Shown here piece after piece: positions 1 through 64,000 of a stretch of DNA of 64,000 nucleotides. The position numbers and the translations under genes are program-made. The stretch is from Pyrenula massariospora (lineage: Eukaryota > Ascomycota > Eurotiomycetes > Pyrenulales > Pyrenulaceae). The notes beneath the pieces were generated by a model that saw only the letters and a list, made by a program, of their open reading frames with translations, was not told the origin of the DNA and searched no databases. Location: the NCBI GenBank assembly GCA_021030905.1, contig JAGFMI010000020.1, positions 496,001-560,000 of the forward strand. The letters run 5' to 3'. Every line of letters starts with the position of its first letter. Position 1 is the first letter of the stretch.

Positions 1-184
1 CAAAGACCGACTGGCAGCAATCGTCTGTCTGATATGCTCTGCTTTGTTTTGCTTGACGTAGACTACGCCGAAATGATCTGTCTATTTAGGCTGCTATCGC
101 CGGCAAGCCTACACAAACCCGCCCATCCACGGCGCCTTCCGATACGGACCGCTTCGGAACGACGCCCACTACTCGATGGCTTTC
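1..184. other. No gene seen; downstream flank of the cyclophilin gene
   Basis: This stretch lies downstream of the cyclophilin stop and probably contains its 3' untranslated region. No open frame or repeat stands out. Confidence 0.4.
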
Positions 185-1214
185 TTAAGCTTCGCCACTA
201 TTGACGATTGCAGGGGCAAGCTTGTCGAACTTGTTCTTGCCAGAGCCCGTGCCGGTGCTCTCAAGCTCCGAAACGACCTGCATGCTCTTTGAGTCTGCGA
301 CCTCGCCAAAGACAACGTGCTTGCCGTCGAGCCAGGAGGTCACGACGGTGGTGATGAAGAACTGGGAGCCGTTGCTGTTGATTTCAGATGTTAGAAACTA
401 TAATCAGAGAGGTGTGTGGGAATGGCACGTACGTGTTGGGACCCGCATTGGCCATGGAGAGGAGACCGGGCCGGGTGTGTTGTCTCTTGAAGTTCTCGTC
501 GGCAAACTTTTCACCGTAGATTGATTTGCCACCAGTGCCCTTTCAGAAGAATTGATTGTCAGTAAAACTGACCAATGATTGTTTCATCTCGAATTTTGTC
601 GAGGTCTACTGTTTCTGTGCGGTAAGACTGTACAACTTACGTTGCCACGTGTAAAGTCACCACCCTGAAGCATGAATTGAGGGATGATGCGGTGGAACTT
701 GCTGCCCTTGTATCCAAATCCCTTCTCACCAGTGCAGAGAGCTCGGAAGTTCTCGGCGGTCTTGGGAACTACATCATCGTAGAGGTTGAAGTTGATACGC
801 TCATGTTTGGCTGCGGAGAGCATGCGAGTCAGTCAATTGAGAAGCAATCAAGACTACATCTTTGGTGATTGGATTTTGGAGTGAGAGGGAAGAGAGGATG
901 GAAAGAGGAGCTGTCAGATTCAAAAAGCACTTACTCGGAGGGAGACTGGGGTTTGACTTCTTCTCCTTCTCATAGTCCTCCGTGGTGTACTCCACGTCGA
1001 AGAATGTCTTGATAACCATGTTGGGGGCTGACGCGTGGAATGCTCGAGCTGTAGAGGTTGATGGGTGGATTGCAGAATATTTGGATGGTGATGACAGTCG
1101 TGCTGAGGGTGGAATTGAGAAGAGAGGACGGGAGTGGGAGAGAGAAATTGTTGACCGAGGAGGGGCAGCTGTGAAGGTGAAGGTGGGGCAACCGGAAGGT
1201 CGAAGGAGGGGCAT
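185..1214 (-). CDS. Cyclophilin (peptidyl-prolyl cis-trans isomerase), mitochondrial/cytosolic dual form
   Basis: Four exons: 1214-935, 810-641, 539-433 and 374-185. All introns have GT-AG ends and the spliced frame is open (248 aa). Cyclophilin signatures are plain: [33 protein letters not shown], and GSQFFITT across the last junction. The upstream ATG at 1214 adds about 65 residues rich in Ser, Arg and Pro, ending ARAFHASAP, which looks like a cleavable mitochondrial presequence. A second in-frame ATG at 1019 begins [11 protein letters not shown], the normal cytosolic cyclophilin A start (183 aa). In Neurospora one cyclophilin gene supplies both compartments, so the same arrangement is inferred here. 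The product catalyses prolyl isomerisation in protein folding, and cytosolic cyclophilins are the usual cyclosporin A target. A roughly 20-residue charged insert after [12 protein letters not shown] is longer than in most cyclophilin A proteins. The family call is certain; use of the two starts is inference. Confidence 0.95.
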
Positions 1215-1221
1215 CCTTTTT

Positions 1222-1245
1222 GCGGGTGCGGGTGCGGGTGCGGGT
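1222..1245. repeat. Hexanucleotide repeat (GCGGGT)4
   Basis: Four perfect tandem copies of a GC-rich hexamer sit just upstream of the first cyclophilin ATG, in its expected 5' leader. On the mRNA strand it reads as an ACCCGC repeat. It is likely length-variable, and no function is visible. Confidence 0.85.
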
Positions 1246-1354
1246 GAAGGCGAGGGTGCGGTGATGGTGGGGAAGAGGAAGGCCCCGGAATGGTTACGCT
1301 CGGCCTGCGGAGGAGGGTTAGTCCGCGCAATCCTCCAACACCGATGCGGTCATC

Positions 1355-1376
1355 CATCATCATCATCATCATCATC
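1355..1376. repeat. Trinucleotide (ATC)n microsatellite
   Basis: About seven tandem ATC/CAT units lie upstream of the cyclophilin gene, in its promoter or leader. This is a simple-sequence repeat with no coding context. Confidence 0.8.
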
Positions 1377-2128
1377 CATCACCGACTAATTGGCTATGTA
1401 CCAAGTGGTTTCATGCTGCCATCGAAAATAGATTCACTTACTCACCCAGATAGAGATGACTGGAGATTCAGAAACGGCCGGATGGATATCAAATCCAGCC
1501 GATAAACACCAGCGTCACAGAACTGAATGAGATGGCGGAAAGATGCACCGGTTTGAGACACGCGGTACTGCTCAAATGAGAAGCTAGTAGTACAGAATAT
1601 GAGACAAGGTGTTCGAGAGACTGTGATTCAGTACCCAAAAGGACACACACGCCGAAGACGAGCGGTATCAAAGATGGTACTGTACTGGAGGAGAGGCGAG
1701 ACAAAGAAGAAAATTTTCGGCGGAACCCCTTTACCAGACTATTCCTAATTGGGACTGTGCGAGCTCACGACGATCGTGATGAGGCCTGTGTAGAGCAGCC
1801 ATGTGTAGGTGGTCCTGGGAAGGCATCGAAGATGATGATGCTCCACTATGTATTACTATCTGATTCTGATTCTCCTAAATGCTATGTTTCAGCTATCATA
1901 AACCCCGGCAACACCCGCCAATCAGTTATTGCCTGTACCAGTCCATTCCAAGTCACCTCTATCGCGGACCAGGCCCTGTCTAATAGTCTATGCATAGCTT
2001 GTTAATATCAGGCCGTCTAACATCATGGGCATCATTCATCCAGCAAGCTGATCGTAGTGTTCCGCCCTAATCTTGGCTGTCGTTCGTCACCCCTCTTCCA
2101 TGCAGACTAGAAAATCAATCTCCTTCAC

Positions 2129-5100
2129 TTAATTGAAATCATCCTCGTCCTCCACAAAATCAATCCTTTCAATTCTCTGCACTAACTCCTTCGTCTCTCG
2201 CGCAATCTCAAATGCTAGCGGAGGTAAACGATTCGTGAACTCCTTGGCGCCCGCTGCGCCCAGTCTTCCGCTCTCCTCTGCGGCGTTCAATAGCTTCTCC
2301 TTGCAATCTCCCAAGTTTTGGATGATAGGTTCGGCGCGGTCTCGAAGGGCAGGTGAGGATGATGGATCACGCATCGAGGTTTCAGTGGCAGAGACAACCT
2401 TACCAACCACGGTGGCGATGGTAGAAATCTGGCTGCGGATAGTGGGGAGGGGTTCCTCGGCGCGGATGGCGGCAACAAGGGCCTGAATGGAGCGGACGAG
2501 GGAGTCGGTTTGGTCTTCGAGGTAAAGCTACGTTTACAATTAGTAAATAGACCCAAAGGCGCATAAGACCTGCGAGTGAAATACCTTTAGTTCTTCGAGA
2601 TCGCTATCATGCGCTCTCATACCAAACCCAAGCTTTACCCCGGTCCCAAATTTACCGTTCGTCAATCCGCCGTTGCGCGAGGCTGATCGTCGATGAGCCA
2701 TCGATTCCGCTACGCTCTTGGTTGCCACTGAACGAGGAGGTGAGCTCACGGCGCTGTATACGCTCTCGTTCCCACTTGCCCGCTGTGCGCTTGGGGTGAT
2801 GCTAAAATAGCCGGGGCTCTGAAGAGGCTCAAGAGAATCTTCGTGATCCTCGTCAAGCTCATCAGGAGGTGTTGGTCGAATCTTGACAAAGCGAACTAAT
2901 TCGACTACTGCAGATGTTAAGTGACTAGCAGCAGCATCTACTAGGCTGACGGGTGAAATGCCGTTAGAAGATGCGAAATTCTTCGACGCTGTAATGATAT
3001 TATTCGCAGTTGCCGAAACCTTACCCTTAAGCTTTGCACGTCGTTGTGATCCTTCGTCATCCTTGTCCGCAGGAGCAGCTTCGATATCCTGAGTAACGTG
3101 CCTGACCGTCATGACAACAGACTTCATGTACTCCAATACAGAAGCTGGTTCGCCAGATCGCGCCACGCGGAGCAGCTCGTCGATGGCGATCTGGAACTTG
3201 GTCACATGCACGTCCTTGACAAGACCATTCGGGTTTGAAAAGTCCGAGTCTTTCGCCATACGGTTGGTGTCCATTCTCGCCATAGGCAGGCCAATCGTGC
3301 TAGCTCGTAGGTTCCGCACTTGGGCTTTCGACCTAGCATATCTGCTTTTCCATTCCTTCACTTCTTCCTCAAGTTTTGCGACGTCCCGCGTGAGCTTCTC
3401 TTCCCTTTCCCAGTTGCCACCGCCATTCTCGGCCATCGACCGCATTTCACTCAGGAACATGGAGGCTTCTTTACGGACTTCTTCGGTGACTTTTCGTTGA
3501 TCTTCGAGTTGCATTTCGAGGTCTTGATGTTCTCGTTCTAAGATATCGTATTTGCCCTTCCATTGACCGTCTCCTGGATTCGACCTCTTCGCAGTGTCAA
3601 GCTGAGCTCGCAAGCCTCGTTCGACATTTGCTTGGTCAGCAGTCAATCGGTCAAGCTGATCTTGCATAGATTGGTTTAACATTTCGGCATCTTCAAGCTT
3701 CTTCTCCAGACCGGCTTTCATTTGTAGCCATTCGTCGCTTTCCTGTAAGGTTAAGGTCATTAGTCGCCTTAGAATAATTCCAGAAACAGTAAAACTTACT
3801 CCTGATTTATCTAATGCCTGACTCTCCAGCCTCATGATCTCTTTCTCTTTACGCGTCAGATTACTTTCCAATGCATCATTCCTCTCCTGTAAGTCTGCAA
3901 TCTGGGCTTGCGCGTCGGCCAACATCTTAGCATCTCTGCTAGAACTCGCTGCACTTTGACTCGTAGCGGACGTCTCCCTCCTGCTCGCAATGCTTGAAGC
4001 GGCGCCGTCCAGGCCAAAAGCATCAGAGCGCCGGTCGTAGGCATCTTCCATACCTGCCATATCATCGTCATCCTCCACCATTGTACTTTTATTTGGAATG
4101 ATCGTATTGCTCTGAAATTGTTTCGGTAATGGTTGCCCGTAATCGGTTTCCGGTGAAATAGGTGAGCTCGTATCTGATATTCCCAGGCCATTTTGAGATC
4201 CACCAAGCGAGCCCTGGCGTGGAGGAAATCTCCTAGCACCAGGCGGCGGGCCGTAGCCCTCTCCAGGTGGCGGGCTAGGGCCGTATCCAGGTCCGGGTGG
4301 TAGGGGTCTTCCCGGAGGACCTCGCGATTGTGATCGAGGAGGTGGGCCCATCCCATTTGGACCATAGCCGTTTGGACCCGGTGGAGGATAACCATTTGGT
4401 CCTGGCGGTCCTCTCGGCGGCCGGAAACCATTTGGGGTAGGTCCTCGACTTGGCGGTCCTCTGAGACTTGATGCGGGACTATTCCTTCTGTCTATGTCCA
4501 TTCCCGCAAATTTGGGGAATCGGCGCTGAAGTTCAGTAAAGACATCAGTTGCGAGATCTCGAAAACGTCCTTCTTGTAACGATGCTAGCTTCTTCCTAGC
4601 TTGATTCCGTTTTTCATGAAAGTCTTGTCTCGGTAATAGAAACGGCGGTACATTAGGCTGCGGCCGAGGTAGTTGACCCGGTGGAGGAGGAAGCGGAGGT
4701 GTAGCTGCCTGTCGACGTTGAAGTTCGTCAAAGACATCTGTGCTTAACTCGTGAAATTGAACGGGCGACAGGCGTAGGAGCTTATCCCGAGCCTTGTTCG
4801 GCCTCGGAGGTTGCGACGAACCCCCTGCAAGAAATCTTTTCAAAACCGTGTAGTGTTGCGCCAGACTCTCCTCCATCTTCTTGTATTTCCGACTCTGTTG
4901 ATCTGACAGTGTTCCATCACTCGCTCTTGACGTGGCGATCGAAGCGGGTGGCGATGGACCAGTCCCCTGACCTTCTGAAGGTCTTCGTCTCCCGGGAGAA
5001 GGTCCTCCATAACCGCCATTCATCGGTGGTGGTTGCCCGTTTCCGGTCTGTGGAGGAGTCACAAACGGGCCACGGTTTCCAGTTATTGTGGGTGAGTATG

Positions 5101-5215
5101 GTGACTCTGATCGGTTAAGGCCGCTGGCATAGGCATTCACGCCAGACCATTCGCTACCAGCTGCAGATACTGGGGAGATGTTGTGGCCACGATTTGGTAG
5201 GAGTGGTTCGGCCAT
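2129..5215 (-). CDS. spa2: Polarity scaffold Spa2 (polarisome component)
   Basis: Three exons, 5215-3800, 3742-2585 and 2527-2129, give 990 aa. Two Spa2-homology (SHD/GIT-type) repeats lie near residues 141-169 (ARDKLLRLSPVQFHELSTDV) and 203-232 (ARKKLASLQEGRFRDLATDV). A Pro/Gly-rich linker (about 240-345) and a coiled coil (about 430-660) follow. The conserved C-terminal block includes NRLPPLAFEIARETKELVQR. Spa2 organises the polarisome at hyphal tips, binding formin, Pea2/Bud6 partners and MAPK kinases through the SHD. The 57-bp intron at 3743-3799 (donor GTAAGT, acceptor TTACAG) has no stop and keeps the frame, so retention would insert 19 residues in the coiled coil. The second intron (2528-2584) also has clean signals and a TACTAAT branch site. 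The ATG at 5215 is the first in the frame and begins MAEPLLPNRG. Confidence 0.93.
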
Positions 5216-6427
5216 GGCTGTTGAAGTGCCAAGGCCGTATTCGGTATCCAGCGACTGCGATCTCTAACGCCTTGCGAAGGATGCGAGGTCTCGAGAGCGT
5301 CGGCTGACGGCAAGGACGGCGATAGGTGGATGTAGAGGATGTGTCTGGACCCGAGACACGGAGGCGTTGGCCCTGGCGGTGCAATCTGTCACAAAGTATA
5401 GGGCGGGCCAGGAAAGAGCCAGGCGGGCGGCATGTGCACCTTTCAACAAAAGAAAGTTCGATGAAACGAGTGTTTTTGGAAAAGAGTAGGAAGAACAGAA
5501 AGCACTCTCCACGGGGAGGGAAATGGCGCTGGCGATGGCGTTGTGAGAAAAATCGTCAATTTGGCTCCTCCCCCTTAACGGACGCAGCAGGCGCGCGAGC
5601 CTTGGGGAGAAATCTTGGCCCACAGCTGCCCATGCTTCCATCAGTCCCCAAAATAACCGCCATCCCCTGACTGCGGGTATCACTCATACAGCCACCAGGG
5701 CCTCCCATGCTGAGTCCTACCCCAAAGCGACCAAGCAGCCTCAACTCTAACCCTTCTTTCCACCACTGACAACGCCGCCCACAACAACCGGCACTCCCAA
5801 CTGGGCAAAAGTCTCGAAAACAGCGCTGCACCCCCCTAACGGTCTCCCGCCTACCAACCCGCCAAGCTAGTACCTGACAGGAGATCGGTCCGGTACCATG
5901 TTCGCTATCTCCCGGTAGCCTAGCCCGCCTAGATCTCGAGTCGCGGGGGTTAGGGGTTCTTCCTTGGATACGGATCATACGAGGCATAGCACAGGGCCAC
6001 ATGGGGATTTTCCTTGGAAATTAGATGCGATGCAAGATCTGGCAAAATTCTTTCAGCCTAACTCGCGCAGGGTCCAGCGCCGTACAATTTCCAATGCGAT
6101 GGATGAATTCGCGTGGACCTCGAGCATTGATCCCCCACTGCACGCTACTGGTAGAAAGTATGGCATTTTACTTTCCCACATGGCAGCTCTCATTGATGGT
6201 TCCTCGGCCTAGGCTGTGGTGGTCAGCCTTATAACAAAGATCCCTATGGTGTATGACAAGACGTTTCAGCATCTGAATATTCTAAATGTATTCTATCTTC
6301 CATAGGACGCCGACACTATCCTTACAAAGATACAAACCCTCTCTGTCTTGCCTTGCAGTATGTACAACGGCATAATTCTTTATATGTACAACACAACCTC
6401 GTCATCTCTTTTCGTTCATCATGCCTC
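5216..6427. other. Intergenic region: SPA2 promoter and HMG-CoA reductase 3' flank
   Basis: About 1.2 kb lie between the SPA2 start and the HMG-CoA reductase stop, both on the minus strand. The part next to SPA2 is GC-rich, and the half near the reductase stop is more AT-rich, as expected for a 3' untranslated region. Short open frames occur on both strands without family resemblance. I call no gene here. Confidence 0.5.
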
Positions 6428-9400
6428 CTACTTCGTAGCGGTCATCTGCAGCCCTTCAGTCACCACGCGAATGCTACCATTTCCCGCCGCAGCCGCCACA
6501 ATGCCTTTCTGAGCCTCCACCGCCGCAGACACGGGAGTCGTTGCTCGTGTAGGCGCTGCACTCCGATTGTGCGCCATGTGTGCCCTCACTAAATGACCGG
6601 CGGCCAGGGCACTGCAGAGACTGAGTTCGCCAGCTAGAACCGCCGCGGCCATGATACGTGCAAGTCGCTGCGCGTTCTCACCTGGATTTGGGTGGGCGCC
6701 ACGCACCCCAAGGAGATCGAGCATTGCGGATTGCGCCTCGAGGAGGGTTCCTCCTCCAACTGTGCCAACTTCGATCGACGGCATGGAAACACTGATTTGT
6801 AGGTTGCCGTTGTTGCTACATCAAGTTAGCTAAAGTCAGATTCGTAGAGCAGGGAATGGCTTACTTCTTCATGATTGTGATACAGTTTGAGCTTTCCACA
6901 TTTTGTGCCGGATCCTGTCCAGTGGCCAGGAACATAGCGGTGATAATGTTAGCGGCGTGCGCATTGAAGCCACCGATGCTTCCAGCCATTGCACTTCCAA
7001 TGAGATTCTTGCTGACATTCAGCTCCACCAAGGCATTGACATCACTCTTCAAAACACTGCGAACAACATCGCCAGGGATAATAGCCTCTGCAACTACTGC
7101 TTTTCCTCGTCCGTCGATCCAGTTAATGGCAGCGGGTTTCTTGTCGATGCAAAAGTTTCCGGAGATTGAAATGATAGCCATATCCTCAAAGCCCCCCTCT
7201 TGAGACATGACGTTCAACGCTTTCTCAACCCCTTTAGAGATCATGTTCATGCCCATGGCATCGCCAGTCGTGGTTTTGAATCGGATGTATAGGTATGTTC
7301 CGGCCAAGGCGGTCTTAGTGCTTTGTAACCGTGCAAATCGGCTAGTAGAGTTGAAGGCATTTGTGATCGTTCTCTGTCCTTCTTCCGAATCGAGCCAAAT
7401 CTTTGCCGTCGCTGCTCTCGCCAGTGTAGGGAAACCAACGCAGGGACCCCGCGTCATACCGTCGGCGGTGAGGACAGTGGTAGCACCTCCACCGGCGTTG
7501 ATAGCTTTACACCCTCGACTTATGCTCGCAACCAGAACTCCCTCGGTTGTTGCCATAGGTAAAAAGTAGTTCTCCTCATCAATCACAAGCGGCCCCGCGA
7601 CTCCCAAAGGAATTGGTAGATAGCCAATGACGTTCTCACAGCAGACACCGTGTACGAGGGTGTAATTGTAGTCTCTGTAGGGTGTTTTGGAGCTCTCCAA
7701 GAGATACGACTTATCCGCCGTTGCGCGTGTTCTCGACACTACAGCTCTTCGAATTTTAACGGCTCGTGTGTACGAAGCAAGCTGGCTCATCAACTCTGGA
7801 TCCTCCATACTCTTCTCTAGCGCATAGCCAGGTATCTTACCGCGTAGCGAGAGGTCGATGAGCTCTTCATCATTTAAGCGTGCAGCTCGCTTCTCTTTTA
7901 CGAATGATTCGCATTCTTCTCGAGAACGGCGAGGGTAAGTAGCGCCGAGATCGATGCCTGGTTCTGGACCTACAGGCTCCCTCTCTGGAATGATTCTCTG
8001 TACCCGTGGAGCTGATGAGTCAGTATCTTTGATCCCCCACCGAGCAGCGTTGAAAAGGTAACCATTCAGAATCAGGCTCAAGGTAAGTGCTAGCACAACC
8101 CACTTGCTTAGAACTGGATCCTCAAAGCTCTTCAAGATGCCCTCGATGACTCTCCCACCAACGACGTCAAGAAAGTGGTCAGTATAATCTGGGTCATACA
8201 AGTCATCTTGATCGAGTGATCCCGTAGAATACAGCGACGGAGCTTCCAGCGCATATTTGATTGGTGGCAGGACGGTGACAATGGTTTCTAGCCTGCGGCT
8301 TTTGGCAGCCACATAAATTGAGTCCAATCCGTTTTCGGCGACCTTGAAAGGATCAATAGGCGTTGGGCCGGGGACGTTGGAGAATGATGATGGTGACGAA
8401 GCGTCGGCCTTCGGGGTGCTTCTAAAAGGAATGCTGACGAGGTTGAAAACGTTGACTGCGATAAATAGAGTCACCATCCAGATTTTGAATTTAGGAACGC
8501 TACTTGCGTTGATCTTTTTGCCGAAAAGCGATCTTGGAATGGTAGGACTACTCGCAGAATTTATCGCTGCTGCGGACGGCCATGCGTCGTTACTTGCTGC
8601 AACCTTTTCAGCAACATTTCGATTTACACCATCATCTTCCAAAGCTCTTCTTAAGGCAACATGCCGGCGGATCCGCGTAATCTCCAGCTTTATGCAGAGG
8701 ATCGGGGTGTAGAAGGCGAAAAGAAGGATTCCATCAAAGAATAAGACCCATGCGGCAAGAAGGCAGAACTGGCTGAGCCCTCCTTGGACGCCAGAGCAGG
8801 CACCTGCGGTCAGGATAGCAATCTCGATACAGTAGTCCCGGACAATCTGAAAACCTTGTTCTTTGACGGCTGCCTGAATAGCATTCTGGATTGACGGAGC
8901 AGGATCCAGAGCCTTTGCTTTGGCGGCCACATGCCCGTTCGGGGTACCTGCAGCGGGAGCAGCCCGGCGTGGATCAGTAGCAGCAGATAATACTGCTTTT
9001 GTAAGAGCGATAAATTTCTCGAAGCCGATAGTTACCACCAGGAATGGAACACCTTCTGAGAGTAACACCATGTTGATAGGCACTCCCATTTTGGTTGTTA
9101 CGAGCAAGGCAAAAAGGAACGCAAACATCCCCGAAAAAAGTACCGATAGTGCGAGCCAGACATTGGAACCTAGCCTCTTCATGGAAAGGAATAAGGAGAT
9201 AAAAGTCAGGTGCATAGCAAGGTAACCAAGAGTGACGATGCATATATCAAGGGTTTCAGCATGCTGTGTTCGCTTAGTCGAATCAGAGTAAATGTGCATG
9301 CCAAGTCTTACCTTGATGAGATCAACGAAAGAGACCCATGCATCTTGAAGCCAAACACGAAAAGATCTTGGGGCATTGGCATTATGTCTTGCAGTCTTCA

Positions 9401-10060
9401 GGTTCCACACTTTTATGCTTTTACCATTCGTAATGTCTGACCCGTCGGGAATCTCTTGTACAGAATCAAGGAAATACTGGATGTCTTTGAATGGTAACGA
9501 GAACGCAATCGAGGAATCTTGGGAGATTGATGCTAAGAGATTTGGTGTATTTGGAATCGGTGTAGCGGAGATGTTGGCGGGGATGGGAACAGCGTCTGTC
9601 GACGGAGCGCGATTGGAATTGAAGGACAGAAAAGAGGGAAAGACGAGGGTAGACAGGGCAAGATGCTGGCTTGCCTTTCCACTACGTTAGTTAATACTCT
9701 ATCGAGATAATTCTGCCATACCTTCTGTTCGTCTTTCACGCTGGTAGGTTGCCATTTCCAAGACGTTTCTTCTCCAAGACGCAAGCTTTTAGCAGCTTGC
9801 AGAAGTGAGTGCGAATCAACATGGCCCAACTCCAAAGGGTGTCGTCCAACGTCCTGGAAGAGGCTGGTCTCCAGGAGGCGCACATAAGATGTGCTCGCTA
9901 TCAAAAGTACGGCGACTATAGTATGAATTGGGTGTGCACAAGCTCGACGAGATAGGAGCTGGAGACCATCGGTAATGGATTTGTTTAAGTCTGTAGGCTC
10001 TCCCTTCACGTCTGATCTGCTGGGCAGTAGGCCCTTTGGCACAAGAGAGGAAATCTTCAT
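6428..10060 (-). CDS. hmg1: 3-hydroxy-3-methylglutaryl-CoA reductase with sterol-sensing domain
   Basis: Four exons, 10060-9722, 9674-9312, 9263-6865 and 6815-6428, give 1162 aa. HMG-CoA reductase makes mevalonate from HMG-CoA with NADPH and is the committed step to ergosterol and other isoprenoids; it sits in the ER membrane. An N-terminal membrane segment (about residues 45-65) is followed by a multi-pass sterol-sensing region starting near 235 ([21 protein letters not shown]). The catalytic half begins near 700 and contains [16 protein letters not shown], the catalytic-Glu block [48 protein letters not shown], and the catalytic His/regulatory Ser block HMAHNRS near the C-terminus. The junctions restore the conserved strings DLIK-HAETLDI and [24 protein letters not shown]. 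The 48-bp intron 9264-9311 is in frame and stop-free. The 47-bp intron 9675-9721 has two nearby acceptors; only the one at 9675 keeps the frame. Confidence 0.97.
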
Positions 10061-10433
10061 GATTGTTGACTGGAGAAGAGGCGTCGATAGAGAGAACTGT
10101 CAAAGGAATGTCCAGAGGCGAATATCAGGGAAGCATCATTCCGCACTCGAGGCTACAGTCCTGGTCAGCCTGTCAATTGGGCAAATCGGCGAGAAGAGCT
10201 TTCGAAGGATGTCGGGGATTACTCCTTGGCGGCTGATAAAGATGCTACAGTGTACCCACCTGAGTTTCTGGCTGTCTGGGAGACGGCTGAGAATGAGGTC
10301 AATTTGCAGCCTCTTGTGTACGGAAAGCTGTGTCGAACCACTCGGAACAGCCTTGGGGTCTGGATGGATTACGAGGTGGTGAGACGGAGGGCGCAAAACG
10401 GGGTGCCGCTGCGGATTGAAGATGATAAAGAGA

Positions 10434-10454
10434 TAAGAAGAAGAAGAAGAAGAA
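10434..10454. repeat. (AAG)n microsatellite
   Basis: A short run of AAG/AGA units on the plus strand reads as a CTT-rich pyrimidine tract on the minus strand, about 375 bp upstream of the HMG-CoA reductase ATG. Such tracts are common in fungal promoters and leaders. Confidence 0.75.
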
Positions 10455-10934
10455 ACAAAGCAGACCACGCCCCCTTCTGAAGATCTCCTCCCTCTAACCT
10501 CGCCGTTCCCCCATAACCAGGGCAGGTAGAAACCATTCCAGGAGCCCGGCGCCCGTGCTTTCCCCCAAAATTTTCGAAGGTTCCCAGAAAGCTTAGCGGC
10601 GATGATCCGCAGTTAGAGGGAGCACCGCAGCCAATGACGGCTCTGATGAGGTTAGCGGCGCAAGCTCCACTGCCGGCCGGGAACTGCTCGCTAGCAGTGG
10701 GGAGACAGCCCGCCAAGCCAGCGCCTGCCCCGTCACCCTTCAAGCCTCATCCATCTATTCTGAACAAGGCATCTACCTATTCAACGAGGCCGGAGAGCCT
10801 CCCAAGCACCGTCTGCCCGCCTTTCTTCACGATAGGCCAATGTAAAACCGTTCACAGCGACAAGCCTAACGCATTTATTTGAAACTGTAACCCAACCCCA
10901 ATGCAATCGCGTTCCTGCATAAGGCGTGCTGTCT

Positions 10935-11018
10935 CGGCGTGTAAAAGTAGGGCCCCGGCATGTAGATGTAGAGTCCCGGCGTGTAAATATAGGGTCACGG
11001 CGCGTTTATGTAGGCTCC
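10935..11018. repeat. Degenerate 21-bp tandem repeat, four copies
   Basis: Four consecutive 21-bp units (10935-10955, 10956-10976, 10977-10997, 10998-11018) share the pattern cggcrtgtaaatgtagggtcc with several substitutions each. Because 21 is a multiple of three, the minus strand stays open through it and reads as a heptapeptide repeat around LHAG. The surrounding 88-codon frame has no other support as a gene, so I annotate it as a repeat only. Confidence 0.8.
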
Positions 11019-11705
11019 CACTGAGTGGATTACCAAAGGATGCGTAAACGGTGCTCCACGTGTCGATATCCGAAGGCCGCATACGGCAATGCAGGAGCAA
11101 CAACCCAGTTGCGAACAACCCTACCTATAATAAGCTGACAGCATCGGCGTCTTCACGCGATATTGCGCGGCTTTGTTCCAGCGCGCTGAGCTGGTCGCAC
11201 CTTCGAACACATGATGAAGTGAGCATGCAGCCATTATCACGAAACCTCCCCCGGGGCTGGATGCCATCCACCTTAGCATCCATAGAAGTATTAACTTCGC
11301 GTTAGCAATGCCGAATCTTAAAATCTACGGCCACCGGAAGAGATCTCATATGATTGTTTTGAAGTGTTCCATAGCCACGCCTCTTTAAGCTGCTCAAATC
11401 TTTCACAAACAGCGCGTTTCACTCTATAGATCCATGAAATGGTTCCGAGTAAAGGCTTATGCCTAGCACGAAATACGATTTATTAAGCTGCTACTCTAAA
11501 TCTCGGAGAAAGAACCATGTCGACAGTCTTTGGCATGCCACCGTCAATGCCTCGAGCCTAGCTCGGAGAGTCCCCTTGAAAATCCCAGCCAGAGTCACTA
11601 TTAAAAAAGAAACCAACACCGTCGCTGTGCAGATAACAAGTGAACGAAATAAAATAGATAGATTGAAGTCAATTCATCGTCTTAGAGGGAGAATGCGCCG
11701 TAAGC

Positions 11706-12692
11706 CTAGATATGCGCAGCCTTTGGTAGCTTTGGGGTGTGGGAACCGGTCCCAATCGGAGGCTGTGGATAGATACCCGTGCCCTTGGGAGGGTAAGGAA
11801 CTCCAGTCCCAGTTCCAATCGGAGAGTTGGGCAAAGATCCGGTCCCGATCGGACCTGGGCCTGAGCCGCCTGAGCCATCTGACGATCCTGGTGAGCTCGT
11901 AGGAGGTGGAATAACGATAGTCGTTTCGCTTCCGTAGATGTTCGTGTAGGTAATTGTCTGGCATTTGTTGCAGTTCCCAGAAGATCCGCTGACACCTCCG
12001 TTGCTGACAACGAGGGTCACTGTCGCTGTAGGAGCTGGGCAATAGGCTGGGTAAGGCGATGTTGTGATAGAGCCTCCAGACTCGTTGCCTGAGCCATTCC
12101 CTGAGCCGCTGCCGGATCCGTTGTCGGACCCGGATTGGGATGGAGGAGTTGGGCTGGGGTAGAGTGTTTGGGTCGTCGTGACTGGGTAGCATGTTGTCGT
12201 TGTATAGATGGACGTAGTCAACCAAGTGCTATAATATGTGGTGCCGCCATTCGTGGCCACTGGAGTAGAGCAAGGAACGAATTTTGTGATGGTAGTCGTT
12301 TCGGTGGCTGTATACGTTTGGGTGGTAGTGGTGATGGAAGTGACAGGTGGGCCTGGAGGTGGAGGCGGTGGTGGGTGGCCTGTCGGACCAGGCGGAGGAT
12401 TTGTGTTTCCAGTGCCTGTAGGATAAGGTGGTTTTGGGTATATAACGTCTGATGGAAGAGGGTTTCCAGGAAGAGGATTTCCAGGAAGAGGATTTCCAGG
12501 AAGAGGATTTCCAGGCTGCCCTGAAGGGTTGCTTGGGATGCCAGAGGGATTTGATGGTTGGTTCCCAGAGCCGCCTGTCGGCAGCACTGGAGGGAAGGGC
12601 TCGCCGGTACCCTTCAGAGGACCTTTCCAAAGCCCATTTGGTAACGCGGCAGCGTACCCGGCAAGGGCCGCTAGGATGAGAGACGAGCGCAT
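11706..12692 (-). CDS. Secreted Thr/Ser/Pro/Gly-rich low-complexity protein
   Basis: This is a single exon of 328 aa. The ATG at 12692 begins MRSSLILAALAGYAAALPNG, a clear signal peptide with likely cleavage after AAALP; the frame extends upstream only through non-ATG codons. The mature part has a four-copy PGNPL repeat near residues 60-80, a polyproline run, a Thr/Tyr-rich block (TTTTQTYTATETTTITKF), a Gly/Ser/Asn linker, a Cys-containing segment around GNCNKCQTITYTN, and a C-terminal PIGTG-type repeat. Composition suggests a heavily O-glycosylated cell-wall or extracellular protein. No GPI-type hydrophobic tail is present, so it is more likely soluble or wall-trapped. I do not recognise a defined family or enzymatic domain. 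Confidence 0.75.
   Translation of the reverse strand: MRSSLILAALAGYAAALPNGLWKGPLKGTGEPFPPVLPTGGSGNQPSNPSGIPSNPSGQPGNPLPGNPLPGNPLPGNPLPSDVIYPKPPYPTGTGNTNPPPGPTGHPPPPPPPGPPVTSITTTTQTYTATETTTITKFVPCSTPVATNGGTTYYSTWLTTSIYTTTTCYPVTTTQTLYPSPTPPSQSGSDNGSGSGSGNGSGNESGGSITTSPYPAYCPAPTATVTLVVSNGGVSGSSGNCNKCQTITYTNIYGSETTIVIPPPTSSPGSSDGSGGSGPGPIGTGSLPNSPIGTGTGVPYPPKGTGIYPQPPIGTGSHTPKLPKAAHI
12454..12513. repeat. 15-bp coding tandem repeat, four copies
   Basis: Four adjacent 15-bp units (12454-12468, 12469-12483, 12484-12498, 12499-12513) of ggaagaggatttcca encode four PGNPL pentapeptides in the secreted protein on the minus strand. Three copies are identical and the first differs by one base. This suggests recent slippage or unequal exchange and probable length variation between strains. 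Confidence 0.9.
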
Positions 12693-15600
12693 GAAGGTCG
12701 GTAGAATAGAATAGTATAGAAATAAGATAGGATGCAGCAAGCGATTGACTTGATGAAATACCTAACGAATGTGCTGCGGGTAGGAAATGCTAGGAAGATG
12801 AGGATTTTGGATGATAGGAAAGCATCTGACAAACCTAATATACTATATACCTTACGTCTGAACTGTCTCGTGTCTTCGAAGGGACTCGTTCTAGAGCCTG
12901 CGCACGCCACTGGCGGGCATGGAGAGCGGTTTTCTTGCTATAATTCGATTACGACTGCCGGTGGTGGCACTGTCGACCCGCCAAAAACGAGACGAAGTCA
13001 TCAGAGAATTAGCGCTTCACCGAGATCGACGTGAGACCTCGTGCACGCATGAAAGGGCATATGGACTATGGTATACGCAAGAAGGTGGAAGGTGCTAAGT
13101 GAGTCGGAGGTTGTCGGCAGCTGAGGTTGCCCATCCGAAGTCTTGACCTCTTAGAAGGCCACCAGTGTGTTCGGAATACGATACACGTAACGATATTTTT
13201 AGGAACGCTCGAGTTCGTTGTGGATTAGGCTTGAGAATGTTTCTCGAATCGAAATTCTCTGCTGAGTACGAGTGGCTGACGCTGAGTGCTTTTTGACCAG
13301 ACGTTCGTATGGAATTTTTTGGTACGAACAACAGAGGCACCGATATCGTCTTGGATTGGGCAAAACAAAAATACGACATGCGTGTGCAAGAAAACCGGCG
13401 GTGTATCTGACGTCCGTATTTCGCGCCACAATGATACCACCCGCCCATCGCAGCGTCGTATCCCACCATAAGGCCTCACGGTCTACCCCAGCCTCAATGT
13501 GGCGGGCGCAGACGGCCACCATCACAGCCTTAGAAATCAACCTTGGAACTTCAGACCATATTACTTAGATACTGTTCATTTCAACCGAACGCAAAGAATC
13601 GTCAATCCCGTCAGCGGAAGGTTCTCGCTACTTCTACGCCGAACTGTCATCGCTTCAAGCTGCATTAACATACAGTCACGAGTATAGTATGACGAGGCTC
13701 GAGTTTCTCTGGCTCAAGAACTAAAATCACGTCTACCATGGTGAGTGTATGACCATTAGTGCTGCCAATCAACGATGCGCTGGGACAGTGAATCAATACA
13801 CTCGTATTCGCTCTCAACAGATATTGTGTCCTCTGTCGCGAGAGAGATCAAGCTCCTAGTCAGCCTAAAGGGAAGTAGTGACCACTCCACCGTCGGCCTA
13901 TAACACGAGCATGATCCCCTCCTCGGCCAGCTTCGTCGCCGCCTCGCTGCCACGTTGCTCTCAGAGCCATAGCCGAGCGGAGGAAACTCTCGCGGAGAAA
14001 CATGCCATAACGCAGAGCATTTATTGTCTTGAATTCAACTCGCATTTGGCGTACTCGTTAGCACCATCTTAAATGCCTGAGCGTTGTCGAATGTCTCTCG
14101 ATCTACAAGGCGAAATCTCCTCCACGAGTGACCAATGCCAGCCAGTGAGACGTAAAAGGTGTGATCACACCTCTCTGAGGTCGACCTTGGCTTGTTAGCT
14201 TGCTTCGTAGACCATATTAGTCCCCACAATTTCGACTTTTTCGTTCTACTTCGTCAGATACAACCCACCTTGAATCAGGTGGCTCTCTAGACAGAGCAGC
14301 ATTTTTTAAACTTAGCATTGGAAACCCATGTAAAGAAATGAACTTTCGAAGTATCTATGTGACATTGTCGTCAAACTTTTATCAATAGGCCAAAGAATCC
14401 AAGCACATTTTATGTTGAGGAAGGTTGAGGCGCGTTATTGCGATTTATTTTTGCGATGTCCCATGCATTGATGCGCGATCGCCTTTCGAATGCGTCGTTT
14501 TTCACGGACGAGCACAGTTGTGATCAAGATGCATAACGATCTTGAGTAAGCACGCACAAGATCATAGCGCCGAGCAACCTGTTCAAAGCTAGTATGTCGT
14601 AACAAGCAGCCCCTCCGCTTCATGCCCCATACTAGATGGATATAGCGAACCCGATTTCACGGTTGACTGTCGTGTGGTTGACTTCCAAACGCTGATCTTC
14701 GATGACTCCAATTGTGAGATTTGTTCAATCCAGCAGTGTGAGCCGAGGAATACCTGCGTTTCAGATTAAGCTCATGGCCGATCGTTGATCGACAGAGGGA
14801 GGCACTGGGCAATTTCCCAGCGCATCATGACATTCTCAGTGACGTTGATGGCGTTGGTTGAGATTTATGAATGATGGTGAAGAGGTCTGTCCTACAAAAA
14901 GAGAGCGGATCTATGCATCATGAAACCGACTGGTCGCTTCACACTGTGCTGCACGTATGGGTGATTGGAGGTTTCTGTTACCCCTGAAGTCGAGATCGAC
15001 GAGAATGATGAATGTCCACGTGCTTTTTCTCGCCTCACTGCGGGGCTTGCCGGGCAGACGTTCACGGACCAGCCGTCAAAAGGGGCGGTTGATGGAAAAG
15101 TATGTCTTAGCGAAACGGAGGGTTCCAGAAGATCGCGCGTCCCGCGTTTAGAGATCGGTGGATCTGGGATTGAGGAGTGTTGTCGAGGTTGTGAAAAGTT
15201 AATTGCAATAATGTAATAGGAGCTGCGCTGAGGGTTTTCAGAAAGCTGTTGCAACCTGCATAGAGATTCAATAATATCAGACCCTGAATGAGACGACCGT
15301 GGCAGTAGCGGCTAGCTGAGAAACGCCGTCCTCTGACTGGTCCTTGGGCACGCCGTTGGCTGAGGGCGACGACGCTTTGGGCGGTGGCGGCGATAAATCC
15401 AGCGATGGAGGGTGATGCGTAGAGGGGTCAGTTGGGAATAGGAGAAGCTGCATACAAATTCTTCCCAGACCACGAATGACAATCTTTGACGACGGCGACT
15501 GACGAAGTCTTCGCCGGGGGATACCGGTCCCGTCACGCCAGAGGGTTGCCAGTTGGGGACGTTGGCGACAGGCGACGTGAGAATGCTCGTAGGAGGAGGC

Positions 15601-16288
15601 GCACAGGTAGCGACCGTCATTCGGCCCCTGTTTTGCAACTCGACCGTGGTTCCATTGGTCGGATGGCAGGCTAAGCTCCCAAGAATAAGCAAGCTACGAC
15701 ATAGAGTGCTCGAAGCGGGCGTGCTCTGTGCTGTGCTGCCGCTCCCCGAAAGGGTTATCCTCCACCCAACTCCTCCAGATTTCTATTCCCCCCTTACCAG
15801 CCTCATCACCAATTGTGCCGTATCCTCAACACCACCTACCAGCACGCCCCTCCTCGATGACACCTAATACATAATTTTCCTTCGCTATACTGTCGATTCG
15901 ATCGTATCCCTTCATTGCATTTAGGGTCCTGCGCCGACAGAGGACAAAGGGACCCTTGACCTGGCCTGTCCCCGCGTGACACCAGCCCCGAACCAAGCTT
16001 TTCTTGAGCCAACTTCTCGTTAAGAACCACTACCCTGGGCCAACTTCCGCATCTAGGTAGCCCAAGAATCCATTCAACTCTCACTTACGCCAGCGACCAT
16101 CTGTTCGAGCCGAAACCCTGAAGACGAGCTTCCACAGCTTGCCTTCGCAAGGGGTGGGTTCGCCTCGCCAACGACCAGCCGCTTCCTGTGTGACCGATCT
16201 GGTGCGACTCATTGCCAGGAAGCGCCGTCGGCTTTCAAAGCGCCCAGATGCAAAGGTCTTCGCAAGAAAAGCCCATCCGCTCCCTATA
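12693..16288. other. Gene-poor stretch between the secreted protein and Nik1 kinase genes
   Basis: About 3.6 kb contain many short open frames on both strands, none with a recognisable family. The base composition is not strongly AT-rich, so heavy repeat-induced mutation is not evident. The last part upstream of 16289 is the promoter and leader of the histidine kinase gene. One weak spliced candidate at 15277-15692 is listed separately. Confidence 0.45.
15277..15692 (-). CDS. Weak candidate: spliced Ser/Thr/Pro-rich hypothetical protein, 5' end unresolved
   Basis: A minus-strand frame from about 15692 reads into Ser/Thr/Pro-rich sequence (TSILTSPVANVPNWQPSGV) and reaches a GTCAGT donor at 15503. 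A TGCAG acceptor at 15448 gives a 56-bp intron. Splicing joins the frame in phase to a 57-codon exon (15447-15277) rich in Pro and Ser that ends at a TGA. The splice match and composition suggest a small gene. However, no in-frame ATG lies at the start of the first exon, an upstream in-frame TAG exists, and a plus-strand frame overlaps. It could be a partial gene with an unseen first exon, or chance. Confidence 0.22.
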
Positions 16289-19200
16289 ATGTCCGGCGCC
16301 GATGAAACTCTGTCGGCCGCTACCTCTATCCTTAATGGCCTCGCTCGCGGCGCTGTGGCCTCCCGCGACAGCTCTCCCTACGCTACGAGTCCGAGGGTAG
16401 GTTCATCCAATGGGCTTACTCTACAAAAATTCAGTCTTCCGGGTGACAACAGTTCTGCCAAACAAGCTTTTGAAGCTGAGCTATCAGCACTAGCAAGACG
16501 AATTCAATACTTGGAAAGTAAAGCAGATTCCGTCAATCAAGCCCTACCAGATACTCCGAATGAGCTCCCTCTCTTTTCGCCTTTCGACAAAGAGGGTAGA
16601 ACGCCCCCCAGCCCACTATCCCGCCATTCGAGCGGTCAGCCACCGAAAAGACAACCGTCCCTCCCACACAGATCGGCGAGAATCTCGAACTTGTTGGCTG
16701 CAAGAGAACACCGAAACGGCGACCTCGATAATTCTAGAACTGTAAGCGAGGCAGACATCAATGCCATCCGAGACTATGTAGAAAAGCAAGCCGAACAGAT
16801 ACACTCTCAAAAAGACGTTATTCAGCAAGTGAAGGATGAGTTGCATGAGCGATCTGAACAAACACAGCAAGAGCTTGTCCGCGTGGAAAATGAGGATGTC
16901 GGCCTACTGGAGCGAGAGCTTCGCAAGCACCAACAAGCGAATGAAGCTTTTCAGAAAGCCCTTCGTGAAATCGGAAGTATCATTACTCAAGTCGCAAATG
17001 GTGATCTATCGATGCGAGTCCAAATACACACTACAGAAATGGACCCAGAAATAAGCGCTTTTAAGAAGACGATCAACAACATGATGGATCAATTAGAAAT
17101 ATTTGGAGATGAAGTGTCTCGCGTTGCACGAGAGGTTGGCACCGAGGGGATTCTTGGCGGTCAAGCCCAAATAGCGGATGTGCAAGGTGTTTGGAAAGAG
17201 CTGACAGACAATGGTAGGTAACCGGGTCGCCAATCTTATCACTTTCTACTGACGTTGAACAGTGAATACTATGGCCTCCAACCTTACCGGACAGGTCCGA
17301 GAGATTGCAGTGGTTACGAAAGCTGTTGCGTCCGGCGACCTCAGCCAAAAAGTCCAGAGCAAAGCGCAGGGTGAAATCTTTGAGCTCCAGCACACCATCA
17401 ACACAATGGTGGACCAGTTAAGAACTTTTGCAACCGAGGTGACGCGTGTCGCTAGGGACGTGGGTACCGAAGGCGCTCTAGGTGGTCAAGCACGGATTGA
17501 TGGTGTGCAAGGTACTTGGAACGAGCTCACGGTCAATGTCAACGCTATGGCAGACAACTTGACAACTCAAGTGAGAGACATTGCCACCGTAACCACTGCA
17601 GTCGCTAAGGGCGACTTGACGCAAAAAGTGACCGCCAGTTGCAAAGGTGAAATCTTAGAGCTCAAGACGACGATCAACTCCATGGTTGACCAATTGAAGC
17701 AATTTGCCCAAGAGGTAACTAAAATTGCAAAAGAAGTTGGCACAGATGGCGTTCTAGGCGGGCAAGCAACTGTGCACGATGTTAAAGGCACCTGGCGAGC
17801 CTTGACAGAAAATGTCAACGGCATGGCCAACAACCTTACCACCCAAGTGCGGGAGATAGCTGCTGTCACGACCGCTGTCGCAAAAGGAGACTTATCCAAG
17901 AAGGTGACTGCGGACGTTCAAGGGGAGATTCTAGACTTGAAAAATACAATCAACTCTATGGTGGACCGGCTGAACACCTTTGCCTTTGAAGTCAGCAAGG
18001 TCGCCCGTGAGGTTGGGACGGATGGGACGTTGGGTGGACAAGCTAATGTCGACAACGTGGACGGCAAGTGGAAGGACCTGACCGACAATGTCAATACAAT
18101 GGCTCAGAATCTTACTTCTCAGGTAAGAGGTATCTCAGAAGTTACTCAAGCTATCGCTGCTGGAGACCTGTCGAAGAAGATTGAGGTGGAAGCACAAGGC
18201 GAGGTCCTGACCTTGAAGAACACCATTAACGACATGGTCGACCGTCTTGCCAATTTTGCCAAGGAACTGAAACGGGTGGCACGCGAAGTCGGGGTCGACG
18301 GAAAAATGGGCGGCCAGGCCAATGTTGAGGGAATCCGTGGTAGATGGAAAGAGATCACTACCGATGTCAACACAATGGCTGAGAATTTGACGTCCCAAGT
18401 TCGTGCTTTCGGGGAAATCACGGACTCTGCCACAGATGGAAAGTTCAACAACATGATCAGCGTCATGGCCGCCGGCGAGATGGGTGAGTTGAAGCGAAAA
18501 ATCAACAAGATGGTGTCCAACCTCCGCGACAGTATTCAGCGCAATACGAGTGCTCGCGAAGCGGCCGAACTAGCCAACCGCACCAAGTCCGAATTCTTAG
18601 CAAACATGAGTCACGAGATACGAACGCCAATGAATGGTATCATTGGGATGACCCAATTAACGCTAGATACCGACGATTTGAAACCATACCCTCGCGAAAT
18701 GCTTAATGTTGTCCATAATCTTGCTAATAGTTTGCTGACGATCATCGACGATATTCTGGACATTTCTAAAATCGAAGCGAATCGGATGATCATCGAGAGT
18801 ATACCTTTTACTGTCCGAGGGACAGTCTTCAACGCGCTCAAATCGCTGGCGGTTCGAGCGAACGAAAAGTCGATAAGTCTGGCCTTTGAGGTTGACGGTT
18901 CCGTGCCAGACTATGTCATTGGAGATCCTTTCCGTCTTCGTCAGATCATTTTAAATCTTGTTGGCAATGCCATCAAGTTTACGGAACATGGGGAAGTAAA
19001 GGTCCGAATAGGCCGATCTACAGATTTATCGTCTTCTTGCACAGCGGACGAGTTTGCCTTTGAATTTGAAGTCTGTGACACTGGCATTGGCATCGAATCG
19101 GACAAACTCGACTTGATTTTTGACACCTTCCAGCAAGCGGATGGCTCAACGACGAGGAAGTTTGGCGGTACAGGTCTTGGTCTATCCATATCGAAGAAGC

Positions 19201-20448
19201 TTGTGCATCTCATGGGCGGCACTATCTGGGTCACCTCGGATTACGGGAAAGGAAGCAATTTCCATTTCACATGTCTCGTGAAGGTAGCAGGGCAGGACAC
19301 CAGCGTCATCAGCTCTCAACTTCATCCCTATCAACATCATCGGGTAGTGTTTGTTGACAACGGATTGACAGGGTGCGCTCCGCAGATTGAGAAGATGCTT
19401 CAACAGCTTGGTCTCGACCCTCTCGTTGTCGACAATGAGGATGATGTTCCTCCCCCGGAACACATCGATTCTACTGGCAAAGAAACTGGTCATGCCTATG
19501 ATGTCATCATTGTGGACTCAGTTGAAAGCGCAAGGAGACTACGAAAATGGGAATCGTATAAGTTCATACCCATGGTTCTTCTCTGTCCTGTGGTATCCGT
19601 CAGCTTAAAATCGGCGCTCGATCTAGGCATCACGTCGTACATGACAACGCCATGTCGGGTTGTCGACCTCGGCAATAGCATGATCCCAGCTTTAGAGGGG
19701 CGATCCGCGCCAACTTTGACGGACCATTCAAAATCTTTCACAATCCTCCTGGCTGAGGACAATGATGTCAATCAAAAATTAGCTGTGAGAATCTTACAAA
19801 AGTATCATCATGTGGTCGATGTGGTCAACAACGGCCAAGAAGCTTACGAAGCGGTTCAGAGGAAGGCAGCCCGGGACGACAAGTACGATGTTATCTTAAT
19901 GGATGTGCAAATGCCGGTCATGGGAGGCTTTGAAGCTACGGCCAAGATACGGCAATGGGAAAAAGAGAGCACTCCTGGCCAACGGACACCAATTATAGCA
20001 TTGACTGCGCACGCCATGTTAGGAGATCGCGAGAAGTGCATCCAAGCGCAAATGGACGAATACTTATCGAAGCCGCTTAAGCAGACGCAAATGATGCAAA
20101 CAATTCTCAAAACTGCAACGCTTGGGGGCTTGGGCTCTTCCCTGTTACCAAAAAGTAAGGAAGTCCGAATGTCCTCGACGAATGACTCGAGCGTGTCGAT
20201 AACAGCAAAATCCACCACTACCGGCGGTGGGCACACAAGGACCAATTCAAGGCCTGCTATGAACGAGCGTGCTATTACAACCACTGGGCCGATCAATCAT
20301 GGCAGCGTTGAAAGCCCATCAGCTACGAACGAAGTGGATCCAATGGAGCAGGTATTTGTGAGAACCTCCCAATTCTGATTCCAGTATTAACTAATCTATC
20401 TCACAGCTCACTACTCCTCAGGTACTACTGCGCTCGCATAGTAGCTGA
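16289..20448 (+). CDS. nik1: Group III hybrid histidine kinase (Nik1/Os-1 type)
   Basis: Exons 16289-17213, 17263-20351 and 20422-20448 give 1346 aa. The first ATG in the frame is 16289 ([21 protein letters not shown]). After a coiled region come five full 92-residue HAMP repeats and a partial sixth. Full repeats 2-5 start near residues 309, 401, 493 and 585 and the partial at 677; each has the pattern VNxMAxNLTxQVR...GDLxxKV...GGQA. Next are the HisKA box ([14 protein letters not shown], phospho-His about 759), the ATPase boxes ([24 protein letters not shown]), and a receiver with phospho-Asp about 1189 ([13 protein letters not shown]) and Lys in EYLSKPLK. This cytosolic kinase senses osmotic stress and is the site of action of phenylpyrrole and dicarboximide fungicides, signalling through Ypd1 and Ssk1 to the HOG MAPK. 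Splicing of the last intron restores the family-type ending LLRSHSS. A nearer acceptor at 20406 would add LTTPQ. Confidence 0.96.
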
Positions 20449-21459
20449 TTATTGCTCGGGAGCGGGTGCGCTCTTCTCTCTTGGATCTGTCGGACTTTCA
20501 TGGGTATTCTAGCGGGCGGCAAGCGATGCATTCTGTATGGCGTTTCTGGAGAAACTGGGGCATGAAGACAGCTTGTGGGGTTGGGGTTCTGGCCGAAAGC
20601 TGTCGCCAGTGTGTTTTCACCTATTGGATGAAGGAAAGATGGCTTTTACATCGTCGCATATCCTTATCTCATTGTTTGTGCGATTCCCTTGGAGATATAT
20701 GGCCTGTAAGACAGGGTCTAGTAAACGCGAGCACTGCGAGCACTGTTCGTTGAAGCTGATGCTCTGATCTATTAAGAATGGCTGAAGGTGTCGTATGGCT
20801 CTAGGGCTGCTGCTTGCCCGCATAGGTGAGTTGGGCACGAGGCGCATACATTTGTCACCGTGAAGAAGCATGTTACCAACACGAACCAAGGGGCAAATGC
20901 CTCTGAGACACCGCATTCTTGGATGTGGCCCCTCGACCTCCCTTGATACTCCAAGGATTCACAGCGACGACCGGGGAAGTTCTCCTCGCCTAGCCCAATC
21001 GGGAACTGTCAGGGTGGGTCCACGCCAGCCAGCGAAAAGCACGCTTCACCCGCAATTGCGCGCCCCCATTTCCGCCGCGACCCTTCCTCCGTACATTGTC
21101 TTCCTCCCGAACCACGATCGACAGCAAAGTATTTTGACCAAGGCGACATCGGTTGTACCTCTTCCATGACCATTCCCCAGTGATCTCACCGCAGGACTGA
21201 GAAACGCTCATCAGTGCGCAGCCTGACCGGTCGTCTTGATTACCTCCGCGAGGACCTCCGCCCAGAGGATATTCTATTTCCATCGCACTTGGCCGTCAGA
21301 GTGAGATCTCAGGCACCTAGCCAAAGACACAGCATGGAAGTTCGAGATCTGGGTTCTCCGGTTATCCCGTAACGCGAAAGCCACGAGGGTTGCAGCTCTC
21401 ACTCTTCTTATGCCAAGACTGCGTCCTCAAAGGCAATCTTGTATAACGGCCCTGAAGCA
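20449..21459. other. Spacer between the two histidine kinase genes
   Basis: About 1.0 kb hold the 3' flank of the Nik1-type gene and the promoter and leader of the Sln1-type gene, both on the plus strand. No open frame with family resemblance and no repeat is seen. Confidence 0.5.
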
Positions 21460-24400
21460 ATGCGTCTCCCAATTCGAGAGCAGCTGGGTCTGCTGGTGAT
21501 CTTATGCGCCCTTTTTTCCCTTGCAGTCCTGGCAATCGCGGTGGTATGGGCGACCTTCCCAGAGCCAATTACAGGTTGTGATAGCTGACGGTTTATTACA
21601 CTAGTGGGTGCAAAGCTACGACTTCATCATAGACATTCGGTTGGGACTCCTTCTCTGAAAGGCGACACCTCTGCTAATAACTGATATATATAGGTTGTCC
21701 GGTTTGTCGCTCACCGCATCCCTTAAAGCCGCGCAACTGGCCGATAATCTCCTTCTTTTTCAAACTTCGATTGAAGCCATCTCCACACGCATCCTAATTC
21801 AAAGAGCTCTACAACGCTACAATAATGGTATACACCCTCTTCATGAACAATGTGGAGTTTGTAGAAGACGTGCTGATCGTTTTGGACAAAAGGCAACAAC
21901 ACGCAGGCCAATTGGGTACAAGCAAACAGTGATTTACAGAGCGCCCTCTCAACCAATGGTGTCAACGCCCTTTTGATGCAAGGCATGGTCTTTCCCAAAA
22001 ATGACACTGGTCTGAACGGGCGATTCAGCGTCGTTAATGTAACTGGCAATGGATTAGACGGATCTGTCACATTACCTTACACATATCCGAATGGTAGCGC
22101 TGTTCTTTTGGGTGACGACGATCCATCGGGATTAGGTCATCCGCCGTCGTTGTATCCGAATTTTACTTATGTCGAACGCCGTGTGAACTCCACCTTCAAT
22201 AATACCCATGCCATTACCAATGGCCAAGAGTTAGGCAACACGGACACATTGGTATTAGGGCCTCTCACGGTTAACGAAACACTGTCGCTCATGTCACTCA
22301 CTGTCTCCATAAATAACAATACCTCACGAGACGACATCCTCGGTTGGCTCACGGTTGTGGTGGACACATCAATGCTTTACCAAATCATTCAGTCACCTGA
22401 AGGTCTTGGTTCTACAGGAGGTGTCCTTATCGTTGGTCCCAACACATTGAACAGCACTTACGGGATCGATCCTAGGACAAATCCAGAAAAGATAGACGGG
22501 GAGCAGTCTGTACGTTTTGTATTTCCTCCCCCATCACAACAGGTGGTGTCAGGGAGACATACACGACGCGAAGTCAAGACTGGCAATGCCGAACTGCCCT
22601 TCTTAATGAAAAACTATCCAGCTGTCGTCGATGCATACACAAGCAGAAACCATGTAGCTAACAATGCTGGTGCTATGATCTCCTCCCACAACGAGGAGAA
22701 TAAGCTTGTTTCCGTCGGCTACGCAACGCTCTCCAATACATTTGTCGATTGGGTTCTAGTGGTTGAACAGTCCCATGGAGAAGTTTATGCTCCTGTTGAC
22801 AAGTTGCGCAAAATTGTGCTAGCTTGTAGGTCGAGATATCTTTCGCCTGTGGCAAGCGATGCTAACATTTGCGCAGGCGTTTTCGGGACCGCCGGACTCA
22901 TTCTCATCCTCATGTTTCCAGTGGCGCATCTCTCTGTTAGGCCGATTCGCCAACTGCGTGCGGCAACTCTCAAGACCGTGGAGCCGTACATTCCGGATTC
23001 CTCGTCCTCTGGTGGTTTCTCTCGGGTAGAAGAGAGACACAGTTCTGGCGAGGATGGCAACGCAGATGAAACTGAAGCAAAGAAAGAAGGTTTTCTTGGT
23101 GCCGTATCGCGTTGGACTAATGGTAAACGACCCAAGCGGAAGCCTCGTTCTCGACTCGATGGGTCAAGACGGACTTTCAGAATCCCCGGGAAGGTTCCTA
23201 CAAGAAAGCACTGGGTTCGAGATGAACTGACAGACTTGACCGAGACTTTCAACGACATGTCCGACGAACTCGTCATGCAATATGAGAGACTGGAAGAGAG
23301 AGTAAAAGCGCGGACTGCCGAGCTTGAACTTAGCAAGCAAGCTGCTGAGGTAGCCAATGAGAGCAAAACACTTTTCATTGCTAACATATCTCATGAGTTG
23401 AAGACACCACTCAATGGTATCCTAGGCATGTGTGCAGTGTGCATGCAGGAAAACGACTTGAAGAAAGTTAGGCAGTCGCTCGGCATTATTTACAAATCAG
23501 GCGATCTTTTACTTCATTTACTCACGGACCTGCTCACATTCAGTAAGAATTCTATCGGTCAGCAACTTCCACTTGAGGAGCGAGAATTTCGTCTTGGGGA
23601 TATAAGCTCTCAAATTCTACCCATCTTTGAGAAGCAAGCCAAAGACAGCTCCATCAATCTTTCAGTCGCATACCAGGGGCCAAACGACCAGTTTGGCAAC
23701 ACTGATGCAGATTCAGACGTGAAGACGTATGGACCCTTCGGCACTGGTCGGGTGGAAGATATGTGCGTCTGGGGAGACAGAAACAGAATCTTGCAAGTTA
23801 TCATCAATCTAGTCAGCAACAGCCTCAAGTTCACTCCACCAAAGGGCATGGTTGAGGTTCGGCTTCGCTGTGTCGGTTTAGAGTCAGAGCAAGAACTACT
23901 GCTCAGAACTGGAAGTCGACAGGGATCTCTTCAATCGCGAGTTTCAAAACAATCTAGACGTCACAGCAAGCCAAAACAGAGAGGTAGCTCAGAAACATCA
24001 GTCTCGCCATCGGCTGCTACTGATGGCGCCAATTCTCCAGAGCCCGATTCCATCCTGAACGTCAATGTCTCCGGCGCCACCAAACAAATTCCAAAAGTGG
24101 CTATCCGAAAGCGATCAATGTCTCCTGCCCCAATAAATACCAAAAACCTCATCTTTGAATTTGAAGTCGAGGATACAGGCCCGGGTATACCAGAAAGCCA
24201 ACAGCAACGGGTATTTGAACCGTTTATTCAAGGTGACCTCGGGTTGAGTAGGAAATATGGCGGTACGGGACTCGGTCTAAGTATTTGTACGCAGCTCGCT
24301 GGTCTCATGGGAGGTAACATGTCTCTAAAGAGCACGCCTGGTATTGGAAGTACCTTCACGATGCGAATCCCATTACGCTATGTGAAAGAACGAGCCGAGT

Positions 24401-25410
24401 CTACGACATCATCCAGTATGCCGATGGGTTCCCGCCCCGACAGTCTAGTCGGGCAACCTTTGATCGATGAGCCGCGGACACCTACCAGGGGTGGGTCACC
24501 TTCACTTCACTCTGGGGTCTCGGAGAGGGGTGTGACGCATCCCAGCGATCCCCAAGCCCAGCCCGCATTCAAAATAGGCCCAGAGGAGCAGCAACCTCGC
24601 CTGGTTGGGTTCTCACAACCATATTTTACCAACCCGCTTCCTCATGAATCGCCCCAAAGCAAGTTACAAGGAATCAAGGCCGTCGAGGCGGAAGCGGCAC
24701 GAACTGGACAAAAGGTCAGGGTTCTTGTAGCGGAAGACAACAAAGTTAATCAGGAGGTGGTGCTTCGAATGCTAAAATTAGAAGATGTTTATGGTGAGCC
24801 ACATTGTTAATCATTGGCTATCGCGACTAACGAGAGTTTAGATGTAATTATTGCCAAAGACGGGCAGGAAGCCCTCGACATAGTCCGTTCATCTATGGAC
24901 AATAATGAGCGCTTCGACCTTATTTTTATGGATATTCAAATGCCTAACCTCGACGGGATCCAGTCCACGAAAAGAATCAGAGAGATAGGCTTTTCGGCAC
25001 CGATCGTTGCACTGACAGCCTTTGCCGAAGAGTCTAATGTCAAAGAGTGCATGGATAGCGGGATGGATTACTTCCTCTCGAAACCAATCAGACGCCCTGC
25101 CTTGAAACAGGTACTTAAGAAATACTGCCCCACAATTCAGGAAGAAGAGTCGGAGGGTGATGGCACCGAAGCGAAACCGGGCAGCCGAAGACATAGTCGC
25201 AAGCCGAGCAAGATCAAGGGTGCTGCGCCCAAGAAGGACGCGCCAGCCTCGGCTGAAACCAGCAAACAGATTGTCCAATCTCCAGGGAAAATCTCAACAA
25301 AGGAGAATGATAACCCACCCTCAGGGCAGGGGCGAGTTCGAGATGTTATTGAACAGGCCAAAGCCGCCCAGGAGGCGGAAGGCATCAGCCCCATGACGAA
25401 ACCGGTGTAA
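21460..25410 (+). CDS. sln1: Sln1-type (group VI) membrane hybrid histidine kinase
   Basis: Six exons, 21460-21543, 21605-21639, 21694-21827, 21893-22825, 22877-24793 and 24842-25410, give 1223 aa in one open frame. The protein opens with [10 protein letters not shown] and a membrane segment (about residues 9-30). A large N-glycosylation-rich extracellular domain (about 32-385) follows, then a second membrane segment (about 394-415) and a HAMP-like and coiled linker. The kinase core has phospho-His about 568 in [12 protein letters not shown], with ATPase boxes [16 protein letters not shown] and [10 protein letters not shown]. The C-terminal receiver has phospho-Asp about 1065 ([14 protein letters not shown]) and Lys in YFLSKPIR. 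This architecture is that of yeast Sln1, the turgor sensor that keeps the HOG pathway off through Ypd1 and Ssk1. The junctions reconstruct conserved sequence ([27 protein letters not shown]). The 51-bp intron 22826-22876 is in frame and stop-free. The very short first three exons would be missed by simple ORF calling. Confidence 0.95.
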
Positions 25411-26336
25411 TAATCAAGTGATATGCTTGGAGCAGGTGATGAGTCCCGTGTGGGTCCACCTGATGTCCAAAGAAGGCTTTGATAACCTTTTTATGTTGTT
25501 GAGTTCGTAGGGGCTTCTGTTTGGGGGATTTGTATGTGTGTTAAAGTGCAACCGGCGTCTCCGAAAGCTCGCTCAGGCGGAAATATGGCGGAGCAAAAGC
25601 AATATGATCTTTGGCGTTAGGGCAAAGAAATATCGACAGCATGGAAATTTACAGGGAATTTGCCTTCGCGGCAATGGCATTTAGCTTCAGGATCAGAGCC
25701 AAGAGAGGAATACACTTGTCTCGCATAGTCTGAGGATACGGATGGGATTTGAAAGAAGGAAAAGGGCCAAGGAAGCATTGGGGGACACTTTGCATGCAGT
25801 ATATTCTTATCTAATATGAGATGACGTTTTCTTCGTTGCTTGGCTGAAATCGTAGGATGAAGGCTTTAAACTCGTGCCTCCGCTGAAGCAAGATAGCACA
25901 ATTTTGCTGGTGTATTTAAGCACATTTCTGCAATCGTGTATTTAAATCGTTGCGTAAGTGCTCATAAGGCATTCCCTCGGTTGGGAGGGGGTAGTGCTAT
26001 GTGATTAAAAAGTGGAGGTGCATTGTAATTTCTCATTAGAACTTCCACAACGTCTTGCTTCCAGCAATAGAAAAAATCTCAGTCTACAATTTTTCTTGAC
26101 TGTTATGCATAGCACGTACCCTAGACAAATGCTATTAGATCCACACCTAGTCGCAGTGAGAGTCTAACAAGATCCTTTCAAGATAACTTACCATCAAGAT
26201 CATCCAGCACCTCTCCCCATCTCTCTACATCAACCTCCCTCACCAAAACTGCGTCTACATACATCCCACCTTCCTTCCCCAACCTCCCTTTATCCCTCCT
26301 CCCCTCCACCAAAACCCCAAAACCAACAACACCGCG
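25411..26336. other. Intergenic region between SLN1 and RRP41
   Basis: The 3' flank of the kinase gene is followed by an AT-richer stretch. The last ~130 bp before the RRP41 ATG form a very C-rich leader. No gene is visible. Confidence 0.5.
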
Positions 26337-27572
26337 ATGCCGCTAGACTCCACCCTCTACGCCCTCTCCCACCTGCGCACCGACGGCCGCCGCTGGAACG
26401 AGCTGCGCCGCCTGAGCGCGAGCGTGTCCACGCAGCCGTCGGCCGACGGGTCGAGTTTGCTCAGCATGGGGAACACGACCGTTGTTTGTGGGGTTGTTGG
26501 GCCGAGGGAGGGGTGAGTTTGCTGTTCTCTTTTTTTGGAGGGTGGTTTGGATGTCTTTGTGGAGTTCTGAAAGGGTTCATTGTGGGCGGGTTGGAGGTGG
26601 TATAGAGGGGGGTATTTTTTTGGTTGATTAGGGCTATGTGGTTGAGATATGGGAGGGAGGAGATTTGTTTTTGTCATTCACGCTGCTTCCCGTCCTACAA
26701 GGTTTTATGTCAGAGGGGCATCTGGCTTCTCTGTCTGAACCGAGATGGGCCAGGAGCTTTTGCATACCCTATCGTCGATTTCTTTCCGGGCTACATAGCA
26801 TTGTCATCCAGCACTGGCGACCTACACTCACAGCCTATGTTTCATTTTATTGTTTATTGTCCACGTATCTGCCACTTCCACTAGCCAATCTTCTGCTATC
26901 TATTACTAACACTCTCCTCTCCTTCTAGCCGTGCCCAACCAAACGCCACATCCGCCACCCTCGAAACCACAATCACGATCCACCCCTTCGCCCAATCCGA
27001 CCGCAAACGCCGCGGCCGCAACGATAAACGCATCCAGGTTCTCCACCCCTGTCCCCGACACCCCCTATCCTTCTTCTAACAGTACTGTCTAGGAACTCCA
27101 ACAAACCCTCACCCAGACCCTAACCCCACACCTCCAAACAACCCTCTACCCGCGCTCCCTCATCACCCTAACCCTGCACGTCCTCTCCCTCGACGGCTCC
27201 CTCCTCGCCGCCCTCCTCAACGCCAGCACCCTCGCCCTCGTCGACGCGGGGATCCCCATGCCGAGCCTGCTGTGCGCCTGCTCCGCCGGGCTGATCCTGT
27301 CCGCAACGACGGGAGATGGCGGGGAGCAGCGGGCGGACGCGGTGGTGGATCTGAACGGGGCGGAGGAGGGGGAGGTGGCGGGTGTTACGGTGGCGACGGA
27401 GGGAGGGGAGGGGGGGAAGGTGGGGATGCTGGTTTTGGAGGGGAGGGTGCGGGCGGGGGAGGGGGTGGAGAGGTTGGTGGGTGCGGCGGTTGAGGGGAGT
27501 GGGAGGGTGAGGGGGTTGATGGAGGGGGTTGTTAGGGAGTATGGGGAGAGGGTTGGGAGGGGGAAGGGGTGA
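26337..27572 (+). CDS. rrp41: Exosome core subunit Rrp41/Ski6 (RNase PH family)
   Basis: Exons 26337-26512, 26929-27037 and 27093-27572 give 254 aa. The N-terminus has the family signature LRTDGRRWNELRRL, then STQPSADGSSLLSMGNTTVVCGVVGPREG. The third exon carries SLITLTLHVLSLDGSLLAALLNASTLAL and VDAGIPMPSLLCACSAGL. Rrp41 is one of six RNase PH-fold subunits forming the ring of the nuclear and cytoplasmic RNA exosome; eukaryotic copies are usually catalytically inactive and structural. The first intron (26513-26928, 416 bp) is about eight times the usual length here. The second (27038-27092, 55 bp) is normal. Base composition is extreme: C-rich up to the middle of exon 3, then G-rich to the stop, and another C-to-G switch lies within exon 1. 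A Glu/Gly/Val-rich loop in exon 3 may reflect that composition. Confidence 0.93.
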
Positions 27573-28361
27573 AGGTGTGGATGGGGGCGGGTGGAGCTGG
27601 GGATTGCTGGGGAGCGCTGAGAGACTTCGATGAGGAAGAGTCTCCTTATCAGATATTCGCGCTCGTATTGTATGACAGATATGGGTGCGTAACGACGGAG
27701 CGCAAGAGGTTTATCCTCACTTACTCTCCTAGTGCGCTAATCGTACCGACGCTAGAATCTTTATTTTAATTTGGGGGATACCTGGCTTTCAGAGTAAGCG
27801 CTAGGCGTGCCATCATACGTCTATGGCGGAATTTTCATACGTCTCGATTTCTATAGGGAGTTGTTTAGCTGCTTGTTTAACCGGGTGTAGATTCCGCCTT
27901 CTTCCTTAGCTCCTACTATCCTGAGGAACTGACATGCGTTTAACGACTAGAACCTTAAGCAATGGCCATCAAGGGGCCTGATCCAGACATCCATGGAAAT
28001 GGGCCAGGGAGTACACGGGGAGCAAATACGCAATCTATTATCTGTTGCCAGGGGAATTCTTCTCGCGATAGCAGATATTGAAGAGCGCCATCTTCGGAGT
28101 TCTTGCAGGGTTTTCCGAGTGGCACCTTTATGTGTAGGCTCTGGTGCTGCTGAATGATTTAGGGTATTGGGCTAGAGCTAGACCGTTAGTCCAAGTCTTG
28201 TTGTCTCTCTTAGGCTGCGTCTGGCCTTCTTCTCGATCAATTCAACAGCCAAACTGCGTGCAGTCCCTGAGTTCTACCTTAGATCAAACCGACAGATAAT
28301 TTTGACCTGGGAGAATATCAACGGCGGTGCGGATTTGGTCCGAGAGGCCGGGTTGCGCTGA
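27573..28361. other. Intergenic region between convergent RRP41 and YdeI-family genes
   Basis: This is the shared 3' flank of two convergent genes. Only short frames without family resemblance are present, and no repeat is seen. Confidence 0.5.
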
Positions 28362-29096
28362 CTAGCACGGCGAGGTCATTTTTCGTCTTGATCGAGTGAG
28401 TTGCTTAGGCTCATTTCGAGACTGACTAGTAGCCGAGTCTTCCTTCGCCTTCGTCTTTTTGAGACGTCTTTTCTCCGCGTTAACATCTGCAGATTTCCTC
28501 TTGTGCGGCTTAGCTGCCTCCAACAAGGGCATGCCCTCTGCCAGGGTTTGCACAACTCTTTCAATACATTTCGCCCGATTCGGAGCAGTGACTACGCGCA
28601 TCGCCACTTTATACCGCCTGCTCTTCGACATGTCCTCAAAAGTGCCTAAGGCGTCTGGTTCGGCAAGAACAGCCTTCATCAAATCATCAGGGACTTCCAT
28701 GGTTGCAGGACTTGAGTACGCTCTTTGCCAGCTCCCGCTTTTCTTCCCAGCTTCTACGGCGTCGCGGCCGGATGGGCGCATTCGTCCATTCTTCTCAAGC
28801 TTTTCAATTCTCTCCACATTTATCCAAGACCAGATGCTCTTCGGACGACGAGGCGTGTATCGCACCAGCCATGTCTGATTGTCAAAAGAGTTGCCTCGCC
28901 CGTCGATCCAGCCAAAGCATAACGCAACTTCAACAGCTTCGACGGGGGAGATGGACGGGATACCGGAGGATTTTTTGGCTAGTCTGAGATAGATACCAGA
29001 CGCTCTTTGGTGCTCACGTTCAAGGAAAGCTTCAAAGTCGACGGCGGAAGGGAATGAATGGATGGGTAAATCGGTGGGTGGTGGCTTGGGGGTCAT
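28362..29096 (-). CDS. YdeI/OmpD-associated family protein
   Basis: This is a single exon of 244 aa. The ATG at 29096 begins MTPKPPPTDLPIHSFPSAVD. The core matches the YdeI/OmpD-associated fold: FEAFLEREHQRASGIYLRLAKK, then PVEAVEVALCFGWIDGRGNSF and WLVRYTPRRPKSIWSWINVER, with a later helical part (MEVPDDLMKAVLAEPDALGTF). A highly basic Lys/Arg-rich tail (about residues 200-244) is added after the domain and could be a nuclear-targeting or nucleic-acid-contact region. Family members occur in bacteria and many fungi, and their biochemical role is not established. The gene is convergent with RRP41. The family assignment is strong; function is unknown. Confidence 0.85.
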   Translation of the reverse strand: MTPKPPPTDLPIHSFPSAVDFEAFLEREHQRASGIYLRLAKKSSGIPSISPVEAVEVALCFGWIDGRGNSFDNQTWLVRYTPRRPKSIWSWINVERIEKLEKNGRMRPSGRDAVEAGKKSGSWQRAYSSPATMEVPDDLMKAVLAEPDALGTFEDMSKSRRYKVAMRVVTAPNRAKCIERVVQTLAEGMPLLEAAKPHKRKSADVNAEKRRLKKTKAKEDSATSQSRNEPKQLTRSRRKMTSPC

Positions 29097-29282
29097 GGCA
29101 TCTTTGGTTTAAGGGAATCTCCATGCGTCTGTGGTTCTGTAGTGTTCAAAGTTGATGTTAATCCCATCGGCGATCTATTGACAAGGTTCTAGGCGAGAAT
29201 AAGTCTGAGCAGTAAGGCGTATGGGCGAAAAGGACCTCTACCTCTATGGGATCCGACATGGGTTATGTTTTCCTCGTCTATC

Positions 29283-29441
29283 TATCGATAAAACGAGAGT
29301 TACAGGAGTAAAGGAAGCCAAAAAAAGATCGTTCTGGCGCTATTTTTGGGTGCCTTCTCTCTCGCTCCCCGCGGTATTGGCGCGGAAATGCAATTGCGCG
29401 CCACATCGCAGATTCTGAGGTGCGTGCATCGAAGATGCGTG
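29283..29441 (+). repeat. Diverged direct repeat, copy A
   Basis: Three blocks in this stretch recur in the same order and orientation at 32661-32840. The first is a perfect 16-mer beginning tatcgataaaacgag. The second is a perfect 12-mer ttttgggtgcct, 61 bp downstream here and 56 bp in copy B. The third is a 21-mer matching at 18 positions (tgcgtgcatcgaagatgcgtg here). Collinearity argues against coincidence. The two copies bracket the amino-acid permease gene and may be relics of one mobile or solo-repeat family. Confidence 0.6.
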
Positions 29442-29442
29442 A

Positions 29443-29575
29443 TTTTATAGGCACCCCGATAAGCGTCCCTATAAGTATCCCTAAAAGGTCTTCTTATAAG
29501 CCTTCTTATAGGCATCACCGTTATAAGCACCTCTATAGGCACCTCCATAGGTGTTCCAATAGGCACTTCCCATAA
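29443..29575. repeat. Degenerate 12-bp tandem array
   Basis: Successive units of about 12-13 bp share the pattern cacctctatagg/cacctccatagg, with ataagg or ataag ends in the weaker units. The clearest run is at about 29526-29570. Fainter related motifs continue to about 29710. Many substitutions indicate an old array. I see no coding role. Confidence 0.65.
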
Positions 29576-30387
29576 GCACCCCCAGAGATACCCTTAAAGA
29601 CACACATAGAAGTGCCTCTGAAGATACTTATATGGATATTTACAGGGGTGGTTATGAAGATGTCTTCAAAACCGCCCATAAAGATATCTGTAGGGGCGCC
29701 TATGAGAGATGTTTACGATGGTTGCCTAGGGGCGGGGCTATATATGCACTATCATCGAGGTCGCGCTGTGTCATGGGAGTGGTGTGAAGCCACTAGCGTG
29801 TCTCTGAAGTTATTCTCTTTCAGGTAAAAACTGCCAAGTCCGTAAGCTTCGGCGCTAGAGCTTGTATAGGAAGCTTCGAAGAATGTCTAGGCTTGTCACC
29901 TTCCCTCTGAAACTTGACACGTGCTTGGCCACGCTCGGGATATATGCATAGTGGATAATTTGCCCTGACGTACGATGGAGCGCTGTATCGTGTTACTCTC
30001 TGCTTGCTCCATTTCTCACTTCAAGATGGCTAGTGAATGAGCCTCGGTTGCTGAGCCTGTGGAGATCCATGGTCGACTCCACCGATGGCGGCAAGCTATC
30101 GTTGTTCTTGTACGACTTGGAGCTTCATCTTATCAATACGAGGCGCACAAGATATCGCTAATGGCACGTGCGCGATACCCCGCGATCACTACCGGCAGGA
30201 AAATAGGCAGCCATAGGGTTCACCCTCGTATATACCCTGTCACATCGTCAGGACCAACAGTTGCTCTGCTCGCGTGCAGCATAGTCGCATATTAAGAGTT
30301 CATTCCGTTCTCCAACGTCCCTGCTCAACTTCCACCGCACGACTTTGTTCCTGTTTTCTCTAATTTCCCAATCCACCAGCTTTAGCC

Positions 30388-32339
30388 ATGGAGCACATCG
30401 CTCCAGTGACACATCCAGCCCTAGAGCTGGATGTCGTAACCGAGAAGCAGATGAAGAGGCCATCTGTCTCGCATAGTATCGAAAAGCCGGAGGTCATGGA
30501 GCGCACATGGGGCTTCGCCGCTCGTACCGACAGCACCGTGACGTACGAAGAGTACGTCTACTGGGCCAAGCTCGAGCGAGAGATGGAGGTCGAGGAAAAC
30601 AAAGTGTTCCAGGCTGAGCACGGCTCTCCTCTCAAAGATTCAATCAAAAACACCTTCTCGGGCGCTGGTCGAAAGAAGGCGAAAGCAGACAAAGAGGCCA
30701 GAGTCCAGGCCCTGCAGGAGCTTGATGAAAAGAAGGGACCGTCTGGCGTTGTCACGGACTCTGACAACGACCAGCCCGGCGTGTCTGCATTGAAAGTCTC
30801 TGACGCGGAATGGCGCAATGCTGCTCGAGCACTCCGAACTGCAAGTTGGGGCCAGATGTTTTTCCTTATTACCACGGACATCCTCGGTTGGTCTGGTGCA
30901 CCGTAAGTCCTCGTCGAGACGCACGTGAACACAAACGGTGACTAATGATTCAATGTAGGTTTGTTTTTGCCAGTGTAGGTTACGGCACGGGTGTAGCTCT
31001 CTACCTGATCTTCGGCATCTTCGCTGCTTGGGGCGGCTGGGTTATCTGGAAGACCTTCATCGACCTCGACTCGACACGCTATCCAATGCAAAGCTTTGGC
31101 GATCCATTCTTACGCCTCTTCGGCGTGAAAGCGCGCCATTTCATCAACATTGCCCAGTCGCTCCAGCAATTCTTCACGGTGGCCATCTTGATTTTCAGCA
31201 AGTCCTTGAATATTGAGCAGATCGCCCACTCGAGTGTATGCTTCGTAGGTATGATGCTTGTCATCATGGCTGTAGGAATACTCGGAGGATTCATTCGAAG
31301 CCTCAAGAAGATCGGCTGGATCGCCAACGCCGCCGTATGGTTCAATATCGTAAACTTCATCATCTGGTCAGTCTTTCTCCCCTACTAACTCATCTATATC
31401 CTTACCTTAAAACCTCCCAACAGCATGGTAGCATCCGCCCGCTTCGCCCCCTACTACCCTGCCATCACGAAGTCCACCCTCATCCAAACAATCGAACCCA
31501 TTAAAGTCTTCGCCGGCATCCCACCCGACCAATACCAACAACAATCGCCTGGCTTCGCCGCCACATTCAATGCCGTCAACACCATGGTCTATGCCTACGC
31601 TGGCGCGCTGCTCTTCGTAGCCTTCCTCTCCGAAATGCGCCACCCCCTCGATTTCTGGAAGGGCATGTTCCTCGCACAAACCTTCATCACCATTGTCTAC
31701 ATGTTCTTCGGAGTGTTCGTCTATTCGTTTTACGGGCAGTACTCCGCCAGCAACATCGTCAACGTCGTGAACCCGTACGGGCTGCAGACCGCCGGAAACG
31801 TCCTCAGATTACTGTCTGGCTGGATTGCCATTATCATGTACTTCAATATCGGCATGAAGACAGTCTACCTCGAAGTCTTCCAAGCCGTTTTCAAATTCCC
31901 TCCCATCGTCGAAAGGAAGGGCAAGATCCTCTGGTACCTTCTGGGACCCTGCTACTGGGTCCTGGCCTTTGTCGTTGCGGGCGCCGTCCCAAACCTGAAC
32001 GGCATCGTTTCCTTCGTCGGTGCCGTCTTCATGATGAACTTCACGTACACGTTCCCGGGCATGATGTATATGGGCAGCATTATTCATAAGGCTGCTGAGC
32101 TGCCTGGTGAAGGATTTAACCCAGCTACGCGTGAAACGATCAGGCACGATCGTGGCCTGAAGAGGTGGATCCGAGGCTACAAGAAGACTTGGATCAGAAG
32201 CACGGTCGCATTCATTTACGTCCTTTTAGGCCTTGCATGCTGTGGAATGGGTACTTGGGCTGCCATTGAAGGGTTGATTGATGTCTTTGGCCCCGGTGGA
32301 ACGGTGGCCGTTAGCTTTGGGTGTCCTGTGCCTGTGTAG
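30388..32339 (+). CDS. Amino-acid transporter of the AAAP (Aa_trans) family
   Basis: Exons 30388-30902, 30959-31366 and 31424-32339 give 612 aa. A long cytosolic N-terminus (about 170 residues, charged, Lys/Glu/Asp-rich) precedes the transporter core, which starts near ALRTASWGQMFFLITTDILGW-SGAPFVFASVGYG. About ten to eleven hydrophobic segments follow, including GVALYLIFGIFAAWGGWVIW, VGMMLVIMAVGILGGFI, ATFNAVNTMVYAYAGALLF (a typical AAAP loop-helix), GMFLAQTFITIVYMFFGVFVYS and the last span near FIYVLLGLACCGMGTWAAIE. Members move neutral or other amino acids by proton coupling across the plasma or vacuolar membrane; the substrate cannot be read here. The junctions are in phase and restore APFVFAS and IICMVAS. 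The gene lies between the two copies of a diverged direct repeat. Confidence 0.9.
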
Positions 32340-33136
32340 TTGTCATGCAGTCGTGGTGAAGAACGACAGGACCACGGGCTGTATTTAGCTGTAGTATGCG
32401 GCGAGTTGCAGGCGGACTTCTAAATAGGTCCACCTACCCTGCAGCGCTCTGCGCGCACTCTTCTCGTATCCATACTTGGTCATAAAACAGCGTTCCAAAC
32501 GTCTCTTTTGTTGTGTTGTAAAGTAGGGATCGAAAGAGGCAGAATTTTAGGCCCCGTGCCCCGCAGTCCCGGCTATGCTTTCTCTCTACCCGATCATGCT
32601 TTTCCCCTACTCGCTTATGCTTCCCCCTACCAACTTCGCTCCTGAGCCCCTGTAATCCGTTATCGATAAAACGAGACTGAGCCACGGCGACCGAAAAGAG
32701 AAACTTCGGATGCTGCTTTTGGGTGCCTGTACTTCCGCAACTTTTGGCCGCCATCTTTCCAGCTACGGTGGACAGGATAAAAAATTATTTCGGAAAGATT
32801 TTCTAGAAATTTTTGAGAATGCGTGCGTAGAAGGTGCGTGTTTGTTTAAATGCCCCTATGGTGATTCAGGGCGGCGAAGGGGCCGCTAAACAGCGTCGCA
32901 AAAGGGCGGTGCGGGCTGCTGTATTTTATTATCGATAAGACGCTTGACCTACCGCGTAAAATCCCGTGACGTCGCGCCAATTTCGCGTGTGGCGTACCTC
33001 CGTTCTCTTTCTGCCTGCGGCCATCTCTCTGGTGAACGGGCGGGGCATAAAAAATCCGATGCCCCTCCATTAATTATGCCTTCCTTCGTCTTCGCGAAGA
33101 CGGGTCCTCCAATAACGCTTTTGCCTCCTCGTCGCG
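32340..33136. other. Repeat-bearing region between the permease and SNF2 ATPase genes
   Basis: This holds copy B of the direct repeat, a further short copy of its first motif (tatcgataaga at 32930-32940), and the promoter of the SNF2 gene. A minus-strand frame of about 100 codons at 32434-32754 has no family resemblance and overlaps the repeat. Confidence 0.5.
32661..32840 (+). repeat. Diverged direct repeat, copy B
   Basis: This is the second copy of the three-block element described at 29283-29441, in the same orientation and 3.4 kb away. The perfect 16-mer starts at 32661, the perfect 12-mer ttttgggtgcct lies at 32717-32728, and the 18/21 block at 32820-32840. An AT-rich insertion between the second and third blocks makes it about 20 bp longer than copy A. 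Confidence 0.6.
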
Positions 33137-36100
33137 ATGGGCTGGAACCTGGACGACGATTCAACAGGCTCCTCAATCGACGAGTTCGACGGCGTCCCCG
33201 CAAAGTCTAAACCCTCAGCAGCATCCCCATTAATCGCAAACGGGCGGCCTACGCGTAATACCAGAAAATCTGGACTCTCACATGTCTCTAGCTCTGGCTC
33301 CGAAGAGTTGCATATCAGCCTTACTTCTGATCTTGAGGCTGATGCCTCGCCCCGGCCGCACAAACGAAGAAAGATTCTATCTGAGAGCAAAGAACCGAGA
33401 CGCTTGCGGCAAATTGAGAGCGACTCAGAAATCAGCAATGAAGATGCACAAGGGAGCACAAGGGTTTCGACTTCAGTGCACAAGTCCAACGTGTCGAAAC
33501 ACTTGAAGGAGCGACCTGCGGGCAAGGGAAATGGAACAAAGAGGTCTCGGAATAATGGGAAAGATGGGATACTTGGTCGACGCGCACCAGAATCCAGAAG
33601 CGGTCGACCGCGAAAAGAGCGCAACTTCGGCGACAAATCTGACGATGACACTATGATGGAATGGACAGTCCCAGACTATCTAAAGGACCGTCGTCAGCGC
33701 TTTGACTTGAGAGTCGAGAAGTTACGAGAGGGAGGATTGAGACTTCCTCCTAGCTACGATGTGGTCGACTTCTCGGATGATGAACGCTTGAAGGAGCTGA
33801 GAGAAAGACCGGCCTTTACAGATATGAAGCCCAGTGCAAAATATGCGGATATACAGCTTCCCTACTCATTAGGGCTGATTCCAGCGCCCATCGCGCAGTG
33901 GCTTCGAGACTACCAGGTAGAGGGCGTGGATTTCCTACATCAGCTATTCGTGTATCAGAAAGGAGGGATATTAGGGGATGATATGGGCCTAGGAAAAACT
34001 ATTCAGGTCATTGCATTCTTGACAGCAGCATATGGTAAGACAGGGGACGAACGAGACAGCAAGCGGATGAGAAAGATGCGACGCGAAGCGGAGCGAACGG
34101 GCAAGCAGATATGGTACCCAAGAACGCTGATCATCTGTCCTGGAACCTTGATTGAGAATTGGAAGAATGAATTCCGTCGTTGGGGCTGGTGGCATATAGA
34201 GGTCTATCATGGTAATGTTGCTGGAAGAGAGGCAGCATTGCAAGCGGCGAGCTCTGGAAGAGCAGAAATACTTATCACGACCTACAGCACTTATCGCCTG
34301 AATAAGAGTAGCATTAATCTCGTGCGGTGGGACTGTGTCATTGCCGACGAATGCCACGTCTTCAAAGAACGAAGAAGCGATACAGCTCAAGCCATGAACG
34401 ATGTGAATGCGCTTTGTCGGATCGGCTTGACGGGCACGGCAATACAGAATAAATATGAAGAGTTGTGGACGTTGCTAAACTGGACGAACCCTGGGAAGCT
34501 CGGTCCAGTCTCTACGTGGAAGCAAAGCGTTTGCGAGCCTTTGAAGGTCGGGCAGAGTCATAGTGCAACAGAGTACCAGCTCGGATTGGCTCGAAAGACG
34601 GCAAAGAAACTTGTGGAAAATCTCCTGCCTCAATTCTTCCTTCGTAGAATGAAGACTTTGATTAAGGATCAATTGCCAAAGAAAAGCGATCGGGTAGTGT
34701 TCTGTCCTTTGACAGACACTCAAGCTGACGCCTACGAAAATTTTATCGAAAGCGATATCGTACAATACATCAAGTACAGCGCTGATCCTTGCGATTGCAA
34801 CAGCGGGCAGAAGAGAGGATGGTGCTGTTATACCCACCTTGGCTCGAGAGGCAAATGGCAGAATTATGTTTTCCCAGCTATTTTCAATCTGCAGAGGTTG
34901 TCTAATCATTTGGCCAGTTTGATCCCTCAGGGCACGGATACGAAGGACAAACAACAAAAGGACCTTGAAATACTCGAAATCGCTCTTCCTGATAGGTGGA
35001 AAGAGCTCTATCGCGACCGTGACAACATCTTGCATTACGCCAATCCCGAGTTCTGTGGTAAGTGGAGGATTCTGAGGAAACTACTGAAATTCTGGTATGA
35101 GGATGGTGCTAAAGTTCTGATATTCAGCCATTCAGTGCGTCTTCTTAAGATGTTACAGATGCTATTCAGCCATACTACTTACACTGTTTCTTACCTCGAC
35201 GGTGCGATGTCTTATGAAGACCGGGCAAAGACCGTGGACGACTTCAACACCGACCCCTCACAATTTGTTTTTCTAATTTCAACTCGTGCTGGTGGCGTTG
35301 GCCTTAACATTACGTCTGCGAACAAAGTCGTTGTCTTCGATCCAAATTGGAATCCGTCTTATGACCTGCAAGCGCAGGATAGAGCCTATCGTATCGGCCA
35401 GACCCGCGATGTTGAAGTGTTTCGCCTTGTCTCAGCCGGCACAATCGAGGAAATAGTTTATGCCCGACAGATTTACAAACAGCAGCAGGCCAATATAGGC
35501 TATAATGCTAGCAACGAACGCCGCTACTTTCAAGGCGTGCAGGAGAAAAAGGACCAGAAAGGCGAGATTTTTGGTCTCACTAATCTCTTCGAATACCAAG
35601 ATAATAACGTTGTTCTTCGGGACATCGTAAACAAAACTAACATCGCTGAGAGCCGCGCTGGAGTCAATGTTATGGGCCTTGACTTTGAAGAAGACACCCA
35701 AGCGGATGAGGCGGATGACAATACCGATGCTGGGTCTACCTCGAAGGGCACTTCCGAAGACTCCCAAGAAGCTGCTATGTCCCAGCTCGTTGCAATGATC
35801 ACCAGCCAGGAATCTTCGAATACCAAGAAGACTTCCCGCAAGACCGTGAAATCCGTCCTCTCAACCGATGACGAGAAGTCAAAAAAGCATGATCCCGTCC
35901 AGGCTATCCTCGCCTCGGCTGGCGTTCAATATACGCACGAAAATAGCGAAGTGATTGGCTCGTCTAAGGTTGAGGCACACCTCTCCCGTCGCGCAGAGCG
36001 TGCAGATCCTACTGTCGGGGCGGATAGGGATGCTCAGGTGTTTCTGCCAGAGTCGCAGTCATTCGCAACCGGTGCCCGCTCGAAATCTGGTGCTGGTGGA

Positions 36101-36487
36101 AGCGTCAATGCAAATAGTATGAGGTATCGATATCGCCCGCCGGACTTTGTCAAGAAGAGGCAATTCTGCACTATGGCGAAGTGGGCGGGGGAGAAGGATG
36201 CGGTGGCGTTCGCGACAAAGGTTGAAAGTTGGACGCAGGCAGAGCGGAGGGAATTTCTGGAGAAATTTTATACTTGGAGGAGGCAAGTACTGGAAGGAAA
36301 GGTGAAAGATGAGACAAAAGATGTTAGTAACAGGGGACAAGACGACAGTATCCAGGGCGAGATATTGAGCCACAGAGAACATGAAAGTGACCTTCATGAG
36401 AATGACGGGGCCTTGCACAATAATGAAACGAGAACTGACGTTCATGAGACTACGGATGATGACGATGACGATGATGATGAGCTATGA
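33137..36487 (+). CDS. SNF2-family ATPase related to ERCC6L2/Rad26
   Basis: This is a single exon of 1116 aa from ATG 33137 (MGWNLDDDSTGSSIDEFDGV). After an acidic/basic unstructured N-terminus comes the ATPase core. Walker A is GDDMGLGKTIQ (Lys about 286), then ICPGTLIENWKNEFRRWG and ITTYSTYRL. Motif II reads DECH (IADECHVF, about 404) instead of DEAH/DEGH. The core continues with LTGTAIQNKYEELW. The C-terminal helicase lobe has VLIFSHSVRLLKMLQ, LISTRAGGVGLNITSANKVV and QAQDRAYRIGQ. A Cys cluster (CDCNSGQKRGWCC) lies between the lobes. The layout fits the ERCC6L2/Rad26-like group of nuclear DNA-dependent ATPases tied to transcription and DNA repair; I separate it from CSB/Rad26 itself by the order and inserts, which is inference. 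The protein ends in an Asp-rich tract (36456-36487). Confidence 0.88.
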   Translation: MGWNLDDDSTGSSIDEFDGVPAKSKPSAASPLIANGRPTRNTRKSGLSHVSSSGSEELHISLTSDLEADASPRPHKRRKILSESKEPRRLRQIESDSEISNEDAQGSTRVSTSVHKSNVSKHLKERPAGKGNGTKRSRNNGKDGILGRRAPESRSGRPRKERNFGDKSDDDTMMEWTVPDYLKDRRQRFDLRVEKLREGGLRLPPSYDVVDFSDDERLKELRERPAFTDMKPSAKYADIQLPYSLGLIPAPIAQWLRDYQVEGVDFLHQLFVYQKGGILGDDMGLGKTIQVIAFLTAAYGKTGDERDSKRMRKMRREAERTGKQIWYPRTLIICPGTLIENWKNEFRRWGWWHIEVYHGNVAGREAALQAASSGRAEILITTYSTYRLNKSSINLVRWDCVIADECHVFKERRSDTAQAMNDVNALCRIGLTGTAIQNKYEELWTLLNWTNPGKLGPVSTWKQSVCEPLKVGQSHSATEYQLGLARKTAKKLVENLLPQFFLRRMKTLIKDQLPKKSDRVVFCPLTDTQADAYENFIESDIVQYIKYSADPCDCNSGQKRGWCCYTHLGSRGKWQNYVFPAIFNLQRLSNHLASLIPQGTDTKDKQQKDLEILEIALPDRWKELYRDRDNILHYANPEFCGKWRILRKLLKFWYEDGAKVLIFSHSVRLLKMLQMLFSHTTYTVSYLDGAMSYEDRAKTVDDFNTDPSQFVFLISTRAGGVGLNITSANKVVVFDPNWNPSYDLQAQDRAYRIGQTRDVEVFRLVSAGTIEEIVYARQIYKQQQANIGYNASNERRYFQGVQEKKDQKGEIFGLTNLFEYQDNNVVLRDIVNKTNIAESRAGVNVMGLDFEEDTQADEADDNTDAGSTSKGTSEDSQEAAMSQLVAMITSQESSNTKKTSRKTVKSVLSTDDEKSKKHDPVQAILASAGVQYTHENSEVIGSSKVEAHLSRRAERADPTVGADRDAQVFLPESQSFATGARSKSGAGGSVNANSMRYRYRPPDFVKKRQFCTMAKWAGEKDAVAFATKVESWTQAERREFLEKFYTWRRQVLEGKVKDETKDVSNRGQDDSIQGEILSHREHESDLHENDGALHNNETRTDVHETTDDDDDDDDEL

Positions 36488-37101
36488 TGAATGACAAAAT
36501 AAGATCAAGATATTGGTTCAGTTCAGCCATCTAATATTTGGAAAATAAAAATAATTCTCCTACGATGCTATTAATACTTTCAACTCCTCTCGAAGCCGAT
36601 GCCAAACTAATAATACTCTTGCAGACGTTGCACGTGCACGCCGGAGCTGAAAAACTTGGTCCTAGAGGGCGGATCTCCAGCAAGAGGTTACTGACATGCC
36701 CAAATCCAGAGGCGGACCACGATACCAAAGCAAGTCTCTCGAGACCATCGATTGAACACCGGCCAAGAAAGGCATGAATGCGGTGAATAGCGCGTCGTCT
36801 GTGTTACTTGTCGAGCCCCATTAACGGTGAGCACATCGTGCCTTCCTCGAGCGGCTGACTTACCCCCGTTGGCGGAGAGACAGGCCAACATAAATATGGT
36901 CGATCCTAATTCCTGTGGAAAGATGAGTTCCTTTTGCGATACGGCGTACCCTCACATCGGTCAATGTAGAACTTCATACTTTAGCGTGGCATTGCATACT
37001 GTCCAAGAGTGTTTATGGTGCATATCGGATACGACCACGGATAGCCCGGTTCAACAGAAACATACTCATCACACATAGTTTGAGTGCGCTGGTCGCAGAC
37101 C
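36488..37101. other. Intergenic region
   Basis: This is the 3' flank of the SNF2 gene and the upstream flank of the orphan gene at 37102. No recognisable frame or repeat was found. Confidence 0.5.
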
Positions 37102-38220
37102 ATGGCAGGAGGCAGAGGCATAGCCCGGACACGCTCGATCACTCCTCCCGATTCTACGAATCTACCGGTCTGGGAACGACGGCATCCACGTGCTCAATTC
37201 CACCTGGTCGCCTCCTCTCCACCGTCAGCCAGGGATCGTCTTGCCTTCAGAGGACTCGATGATGTGCTTGAGGGGTTTGATGGTTCTGAGCCGGAGGATA
37301 CTGGCGATCAAAGATTAGCAGAGAACTCGAGGAGGCCTAGAATAGCGGAGAATGAGGTAGGATCTCGGGGAAGGAAGAGGAGTCCCGTGAAGGTTTGGCC
37401 GCAGATTGGACATTGTGAGGATATTCGCGCTACGCACAAGCGAGATGTAATGAAGATGGTGAAGGAGATAAGGAAGAAGAGCGCGAGCAACGTTAGAGAC
37501 GAAGAACAGAACGATACGTCGCCACCAGAAGTACCTGAGAATACTTCACAGATGGCGCCAAAAAGCAGCCAACGTGCAATTGGTGGAGACACTTCCTCGG
37601 ACGAGCACACGATTATTGTCGCGCAGCCTCGAAAACACAAGTTCGCGTCTCCTACCTCCCCACGCTCCCCCTCAATCCAGCTTCCGCTTCGAAAGCGCCC
37701 TAGGACCCGGTCGCAAGGGAGACTAAGTGAGGTATATTATCTCCCTCGTATTCTCAAGACAATCGACCGTCATAACACGAGCCCTAAGAAGAAACAGAGA
37801 TCTTCACAAGGGACTCTGATACCCAACGAGTCCCCTTCAGAATACTATAATCCCCCTGAAGATTCACTCAAAACGCAAGAAAACACCCAGTTTCTACCAT
37901 TCAGAGACATAGCTCGACCTGGTAACAGGCCCCGTGAGGTTTTCTCAAGATCTCCACCTCAGACACTTCGAACGGCAGATCGTAATTTGACATTGGGAGA
38001 AGAACATTGGAAGAGTGCAAATCAACGCAATGGGATCATGGAAGATTCACGAGAAATACTCAGATTCCGATCCTCGACCGCTGTTCGACAACAGATTGGA
38101 ACTTGTGGTGGCCAAGACAATGAAGTTTCCGAGAATCTTTTACTTATTGAGAATCGTCGAAACAAACATCATGAACCGTGCCAAGAGACCAATGCCCCAT
38201 CTTTTCACCGAAGGAATTAA
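37102..38220 (+). CDS. Unrecognised Arg/Ser/Pro-rich basic protein
   Basis: This is a single exon of 372 aa. The first ATG is 37102 (MAGGRGIARTRSITPPDSTN). The sequence is rich in Arg, Ser, Pro, Glu and Asn with little hydrophobic core, and has several basic clusters (RGRKRSPVK, LRKRPRTRSQGR, SPKKKQRSS) that could be nuclear localisation signals. One more ordered stretch, KVWPQIGHCEDIRATHKRDVMKMVKEIRKK (about residues 100-130), may be helical. Length, the ATG start and an uninterrupted frame over 1.1 kb support a gene. I recognise no domain. It follows the SNF2 ATPase on the same strand, but a shared role would be guesswork. Most likely it is a disordered nuclear protein that evolves fast. 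Confidence 0.6.
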   Translation: MAGGRGIARTRSITPPDSTNLPVWERRHPRAQFHLVASSPPSARDRLAFRGLDDVLEGFDGSEPEDTGDQRLAENSRRPRIAENEVGSRGRKRSPVKVWPQIGHCEDIRATHKRDVMKMVKEIRKKSASNVRDEEQNDTSPPEVPENTSQMAPKSSQRAIGGDTSSDEHTIIVAQPRKHKFASPTSPRSPSIQLPLRKRPRTRSQGRLSEVYYLPRILKTIDRHNTSPKKKQRSSQGTLIPNESPSEYYNPPEDSLKTQENTQFLPFRDIARPGNRPREVFSRSPPQTLRTADRNLTLGEEHWKSANQRNGIMEDSREILRFRSSTAVRQQIGTCGGQDNEVSENLLLIENRRNKHHEPCQETNAPSFHRRN

Positions 38221-39313
38221 GAGACGAGACCAAAACATTGCCTCGGTGATCTCGTTCCGACAGACCCCGGAGGAGAGCGCGTTGTCGAAGAAAGAATTGT
38301 AATCGGAAGTCAGAAAACTTTAGGCAGAAGTCAAGTAAAAATGAGTTGTGGCCCGGCTCTGATTTTACTGGCAAGGAATACTCATTTTCGTTGACCCGGC
38401 CTTGAGCGAAGCATGTTCCGTGTACAGCTAGCAAATGTACTATGACCTCAAATTTCCCTAGTCCAAGAAATTTCTAGGTTGATGAAACCGATCAGAGGCG
38501 GCAATTTTCGGAAACCAAGGTCATTGCCGTAGCAAAATATATACGTTGGCTGTCGCATTATGTACAGAATAACAACAGGAGGACCTCTGAGCCACTAGAA
38601 CCTAGTGAAAATAGCTCTCTGTCTATCATTCTTCGCATCGATCTGCCTCATTGTCGGAAAGGACTGGCTGGCTCGAAAGTACTTTGAGAAAGCGTGACAT
38701 TGAGAACGTGCTCCGCAAAGGGCTGACGTGTAAATTGCTGGAATAGGTGGAGATAAAGAAGAAAATGCGAGAATATTGAGAAAATGAGCAGTCATAGTAC
38801 GTGCAGAACTAGAACCGGTTATTTGCATGACACAGAATGCGTGCTCGATCAGAAAGACGTAGCTATGATGAAAGCGAAGCAATGCGAGACGTCGTCACGT
38901 GATTAACCGCCCCTTTTATCGGCCGCGGCAGCCTGAAACGCAGTACTCTGGCCCCATCCCAACTCGTGGAAACCAAGTATTGGGGGATTCAACGACAGGC
39001 AGCATCGGATTCTGCCTGACTGGCTCGAGAATTCCTCCAAGCCATTTCAAACCGTTCGTACTTAGTTGTTCTCCGTGTTTAAGGTGAGAAATTGCAGGGT
39101 CTAGGAATTCTGCTTTTAAGACAAATCAATCTCTAAGTCTACCGTTCCAATCTCAACGCAGTACAACTCGGCCCAGACTATTACAAGCTTTCTCAGAACG
39201 TATCCTAAGACCCGATTCTTTCCTCTGGAGGTCTGTCGCATTGCACAGGAGCTGCGACTGTGAATGAGGACGGTACTTAAAATATAGGGAGCCCGCTCGT
39301 CTACACCTTCGCC
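38221..39313. other. Intergenic region between the orphan and F-box genes
   Basis: About 1.1 kb contain the 3' flank of the orphan gene and the F-box gene promoter. Frames on both strands are short and unlike known families. No repeat is seen. Confidence 0.5.
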
Positions 39314-42300
39314 ATGGGGGACTGGGACTTCTATTGCGCTTTATGCGCCTCGGACTTCTCCAACATTGAAATGGTTCTGGATCAGATCCGCAATGCTTTG
39401 GGCGCATCGGAAGAGAATGACGCGGCAACAGAATCTGAACGTGCCGAGGCTCAATCTTTTGTCACCGAATACTTTCCCGAATCAACCCTTCGGTGGAACG
39501 AAGTTCTCCATGCCTTGTCCTACAATCCAGAGTCGCTCAACCTGAAGAAGGCATATATTAGCGGGTCTGGCGGGTCTCAAGGCTACGGCAGTATCGAAGT
39601 CAAACGCGGGACTGATCAAAATGCACCGGGATCTCCGCAAAATACTGATGAGAAGCTTGACCTACAAGCGTATCCATTACCAGAAGCGGCCAGTGATGTG
39701 GCTCTCCCAATGCACTATGAATGTCTTTTCAATATCTTGCCCAAAGTCATTGGTGAAATGTCTACAGGATTTTTTGGTGACTGGAGGACGTGGACTATTG
39801 ATAGGATTGACAAGGACGTGCTATGGGAGTCGTTCCAGCCAACATTGGAAGAATATCAATCTTACACAAACCTTGATCACTATGAAAGGAATGACGGCAA
39901 AGGAGAACAGTATTGGTATTTGAAGGCAGCAGATGTGTCCTCCGTCTCAAACCCCTTCGTGATACCTACTTTAGGGACTTATTGCGAAAATCTTCCGAAG
40001 ATCCCTAAAATGGCTAGGGGGGACACCAGTGCTCCAACTCCGAGCTCTTTGGGCGGTGCGACTATAGACAAAGGCCCTTTTGGGAAACTTTCCGCGGATT
40101 TGCTCCTCCATCTGTTCGATTTCCTATCTGCCCAAGATCTCTACTCCATGCGAATCGCTTCACGAGCGGCTGCATCTGTTCCTCTACTACCAGGTTACTG
40201 GAAGCGTCGGCTGTGGACAGACATGCCTTGGGTATGGGAGTTACAGTCTGAAGATGATATCTCTCTAAATGGAGAATCTATCGATTACCAGACCGTATAC
40301 CGTCAACTCTACCTTGACAGCTTCGAACAGCCGCGAAAAGGCAGCAAATTGCCGGGGCAGCCAGGTCTATGGAATCGTCGCCGAATATGGATGACGTGCG
40401 AACAGATCGGAAAGGAATACCTTTCCAGAATCGAAAAGCAGGCTAGACTAGAAAAGTTTCAAGGCCAGGACGCGGACCTCGCTCGCTGCAGCTTTGCTTC
40501 GCAGGTTCCCGAAATCGCATCGTAAGTTTGTTTTCTGCCTATCTATTATCTTAGATTGTGTCATCCTGCCGCCCTTCCCCCACGGCCTAAAGGCCCTAAA
40601 TAGCTACGGTGAGCGGCCCGTAATCATTGCACGGCAGATTTGAAGCTACATGGACGCGATTCCTTCTACACAATTTCCAAGACTTGCCAGCGCCGGTGGA
40701 ATGATCAAATCTGTCCACTAAAAACTGGAAGAGATGGAAGCCGCTCGCCCCAAATGGCAACTTAGTTGCGCCATGACAAGCTCAGCTCTCGTCTCGATCT
40801 CTGTTACCTGAATTGAGCTCTGATATTTTTTGCTTTACCTGTTTCATCTCCATGTGTGCCTCTCTAATGTCTACTACAGGAAAGTTGGGAAGAGCGCCAC
40901 ATCTTTCCAATTCCCTTTGATTCTGAGTTGGAACGAGGATATTCAGGACCAGAGCCTTGTCGCTTATTGGGACGGGAATGGCCTCCTTTCCGGCCTTGAA
41001 ATTATAGATCACAGAGATTCCACGCCACGGACCAAGTGCAAGATTGGTTTTTCATTCGCAGCCAATCAATCTCGGATGGCCTTACAATCTTCGAATTGGC
41101 TGCAGAGCCTGGAATTGTGGACGAGTACTCCTGATTTGAGGAAAATGAGACTGAATGAGGACGACAATGACAAAACCGGGATCATTCGTCTGAGAGCGGT
41201 GCTTCGATCTGGCGAAGTCGTAGATCTTGTTTCTGACCCACCACCAATATGCGAGCGAACCTCGAAACGCCTTTTAATCCCGACTCGAGGCGCTACGATA
41301 GTCGGGTTTCAAGGGGTACTGGAAGATGCCGACAATGGTGTCGTGACCCGGTTTGGTCTTCTGCAGGCCGTCCCAGGCACTTCAAAACCACCCTCAAGTA
41401 TCCAGGTTCCAATACGTGAGAAACTTGCTTGGCTTGATACCATTCCTGACCCTGTCTTTGAGCCCCAGCAATACGAACTGGGCTATTGGAATCCAAGCAT
41501 ATCCCAGGATCTCATACCTCGAGAAACACTGATCTTTGGCGCCACCTCAGCCGAACGAGCGCACGTAACCGGCCTCTCCGTTGATGATTCACTACGCCGT
41601 TTCGAGGTGCATTTTGACAACAAACCCTCCGAATCCATGGGCAACGCGCGCGATGAATTCTACACCTACATGGACAACAAGCGCCAACCGCGGACAAAGT
41701 TCTTCCCCATCGACGGACCTGGCGGCGAACGAATAATCGGCATCCAGCTCCAGGTCAACGCTCTCCCCTTCGAGCTGCGAATCATGACCAACCGCCGCCG
41801 CCAGGCCTTCTTCGGCCAGTACTGGATCTCGCGCAACGGCTCTGACGCAGACAAACCCGCCTACACTGCCTCCTCTGAAAAAGCCGTTGGCGGCCTCTAC
41901 GCCAGCTTCGGCTACGCCTCCGGCAAACAACTCCAACTCGCATCCATCTCAACCCTCCTCGTCCCCGACCCGGACACCTCCAGCCAACAAACACCCCCGC
42001 AAATCGCAATCGCAGACATGCCCCTCGACCCCCACGGCAACCACTGGGACCCCTCCCCACCTCCCCCTTGCTGGGTCTCACACGGCCCCATCTACGGCTC
42101 CCAAGACCCCGCCAGCCACACGGTCACCTGGCTCGATCTCTCTCGCCCAATCTCCCGCATCGACGCCCTACAGTACAATCGCATCCACAACGAACCCCTG
42201 CCGCACGCGGACGCGAACCCGAACCTCCTCCCCTACCAGAAGGTGCGCGTATCCCGCGCGCGGCCGGTAGTCGAGTATTTAAAGGGGCTAAGGGTTGTGT

Positions 42301-42758
42301 ACGCGGATGACGGGGAGGTAAGGACAGTGGCCGGCCCGCCGGCGGACGAGCCGGAGGACCTAGGGCGGCTGGAGGGCGGGCATCCGGGGTATGAGGATGC
42401 GTCGAGGGTGGGCGGGTGGTTGAGTAGCCGGTGGGACGTGCCTGGGGGCGGCAGGGTGAGGAGGGTGAGAGTGTGGAGCGACGGGTACGAGGGGGTGGGG
42501 GAGGTGTCGGTTTTTTTGAAACGGGGGCGTTCGTTTGGGGTGAGGTTTGAGATTGATGGTGAGGATGGTGGGGGGTGGGGACCGGAGTTTGGGGATTGCT
42601 TTGGGGAGCCGGTTGGGGAGTTTGGTGTTGGGGGGAGGGGGAGGAAGGGGGAGGTGGTCGGGTTGAAGGTTATTGTGGGGATGGGGGGGAATTGTGAGCA
42701 TTCGAGTTCGGAGGATGTTGTGAATTGCGTTGGTGTGCAGGCGCTGGTTTGGAGGTAG
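39314..42758 (+). CDS. Large F-box domain protein
   Basis: Exons 39314-40521 and 40880-42758 give 1028 aa from MGDWDFYCALCASDFSNIEM. The N-terminus has a CxxC (CALCASDF) often seen in fungal F-box proteins of this kind. The F-box is near residues 255-300: FGKLSADLLLHLFDFLSAQDLYSMRIASRAAASVP, followed by YWKRRLWTDMPWVWEL. The rest is a long conserved region with FYTYMDNKRQPRTKFFPIDGPGGERIIGIQLQV, containing beta-rich blocks and a Gly-rich end. F-box proteins couple targets to SCF ubiquitin ligases by binding Skp1; the substrate is unknown. The intron (40522-40879) is 358 bp, long for this genome, with good signals (GTAAGT, CTACTACAG) and in-phase joining (EIAS-KVGKS). The last 1 kb switches abruptly from C-rich to G-rich near 42250, and the encoded C-terminus becomes Gly/Val/Arg-rich. 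Confidence 0.85.
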
Positions 42759-43489
42759 GTAGGTAGGTGGGCAGAGAGGGAGAGGTTCTGGCTCACGCTG
42801 GTCACGTGAATCGTGTAAATTTATATCTACAGTTCACGTGATATTGTAGAGATTCTGGTTGGACTGGTCGGCTCGGGTTTGCATACTAGACTACGAGGCT
42901 TACCCACGCACGCCACGCTACTCTCTCCTCTGTAGAGCATGCGCTCCTGGAAATGGACAATGTGACCATGGAAATGGAGAGCTGCATTCCTATCCAGCCC
43001 GCCTTCATTGCTTACATCGATCTGAAGAAGCATTTCACAACATACGATTTACGTCGAGGTAGCATGACTCTTTGCACTCGCTCGAAGCGGTTCCCACAGA
43101 TAGCATCACGTTACAGGTTGGAGAGGCGGATGATAGATTGTCTTATTCTACCAAAGTTGGTACATAGCGCAGCTACGCGTATTCGAAGGCGTGTGAAATT
43201 CAGGAAGCCCAGAACAGTTTAGAAGGAGAAGGCTCGAAAAGATTGAAAAAGAAACCTCTTGTTATCTATTTCGTAGAATGACTCCGCTGGTAGACTAGAA
43301 CGCGTGTCTACGTCGCAACGCTAAGCCGTTGTAATGAGAGTGTTGCAGATAGCTTGGACGAGGCAGGACAGGCAGAGCAAGTTTTGCCATCCAGAGATCG
43401 GACATAAAAGCTGATATCTTAGAAATTGGCCACGGCCACCCGGTCACTCGATTGTTACGCATTGCCGGGTTATTGTGCCAGTCTGCTCA
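42759..43489. other. Intergenic region between convergent genes
   Basis: This is the shared 3' flank of the F-box gene (+) and the membrane-protein gene (-). A plus-strand frame of about 89 codons at 42953-43222 has no family resemblance and is not called. Confidence 0.5.
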
Positions 43490-45817
43490 CTATGCCTTCT
43501 GTTCCGGAGTAAGCTGTACTTCGACAATTGTGTCTGATGGAGATTGCACGTCCGTGTTAGAGTCGGTCGAAGTGTCTTTTGATATCACTTGAGTTACTGC
43601 AAGGCTCTTTTCGTTTTCTGGATCGCTGTCTCTTCCTTCACCAAGTGGGGGTTGGGACGGGCGCATAATTGTCGGATTCTTGTCGTCTGACGTGTCGACC
43701 ACACCAAGCCTCTCGCCCCGCTCAGTGACTGGAACGCCAGCAGTACCTCCGCTCCAGGTTCCTAAGCCGAGCTCCTGATGGGCCATACGCTGTAGCTGCA
43801 ACGTTTCGTTCGTAATCCACTCGAGTCGGCGGTAGTTGCCCAATGCATGTTTGCGCCGCCCCTGTAGATACATGTAGATAGGTTCGATCACGAGTGATAC
43901 GATGATTAATAAACCGCCAAGGATGAGTGTGATGGCCAGACCTAGTACGCTGAAGGAAGTATATGCCGTACTCCGGACCTTCTGGCTGAGGCACGACTGG
44001 CTGCCGCTAACGTCAGGCATTGTCTTGTTCACGTATTTCTTCAAAGCTTCATCAGAAGGGCCCGTAGCCATGTCAACTGTAAGTCTTTGTATGTTTGCCA
44101 TAGAGACACCCTGCCAGTGCAAGACTTCCTCCTGCCATTGATTTGGGGGGATAGGCCCCTGATTGCCATCAGAAAAGCTGTTTCGGGCCTGCAATGCGCT
44201 GTTTCGCAATATTCTTACAACCTCTGTCAAGGCGGTCCTTCCGTTGTCGAAGGCAAAGTACCAATAATTAAACATCTGCTCTTGTTCCTTTGAGCTCCAT
44301 GTAATAGTCGGTGTTGGCTCAAGGCCAAGTGGAGAGCAGCGATTGGTGTGTGGATCGCAAAATTGATCTCTTGAGATGCAGCCAAGCACGTTGGTTTTAT
44401 TATCAAATTCGTAGATCGGAAATTTATCGTTTGGATTGTCGATGACATATCGTGTGCCAGCTGGGGTACGCGCGGAATACCAGTCGTCTTCGACGGGCGC
44501 GAAAAATTTCACCCCGTCAGCAGATAAGAAGTAAAGAGATATCAGCGAATTGTTATGCCCTAACTCAGAAATCGGCATAAAGCTTGACTCATCATCGTAT
44601 CCAGCCTCCCAATATTCAATACTACACAACACCAACGTCAGCAGGCAGGGGAGGCTATCTGAAAGGGAACACACTCAAGCTTGTAATCGGCATTGTTTAC
44701 CTCTACCCCAACATCCACGTCGAAATGTAACGGGCGTCGGTAAGTCGCGTAATCATAGCCTCCATTTCGGCTACCATACAGGAACTCCAAAGATGCATTA
44801 TCTGCGGTATAAGGCTTGGAGCTATTGATTTTTACATAGCCGTCGGTGACTAATGGCGCACATTCATCAACACGACGATATGCGAATCTTTTTTCTGGTG
44901 GTGTGTTTATGCCTAAATGGTCGTGAGAGTTGAGTAGACCAGTATCTAAGCGTAGATTTGCCGAATTATGAAGACAGATATTCTTCCCCGGGAAAGGACA
45001 GGAAGCATTTTTGTCCACTTGGAACGGAAGATTTTTCGTGACATACGTGGAACACACCTGGCCCGACAACTTGCCGTCGTAACATTGCTGGGCATACGCT
45101 TGAGCTGAGATGTAGCGCCGATTCATGTAGGAATAATAGTCTTGAAAGTAAGAAAGTATTGAATCTGGAGTGAGAATGACTCCACAGTTCTTATTAGCAA
45201 CAAGGACTTCGGTTCCAGTTGCCGTGGAGATCTACTCGACGAAAAAGCCCCCAGTCAGCAATGTCATAGGTAATATTGGTATTCGAAGGTCGCAACAACC
45301 GCTTCTACAACATAAGAAAAACCACTCGGGATGTATGAACTCGGAAGATTCGAAGACAGAAAGGCTTTATGCACTCTTCGTGGAGATATGACCGTACCTG
45401 AGATGAAAATATACTGGCAACGTTGAATGCAATAGTCATTAGAGCGGCGACAGTGATCAAAGGAAGGAGCCGTTGCCAGTCATTAGGTGCTCTTTTGCGC
45501 CACCTCCATGCCATCGGAATAAGTGTCCGCAGCGCAAAGGTACCTGTAGCTGCGTTGCGTAGGACAGCTTGCCTCTGGTGATAAAGGCCATCTTGAGAAG
45601 TCCCCTTTGATAATCGCGAATGCGTAATGAAGCAAAATAGTCGCCAGAAGCATCTGCCCACAAACGCGACAAATAATGCCAGAAATACGGTCAGAAGACC
45701 GCCAGCGCGGTGATCAAGCGTGATCGTAGCTCCCTTGATCGGGCCGTAGGACCAGTCGATCCAGGCTCCAGTGTATATCGAATTTTCAGAAATCGCGTTT
45801 GTGATAGAATCGCCCAT
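43490..45817 (-). CDS. Uncharacterised fungal multi-pass membrane protein with large extracytosolic domain
   Basis: Exons 45817-45398, 45231-44675 and 44621-43490 give 702 aa from MGDSITNAISENSIYTGAW. Two membrane segments lie early (about GLLTVFLALFVAFVGRCFW and LLPLITVAALMTIAFNVASIF). A roughly 400-residue region with many Cys and Asn-X-Ser/Thr sites then looks extracytosolic. One more membrane segment follows near the end (LGLAITLILGGLLIIVSLVIEP) before a cytosolic Ser/Asp/Glu tail. The layout resembles a widely seen but unnamed class of ascomycete surface proteins; no enzymatic motif is visible. Splicing is in phase at both junctions (IFSSQ-ISTATG and ADYKLD-IEYWEAG). The first intron (45232-45397) is 166 bp. 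A receptor or sensor role is possible, but that is speculation. Confidence 0.75.
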
Positions 45818-48118
45818 TTTAATTGAGCAGCCGTATGTTTGCAAATTTTGTATTTGAAAATAAAGCGGAGGTCCGATATGAATGAAGCGTCCCCTAATCA
45901 GAGTATGCGCTAGGAAGACTGTCAAGTTGCGAGTTGGCTATTTGCGCAAAAGACATGGCTGCGAGATATCTAGACAAAGCAGAGGGATTCGAAAGGAGTT
46001 ATAGAGAGCTTGCGCATGGTAGTGACCCTCCACAGGAACTCCCTCGGGTCAGCAAGAGAGAAGTGGCTGCAGCTTAGCCACGCAAAGATACTGACGATCT
46101 GCGAAAGACCACCCTCACTATGCACGTGGACATGGGCGCGTCTGTACGAGTGATCCGTTTAGATGGCATGAGACCATACTGATAAGGGATTCCGTAACCG
46201 GATCTTCATTTTTAGCCAGGTCTTCGACAACATCGAGACGCCAAAGGAAGTTTTCGTGCATGCTTAGCAGAACGGCCCCAATGCTACCGAAAGACTGATA
46301 GTGTTTGGTAGACTTTTGTCCAGTTTTGGGTTTATCCGTCGGACGTATTATTCGAAATTTCTTCTTCACGGCAACACTCCCGGTTCACCAACCGAAGTCG
46401 AGACGGACCAAGCGGCCATTCCGATCTGCTTATGGTCCGCTTGCGACTATGGACATTTTTCTGAAGGTATTGGTGTCTTAGTAGGCCGTCCCTGAACTTG
46501 TCCAAGGGCGTGGCGTGGCATGAATCCTTTGGATGTTCAGTGCCATGTGGATTACTCCGGGCCAGCCTTATCATCGGTAGTTCTAGGTTAATTCTAGGTT
46601 AGTTGGGGGCGGGAAAACAAGCTTCATGTTTCAGGGCCTATCGATCCCCGCCACGGCCCGCCATCGACGTCTAGCCATTCCCTTGGCGTGCCGCTTCACA
46701 GCCACGCACATTCAAGTGCGCTCAACGAGAGGGCCTGCTGGAAAATTGTCAGCTGAAACTTCTTTCAAGAACCTGATAGGCTCATCCAGATTCCTCCCCC
46801 AAGCTAGCCTCAAAGTTTCGCTCATTAGAGCATCCTCCCACCTTTGTAAATTCCAGTCAAGATAAATTTATCGATGATAGGGGCCAAAGTGGCTGCGAGT
46901 CCGGAAAGTCGAACGGAGGCAAGTGCAAAGATTACTTGGCAGAGGTTTTGGGGCGACTCCGAACGATGTAGTCAAGAAACCCACGGTGCGGAGGCAAAGA
47001 CTTCAGCCATTAGGCAAAGGTCATTCGAGCTGGGAGATCGATTTGACTTGCAAGAAAACAAAGCCATCAATACAGAAGTTCTCCCTGCCCATCTCAAAAG
47101 TCGTTTTGTTCTGTCCGCCTCTGCACACCGATAGTTGATCGTAGAACATATCAAAACACTCGGAAAGGACCCTGACCGATAAGTTCGCACTAAACGAGAC
47201 GATTATTGGCAAGACCATGATGACGTCCAATCACAAATTCAGTATGCAACCTTACGGCAGTGTCGATGGCTGATCGCGTTCGCAAAGACGAAGGCGATTT
47301 GGAGCCGAAATATCTTAATGCCGATCCATCTTAGCTCCAACGAAAAACTCTTAGTCTTCTGCCGACGAGGGTCTGGACCTTAGTCATGGCCCTACAAGCT
47401 CGTGCGGCGCAAGCCCCGGAATTCTTGCATATTGGCAAAATACCAAAATCTTACGTTCGTCATTAGATACGTTGGGTTCAGCGGTTTGAAGATACTCGGT
47501 AACACCTTTCTACATCTTGTGTGCATGATATCTTCGAGCTGCGAAAGAATGAGCCGTCAATCGCAGTACCGATTTTCAACCTCCTTAAGACTTTCCCTTA
47601 AGTCGTTAGTTTTGGATTAAACACGCTCGTTGTCGAATGGAACGACGTGTACTCGCTTTAGAGATCGATTTTCGGCAGTTAGTATGCTCCTTGCTGCCAC
47701 AGATCTCTTTGGTTTCTTGATTGGCAGCGACCTAAGGTAGGTCCACAATGCTCAATTTCAAAGTCCGTAAGAACCAGTGACAATGACTGTCAGTTCTTCA
47801 GCGTCCCAGCGCACCATGACTTTATCGCTAGTGATTCCGAGGCTCCCGTAGCGAATGCTCGCAGAACGATAGGTGTCAATTGTGGTTTGAAACTCGTAAG
47901 GTGCAAATTACAGCAGCTTTTTCTTCCAATCGGCGCTTAATTTGAACAAGTTGTAGAAGACACTCGATAACGATAGCAGAGTAGGAGAAATTTGTGATAC
48001 CACTCTTGCAAGACGGTCTCCATGGATGAATCATTCAGTAAAGTATACTTTGCTCCGGGACCAATAGTTCTGACCCCCATCTAGCTCTTGATACCTTTTT
48101 ACATCATGTCCCGAGCTT
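45818..48118. other. Long region without a convincing gene
   Basis: About 2.3 kb contain only short frames (up to about 90 codons) on both strands, without recognisable families or splice-linked continuity. The first few hundred bases are the promoter of the membrane-protein gene. A partial duplication (ttctaggttaattctaggtta) occurs near 46580. I see no mobile-element protein. Confidence 0.5.
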
Positions 48119-48352
48119 TCAACGCTTTGGTCTTGACACCCTTCGGGGAGAGTTCAGGAGTGACGAGAGCTGAGAGGTGCCTTTGGTAGCTGCATCAAGG
48201 CCAGTCTGGAATTGCATCATGAGCGAAAGAAGCTCGCTCTCCCCCATCGTTTCCCGCGTCTCTTCGGAAATAGGATCGTAAACACTTTCGCTGAGGCGTG
48301 AGCGCTTGGCTTCCTTCACTTGGCCATCGGAGGCGCGTTTGATGCCAGGCAT
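48119..48352 (-). CDS. Small hypothetical protein with basic N-terminus
   Basis: This is a minus-strand frame of 77 aa from ATG 48352 (MPGIKRASDGQVKEAKRSRL); an earlier ATG at 48412 would add 20 residues. The N-terminus has bipartite-like basic clusters (KRASDGQVKEAKRSR), then an amphipathic segment (SELLSLMMQFQTGLDAATKG). The balanced, protein-like composition and the nuclear-signal-like start favour a real gene or exon over chance. Length, lack of a known family and absence of nearby exons keep confidence low. It could be the remaining part of a larger decayed gene. Confidence 0.38.
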   Translation of the reverse strand: MPGIKRASDGQVKEAKRSRLSESVYDPISEETRETMGESELLSLMMQFQTGLDAATKGTSQLSSLLNSPRRVSRPKR

Positions 48353-48412
48353 AGCTCCCCAGTAATGAAATGATTCCAGAGAATGCAGAAGAGAGTGTGA
48401 AGGCACAACCAT

Positions 48413-48997
48413 GAATTGAAGTGGAGCAATCAGGTGGTCTGGAGCTTCTTCGAGTGTGGCTGGTTAATTGAATTCTACAGGAGCAGCCAACACTTGGCTC
48501 TGCGGCGTGGGGAACGCCTGCCGCGTCTGATCAGCGCGTACGAGTCGCCAAGTCACGTAATTGCAGGGGTGTCTCCAGGAGCAAACTTACCTTACTCTTC
48601 CTTATGAATTCACCAGGCACACACCCACTAGAGTGGATCAAATGTCAATTCCCTACATAGCTTCACCTTATTTTGATCGCCGGGTTCCCATATGCTATGG
48701 GTTTGAGGGGCGGAAAATGGAGTGAATAACTTGGATCCCCGCGGTGAAAAGCAAGCTTCAAGGTTAGTGTTGATAAGGCACCTTTTTTGTGAGACTGAGA
48801 GACAATTTCATTGCCTTACCTTCGCTCTAGACGCGTCTTGAATTTCACATAGGTCTCAGACTAACCTACGAGAGAAATTGTTACCTCAAAAGAGGTATCC
48901 ATTGCCTCCATCCACTGCCAAGAGTTCCAGATCCTTCTCGACCTAAATTGTTCGACTTCAGCCTCCATCGGCAACCTCCTTCCCGCCTTCCACCACA
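48413..48997. other. Intergenic region upstream of the OGFr-domain gene
   Basis: This is a divergent spacer between the small hypothetical frame (-) and the OGFr-domain gene (+). It holds their promoters; no other feature is seen. Confidence 0.45.
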
Positions 48998-49624
48998 ATG
49001 TCCAATAGCTCATTACCCATTGTTTCATTCTATTCGTCCCAGAAACCCTCACTAGACTATCAAGGTCGCAGCCTGGACGAGATACTCGCCTACGATGATT
49101 TTACACTTGAAGTAGAACACGACTACATTCAGATCCTGTTTCCCTTGCCCGAACCATCCCCTTTCAACTACTACGCAACTACCATTGACGCACAGACTGC
49201 CAAAGCATTTCGAGAATCCAAAAATAACGATGTGAGGGACAACCTGCGCCGGGCCCTGACACGCATGCTCACATTTTACGGATTCGATTACCAAGCGGCG
49301 ACAGACTCCGGTGCTGCACCGAAGATTGTGCCATCGTCGAAAGCTAGCACGGCCTTTCGAAACTGGGTCAAACGGTTCAACCACAACCATCTCAGGATCA
49401 CAAGGATCATTCGTAGCTTGCGAACTCTAGGTCTGGCGGCAGAGGCTCAAGCACTTCTAGATGCCCTGATAAAGGTGGATGAGGCGATGCCGGGAAAGCT
49501 TGGTCAAACGTCGTTGATGTTCTGGAAGAGGGCCGCAGAGAGACCATTGGAGTGGAGACCGGAGGATGAGGATGAAACGAAAGGGGGGCAACCTCGTGGC
49601 CCGAGTTGGCTGAAAGATCTTTGA
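48998..49624 (+). CDS. Opioid growth factor receptor (OGFr) conserved-domain protein
   Basis: This is a single exon of 208 aa from ATG 48998. The OGFr conserved region is easily read: FYSSQKPSLDYQGRSLDEIL, then EHDYIQILFPLPEPSPFNYY, DNLRRALTRMLTFYGFDY and HNHLRITRIIRSLRTLGL. In fungi and bacteria this domain occurs alone, and its role is not known; the vertebrate name does not imply opioid binding here. The domain fills almost the whole protein, which is the normal fungal form. A short Glu/Asp-rich tail (RPEDEDETKGG) follows. The start fits the domain boundary and is the first ATG of the frame. Confidence 0.88.
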   Translation: MSNSSLPIVSFYSSQKPSLDYQGRSLDEILAYDDFTLEVEHDYIQILFPLPEPSPFNYYATTIDAQTAKAFRESKNNDVRDNLRRALTRMLTFYGFDYQAATDSGAAPKIVPSSKASTAFRNWVKRFNHNHLRITRIIRSLRTLGLAAEAQALLDALIKVDEAMPGKLGQTSLMFWKRAAERPLEWRPEDEDETKGGQPRGPSWLKDL

Positions 49625-50424
49625 AGCTGGAACGGGAAACGAGTCGTTGAACGGAGTCTCAAGAGAACAGGTAGAGATGAAAAAGTCTATTTCTCATCTC
49701 AGCGAAGGCATCGAAAATTTCATGACTGCAGCGCTACAGAGCTAGAGGAGAGCGATCTCATTTGTAACAGCAGACTTTTTTGTCATCTATTACATGTTGA
49801 TTAATATTTCTCGGTAAGATAATTTCATACTTGCAGCCCGATACGTTTCCATGATTCGAAGGGAAGGGCTTGCTTGGAGCCTATATGGATATGAGGGCAA
49901 AGCTTGGTTAGGAATCATACCGGAATTGTGTGAGCGCATCTTTGTGCTGGCTTGAGTTCGAAAGAGAACAGCTCGGAGTCAACACGTGGTTGCAGATGTG
50001 ATTTTCTCTATCTTTTCTGCTAAATTGGAATTCGTTCAATCGCAGCTATTTCAGATGCCCTGTTCCTTACACGCATTGTCAACAAAGTTTTCTGCCACCA
50101 TCGATTTCAAATTCTCATTTCGTCGCGGGACTGGTGAGTGGTTAAAAAGTAACCTGGCGGACCCCGCCCTTTGACATCCGTCCCGCCCTTGTCAACAACA
50201 CAGTGCGGGGAGTCATCGTCAATGACGCAAAAAAGTTAAAAAGGCCAAGCATCCCCAATCGAGGAATAAGAAAGAGAAACCACATTGACTCATTTCTTAA
50301 GTTTGCGTGTCAGTCATTCTGTGATCAATATCAACACTAGTCAAAGTCTCAAGAGCGGAATCTTTGGACTCACTCAATATCGACCCCTGGTCTCAATCCT
50401 TGCAACGTGACCCTCGCACTTACT
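49625..50424. other. Intergenic region with the promoter of the PLP enzyme gene
   Basis: About 0.8 kb. Near the downstream gene it contains a TGACTCA heptamer listed separately. No gene is seen. Confidence 0.5.
50286..50292. promoter_or_regulatory. TGACTCA, Gcn4/CpcA (bZIP) consensus site
   Basis: A perfect TGACTCA lies 133 bp upstream of the ATG of the trans-sulfuration enzyme gene. This is the consensus for Gcn4/CPC1, which induces amino-acid biosynthesis genes on starvation, and also for AP-1-type factors. Position and target function fit cross-pathway control. A single heptamer can occur by chance. Confidence 0.4.
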
Positions 50425-51789
50425 ATGGCCTCTTCAGACGCTATTCAGGCAAGCAATGGTACTCTTGAGACAAACAAGACACAAGATCTCTCGACAGCAT
50501 CTCCAGAAAACACTAGCACCATCGACGCCGGTAAAGCCGAAGAGATCATCACAAATGCCCCTACCATCGACCCTCCAGCCCACCTTTCAACCCTTGCTCT
50601 CCACGCCGATGACCCAGTCAACGTAGTCTCGGACGTCGCTCCCCCCCTCCACGTCTCAACCACCTTCCGCTACCCATCAGACCCCTCAGCTCTAGTCCCA
50701 CCCCATGAACACAGCGAACCCCACGACCCCGCCTCCCACGTCTACTCCCGCCACACCGCCCCCAACACCACCCGCCTCGAAGCCCTCCTCAGCAGCATCC
50801 TCAACGCCCCCTGCCTAACCTACTCCTCCGGCCTCTCCGCCTTCCACGCCCTCCTCACCTGCCTCGTCCCCCGCACCGTCTCCCTCGGCTCCGTCTACCA
50901 CGGCTGCTACGGCGTGCTCAACATCTACTCCCGCCTGACCAAATGCCGCCGGGTCGGGCTCGACTGCGCCGCCGAGGACCTCTCGCGGGGCGACCTGGTC
51001 TGCCTGGAGACGCCGGTGAACCCGACGAGCGAGGCGTTCAGCATCGCCAAGTACGCGGAGAAGGCGCACAGCAGGGGTGCGTATCTGTTCGTCGACTCGA
51101 CGTTTGCGCCGCCGCCGCTGCAGGATCCGTTTGCGTGGGGCGCGGATGTGGTTATGCACTCGGCGACCAAGTATATCGGTGGGCATTCTGACATGCTGGG
51201 TGGGGTGCTGGCTGTGAGGAATAAGGAGTGGCTGGGGAGGCTGTTGGAGGATCGGGTTTATCTTGGGAGCGTTATGGGGTCGATGGAGGGGTTTCTGGGC
51301 GTGCGGAGCGTTAGGACGTTGGAGATTAGGGTGGAGAGGCAGAGTCGGAATGCGACGGAGCTGGTACGGTTCTTGGATGCGGTGCTGAGAGGGAATTCTG
51401 GAGATAGTGAAGTTGAGCAAACGAAGGCGGAGAAGGTAAGGAAGGTATTAGACAAGGTTTTGCATACAAGCCTGCAGAAAGATGAGACAGGATGGCTGAA
51501 GAAGCAGATGCCGAATGGCTTTGGACCGGTGTTCTCAATCGTCATGAAAGAGGAGAGTCAAGCGAAGAGACTGCCAAGCAAGCTCAAGTTCTTCCACCAC
51601 GCCACCAGTCTGGGAGGGGTTGAGTCGTTGATCGAGTGGCGGACCATGAGCGACGCAACGGTGGACAGGAGGCTATTGAGGTTAAGCATTGGAATTGAAG
51701 ATGTGACGGATTTAAAACACGATCTTGTGGACGGCATGGTTGCTATTTGCGAGAAGGGAGACCAGAATGGAGTTCACGGGACCAAATGA
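50425..51789 (+). CDS. PLP-dependent Cys/Met metabolism enzyme (cystathionine gamma-synthase/lyase family)
   Basis: This is a single exon of 454 aa; the first ATG is 50425 (MASSDAIQASNG). The fold-type I PLP core shows VAPPLHVSTTFRYP, YSRHTAPNTTRLEALLSSIL, TYSSGLSAFHALL, and the PLP-lysine block HSATKYIGGHSDMLGG with Lys near residue 249. The family makes or cleaves cystathionine and related thioethers in methionine/cysteine exchange. The divergent N-terminus and lysine block place it with the fungal Yml082w/Str-like group rather than with canonical cystathionine gamma-synthase, so the exact reaction is open. A Gcn4-type site lies upstream. The 5' half is strongly C-rich and the 3' half G-rich, with the switch near 50960. 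Confidence 0.88.
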   Translation: MASSDAIQASNGTLETNKTQDLSTASPENTSTIDAGKAEEIITNAPTIDPPAHLSTLALHADDPVNVVSDVAPPLHVSTTFRYPSDPSALVPPHEHSEPHDPASHVYSRHTAPNTTRLEALLSSILNAPCLTYSSGLSAFHALLTCLVPRTVSLGSVYHGCYGVLNIYSRLTKCRRVGLDCAAEDLSRGDLVCLETPVNPTSEAFSIAKYAEKAHSRGAYLFVDSTFAPPPLQDPFAWGADVVMHSATKYIGGHSDMLGGVLAVRNKEWLGRLLEDRVYLGSVMGSMEGFLGVRSVRTLEIRVERQSRNATELVRFLDAVLRGNSGDSEVEQTKAEKVRKVLDKVLHTSLQKDETGWLKKQMPNGFGPVFSIVMKEESQAKRLPSKLKFFHHATSLGGVESLIEWRTMSDATVDRRLLRLSIGIEDVTDLKHDLVDGMVAICEKGDQNGVHGTK

Positions 51790-52016
51790 GTTGCGTTGCA
51801 TGGCACGATATGGACCTCAGAGCCCCAGTCACGATTATATGTCATTACCACCTCCGTCGAGACGACACTCACCTGGGGCAACCTCGTCATTACTGGCCAC
51901 GCAGGAGCCGACATGTTCAAGCATGATCTTCTCTTGATCTCCCCTAAGCTTCAGCCGCATGGCTAAGTCACTGCTGTAGTCATCGCTAGCAATACCATCT
52001 CCCCGCAGCCTCCTTT

Positions 52017-52772
52017 CTACTTCGTCTCTCCTGCACGCCTAAGAATAGCCCAAACGTCCAGCGCATCGAACGCCTGCCTCATCGTCCTACCCTCATAGAG
52101 CTGGTCGACAACCCCTCCCAAGACATCATCGTTCTGAATGGAAAATCATTTCATTAGTACTCACAAAAGAATAGAAGATGAGAAACTCACCATCCCAGAA
52201 ACCAAGAGCATCTCGTTCAGTATACTCGTCGCCGTGATCCACTCCCCCTCTTCCCTCTCATCCTCTGCCCTTTCCCTCTCCAGTACATTCTTGACTCGTT
52301 GCACTTTAGCTTCCGCCTCTTTCTTCGTGTCTTCCAACTCCCGGCGTAGTCTCGCCACTTCATCTTTAAGGCTCTTATTCTCTTTCTTTGCGGCAGCAAG
52401 GGCGTCTTTGGATTTGTCGGGGGGCATCGCAGAACGGCTGATCAAGCGCAGTGCTGATCTGATCTGATTGCCAAGATCATCGGCCTGGATGTCTTCTCTT
52501 TGCTGTTTGGTGCGAGGAGAGTTGAATGCTTTCGGCGTGGAAGTAGAAGACGCCGGTTTTGATTTGAAGGAAGGGACGTCCTTCTTCGTTTTGAGGATCG
52601 CGGCGTCACTTTGAGGAGAGATTTTCCGCTTCGAGCCGTTGGCAGCCTTGAAAAGACGGACGGTTGAGTGATCGTGAGCGCTTTTCTCGGTAACTATGTT
52701 GGGCTGATTGGTTTCACCTTGAAAAATTCTTTGTGAGCGGCGACGAAGCATCATTTGTGAGTCTGCTGCCAT
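52017..52772 (-). CDS. Small coiled-coil protein of unknown function
   Basis: Exons 52772-52191 and 52133-52017 give 232 aa from MAADSQMMLRRRSQRIFQGE. The N-terminal half is basic and disordered (KRKISPQSDAAILKTKKDV). A coiled coil follows (about residues 120-170: ALAAAKKENKSLKDEVARLR, then ELEDTKKEAEAKVQRV), and a compact C-terminal segment spans the splice site (TSILNEMLLVSGM-NDDVLGG, then YEGRTMRQAFDALDVWAILR). The intron 52134-52190 (57 bp) has GTGAGT, a TACTAATG branch site and TTCAG signals. The layout is like small kinetochore or spindle-pole components, but I cannot name a family. The splice-restored conserved-looking end makes a real gene likely. Confidence 0.65.
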
Positions 52773-53800
52773 CGTTCACCTGCAAACACCTCACTCTAAC
52801 AATTCAAAGGATTTGGAATTTTATGGACCAGACAACAGGGACAGGAATCTTCTCCGACTGACAACTCTCGGAGAAATTGTCCCAAGAACAAAGTGATGGG
52901 CGCTGGGAAACACAGATCAAAACATCTTTCCAAAACCGGCATCACAATACAACAGGGAAGCCGCTAGCTTTTGTTTACAGAGAGACACACCTTCGCGATC
53001 GAACCTTCCTCGGCCTACCTCCAATATATCGTACAGACCGATCGACAACTTGATACTAGCGTTTATTAACCCGGTCTTAGATCAGACGTTGTCGAGATCA
53101 GGGTGATCAATGTTCTCTGAATGAAAAGTGAAACGAAAGATCACCTTTTGGTCGGTGGGTCTCAACAACACCGTCAAAAAGATCCGAAGAGAGTTGCGAG
53201 GAATAAATGCAAGCACGCTTGATTACATGAAATGTGAAAAGAGGCATAGAGAGTGAGATTCGAAGCTGACCATATCTACATCAAGCCGTGGTGAGAAGGC
53301 AGCCTGTTTTTGTGCCAGTAGAATTATTCGCTTTGTAGCAAACCTAAAGGCGAAGGGTATGAGGGAGCATCTTATTCTTTGTCTTGATACGAGATTGGAC
53401 TTTTTCAAGACATAGATCTGATGATCAGCTCTGATTCTCTGCAAGATCAAGATGTTGGTCGAGCGGAGAGGGAAAGAGAGAGAGTGTGTGGAATTTTGCA
53501 CGCCAAGACATCGAATAAATGTGATCGCGGCTGCACACTCCCGAGAGGCTCATTGACGTGATTCGTTGTCAAACTAATCCTAACGGCTTTCGCACTACGT
53601 TCCAGTAACAACTTATGTCCTGAAGCTCCGCAGCGAAGCATCAGCATCAGATCAGCGTCTTTGCTGATCGTGCTGAGGACAGAGATGCACATGAAGCTCA
53701 AATACGCTCCCAGTTCTCCTTGAGATATATCCAATAGCGGTAACACTACACCTGGAATTCTCTTCTCTCCTCAAGACGTAATCGCGCTGCTTATGGTTTC
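52773..53800. other. Intergenic region with a possible decayed gene fragment
   Basis: About 1.0 kb. Apart from the fragment at 53447-53746 listed separately, only short frames occur. It includes the promoter of the coiled-coil gene. Confidence 0.45.
53447..53746 (-). pseudogene. Possible fragment of an F-box/LRR-like gene
   Basis: A minus-strand frame of about 99 codons has protein-like content: SQGELGAYLSFMCISVLSTI, DADLMLMLRCGASGHKLLLE and KAVRISLTTNHVNEPLGSV. The order (hydrophobic helix, short helix with Cys-Gly, then beta-like segment) recalls the start of fungal F-box/LRR proteins in which an F-box-like helix is followed by repeats. There is no ATG at its start and no continuation downstream that I can join. 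It may be a decayed gene or one exon of an unrecognised gene. The resemblance is weak and by eye only. Confidence 0.22.
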
Positions 53801-54736
53801 TCAATTCCCCCAGCCCACCACACGCAGCCTCTCTTCAAGATCCTCAATATACTCTTTCGCTGCCCTGCAGACCCGCGTACCGGGCAAGCCCTCTTCCATA
53901 CTCTCTCTTATATTCAGTGGTAGGCAACCCCAAAGCTCAACATTGCTCACCCTCTCTTCCTCTTCCATCTCCCGATATACCTCGTCTTCGTAGTCGACAC
54001 CTTGGAGGAAGTCGATATGCAACTTGGTAGCAGTCAGGAGGCGGAACATGCCAGTGCTATTGTAGAGGATGGATCTGTCGCCGTTAAGGCCGCAGTGCAT
54101 TTTGACATCGATTGGCAGTTGTTCTTTCAGCGCCATGGCAATTTCCGCTAGTCTGACCCGAGCCTCTGGGTCTTCACCCTCATCCAATCCAAACCCGACA
54201 ATCTCTCCAGCAAAGCTGCCATTACCGCCAAGTAATTGCAAGTGCCTTCTCAACCGCTCAATCTCCGACGCAGCTGCAAGGAACCGTTTCTCATGATGCC
54301 GGAAACCGCTCGCAGCAGGTTTACGCACGTCAAAGCGTAGCTTTTCTTTCAACTTTTCGGGAAGAAGCGCGTCAAGGCGCTCAAGTGCTCTCGTTTCTCG
54401 CTCTGCGTTTTCAAAACGGGCCGCAGATGCAATGTCGATCGGTCTTGGCTTATCTGTAATTATTCGAAAACAGGGAGAGGTGGATGGCCTAGTTGATTTC
54501 CGTTGAGGTGAAGGAGTTGACGCGATCTTGTGGCCAGAACTTGTCGGTGAAGAAGGCGCTGAGATGGGAGTTAATTTTGTTTCTTCGAACGAGGATGAAT
54601 AAAGGGACATACGGAAAACGCTCTCTCGGTCTGAAGAGGGAGTTTCAGGTCGGTTAGATATGAGGTTAATCACCGGAGTCTTATCGATTATGCTTTTAGG
54701 CAGATACATGATGGGATGAGTCGGCCTAGTAGTCAT
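53801..54736 (-). CDS. Hypothetical protein, disordered N-terminus and helical C-terminal domain
   Basis: This is a single exon of 311 aa. The first ATG is 54736 (MTTRPTHPIMYLPKSIIDKT); the frame extends upstream only with non-ATG codons. The first ~120 residues are Ser/Pro/Thr-rich and likely disordered. The remainder is helical and charged: FENAERETRALERLDALLPE, FRHHEKRFLAAASEIERLRR, and LAEIAMALKEQLPIDVKMHC with a Cys-Gly-Leu-Asn. A final helix pair (CRAAKEYIEDLEERLRVVGW) may form a short coiled coil. I recognise no family. The ordered C-terminal composition and 0.9 kb open length support a real gene. Confidence 0.6.
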   Translation of the reverse strand: MTTRPTHPIMYLPKSIIDKTPVINLISNRPETPSSDRESVFRMSLYSSSFEETKLTPISAPSSPTSSGHKIASTPSPQRKSTRPSTSPCFRIITDKPRPIDIASAARFENAERETRALERLDALLPEKLKEKLRFDVRKPAASGFRHHEKRFLAAASEIERLRRHLQLLGGNGSFAGEIVGFGLDEGEDPEARVRLAEIAMALKEQLPIDVKMHCGLNGDRSILYNSTGMFRLLTATKLHIDFLQGVDYEDEVYREMEEEERVSNVELWGCLPLNIRESMEEGLPGTRVCRAAKEYIEDLEERLRVVGWGN

Positions 54737-54936
54737 CAAATGATAGATAATGGCGGCGCGCAGTAAATTGGAGACGCAGAGGTTTAAGGTGTACCGTCGA
54801 TAAGATCGCAGGGGGCCGGAGAGTAAGCTCAACCAAAACTTATATGTACTCTAGGTGAAGTCAAGGTGATTTCCGCCAACGTTGGCGAAATGACGCTTTC
54901 ACCGGTCACGTGTTCTTACATCTGTCTGCCAAGAAA

Positions 54937-55411
54937 TCAGACGGATGGGGAAGGCACGACTAGTCGGAAATTTATGAAAGCCTCTCCTGTTTTGCAGCAT
55001 GCTGTAAATCTCATGGCTCTTCTCGAGTCAGCTGTCCTTCAAATATATGTTGTGAAGGTTGGCTATTCACTTACCTGCGTACTTGGAAAGAATTTCCTGC
55101 TTCAAGCTTTTCCACGAGTCACCTGGTAATAGAGATCCTGTTTTCAACTCCACAATCCTGAAGGCGACCTTTAGGCAGTGCCACTGATATTTCTGTCTCT
55201 TCCAGGCCATCACTTGCGATTTAGTCAGAACGTTATTGAAGCACCAGTGCATATGTCGAGAGGTAGAAAACAGATTCGCAGCTGTCTTGTAATCTAAGAG
55301 AGGGAGAAATTTATCAAGAAAGAATGGGTAGGAAAAAATAAAAGTAACGAAAGAGTAATGAGGACCATACATGGACGGGAAAGATGAAGGATGAGGTCCT
55401 GACACTGCCAT
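54937..55411 (-). CDS. Weak candidate: small F-box-like protein
   Basis: A minus-strand frame from ATG 55411 reads through an F-box-like stretch (FFLDKFLPLLDYKTAANLFS, then TSRHMHWCFN) to a GCAG-GTAAGT donor at 55074. A GGACAG acceptor at 55032 allows a 43-bp intron and in-phase joining to an exon ending at 54937, giving 143 aa. The F-box-like match is weak, and the pyrimidine-rich stretch before DYKTAAN could itself be an intron, so the true exon plan may differ. It lies close to another F-box/LRR-like fragment at 53447-53746; they may be remnants of related genes. Confidence 0.3.
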
Positions 55412-56261
55412 TCCTATTGATCTCTATCTCGGTCTATCTACCACTTGCTCATGAGGCTTACGTCGTTCTTATGTCGTCTCGCTTCCATTGTTTGAAGCGC
55501 ACAGATGAGCACCTATGTCTGCTGTTGGAGTACTTTCCGGACATCCGTGGTGCGGTAAGGCAAGGTTGGGAATCATTGAGTGGAGACATATGAAAGTTGA
55601 TTGCTAAAGCCTCAAAGAAAGGTTAAAAGGTGTATGCGATGTCTTTATTGGTAGTAAGAGAAATTTCCAGCAAGTCCCAAAGAGGAGCACGGCGGAGAAT
55701 TGTTCTATGTAAGTTCCAAAGATAGACTGTGGACACCTACTTATTCCAAAGACTGTTCAAACGTGATGACAGGAAAGTTGCAGGGTTAAAGTTGTGCTAC
55801 CAGGCATCTTGAGATTCTAGATCTAGTCGACGTATGATGGAGAAGAATCGTCCCAAGGCATTCAAGTGCAACTGCCTTTGGTCCGATATCACAAGTCGCA
55901 CGTCAGTCGTTAGCCTAGACCGCACCCACCATTCGAGGAATACGCCAGGAATGAGATGCCGTGAAATGTAAGAATGATAGCTTGCCTTAAAGTCGGTCGT
56001 CTTTTTAGTAAGTTAGATTGAGGTTTCACAAATTAAAAATAACGAGGCGGAGCGGAAGACCAGCGTTCTTTCTACGGAGGGCGATACGCGACCGTTGCGC
56101 CGCGATCCACATGTTGGCCCAGACCCTGGGGTCCAGTCACCTGCAACATCCACACCTGGCATGAAGTGTGACTTTCTCAAAAGCAATGATAGCCTGACTG
56201 GTATTCGTATATCTAAATACTAGTCGTCCGCTGAGGATTTTGATTGCCATATCTCAGCGCC
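55412..56261. other. Intergenic region upstream of the alkaline phosphatase gene
   Basis: About 0.85 kb with no recognisable frame or repeat; it contains the phosphatase promoter. I see no clear Pho4-type CACGTG within it. Confidence 0.45.
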
Positions 56262-58129
56262 ATGGCTGGCGAAGAGCCACTTCTTCGCTCGTCCTCGCCT
56301 CAATCCGCCCGCTCTCAAGAACGTCAAGAAGAAGAGGATGCTTTGCTGACTGGCCGGCCTGTGTCTCGCTCCTCTAGATCACCCTCTTTCTGGCGACAAG
56401 CAGGTCTCTTCACATGGGCTCTACTAGCCACTATCGCCGTCATTATACTCGCCGTCGTATATCAACATGAACATACCGTTGCACACTCGAGAGTACGAAC
56501 AGGAGGATGGGGACCAGACGGGAAACCTAGCGGAAAGAGGAACATGATATTCATGGTCTCGGACGGGATGGGTCCGACCAGTCTCGGTCTGACAAGATCT
56601 TTTAAACAAATTACGGAGGGTTTACCGTGGGACCAAACTCTCGTCCTGGACAAACATCTCATCGGCCAATCGCGTACCCGCTCGACAAGTAGCCTCATAA
56701 CTGATTCCGCCGCGGGCGCAACAGCCTTCTCCTGCGCAAAGAAGAGCTATAATGGCGCCATCTCCGTCCTCCCTGATCATACTGCCTGCGGCACCGTCCT
56801 AGAAGCCGCAAAGAAGGCAGGCTACATGACCGGTCTCGTTGTCACAACTCGCGTTACAGACGCAACGCCCGCCTGCTTTGCCTCGCACGTCAATCACCGT
56901 GAATATGAAGACCTCATCGCTGAACAAATGATCGGTCAATACCCCCTAGGTCAAACTGTTGATCTAATCATGGGTGGCGGCCGATGCCACTTCCTCCCAA
57001 ACTCTACCTCTGGCAGCTGTCGCAAGGACACCAAAGACGTTGTCCAAATCGCCAAGGACAGCGGCTTTAACTACATCGATAATCGATCGGATTTCGACCA
57101 TCTTGCCTCCACTTCCGGAGTTAAGCTACCCCTTCTCGCCCTCCTTGCTGAACGCGATATTCCCTACGAGATCGACCGTGTCCATGCCTCTGACATATAC
57201 CCCTCCGAAGCCGAGATGGCGAGCATGGCTCTCAATGCGCTTGCGGCAGCCACCCAATCTTCAGATAAGGGTTTCTTCATCATGATTGAGGGGTCGCGTA
57301 TTGACCACGCTGGGCATGCGAACGATCCAGGTGCGCAAGTGCACGAGGTTCTCGCTCATGATGCAGCCTTTGCCGCCGTACTTGACTTCCTCGACAAAGA
57401 GCAGACGGAAGGTGTTCTGGTCAGCACCTCAGATCATGAGACTGGAGGTTTGTCGACAGCCAAGCAGCTACACAAAGAGTACCCGCACTACAGATGGTTC
57501 CCGGAGGTTCTGGGCAATGCGACGCAATCCACGGAGTTCTTGGGGGGCAAATTCTCGGAATACAAGAACGGAGATGGGAGTAGCAAGAACAGGCTGGAGC
57601 AGCGGAAGTTTGTCAGGGACGAGCTCCTCTCTCCGGGTCTAGGAATCCACGACGCTTCAGACGACGAGGTGGACAGTATACTAGACGCGGAAGCCATCTG
57701 GCCGCCCATGTACATCTTCTCAGATATGATCAGCCGAAGAGCGCAGGTGGGCTGGAGTACACATGGGCACTCTGGTAAGTATATATCCGATACCTCTTCG
57801 GAATTTACATCCCACTAACTACACACCCAGCCGTCGACGTCAACATCTACGCCTCCGACCCCTCCCACGCACCCCCCTTGGTCGGAAACCACGAGAACAC
57901 CGACGTCGGCGCCTTCATCGCCGAGTACCTCGACCTCGACCTCGACCCCGTGACCCAGGAACTGCACGAGAAGGGCGTGAAGACCAGCCAAGACGGCAGC
58001 AGCGAGTGGATGGGCCCCGCGAATCTGCCCAGCCAGGAGGGGGATGGGTGGATGAGTCTGGATACGTACCATGGGGACTTTAAGGTGAGGAAGAGGGAGA
58101 GGAGGGATTGCGGGTGTGGACTGCATTAG
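56262..58129 (+). CDS. pho8: Vacuolar alkaline phosphatase (Pho8 type)
   Basis: Exons 56262-57774 and 57831-58129 give 603 aa; the first ATG is 56262 (MAGEEPLLRSSSPQSARSQE). A cytosolic N-terminus is followed by one membrane anchor (about residues 47-68: GLFTWALLATIAVIILAVVY), the type II topology of yeast Pho8. Metal and active-site motifs are present: MVSDGMGP (Asp about 101), the catalytic Ser about 149 in SLITDSAAGATAFSCAKKSY, IEGSRIDHAGHAND, and STSDHETGG. The enzyme hydrolyses phosphomonoesters in the vacuole. The final exon adds HSAVDVNIYASDPS and the family-type C-terminus; its first part is C-rich and its last part G-rich. The gene is tail to tail with rtc1, 388 bp away. Confidence 0.95.
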
Positions 58130-58517
58130 ATTTACACGTAGAGTTATCAATGGACGGTGGTAGGGGATTAATTCGCTTGCGGTGCATTGGGACGGCGCGT
58201 GTCGGGAAGGACAGATACAGATTTGCATGTCTTTTGGTCGGGAAAGCTTTGGGGCGCTGTATCAGATCATTATGTATTTCATGTCGTGGGCTTTAGCGCG
58301 AAGACTGAGAGATACCAGAATGTGTAAGACAGTCGATTTCAAAGAACCCTTTGCGGCTAATTAATTTGCAAGAGTCTTATAAGCGCCTGGCCTTCCCATG
58401 AATGTGCACCATCCAGTTATTAGACGTGTAATCGTTAGCAATCCCCATAATATAGCAAACCGCTCACAACTAGCCACGCCAGTGCTGCGTACCTATCCTG
58501 CTAACCCCCCCTCCAAA
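58130..58517. other. Shared 3' flank of convergent pho8 and rtc1
   Basis: These 388 bp separate the two stop codons and must carry both 3' untranslated regions. No gene is seen. Confidence 0.6.
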
Positions 58518-61500
58518 TCAGCCGCCCTCCTCCTCCCCCGGCGTCACAAGCCTAACCTGCTTCCTCCCCCCTCCACCCCCACCCCCACCCGCACCCGCCC
58601 CAGCGCTCAAAACCCTCCTCGTCCTCTCCACCGCCCCACTCCTCTTCGCAACCACCCCATCCGTCTTCGCGCCCATCGCCGCACCCCCCCTCAACAACCT
58701 CGCCTCTGCCTCCCCCTTCCTCTGCTCCTCCAAGCGCGCCTCCCTCGCCGCGCCCGGCGCACAGTCGTGTCCGCACCCGGGCGTCGGACAACAGCCGGGG
58801 CTGTCGGGCGCGTCGAGCCAGGCGAGGATGCAGGACCCGTGGCCGCCGTGGCCGCAGGCCTGGCAGGTCGTCCAGAGCGCGGTGGCGCCGCGGTGGTGCG
58901 TGGTGTCGGCGGGCGATGGTGAGGTGTTGTAGGGCGAGGGCGAGGAGGAGGAGAGCTCGAGGATGTCGTCAGGCGGCGGCGGGTGGATGGAGAGGCAGAT
59001 GGGGCAGGGGTCGCGCGGCTGGTGGCATTGGGTGCAGATCGAGGGGTTGGCGTTGGTGCCGCCGAGGGGGGCGGCGCAGTGCGGACACGTGGCGAAGACG
59101 AAGCGGCTAGTAGCCGCACTGGAGTTTTGGCTGGATGAGGATTCTTGGAAGATGTGGGTGAGGCCGTGATCTTGGCAGAAGTTCCGGACTTCGGCTGCGG
59201 CGACGGGGAGGTTTTGGGCTTGGAGAGAATCGTAGTAGGTAAAGAAGATAGTACTGATTACACGTGCAAAAGTAGTGGGTTCGAACAGTCGTTTGGTGAA
59301 TGATGAGTCTTCGCAGGTCTTTATACTGTCGCCATCATGTAGAGGTGTCCAGAAGTAGAAGGGGAGAAGGTGGAAAAGAAGTTGGGCGGCAAATTGGCAA
59401 TGACTGGTGCCGTTATGACCTTGTAAGTCTGTCTCGAGACATGAGACGAGTAACGGAAGAACAGGCCATGGTGAGCGTGCTTTGATGGGCGTCGCCGCAA
59501 TTGCTGCGGATTGAGGTCGTTGAAAATCTTGGTAGATTATATTGGGTGACGACAAATCTTCGTCGACTTGGAACGACGGCCCTGTGCTGTCTACACTAGG
59601 TCTCTGGACTCTTGAAGGGACGGTTCGCCAGCGCTCCTGGTCTTGTGGTCTCGAAGACAATTGAGGAGACATGCGAAATTGTTCCACGGAAGATCCAGCA
59701 GGCGAGGCTGCGAGACTATTCTCCTTCGTCCCGAATGAAGAAGTCATATGGCTGAATTTACTCACATCTTCGGAGTCTGTGATAGATTCCATCGTTGGCG
59801 GTAGCTCATCGGCCGCATCGAAACCAAACGTGATGTCTCTTTCATCGAACGAACGATCAGCCGATTGACTCTCTGCGTCATGCTCGTTCCTCCTCCTAAA
59901 AATCTGGTCAAGATGACCAACATCGCCGCTCTCGTTTGAAGGCGGGGATGACGGTTCGAAATCCGCATGCTTATGATTTGGAGCAACTTGCGGCCAACGG
60001 TCTGGACTAATGGCGTGATCTCTCGATAGTTTAGGGGATTCAAATGATCCCTGGACGGACCTAATTTTGTGGGAACTATCAGTGGAGGTTGAGAACATGG
60101 GGAAGCTTTCGGCAGAGTCATAGCGATATATTGCAGCGGTGGTGTCAGGTTCGGCATCGTTTGGCTGATCATAATTGAGAATCGGCCTGCCTTGTGCACG
60201 GTAATCACGTAGCGCTTCTCTTCGATCGTCTTCATCGAGGTCCTCCTGCGAAGTAATATGTTTTTCCTCCGCGCCAATTCTGGCATTTTCTACACCTGGA
60301 ACAAGCGGCTCTACATTTATTCGTGGTCGGTGGTATTGGCCTAGAGCCGTTGCTCGGGTGGACAAGGGAGACGAAGAAGGAGAAGAACGGGGCGAGCTCG
60401 GCGGCGATGAAGAACTGCGGTAATTATCTCCCTTCAAAGCATTTGATGCTGCAGCCGCAGCTGAATGTGCATTCAATAAAGACGGGGGTAGTGGGTCAAG
60501 TTGTTCTGCATCATGTCCTGTGGCTTGATCTTGGAGTATTGAGCCAGGTCGTTCAGGAAGAGGCGAACCTTGCGCTGCTTTAGCGAGTGGCGTGGTCATA
60601 TTAGACGTACTATCAAGGTCGTTTAGTCCTTTTTGAACGGCTGGCTCGAGAAAGCCCTTGACTACAATATCTTTCGTCTTGGACTGATGGGGTGGCCGCT
60701 GGTCCTGTTCCTGACCAGGCACTATCTTTGATCTGATAATGGTCGCTCCGGTTTTTCTGGCACTTTCCCTTGCTAGCATTCCATTTCTCTCTCGGCTCTT
60801 CTCTAGTCTGTTCTGACGATTTTGTTCGGCCCATAACTCCAAGTCAGCAACAACTATTGCTCCGAGTATTCTCCAGGATTGAGCCAGGCGATGCAGCGAT
60901 AATTCATCGCAGACTATGCTGTTTCCTTTGAAAGCCTGATTCAATTGCGATAAGACTTCGTTTGGTCGTTTCATGGCCTTATCTCGGGTCAATGGTTTAG
61001 AGTAGTTGTCCGCCAGGAATCGAAAGGCTATTTCACCTTCTACAGCGATATCCAGGTCTACCCTGATACCTACCTGGTCCTCGTTCGATTGTCTGTCTTT
61101 TGGCAAGCTCCGATCAAAATCCATAATTGTAGGTGTTTCGTCCCTTGAAGGAGGGGTATTCTCTTGCGAAAGGAGGTATCGTGGGCCAGATCCCCTGTTA
61201 TGTCTCCGTGCCCAAACGTTCGTGGACATATCAGATTGGACTTCATCGTCTACATTAGCGTGGCCTGCTGCAGGTTTTCCCTCGTTACTTCCAGAGCCCG
61301 GAACAGCGCCCAGGCGCGGAGCAGACGATAATCTACGTGCATGGAAATCTTCAGAATATGTAAAGAGCTCATCATCACGTAGCCAGACCTTTGGGCAGAT
61401 ACTAGTCGCACCCAAGACCTGCGAGGTATATTCGACATCGTTCTGGGTAAACATTCCCTCATTTCCGACGGTCCAGAGCAAATCACGCGAATGCCAAAGC

Positions 61501-62742
61501 ATGTCAGTCGGTGGAGTTCTATAACGATCAATCTCCCATATTGGGATCAGAGGCTGTTGAAGATCCCAGACATGGAGTCTAGGGTCCTCTAAATTATAGG
61601 ATGTGACTAGGTGGTTGCAGAGCCAGTCACCAGAAGACTGTAGCTCTGGCGGTCGCCAGCGGACATTCATCACCGCTTGCGGGGTTCTGAAAGAAAGAAG
61701 GGGGCGTTGTCTACGTTGGGTCTTCGAAAAATCCCAAACTTTGACGTTGCGGTCAAGGCTCGCAGAAGCTAGGTGCTTACCGTCAGGATGCCAATCAATA
61801 GCGTAGCAGGCCTTTTCATGTGCGTTAAGCCTCAGCATTGGGCCAGTCATGTTGCGAAGATCCCATTTTTGTATAATGCCGGCGTCCGTGCATACTGCAA
61901 ATTCAGTGCCTTCTGTCGGCGACCACCTGATGTCTCTAACGGCATCTGCGCGACCGTGAATAGTTCTCTGGCTGACCATCGATAGTGTACCTTTACTTCC
62001 CGTAAGGTGTCGAACATCCCAGAGCTTAATGGTAGAGTCATGGCTTCCAGAAAGGATCAAACTTGCTTGAAAAGGGTTTATGGCCAATCGATGCACTTGG
62101 CGACTATGTTCGTGAAGACGAGCAAGCTCTACCTCTGGTCTTTTGATATCATAAAGAACAATGCGCCCATTGCTCGCCGCACTGACAATGATGGAGGCGT
62201 ATTGTGAATGGGACCACTTCACGTCTGCCGAAGCCAGGTAGTCCCGGTGGGTTGATGACGCGTTAAGGCTGGTCTTGTGAGCATTGTGGGTGGAGGCATA
62301 GGACGTGACCGCAGCACGGAGATTGAGCTCTTCGACGACATTGCATTTGTCGATCCGGACGGTCTTGAGAATCTCTTTCCCCGCAAGAATGGCATGTGTC
62401 TTCTGAGGCGATATGTCAACAGCCGCGATGGGTATTCCCGTCCGATGAGACGCCGTCTGAGATGCGCCTGGCCTATAACACGATTGTCAGCCAGTTCAAA
62501 CTCGGTTACACTTGGGCACCGCAAACACACAGATATTTGCGAAGGCCGGCTGGGTTGGGCGCCGAACGCGAGACATCGGAAGTGTTTGTTTGGATGTCTG
62601 ACGGACGATGTCCAAAGCCCAAACCCAGCGGCGCGACCAATCTTTGTAGCACTCCCGGACGAGCAGTCGCTTGGCGCGTCGGTGGGAGAGGAGGCGCAGG
62701 AGGAGGGGGGAGAGGAGCGGGTCTAAGAGATCGTTCTGCCAT
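58518..62742 (-). CDS. rtc1: Rtc1/Sea2 (WDR24), WD40-RING subunit of the SEACAT/GATOR2 complex
   Basis: Two exons, 62742 to about 62512 and about 62456 to 58518, give about 1389 aa from MAERSLRPAPLPPPP. WD40 repeats occupy roughly residues 130-400: ILAGKEILKTVRIDKCNVVE, SHSQYASIIVSAASNGRIVL, GSHDSTIKLWDVRHL, IDWHPDGKHLASASLDRNVK and LTGPMLRLNAH-type units. A long disordered middle follows. The C-terminus has a zinc-binding RING-like region: FATCPHCAAPLGG, CTQCHQPRDPCPIC and CQACGHGGHGSCILAWLD. Rtc1 belongs to the vacuole-associated SEA complex that regulates TORC1 in response to amino acids. The intron near 62457-62511 has three possible acceptors (at 62457, 62467 and 62472), each needing a different donor to keep the frame; I prefer the 55-bp version (AQ-TASHRTG). 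The 3' end of the gene is very C/G-skewed. Confidence 0.92.
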
Positions 62743-63802
62743 TATGCTTTCACGGTGGATGCGGCCTGTAACAGTGGGTGATGGAGGCGGCGGCGGCCAT
62801 CTTGGTGCAGGGATCACATGCACTGAGCGCAGCTGACTGGAAAATGCTGCGGCCGATGGCGAAGAAAGTTAGCATGGCGGGGAGAGGCAAACGAGGTGGA
62901 GGAGATGACCCTTTCGACGCTCAGCCGGCGGGAAGGACCAGTTCGCCGTCCGGGGCACGGGGAAAGCAAAGGATGGAGGATTTCGGCGTCGAGAGGGTGA
63001 AAGGGGGATTTGTGCAAATACTGTGTATTAAGATGCCGGGGGGTGTGAGATCTATGAGGGCGTGCATGGCGTTGCAGGTTGCTGCCAGTCAAAGCGGCCC
63101 ACGCGGGACGCCCCCTGCGCCAGCTGCAGTCGCGGTGCGGTTCTCAGATGCAGCATCGAGCATGACGGAATCTCGATACCGGTGCCGCGGTGCGCGGGCT
63201 GTGGTGTGGGAGGGGCGCGCAGGCCATCGACGAACGCTTACTCGGTGGCCGCCACCATCCCAGCACTCCCTCCTCCGAGTCCAGGCCCAAAACATCAACC
63301 ACCATGCCCTCGCCAGCTACAGCAGATCCTCACCATCGTCTCTACACTTCCCAGTCTACCTTTTTCCAGCATAGAACCTGTCCGGCGCCCCGAGGCGGTG
63401 AACCTCACGCGCAACCGCTTCGCGAGTCGAAGACAAACACATCACACGACTCGCCTGCAACCCGCCTGTGCTGCCAGACGCCACCAACCCTTCTAAGGAA
63501 TTTCAGGAATCCCCAGCAGCGAGCCGGCCGGGCCACTTGACCTCATCCCCAACGCGAAATACCTCCCTCTGCCATGACATAGACCTTCCTCACCTGCTCG
63601 TTGCATGCGCTCTGCTGCTTTAAGTTCCACGCATTGCCCATCCCTCCGTTCCCAATCACCTACCTAGGTAATTCCCACCACCGCCAAGCGAACAGTCGGC
63701 GGTTGCTGTTGTTCGCCAGTCATGAGAAACGTCCAGCAATAATAGAACGGGTCCATCGGGAGGATATCGCGGTGCCAGGGTCTGCGGGATCCGGTGGGAA
63801 TC
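62743..63802. other. Divergent promoter region between rtc1 and the gene at the right edge
   Basis: About 1.06 kb upstream of both genes. Several frames of 60-200 codons occur on both strands, but they are Arg/Pro/Ser-rich low-complexity sequences with no family resemblance and arise from GC-rich composition. I call no gene. Confidence 0.45.
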
Positions 63803-64000
63803 ATGGCCGAGAAGGGGTTTTCCGCGCATTGGGGTCACCACGAGGCGACGTTGAACGTGCTCAACACGGCCAAAATTGCTGCTCCCATCGTCTCCATCCT
63901 TCTGTTTGTGGTCGTCTTCGTATCCAGAACAGTTCTGAAGGCTCCGGGCGAACCGTCTCCGCCAGCCACGCCTACGCTAGGCCCGGGAGGAAGGCCCCTT
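63803..64000 (+). CDS. 5' part of a membrane-anchored protein, cut by the window edge
   Basis: An open frame from ATG 63803 runs to the window end (66 codons, no stop). It begins MAEKGFSAHWGHHEATLNVL and contains one strong membrane segment (about residues 23-46: IAAPIVSILLFVVVFVSRTV), then a Pro/Gly-rich stretch. The hydrophobic segment so near a clean ATG supports a real membrane protein of type II or multi-pass form. I do not recognise the family from this much sequence. An intron donor may lie beyond the edge. Confidence 0.6.
   Translation, partial: MAEKGFSAHWGHHEATLNVLNTAKIAAPIVSILLFVVVFVSRTVLKAPGEPSPPATPTLGPGGRPL

What the first reader, a model, noticed from the sequence alone, without database searches (positions are those of the whole stretch)
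26210..59120. Recurrent intragenic C-rich to G-rich strand switches
At about 26390, 27260, 42250, 50960, 57970 and 58770 the plus strand changes from strongly C-rich to strongly G-rich over a few dozen bases, each time inside a gene, with a CpG-rich core such as cgcgcgcggccgg. The change is carried mostly by third codon positions. The order is always C then G on the plus strand, in genes of either orientation; because the pattern is its own reverse complement, it marks a centre and not a transcription direction. Such a turn is what a bidirectional replication origin or a local recombination/gene-conversion centre would leave. Other genes here lack it.
Basis: partly seen in the sequence, partly recalled or inferred. 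Interest (0 to 1): 0.72.

Follow-up and report, generated by a model that had tools for sequence, protein, structure and literature searches.

The report
C-to-G skew turns at convergent gene ends
In this fungal genome, short stretches near the ends of genes that face each other swap from C-rich to G-rich around a GC-rich centre, a pattern that may be the fossil footprint of where meiotic recombination begins and of which DNA strand was corrected.

Summary
All six turns are real and belong to a genome-wide pattern in a 37.8 Mb genome, a filamentous ascomycete by gene content. In 314 kb sampled, GC peaks chosen blind to skew (200 bp, GC at least 0.68) rise left to right in 22 of 23 cases, and in 18 of 18 outside the window. 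Synonymous shuffling removes the turns (12 genes against a mean of 0.05).

[quoted passage not shown] 0 of 3000 random placements reach it). And the rule is not plain GC bias: on the C side of turns, C gains on every base while G loses even to A at A/G two-fold sites; the G side mirrors this. Arms reach about 400 bp, usually cross stop codons, and vanish beyond 500 bp, which speaks against replication skew and codon selection.

Best reading (0.45): imprint of recombination centres at meiotic-axis-like sites, with heteroduplex mismatches containing G corrected toward the donor more often than those containing C. Transcription-linked mutation at convergent ends is the main rival. A weak averaged form was published in 2011 (PMC3315797).

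The parts
26190..26690 (.). Turn 1, centre 26423 (250-bp arms -0.59 / +0.57, GC 0.67)
   Evidence: plus-strand response-regulator exon 24814-25410 to the left, minus-strand ORF 28362-29096 (OmdA) to the right
26860..27660 (.). Turn 2, centre 27268 (-0.57 / +0.61, GC 0.72); G-to-C valley at 26756 separates it from turn 1
41850..42850 (.). Turn 3, centre 42237 (-0.49 / +0.45, GC 0.64)
   Evidence: inside ORF 40830-42758 (+), no Pfam match
50560..51460 (.). Turn 4, centre 51030 (-0.32 / +0.33, GC 0.69)
   Evidence: inside the Cys/Met PLP-dependent enzyme gene
57770..58270 (.). Turn 5, centre 57967 (150-bp arms -0.40 / +0.43)
   Evidence: at the 3' end of the alkaline phosphatase gene
58470..59270 (.). 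Turn 6, centre 58820 (-0.48 / +0.44, GC 0.77)
   Evidence: 300 bp from the 3' end of the minus-strand WD40-repeat gene
2061..2561 (.).
   Evidence: 180 bp from the end of a minus-strand gene chain
40830..42758 (+). ORF of 642 aa carrying turn 3; the next long ORF, 43490-44674, is on the minus strand (convergent)
43490..44674 (-). Convergent partner of the turn 3 gene, no Pfam match
50407..51789 (+). Cys/Met metabolism PLP-dependent enzyme carrying turn 4; ORF 52161-52772 (no Pfam match) follows on the minus strand
56244..57818 (+). Alkaline phosphatase gene, with a further plus-strand exon scored to about 58102
58518..62222 (-). WD40-repeat gene carrying turn 6, convergent with alkaline phosphatase

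Best explanation
Each turn is the long-term imprint of a recombination initiation centre lying near the 3' end of a gene, mostly in convergent pairs, where axis proteins collect in yeast meiosis. SHOWN here: GC peaks with arms of about 400 bp; at turns, C gained and G lost on the strand whose 3' end faces the centre (plus strand on the left, minus strand on the right), with A and T nearly neutral; all codon positions affected and both gene orientations alike; enrichment at convergent 3' ends. INFERRED: a break at the centre is resected so that the 3'-ending strand invades the homologue; heteroduplex mismatches are corrected toward the donor, and mismatches holding a G (G:T, G:G) are corrected more often than those holding a C (A:C, C:C). 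That alone favours C and disfavours G on the invading strand, mirrored on the other side. An ordinary GC bias adds the GC peak. If the fungus is haploid, as most filamentous ascomycetes are (recalled), mismatches between alleles arise only around meiosis, so the centres would be meiotic and fixed in place long enough to remodel codons and some amino acids.
For: Blind GC peaks have one polarity (18 of 18 outside the window at GC at least 0.68). C gains and G loses at four-fold and both two-fold classes at turns, and one potential per base taken from four-fold sites predicts the two-fold sites (C at C/T 0.84 predicted, 0.81 observed; G at A/G 0.43 and 0.39). The shift has the same sign for all eight neighbour contexts, so no motif is needed. 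Arms of about 400 bp match conversion tracts of 539 and 432 bp in another filamentous ascomycete (PMC10294615, passages). Place matches yeast Red1: 3' ends, more at convergent than tandem pairs, two peaks per pair (PMC4530585, passages; here). A donor-directed model fits four-fold frequencies (KL 0.0008; GC bias alone 0.198). Candida albicans centromeres, where Rad51/Rad52 are enriched (PMC3998917, passages), show the same confined negative-to-positive turn with raised GC (PMC2924309, passages). The genome has matches for Spo11-type, HORMA, MutS, Rad21/Rec8 and Rad51 families and MAT alpha.
Against: No recombination or break data for this fungus. In yeast, breaks are mainly at promoters, not at axis sites (PMC4530585). 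Tetrads of Zymoseptoria tritici show only a weak GC bias in conversion (P = 0.0215), and its maps show weak or absent GC-biased conversion (PMC5844332, passages); a strand-resolved test was not seen in the passages read. The mismatch ranking is recalled, and 346 of 2000 random rankings give the same base order. At blind GC peaks the GC component (0.91) exceeds the strand-odd one (0.45), and G at A/G sites is at background (0.54) within 250 bp and low (0.42) only at 250-400 bp, where the fit is poorer (predicted 0.55). Bases outside any open frame of 60 codons show little skew at 250-450 bp (-0.05, +0.12), though past-stop DNA does. The doublet excess is modest (6 intervals against 2.2, simulated maximum 7). 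23 of 33 convergent 3' ends lack a turn of 0.3 or more.
Confidence: 0.45

Rival explanations
1. Transcription-linked mutation or repair at 3' ends. RNA polymerase in its termination phase, or antisense read-through from the convergent partner, leaves C on the strand it reads as coding; where the partner's read-through dominates the 3' end of a gene the sign flips to G. This extends the gene-end skew of McLean and Tirosh.
For: Averaged C-at-5', G-at-3' coding-strand skew is reported across most fungi studied, with A and T little changed (PMC3315797, parts 1-3 of 4 read). Here tandem genes show a weaker form too: -0.205 at the start, +0.151 before the end. Turns depend on gene orientation.
Against: The arms are symmetric, confined to about 400 bp and centred on a GC peak inside the gene, which this does not predict without added assumptions; the paper reports GC skew negatively correlated with GC content.
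Confidence: 0.28
2. Replication: turns are origins (G-rich leading strand) or termination/stall sites at convergent genes (C-rich leading strand, as in yeasts).
For: Sign fits either, depending on which strand is C-rich; upward skew jumps are reported at some yeast termination sites (PMC3459929, passages). Convergent genes are plausible fork meeting or stall sites (recalled).
Against: Skew is gone beyond 500 bp and within 0.07 of zero to 8 kb; the same argument was used against a replicative origin of the Candida centromere turn (PMC3459929 section 16). A replication skew does not predict the GC peak.
Confidence: 0.12
3. Selected function in RNA or DNA at 3' ends: G-rich R-loops, quadruplexes or pause sites for termination between convergent genes.
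For: Each of two convergent transcripts would run from C-rich into G-rich DNA; 3' location.
Against: G and C runs in the arms are below order-zero expectation (1167 against 1434; the whole sample shows a like deficit, 8593 against 10009). The change is spread over codon positions and all neighbour contexts rather than clustered in motifs.
Confidence: 0.09
4. Codon or translation selection.
For: Four-fold sites show the largest shift.
Against: Positions 1 and 2 shift the same way; arms continue past the stop codon in 7 of 9 turns tested; plus and minus ORFs are alike (18 and 19 at 0.3).
Confidence: 0.03

Closest known systems
Opposite GC skews at the 5' and 3' ends of fungal genes (McLean and Tirosh 2011, PMC3315797)
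   Same: C on the coding strand early, G late; A and T little changed; codon positions 1 and 2 affected; runs into the 3' UTR; its data list includes filamentous ascomycetes.
   Different: There an average gradient along genes; here discrete turns of a few hundred bases, on GC peaks, in a minority of genes, tied to convergent neighbours. That paper reports GC skew negatively correlated with GC content.
Centromeric and telomeric skew turns of Candida albicans (Koren et al. 2010, PMC2924309)
   Same: Confined negative-to-positive GC skew turn with raised GC content; argued by Marsolier-Kergoat not to be replicative (PMC3459929 section 16).
   Different: About 3 kb arms at eight centromeres and some telomeres; here about 0.4 kb arms, about one per 10 kb of sample (31 in 314 kb), mostly in genes. 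The Candida AT skew runs opposite to the GC skew; here that is weak or absent.
GC-biased gene conversion hotspots
   Same: Local GC peak.
   Different: GC bias favours G and C alike on both strands; here G loses to A on one side of turns and C loses to T on the other.
Meiotic axis (Red1/cohesin) sites of budding yeast (PMC4530585)
   Same: 3' ends of convergent genes, weaker at tandem ends, two peaks per convergent pair.
   Different: Those are protein-binding sites where DNA sequence is at best a minor determinant; yeast breaks are mainly at promoters. No binding data exist here.

Membership tests
McLean-Tirosh gene-end skew | Coding strand C-biased at 5' end and G-biased at 3' end on average | tested here: met
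   5' ends -0.105 (divergent, n 34) and -0.205 (tandem, n 37); 3' ends +0.285 (convergent, n 33) and +0.151 (tandem, n 36)
McLean-Tirosh gene-end skew | Graded, gene-wide pattern without GC peak | tested here: not met
   turns are confined to about 400 bp arms, on GC peaks, in 10 of 33 convergent and 3 of 36 tandem 3' ends
Replication-origin or termination skew | Skew persists over kilobases to the fork meeting point or origin | tested here: not met
   within 0.07 of zero from 0.5 to 8 kb either side
GC-biased gene conversion hotspot | Local GC peak | tested here: met
   GC 0.62 at the centre against about 0.51 beyond 500 bp
GC-biased gene conversion hotspot | G and C both gain over A and T on each strand | tested here: not met
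   G at A/G sites falls to 0.30-0.34 from 0.53 on the C side of turns; at blind GC peaks it is 0.54 near and 0.42 farther out
GC-biased gene conversion hotspot | Coincidence with mapped recombination | not testable with these tools
   no recombination map or relatives held for this genome
Candida-type centromeric skew turn | Confined negative-to-positive turn with raised GC | tested here: met
Candida-type centromeric skew turn | AT skew opposite to GC skew | tested here: inconclusive
   log A/T on the C side +0.41 [0.16, 0.64] at blind peaks, +0.16 [-0.17, 0.49] at turns
Candida-type centromeric skew turn | Centromere or telomere location, about one per chromosome | tested here: not met
   31 turns in 314 kb, on many contigs
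Meiotic axis site | Enrichment at 3' ends of convergent genes | tested here: met
Meiotic axis site | Binding of Red1/Hop1/Rec8 in meiosis | not testable with these tools
   no ChIP data

The most novel reading that the evidence does not exclude
[quoted passage not shown] This gives a 'strand-skewed biased gene conversion' that makes C rise on the invading strand. A single reference genome would then give a fine-scale recombination initiation map.
Probability: 0.35. Interest if true: 0.88.

Novelty: new variant of a known kind. Interest (0 to 1): 0.63.

Why it matters
Where recombination starts in most filamentous fungi is little known, and GC-biased conversion is judged weak or absent in Zymoseptoria from pooled GC measures (PMC5844332, PMC10294615, passages). 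If the turns mark break sites, such genomes could be mapped from one sequence, and existing tetrad data could be re-read by strand: a pooled GC test cancels the strand-odd component seen here (0.89 at turns, 0.45 at blind peaks). If they are transcriptional instead, they expose an orientation-dependent mutation bias strong enough to shift codon positions 1 and 2.

Tried and rejected
Chance or synonymous-codon noise: rejected. Pure GC-biased conversion: cannot give skew (KL 0.198) and fails at A/G sites of turns. Ordinary replication skew: disfavoured on range. Pure deamination on one strand: predicts only transitions, but C+T rises to 0.74 from 0.51 at four-fold sites on the C side (inference). 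Damage to the single-stranded 3' overhang (C to T) gives the opposite sign (reasoning only). G-run or quadruplex selection: runs are below expectation. Codon selection: arms cross stop codons.

Led nowhere: Rfam (0 matches at gathering score). Paper searches returned no paper; two returned one and two unrelated papers; one returned two, not followed up; I followed up two gerbil papers (passages), which use 'GC skew' for GC content. The statement that discrete, convergent-linked turns were not found in print rests only on the ten answered searches, whose long lists I saw in part. A species guess led only to a taxonomy look-up and was not tested.

Limits: gene models are crude (hexamer-scored open frames, introns not modelled); 17 of 31 turns fall in a gene chain. 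The sample is 314 kb of 37.83 Mb (0.8%): the window plus 25 stretches of 10 kb, of which 20 lie at one fixed coordinate of contigs C1-C20, 2 flank the window, 2 are on C11 and 1 is a contig end. A run of 100 non-ACGT letters lies in the C11 stretch, close to one turn; leaving that turn out, the past-stop skew is 0.34 against 0.25 inside. One search's past-stop test used 9 of 31 turns (those in a gene chain that ends within 330 bp).
Full report
OBSERVATION. In 100-bp steps the skew around 27260, for example, goes -0.75, -0.51, +0.21, +0.78, +0.94. With 250-bp arms and a threshold of 0.3 the window and its two 10-kb flanks hold eight C-to-G turns, in window coordinates -2901, 2311, 26423, 27268, 42237, 51030, 58820 and 68063; 57967 is found with 150-bp arms. 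The window lies in a 37.83 Mb genome of 33 contigs. Its genes (Spa2-homology domain, HMG-CoA reductase, a HAMP-repeat hybrid histidine kinase) point to a filamentous ascomycete; that is my inference, and the species was not determined.

NOT CHANCE. I sampled 314 kb: the window plus 25 stretches of 10 kb. Choosing GC peaks without looking at skew, then measuring skew 25-350 bp either side, gave right greater than left in 63 of 91 peaks (GC at least 0.60), 33 of 39 (0.64) and 22 of 23 (0.68). Jumps over 0.6 numbered 21 v 0, 19 v 0 and 15 v 0; random positions give 2.8% and 1.4%. Leaving out the window, which was picked for this feature, the figures are 47 of 67, 24 of 27 and 18 of 18. G-to-C turns do exist (18 v 31 at 250 bp and 0.3) and sit on average in AT-richer DNA. 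Some lie between two C-to-G turns; others, such as window 5551 and 63215, do not.

WHAT CHANGES. On the C side of turns (100-300 bp out) four-fold sites are C 0.59-0.60 and G 0.09-0.10 (whole sample 0.27 and 0.26). C/T two-fold sites go up to C 0.78-0.82 (0.53) and A/G two-fold sites go down to G 0.30-0.34 (0.53); the G side is the mirror image, and codon positions 1 and 2 shift too. So G loses even to A: this is not ordinary GC bias. Writing the effect as one potential per base, the four-fold sites predict the two-fold sites at turns, 50-250 bp: C at C/T 0.84 predicted and 0.81 observed; G at A/G 0.43 and 0.39. The strand-odd component there is 0.89 [0.78, 1.03] and the GC component 0.54 [0.30, 0.91]. 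At the 32 blind peaks (GC at least 0.66) they are 0.45 [0.32, 0.58] and 0.91 [0.63, 1.17], with G at A/G sites 0.54 within 250 bp (no loss) and 0.42 at 250-400 bp (predicted 0.55). Turns are chosen on skew and blind peaks on GC, so each set inflates one component. The C/G shift is positive for every 5' and 3' neighbour base (1.27 to 3.39). G and C runs are not enriched in the arms.

EXTENT. C and G return to baseline about 400-500 bp from the centre. Mean skew is within 0.07 of zero from 0.5 to 8 kb on either side. In the 9 turns whose gene chain ends within 330 bp, skew past the gene end is 0.35 against 0.27 at mirror distances inside; 7 of the 9 show it and 2 do not (0.00, 0.05). Without the one case beside a run of 100 undetermined bases it is 0.34 against 0.25. 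A cruder test, bases outside any open frame of 60 codons, found little skew at 250-450 bp (-0.05, +0.12); that mask removes nearly all bases near the centre.

PLACE. Coding sequence 1.0-2.5 kb left of the 31 turns is 51-54% plus and 4-9% minus; at the same distance right it is 42-53% minus and 7-14% plus. A convergence index is 0.71 against 0.01 (sd 0.15) at random, reached by 0 of 3000. It is 0.72 after thinning to 26 turns (0 of 3000); 0.28, 0.60 and 0.73 for blind peaks at 0.60, 0.64 and 0.68 (reached by 5, 0 and 0 of 3000); and 0.47 for G-to-C turns, reached by 32. For the 25 turns outside the window it is 0.64 (no permutation run). By gene ends, turns of 0.3 or more occur at 10 of 33 convergent, 3 of 36 tandem and 0 of 2 isolated 3' ends, and at 2 of 34 divergent, 6 of 37 tandem and 1 of 4 isolated 5' ends; the convergent ones lie a median of 316 bp before the gene end. 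Of 31 turns, 17 fall in a crude gene chain, and one of these (L003, 1760) lies near a 5' end. Convergent pairs can carry two turns, one in each gene; 6 neighbour intervals are 726-1177 bp against 2.2 expected, maximum 7 in 2000 simulations, so the doublet signal is modest. In the window, turns 5 and 6 are such a pair, across alkaline phosphatase (+) and a WD40-repeat gene (-).

MECHANISM. Symmetry, GC peak, tract-like size and an additive, selection-like base bias suggest biased conversion around a fixed break site. In a resected break the strand with its 3' end at the break (plus strand on the left, minus on the right) invades the homologue. If mismatches are corrected toward the donor, and those containing G are recognised better than those containing C, then on that strand T goes to C, G to A and G to C more than the reverse: the observed rule, with the observed sign. 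A two-parameter model of this kind reproduces the four-fold frequencies at turns (KL 0.0008) and blind peaks (0.0048), while correction toward the recipient or GC bias alone gives 0.198 and 0.071. The mismatch ranking is recalled, and 346 of 2000 random rankings give the same base order, so this is a consistency check, not proof. Damage to the exposed strand would give the opposite sign (reasoning only). Conversion tracts in Zymoseptoria tritici are 539 and 432 bp (PMC10294615, passages). In yeast the axis protein Red1 sits at 3' ends, more at convergent pairs, in two peaks per pair, while breaks are mainly at promoters (PMC4530585, passages); break sites at axis-like places here are therefore an inference that departs from yeast. 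The genome holds matches for TP6A_N (1), HORMA (4 matches at 3 places), MutS_V (6), Rad21_Rec8_N (2, one read across stops), Rad51 (3, one across a stop) and MAT alpha (1); six-frame family matches do not show that meiosis occurs.

RIVALS. Replication: an origin would need a G-rich leading strand; the yeast-type A- and C-rich leading strand would make an upward jump a termination site (PMC3459929, passages); either way the range is wrong. Transcription: McLean and Tirosh (PMC3315797, parts 1-3 of 4 read) found C bias at 5' and G bias at 3' ends of genes in most fungi studied, with A and T little changed, and proposed phase-specific mutation or C avoidance. The average gene here shows the same, so a transcriptional origin, exaggerated by convergent read-through, remains the main rival. 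Candida albicans centromeres show a confined negative-to-positive turn with raised GC (PMC2924309, passages), argued not to be replicative (PMC3459929 section 16), at sites with fork stalling and enriched Rad51/Rad52 (PMC3998917, passages). That parallel favours recombination but is not proof. Against it, Zymoseptoria maps and tetrads show weak or absent GC-biased conversion (PMC5844332 and PMC10294615, passages).

NOVELTY. The averaged gene-end skew is known. The discrete, GC-peaked, convergent-linked turn and its base rule were not found in the ten answered paper searches, of which asked about skew together with recombination. I rate it a new variant of a known kind.

Noticed in passing
window 17262-25410 (+): A HAMP-repeat hybrid histidine kinase ORF (HAMP repeats, HisKA, HATPase, response regulator) is followed on the same strand by a second HisKA/HATPase ORF and a response-regulator exon: two sensor kinase genes in tandem.
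   Followed up: no
window 52051-52128 (-): ARAGORN calls a tRNA-His with anticodon ATG, unusual for His; Rfam found no tRNA at its gathering score, so it is probably a false call.
   Followed up: partly
L003 around 1760: A strong C-to-G turn (-0.61 / +0.36) about 200 bp from the 5' end of its ORF, an exception to the 3' rule.
   Followed up: no
window 63215 and 5551: G-to-C turns that are not valleys between two C-to-G turns; the one at 63215 sits on a GC-rich spot (GC 0.66).
   Followed up: no
sampled 3' gene ends, convergent and tandem: Coding-strand A over T excess of +0.13 to +0.16 in the last 100-200 bp before the gene end, alike in convergent and tandem genes and so seemingly independent of the turns.
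   Followed up: no
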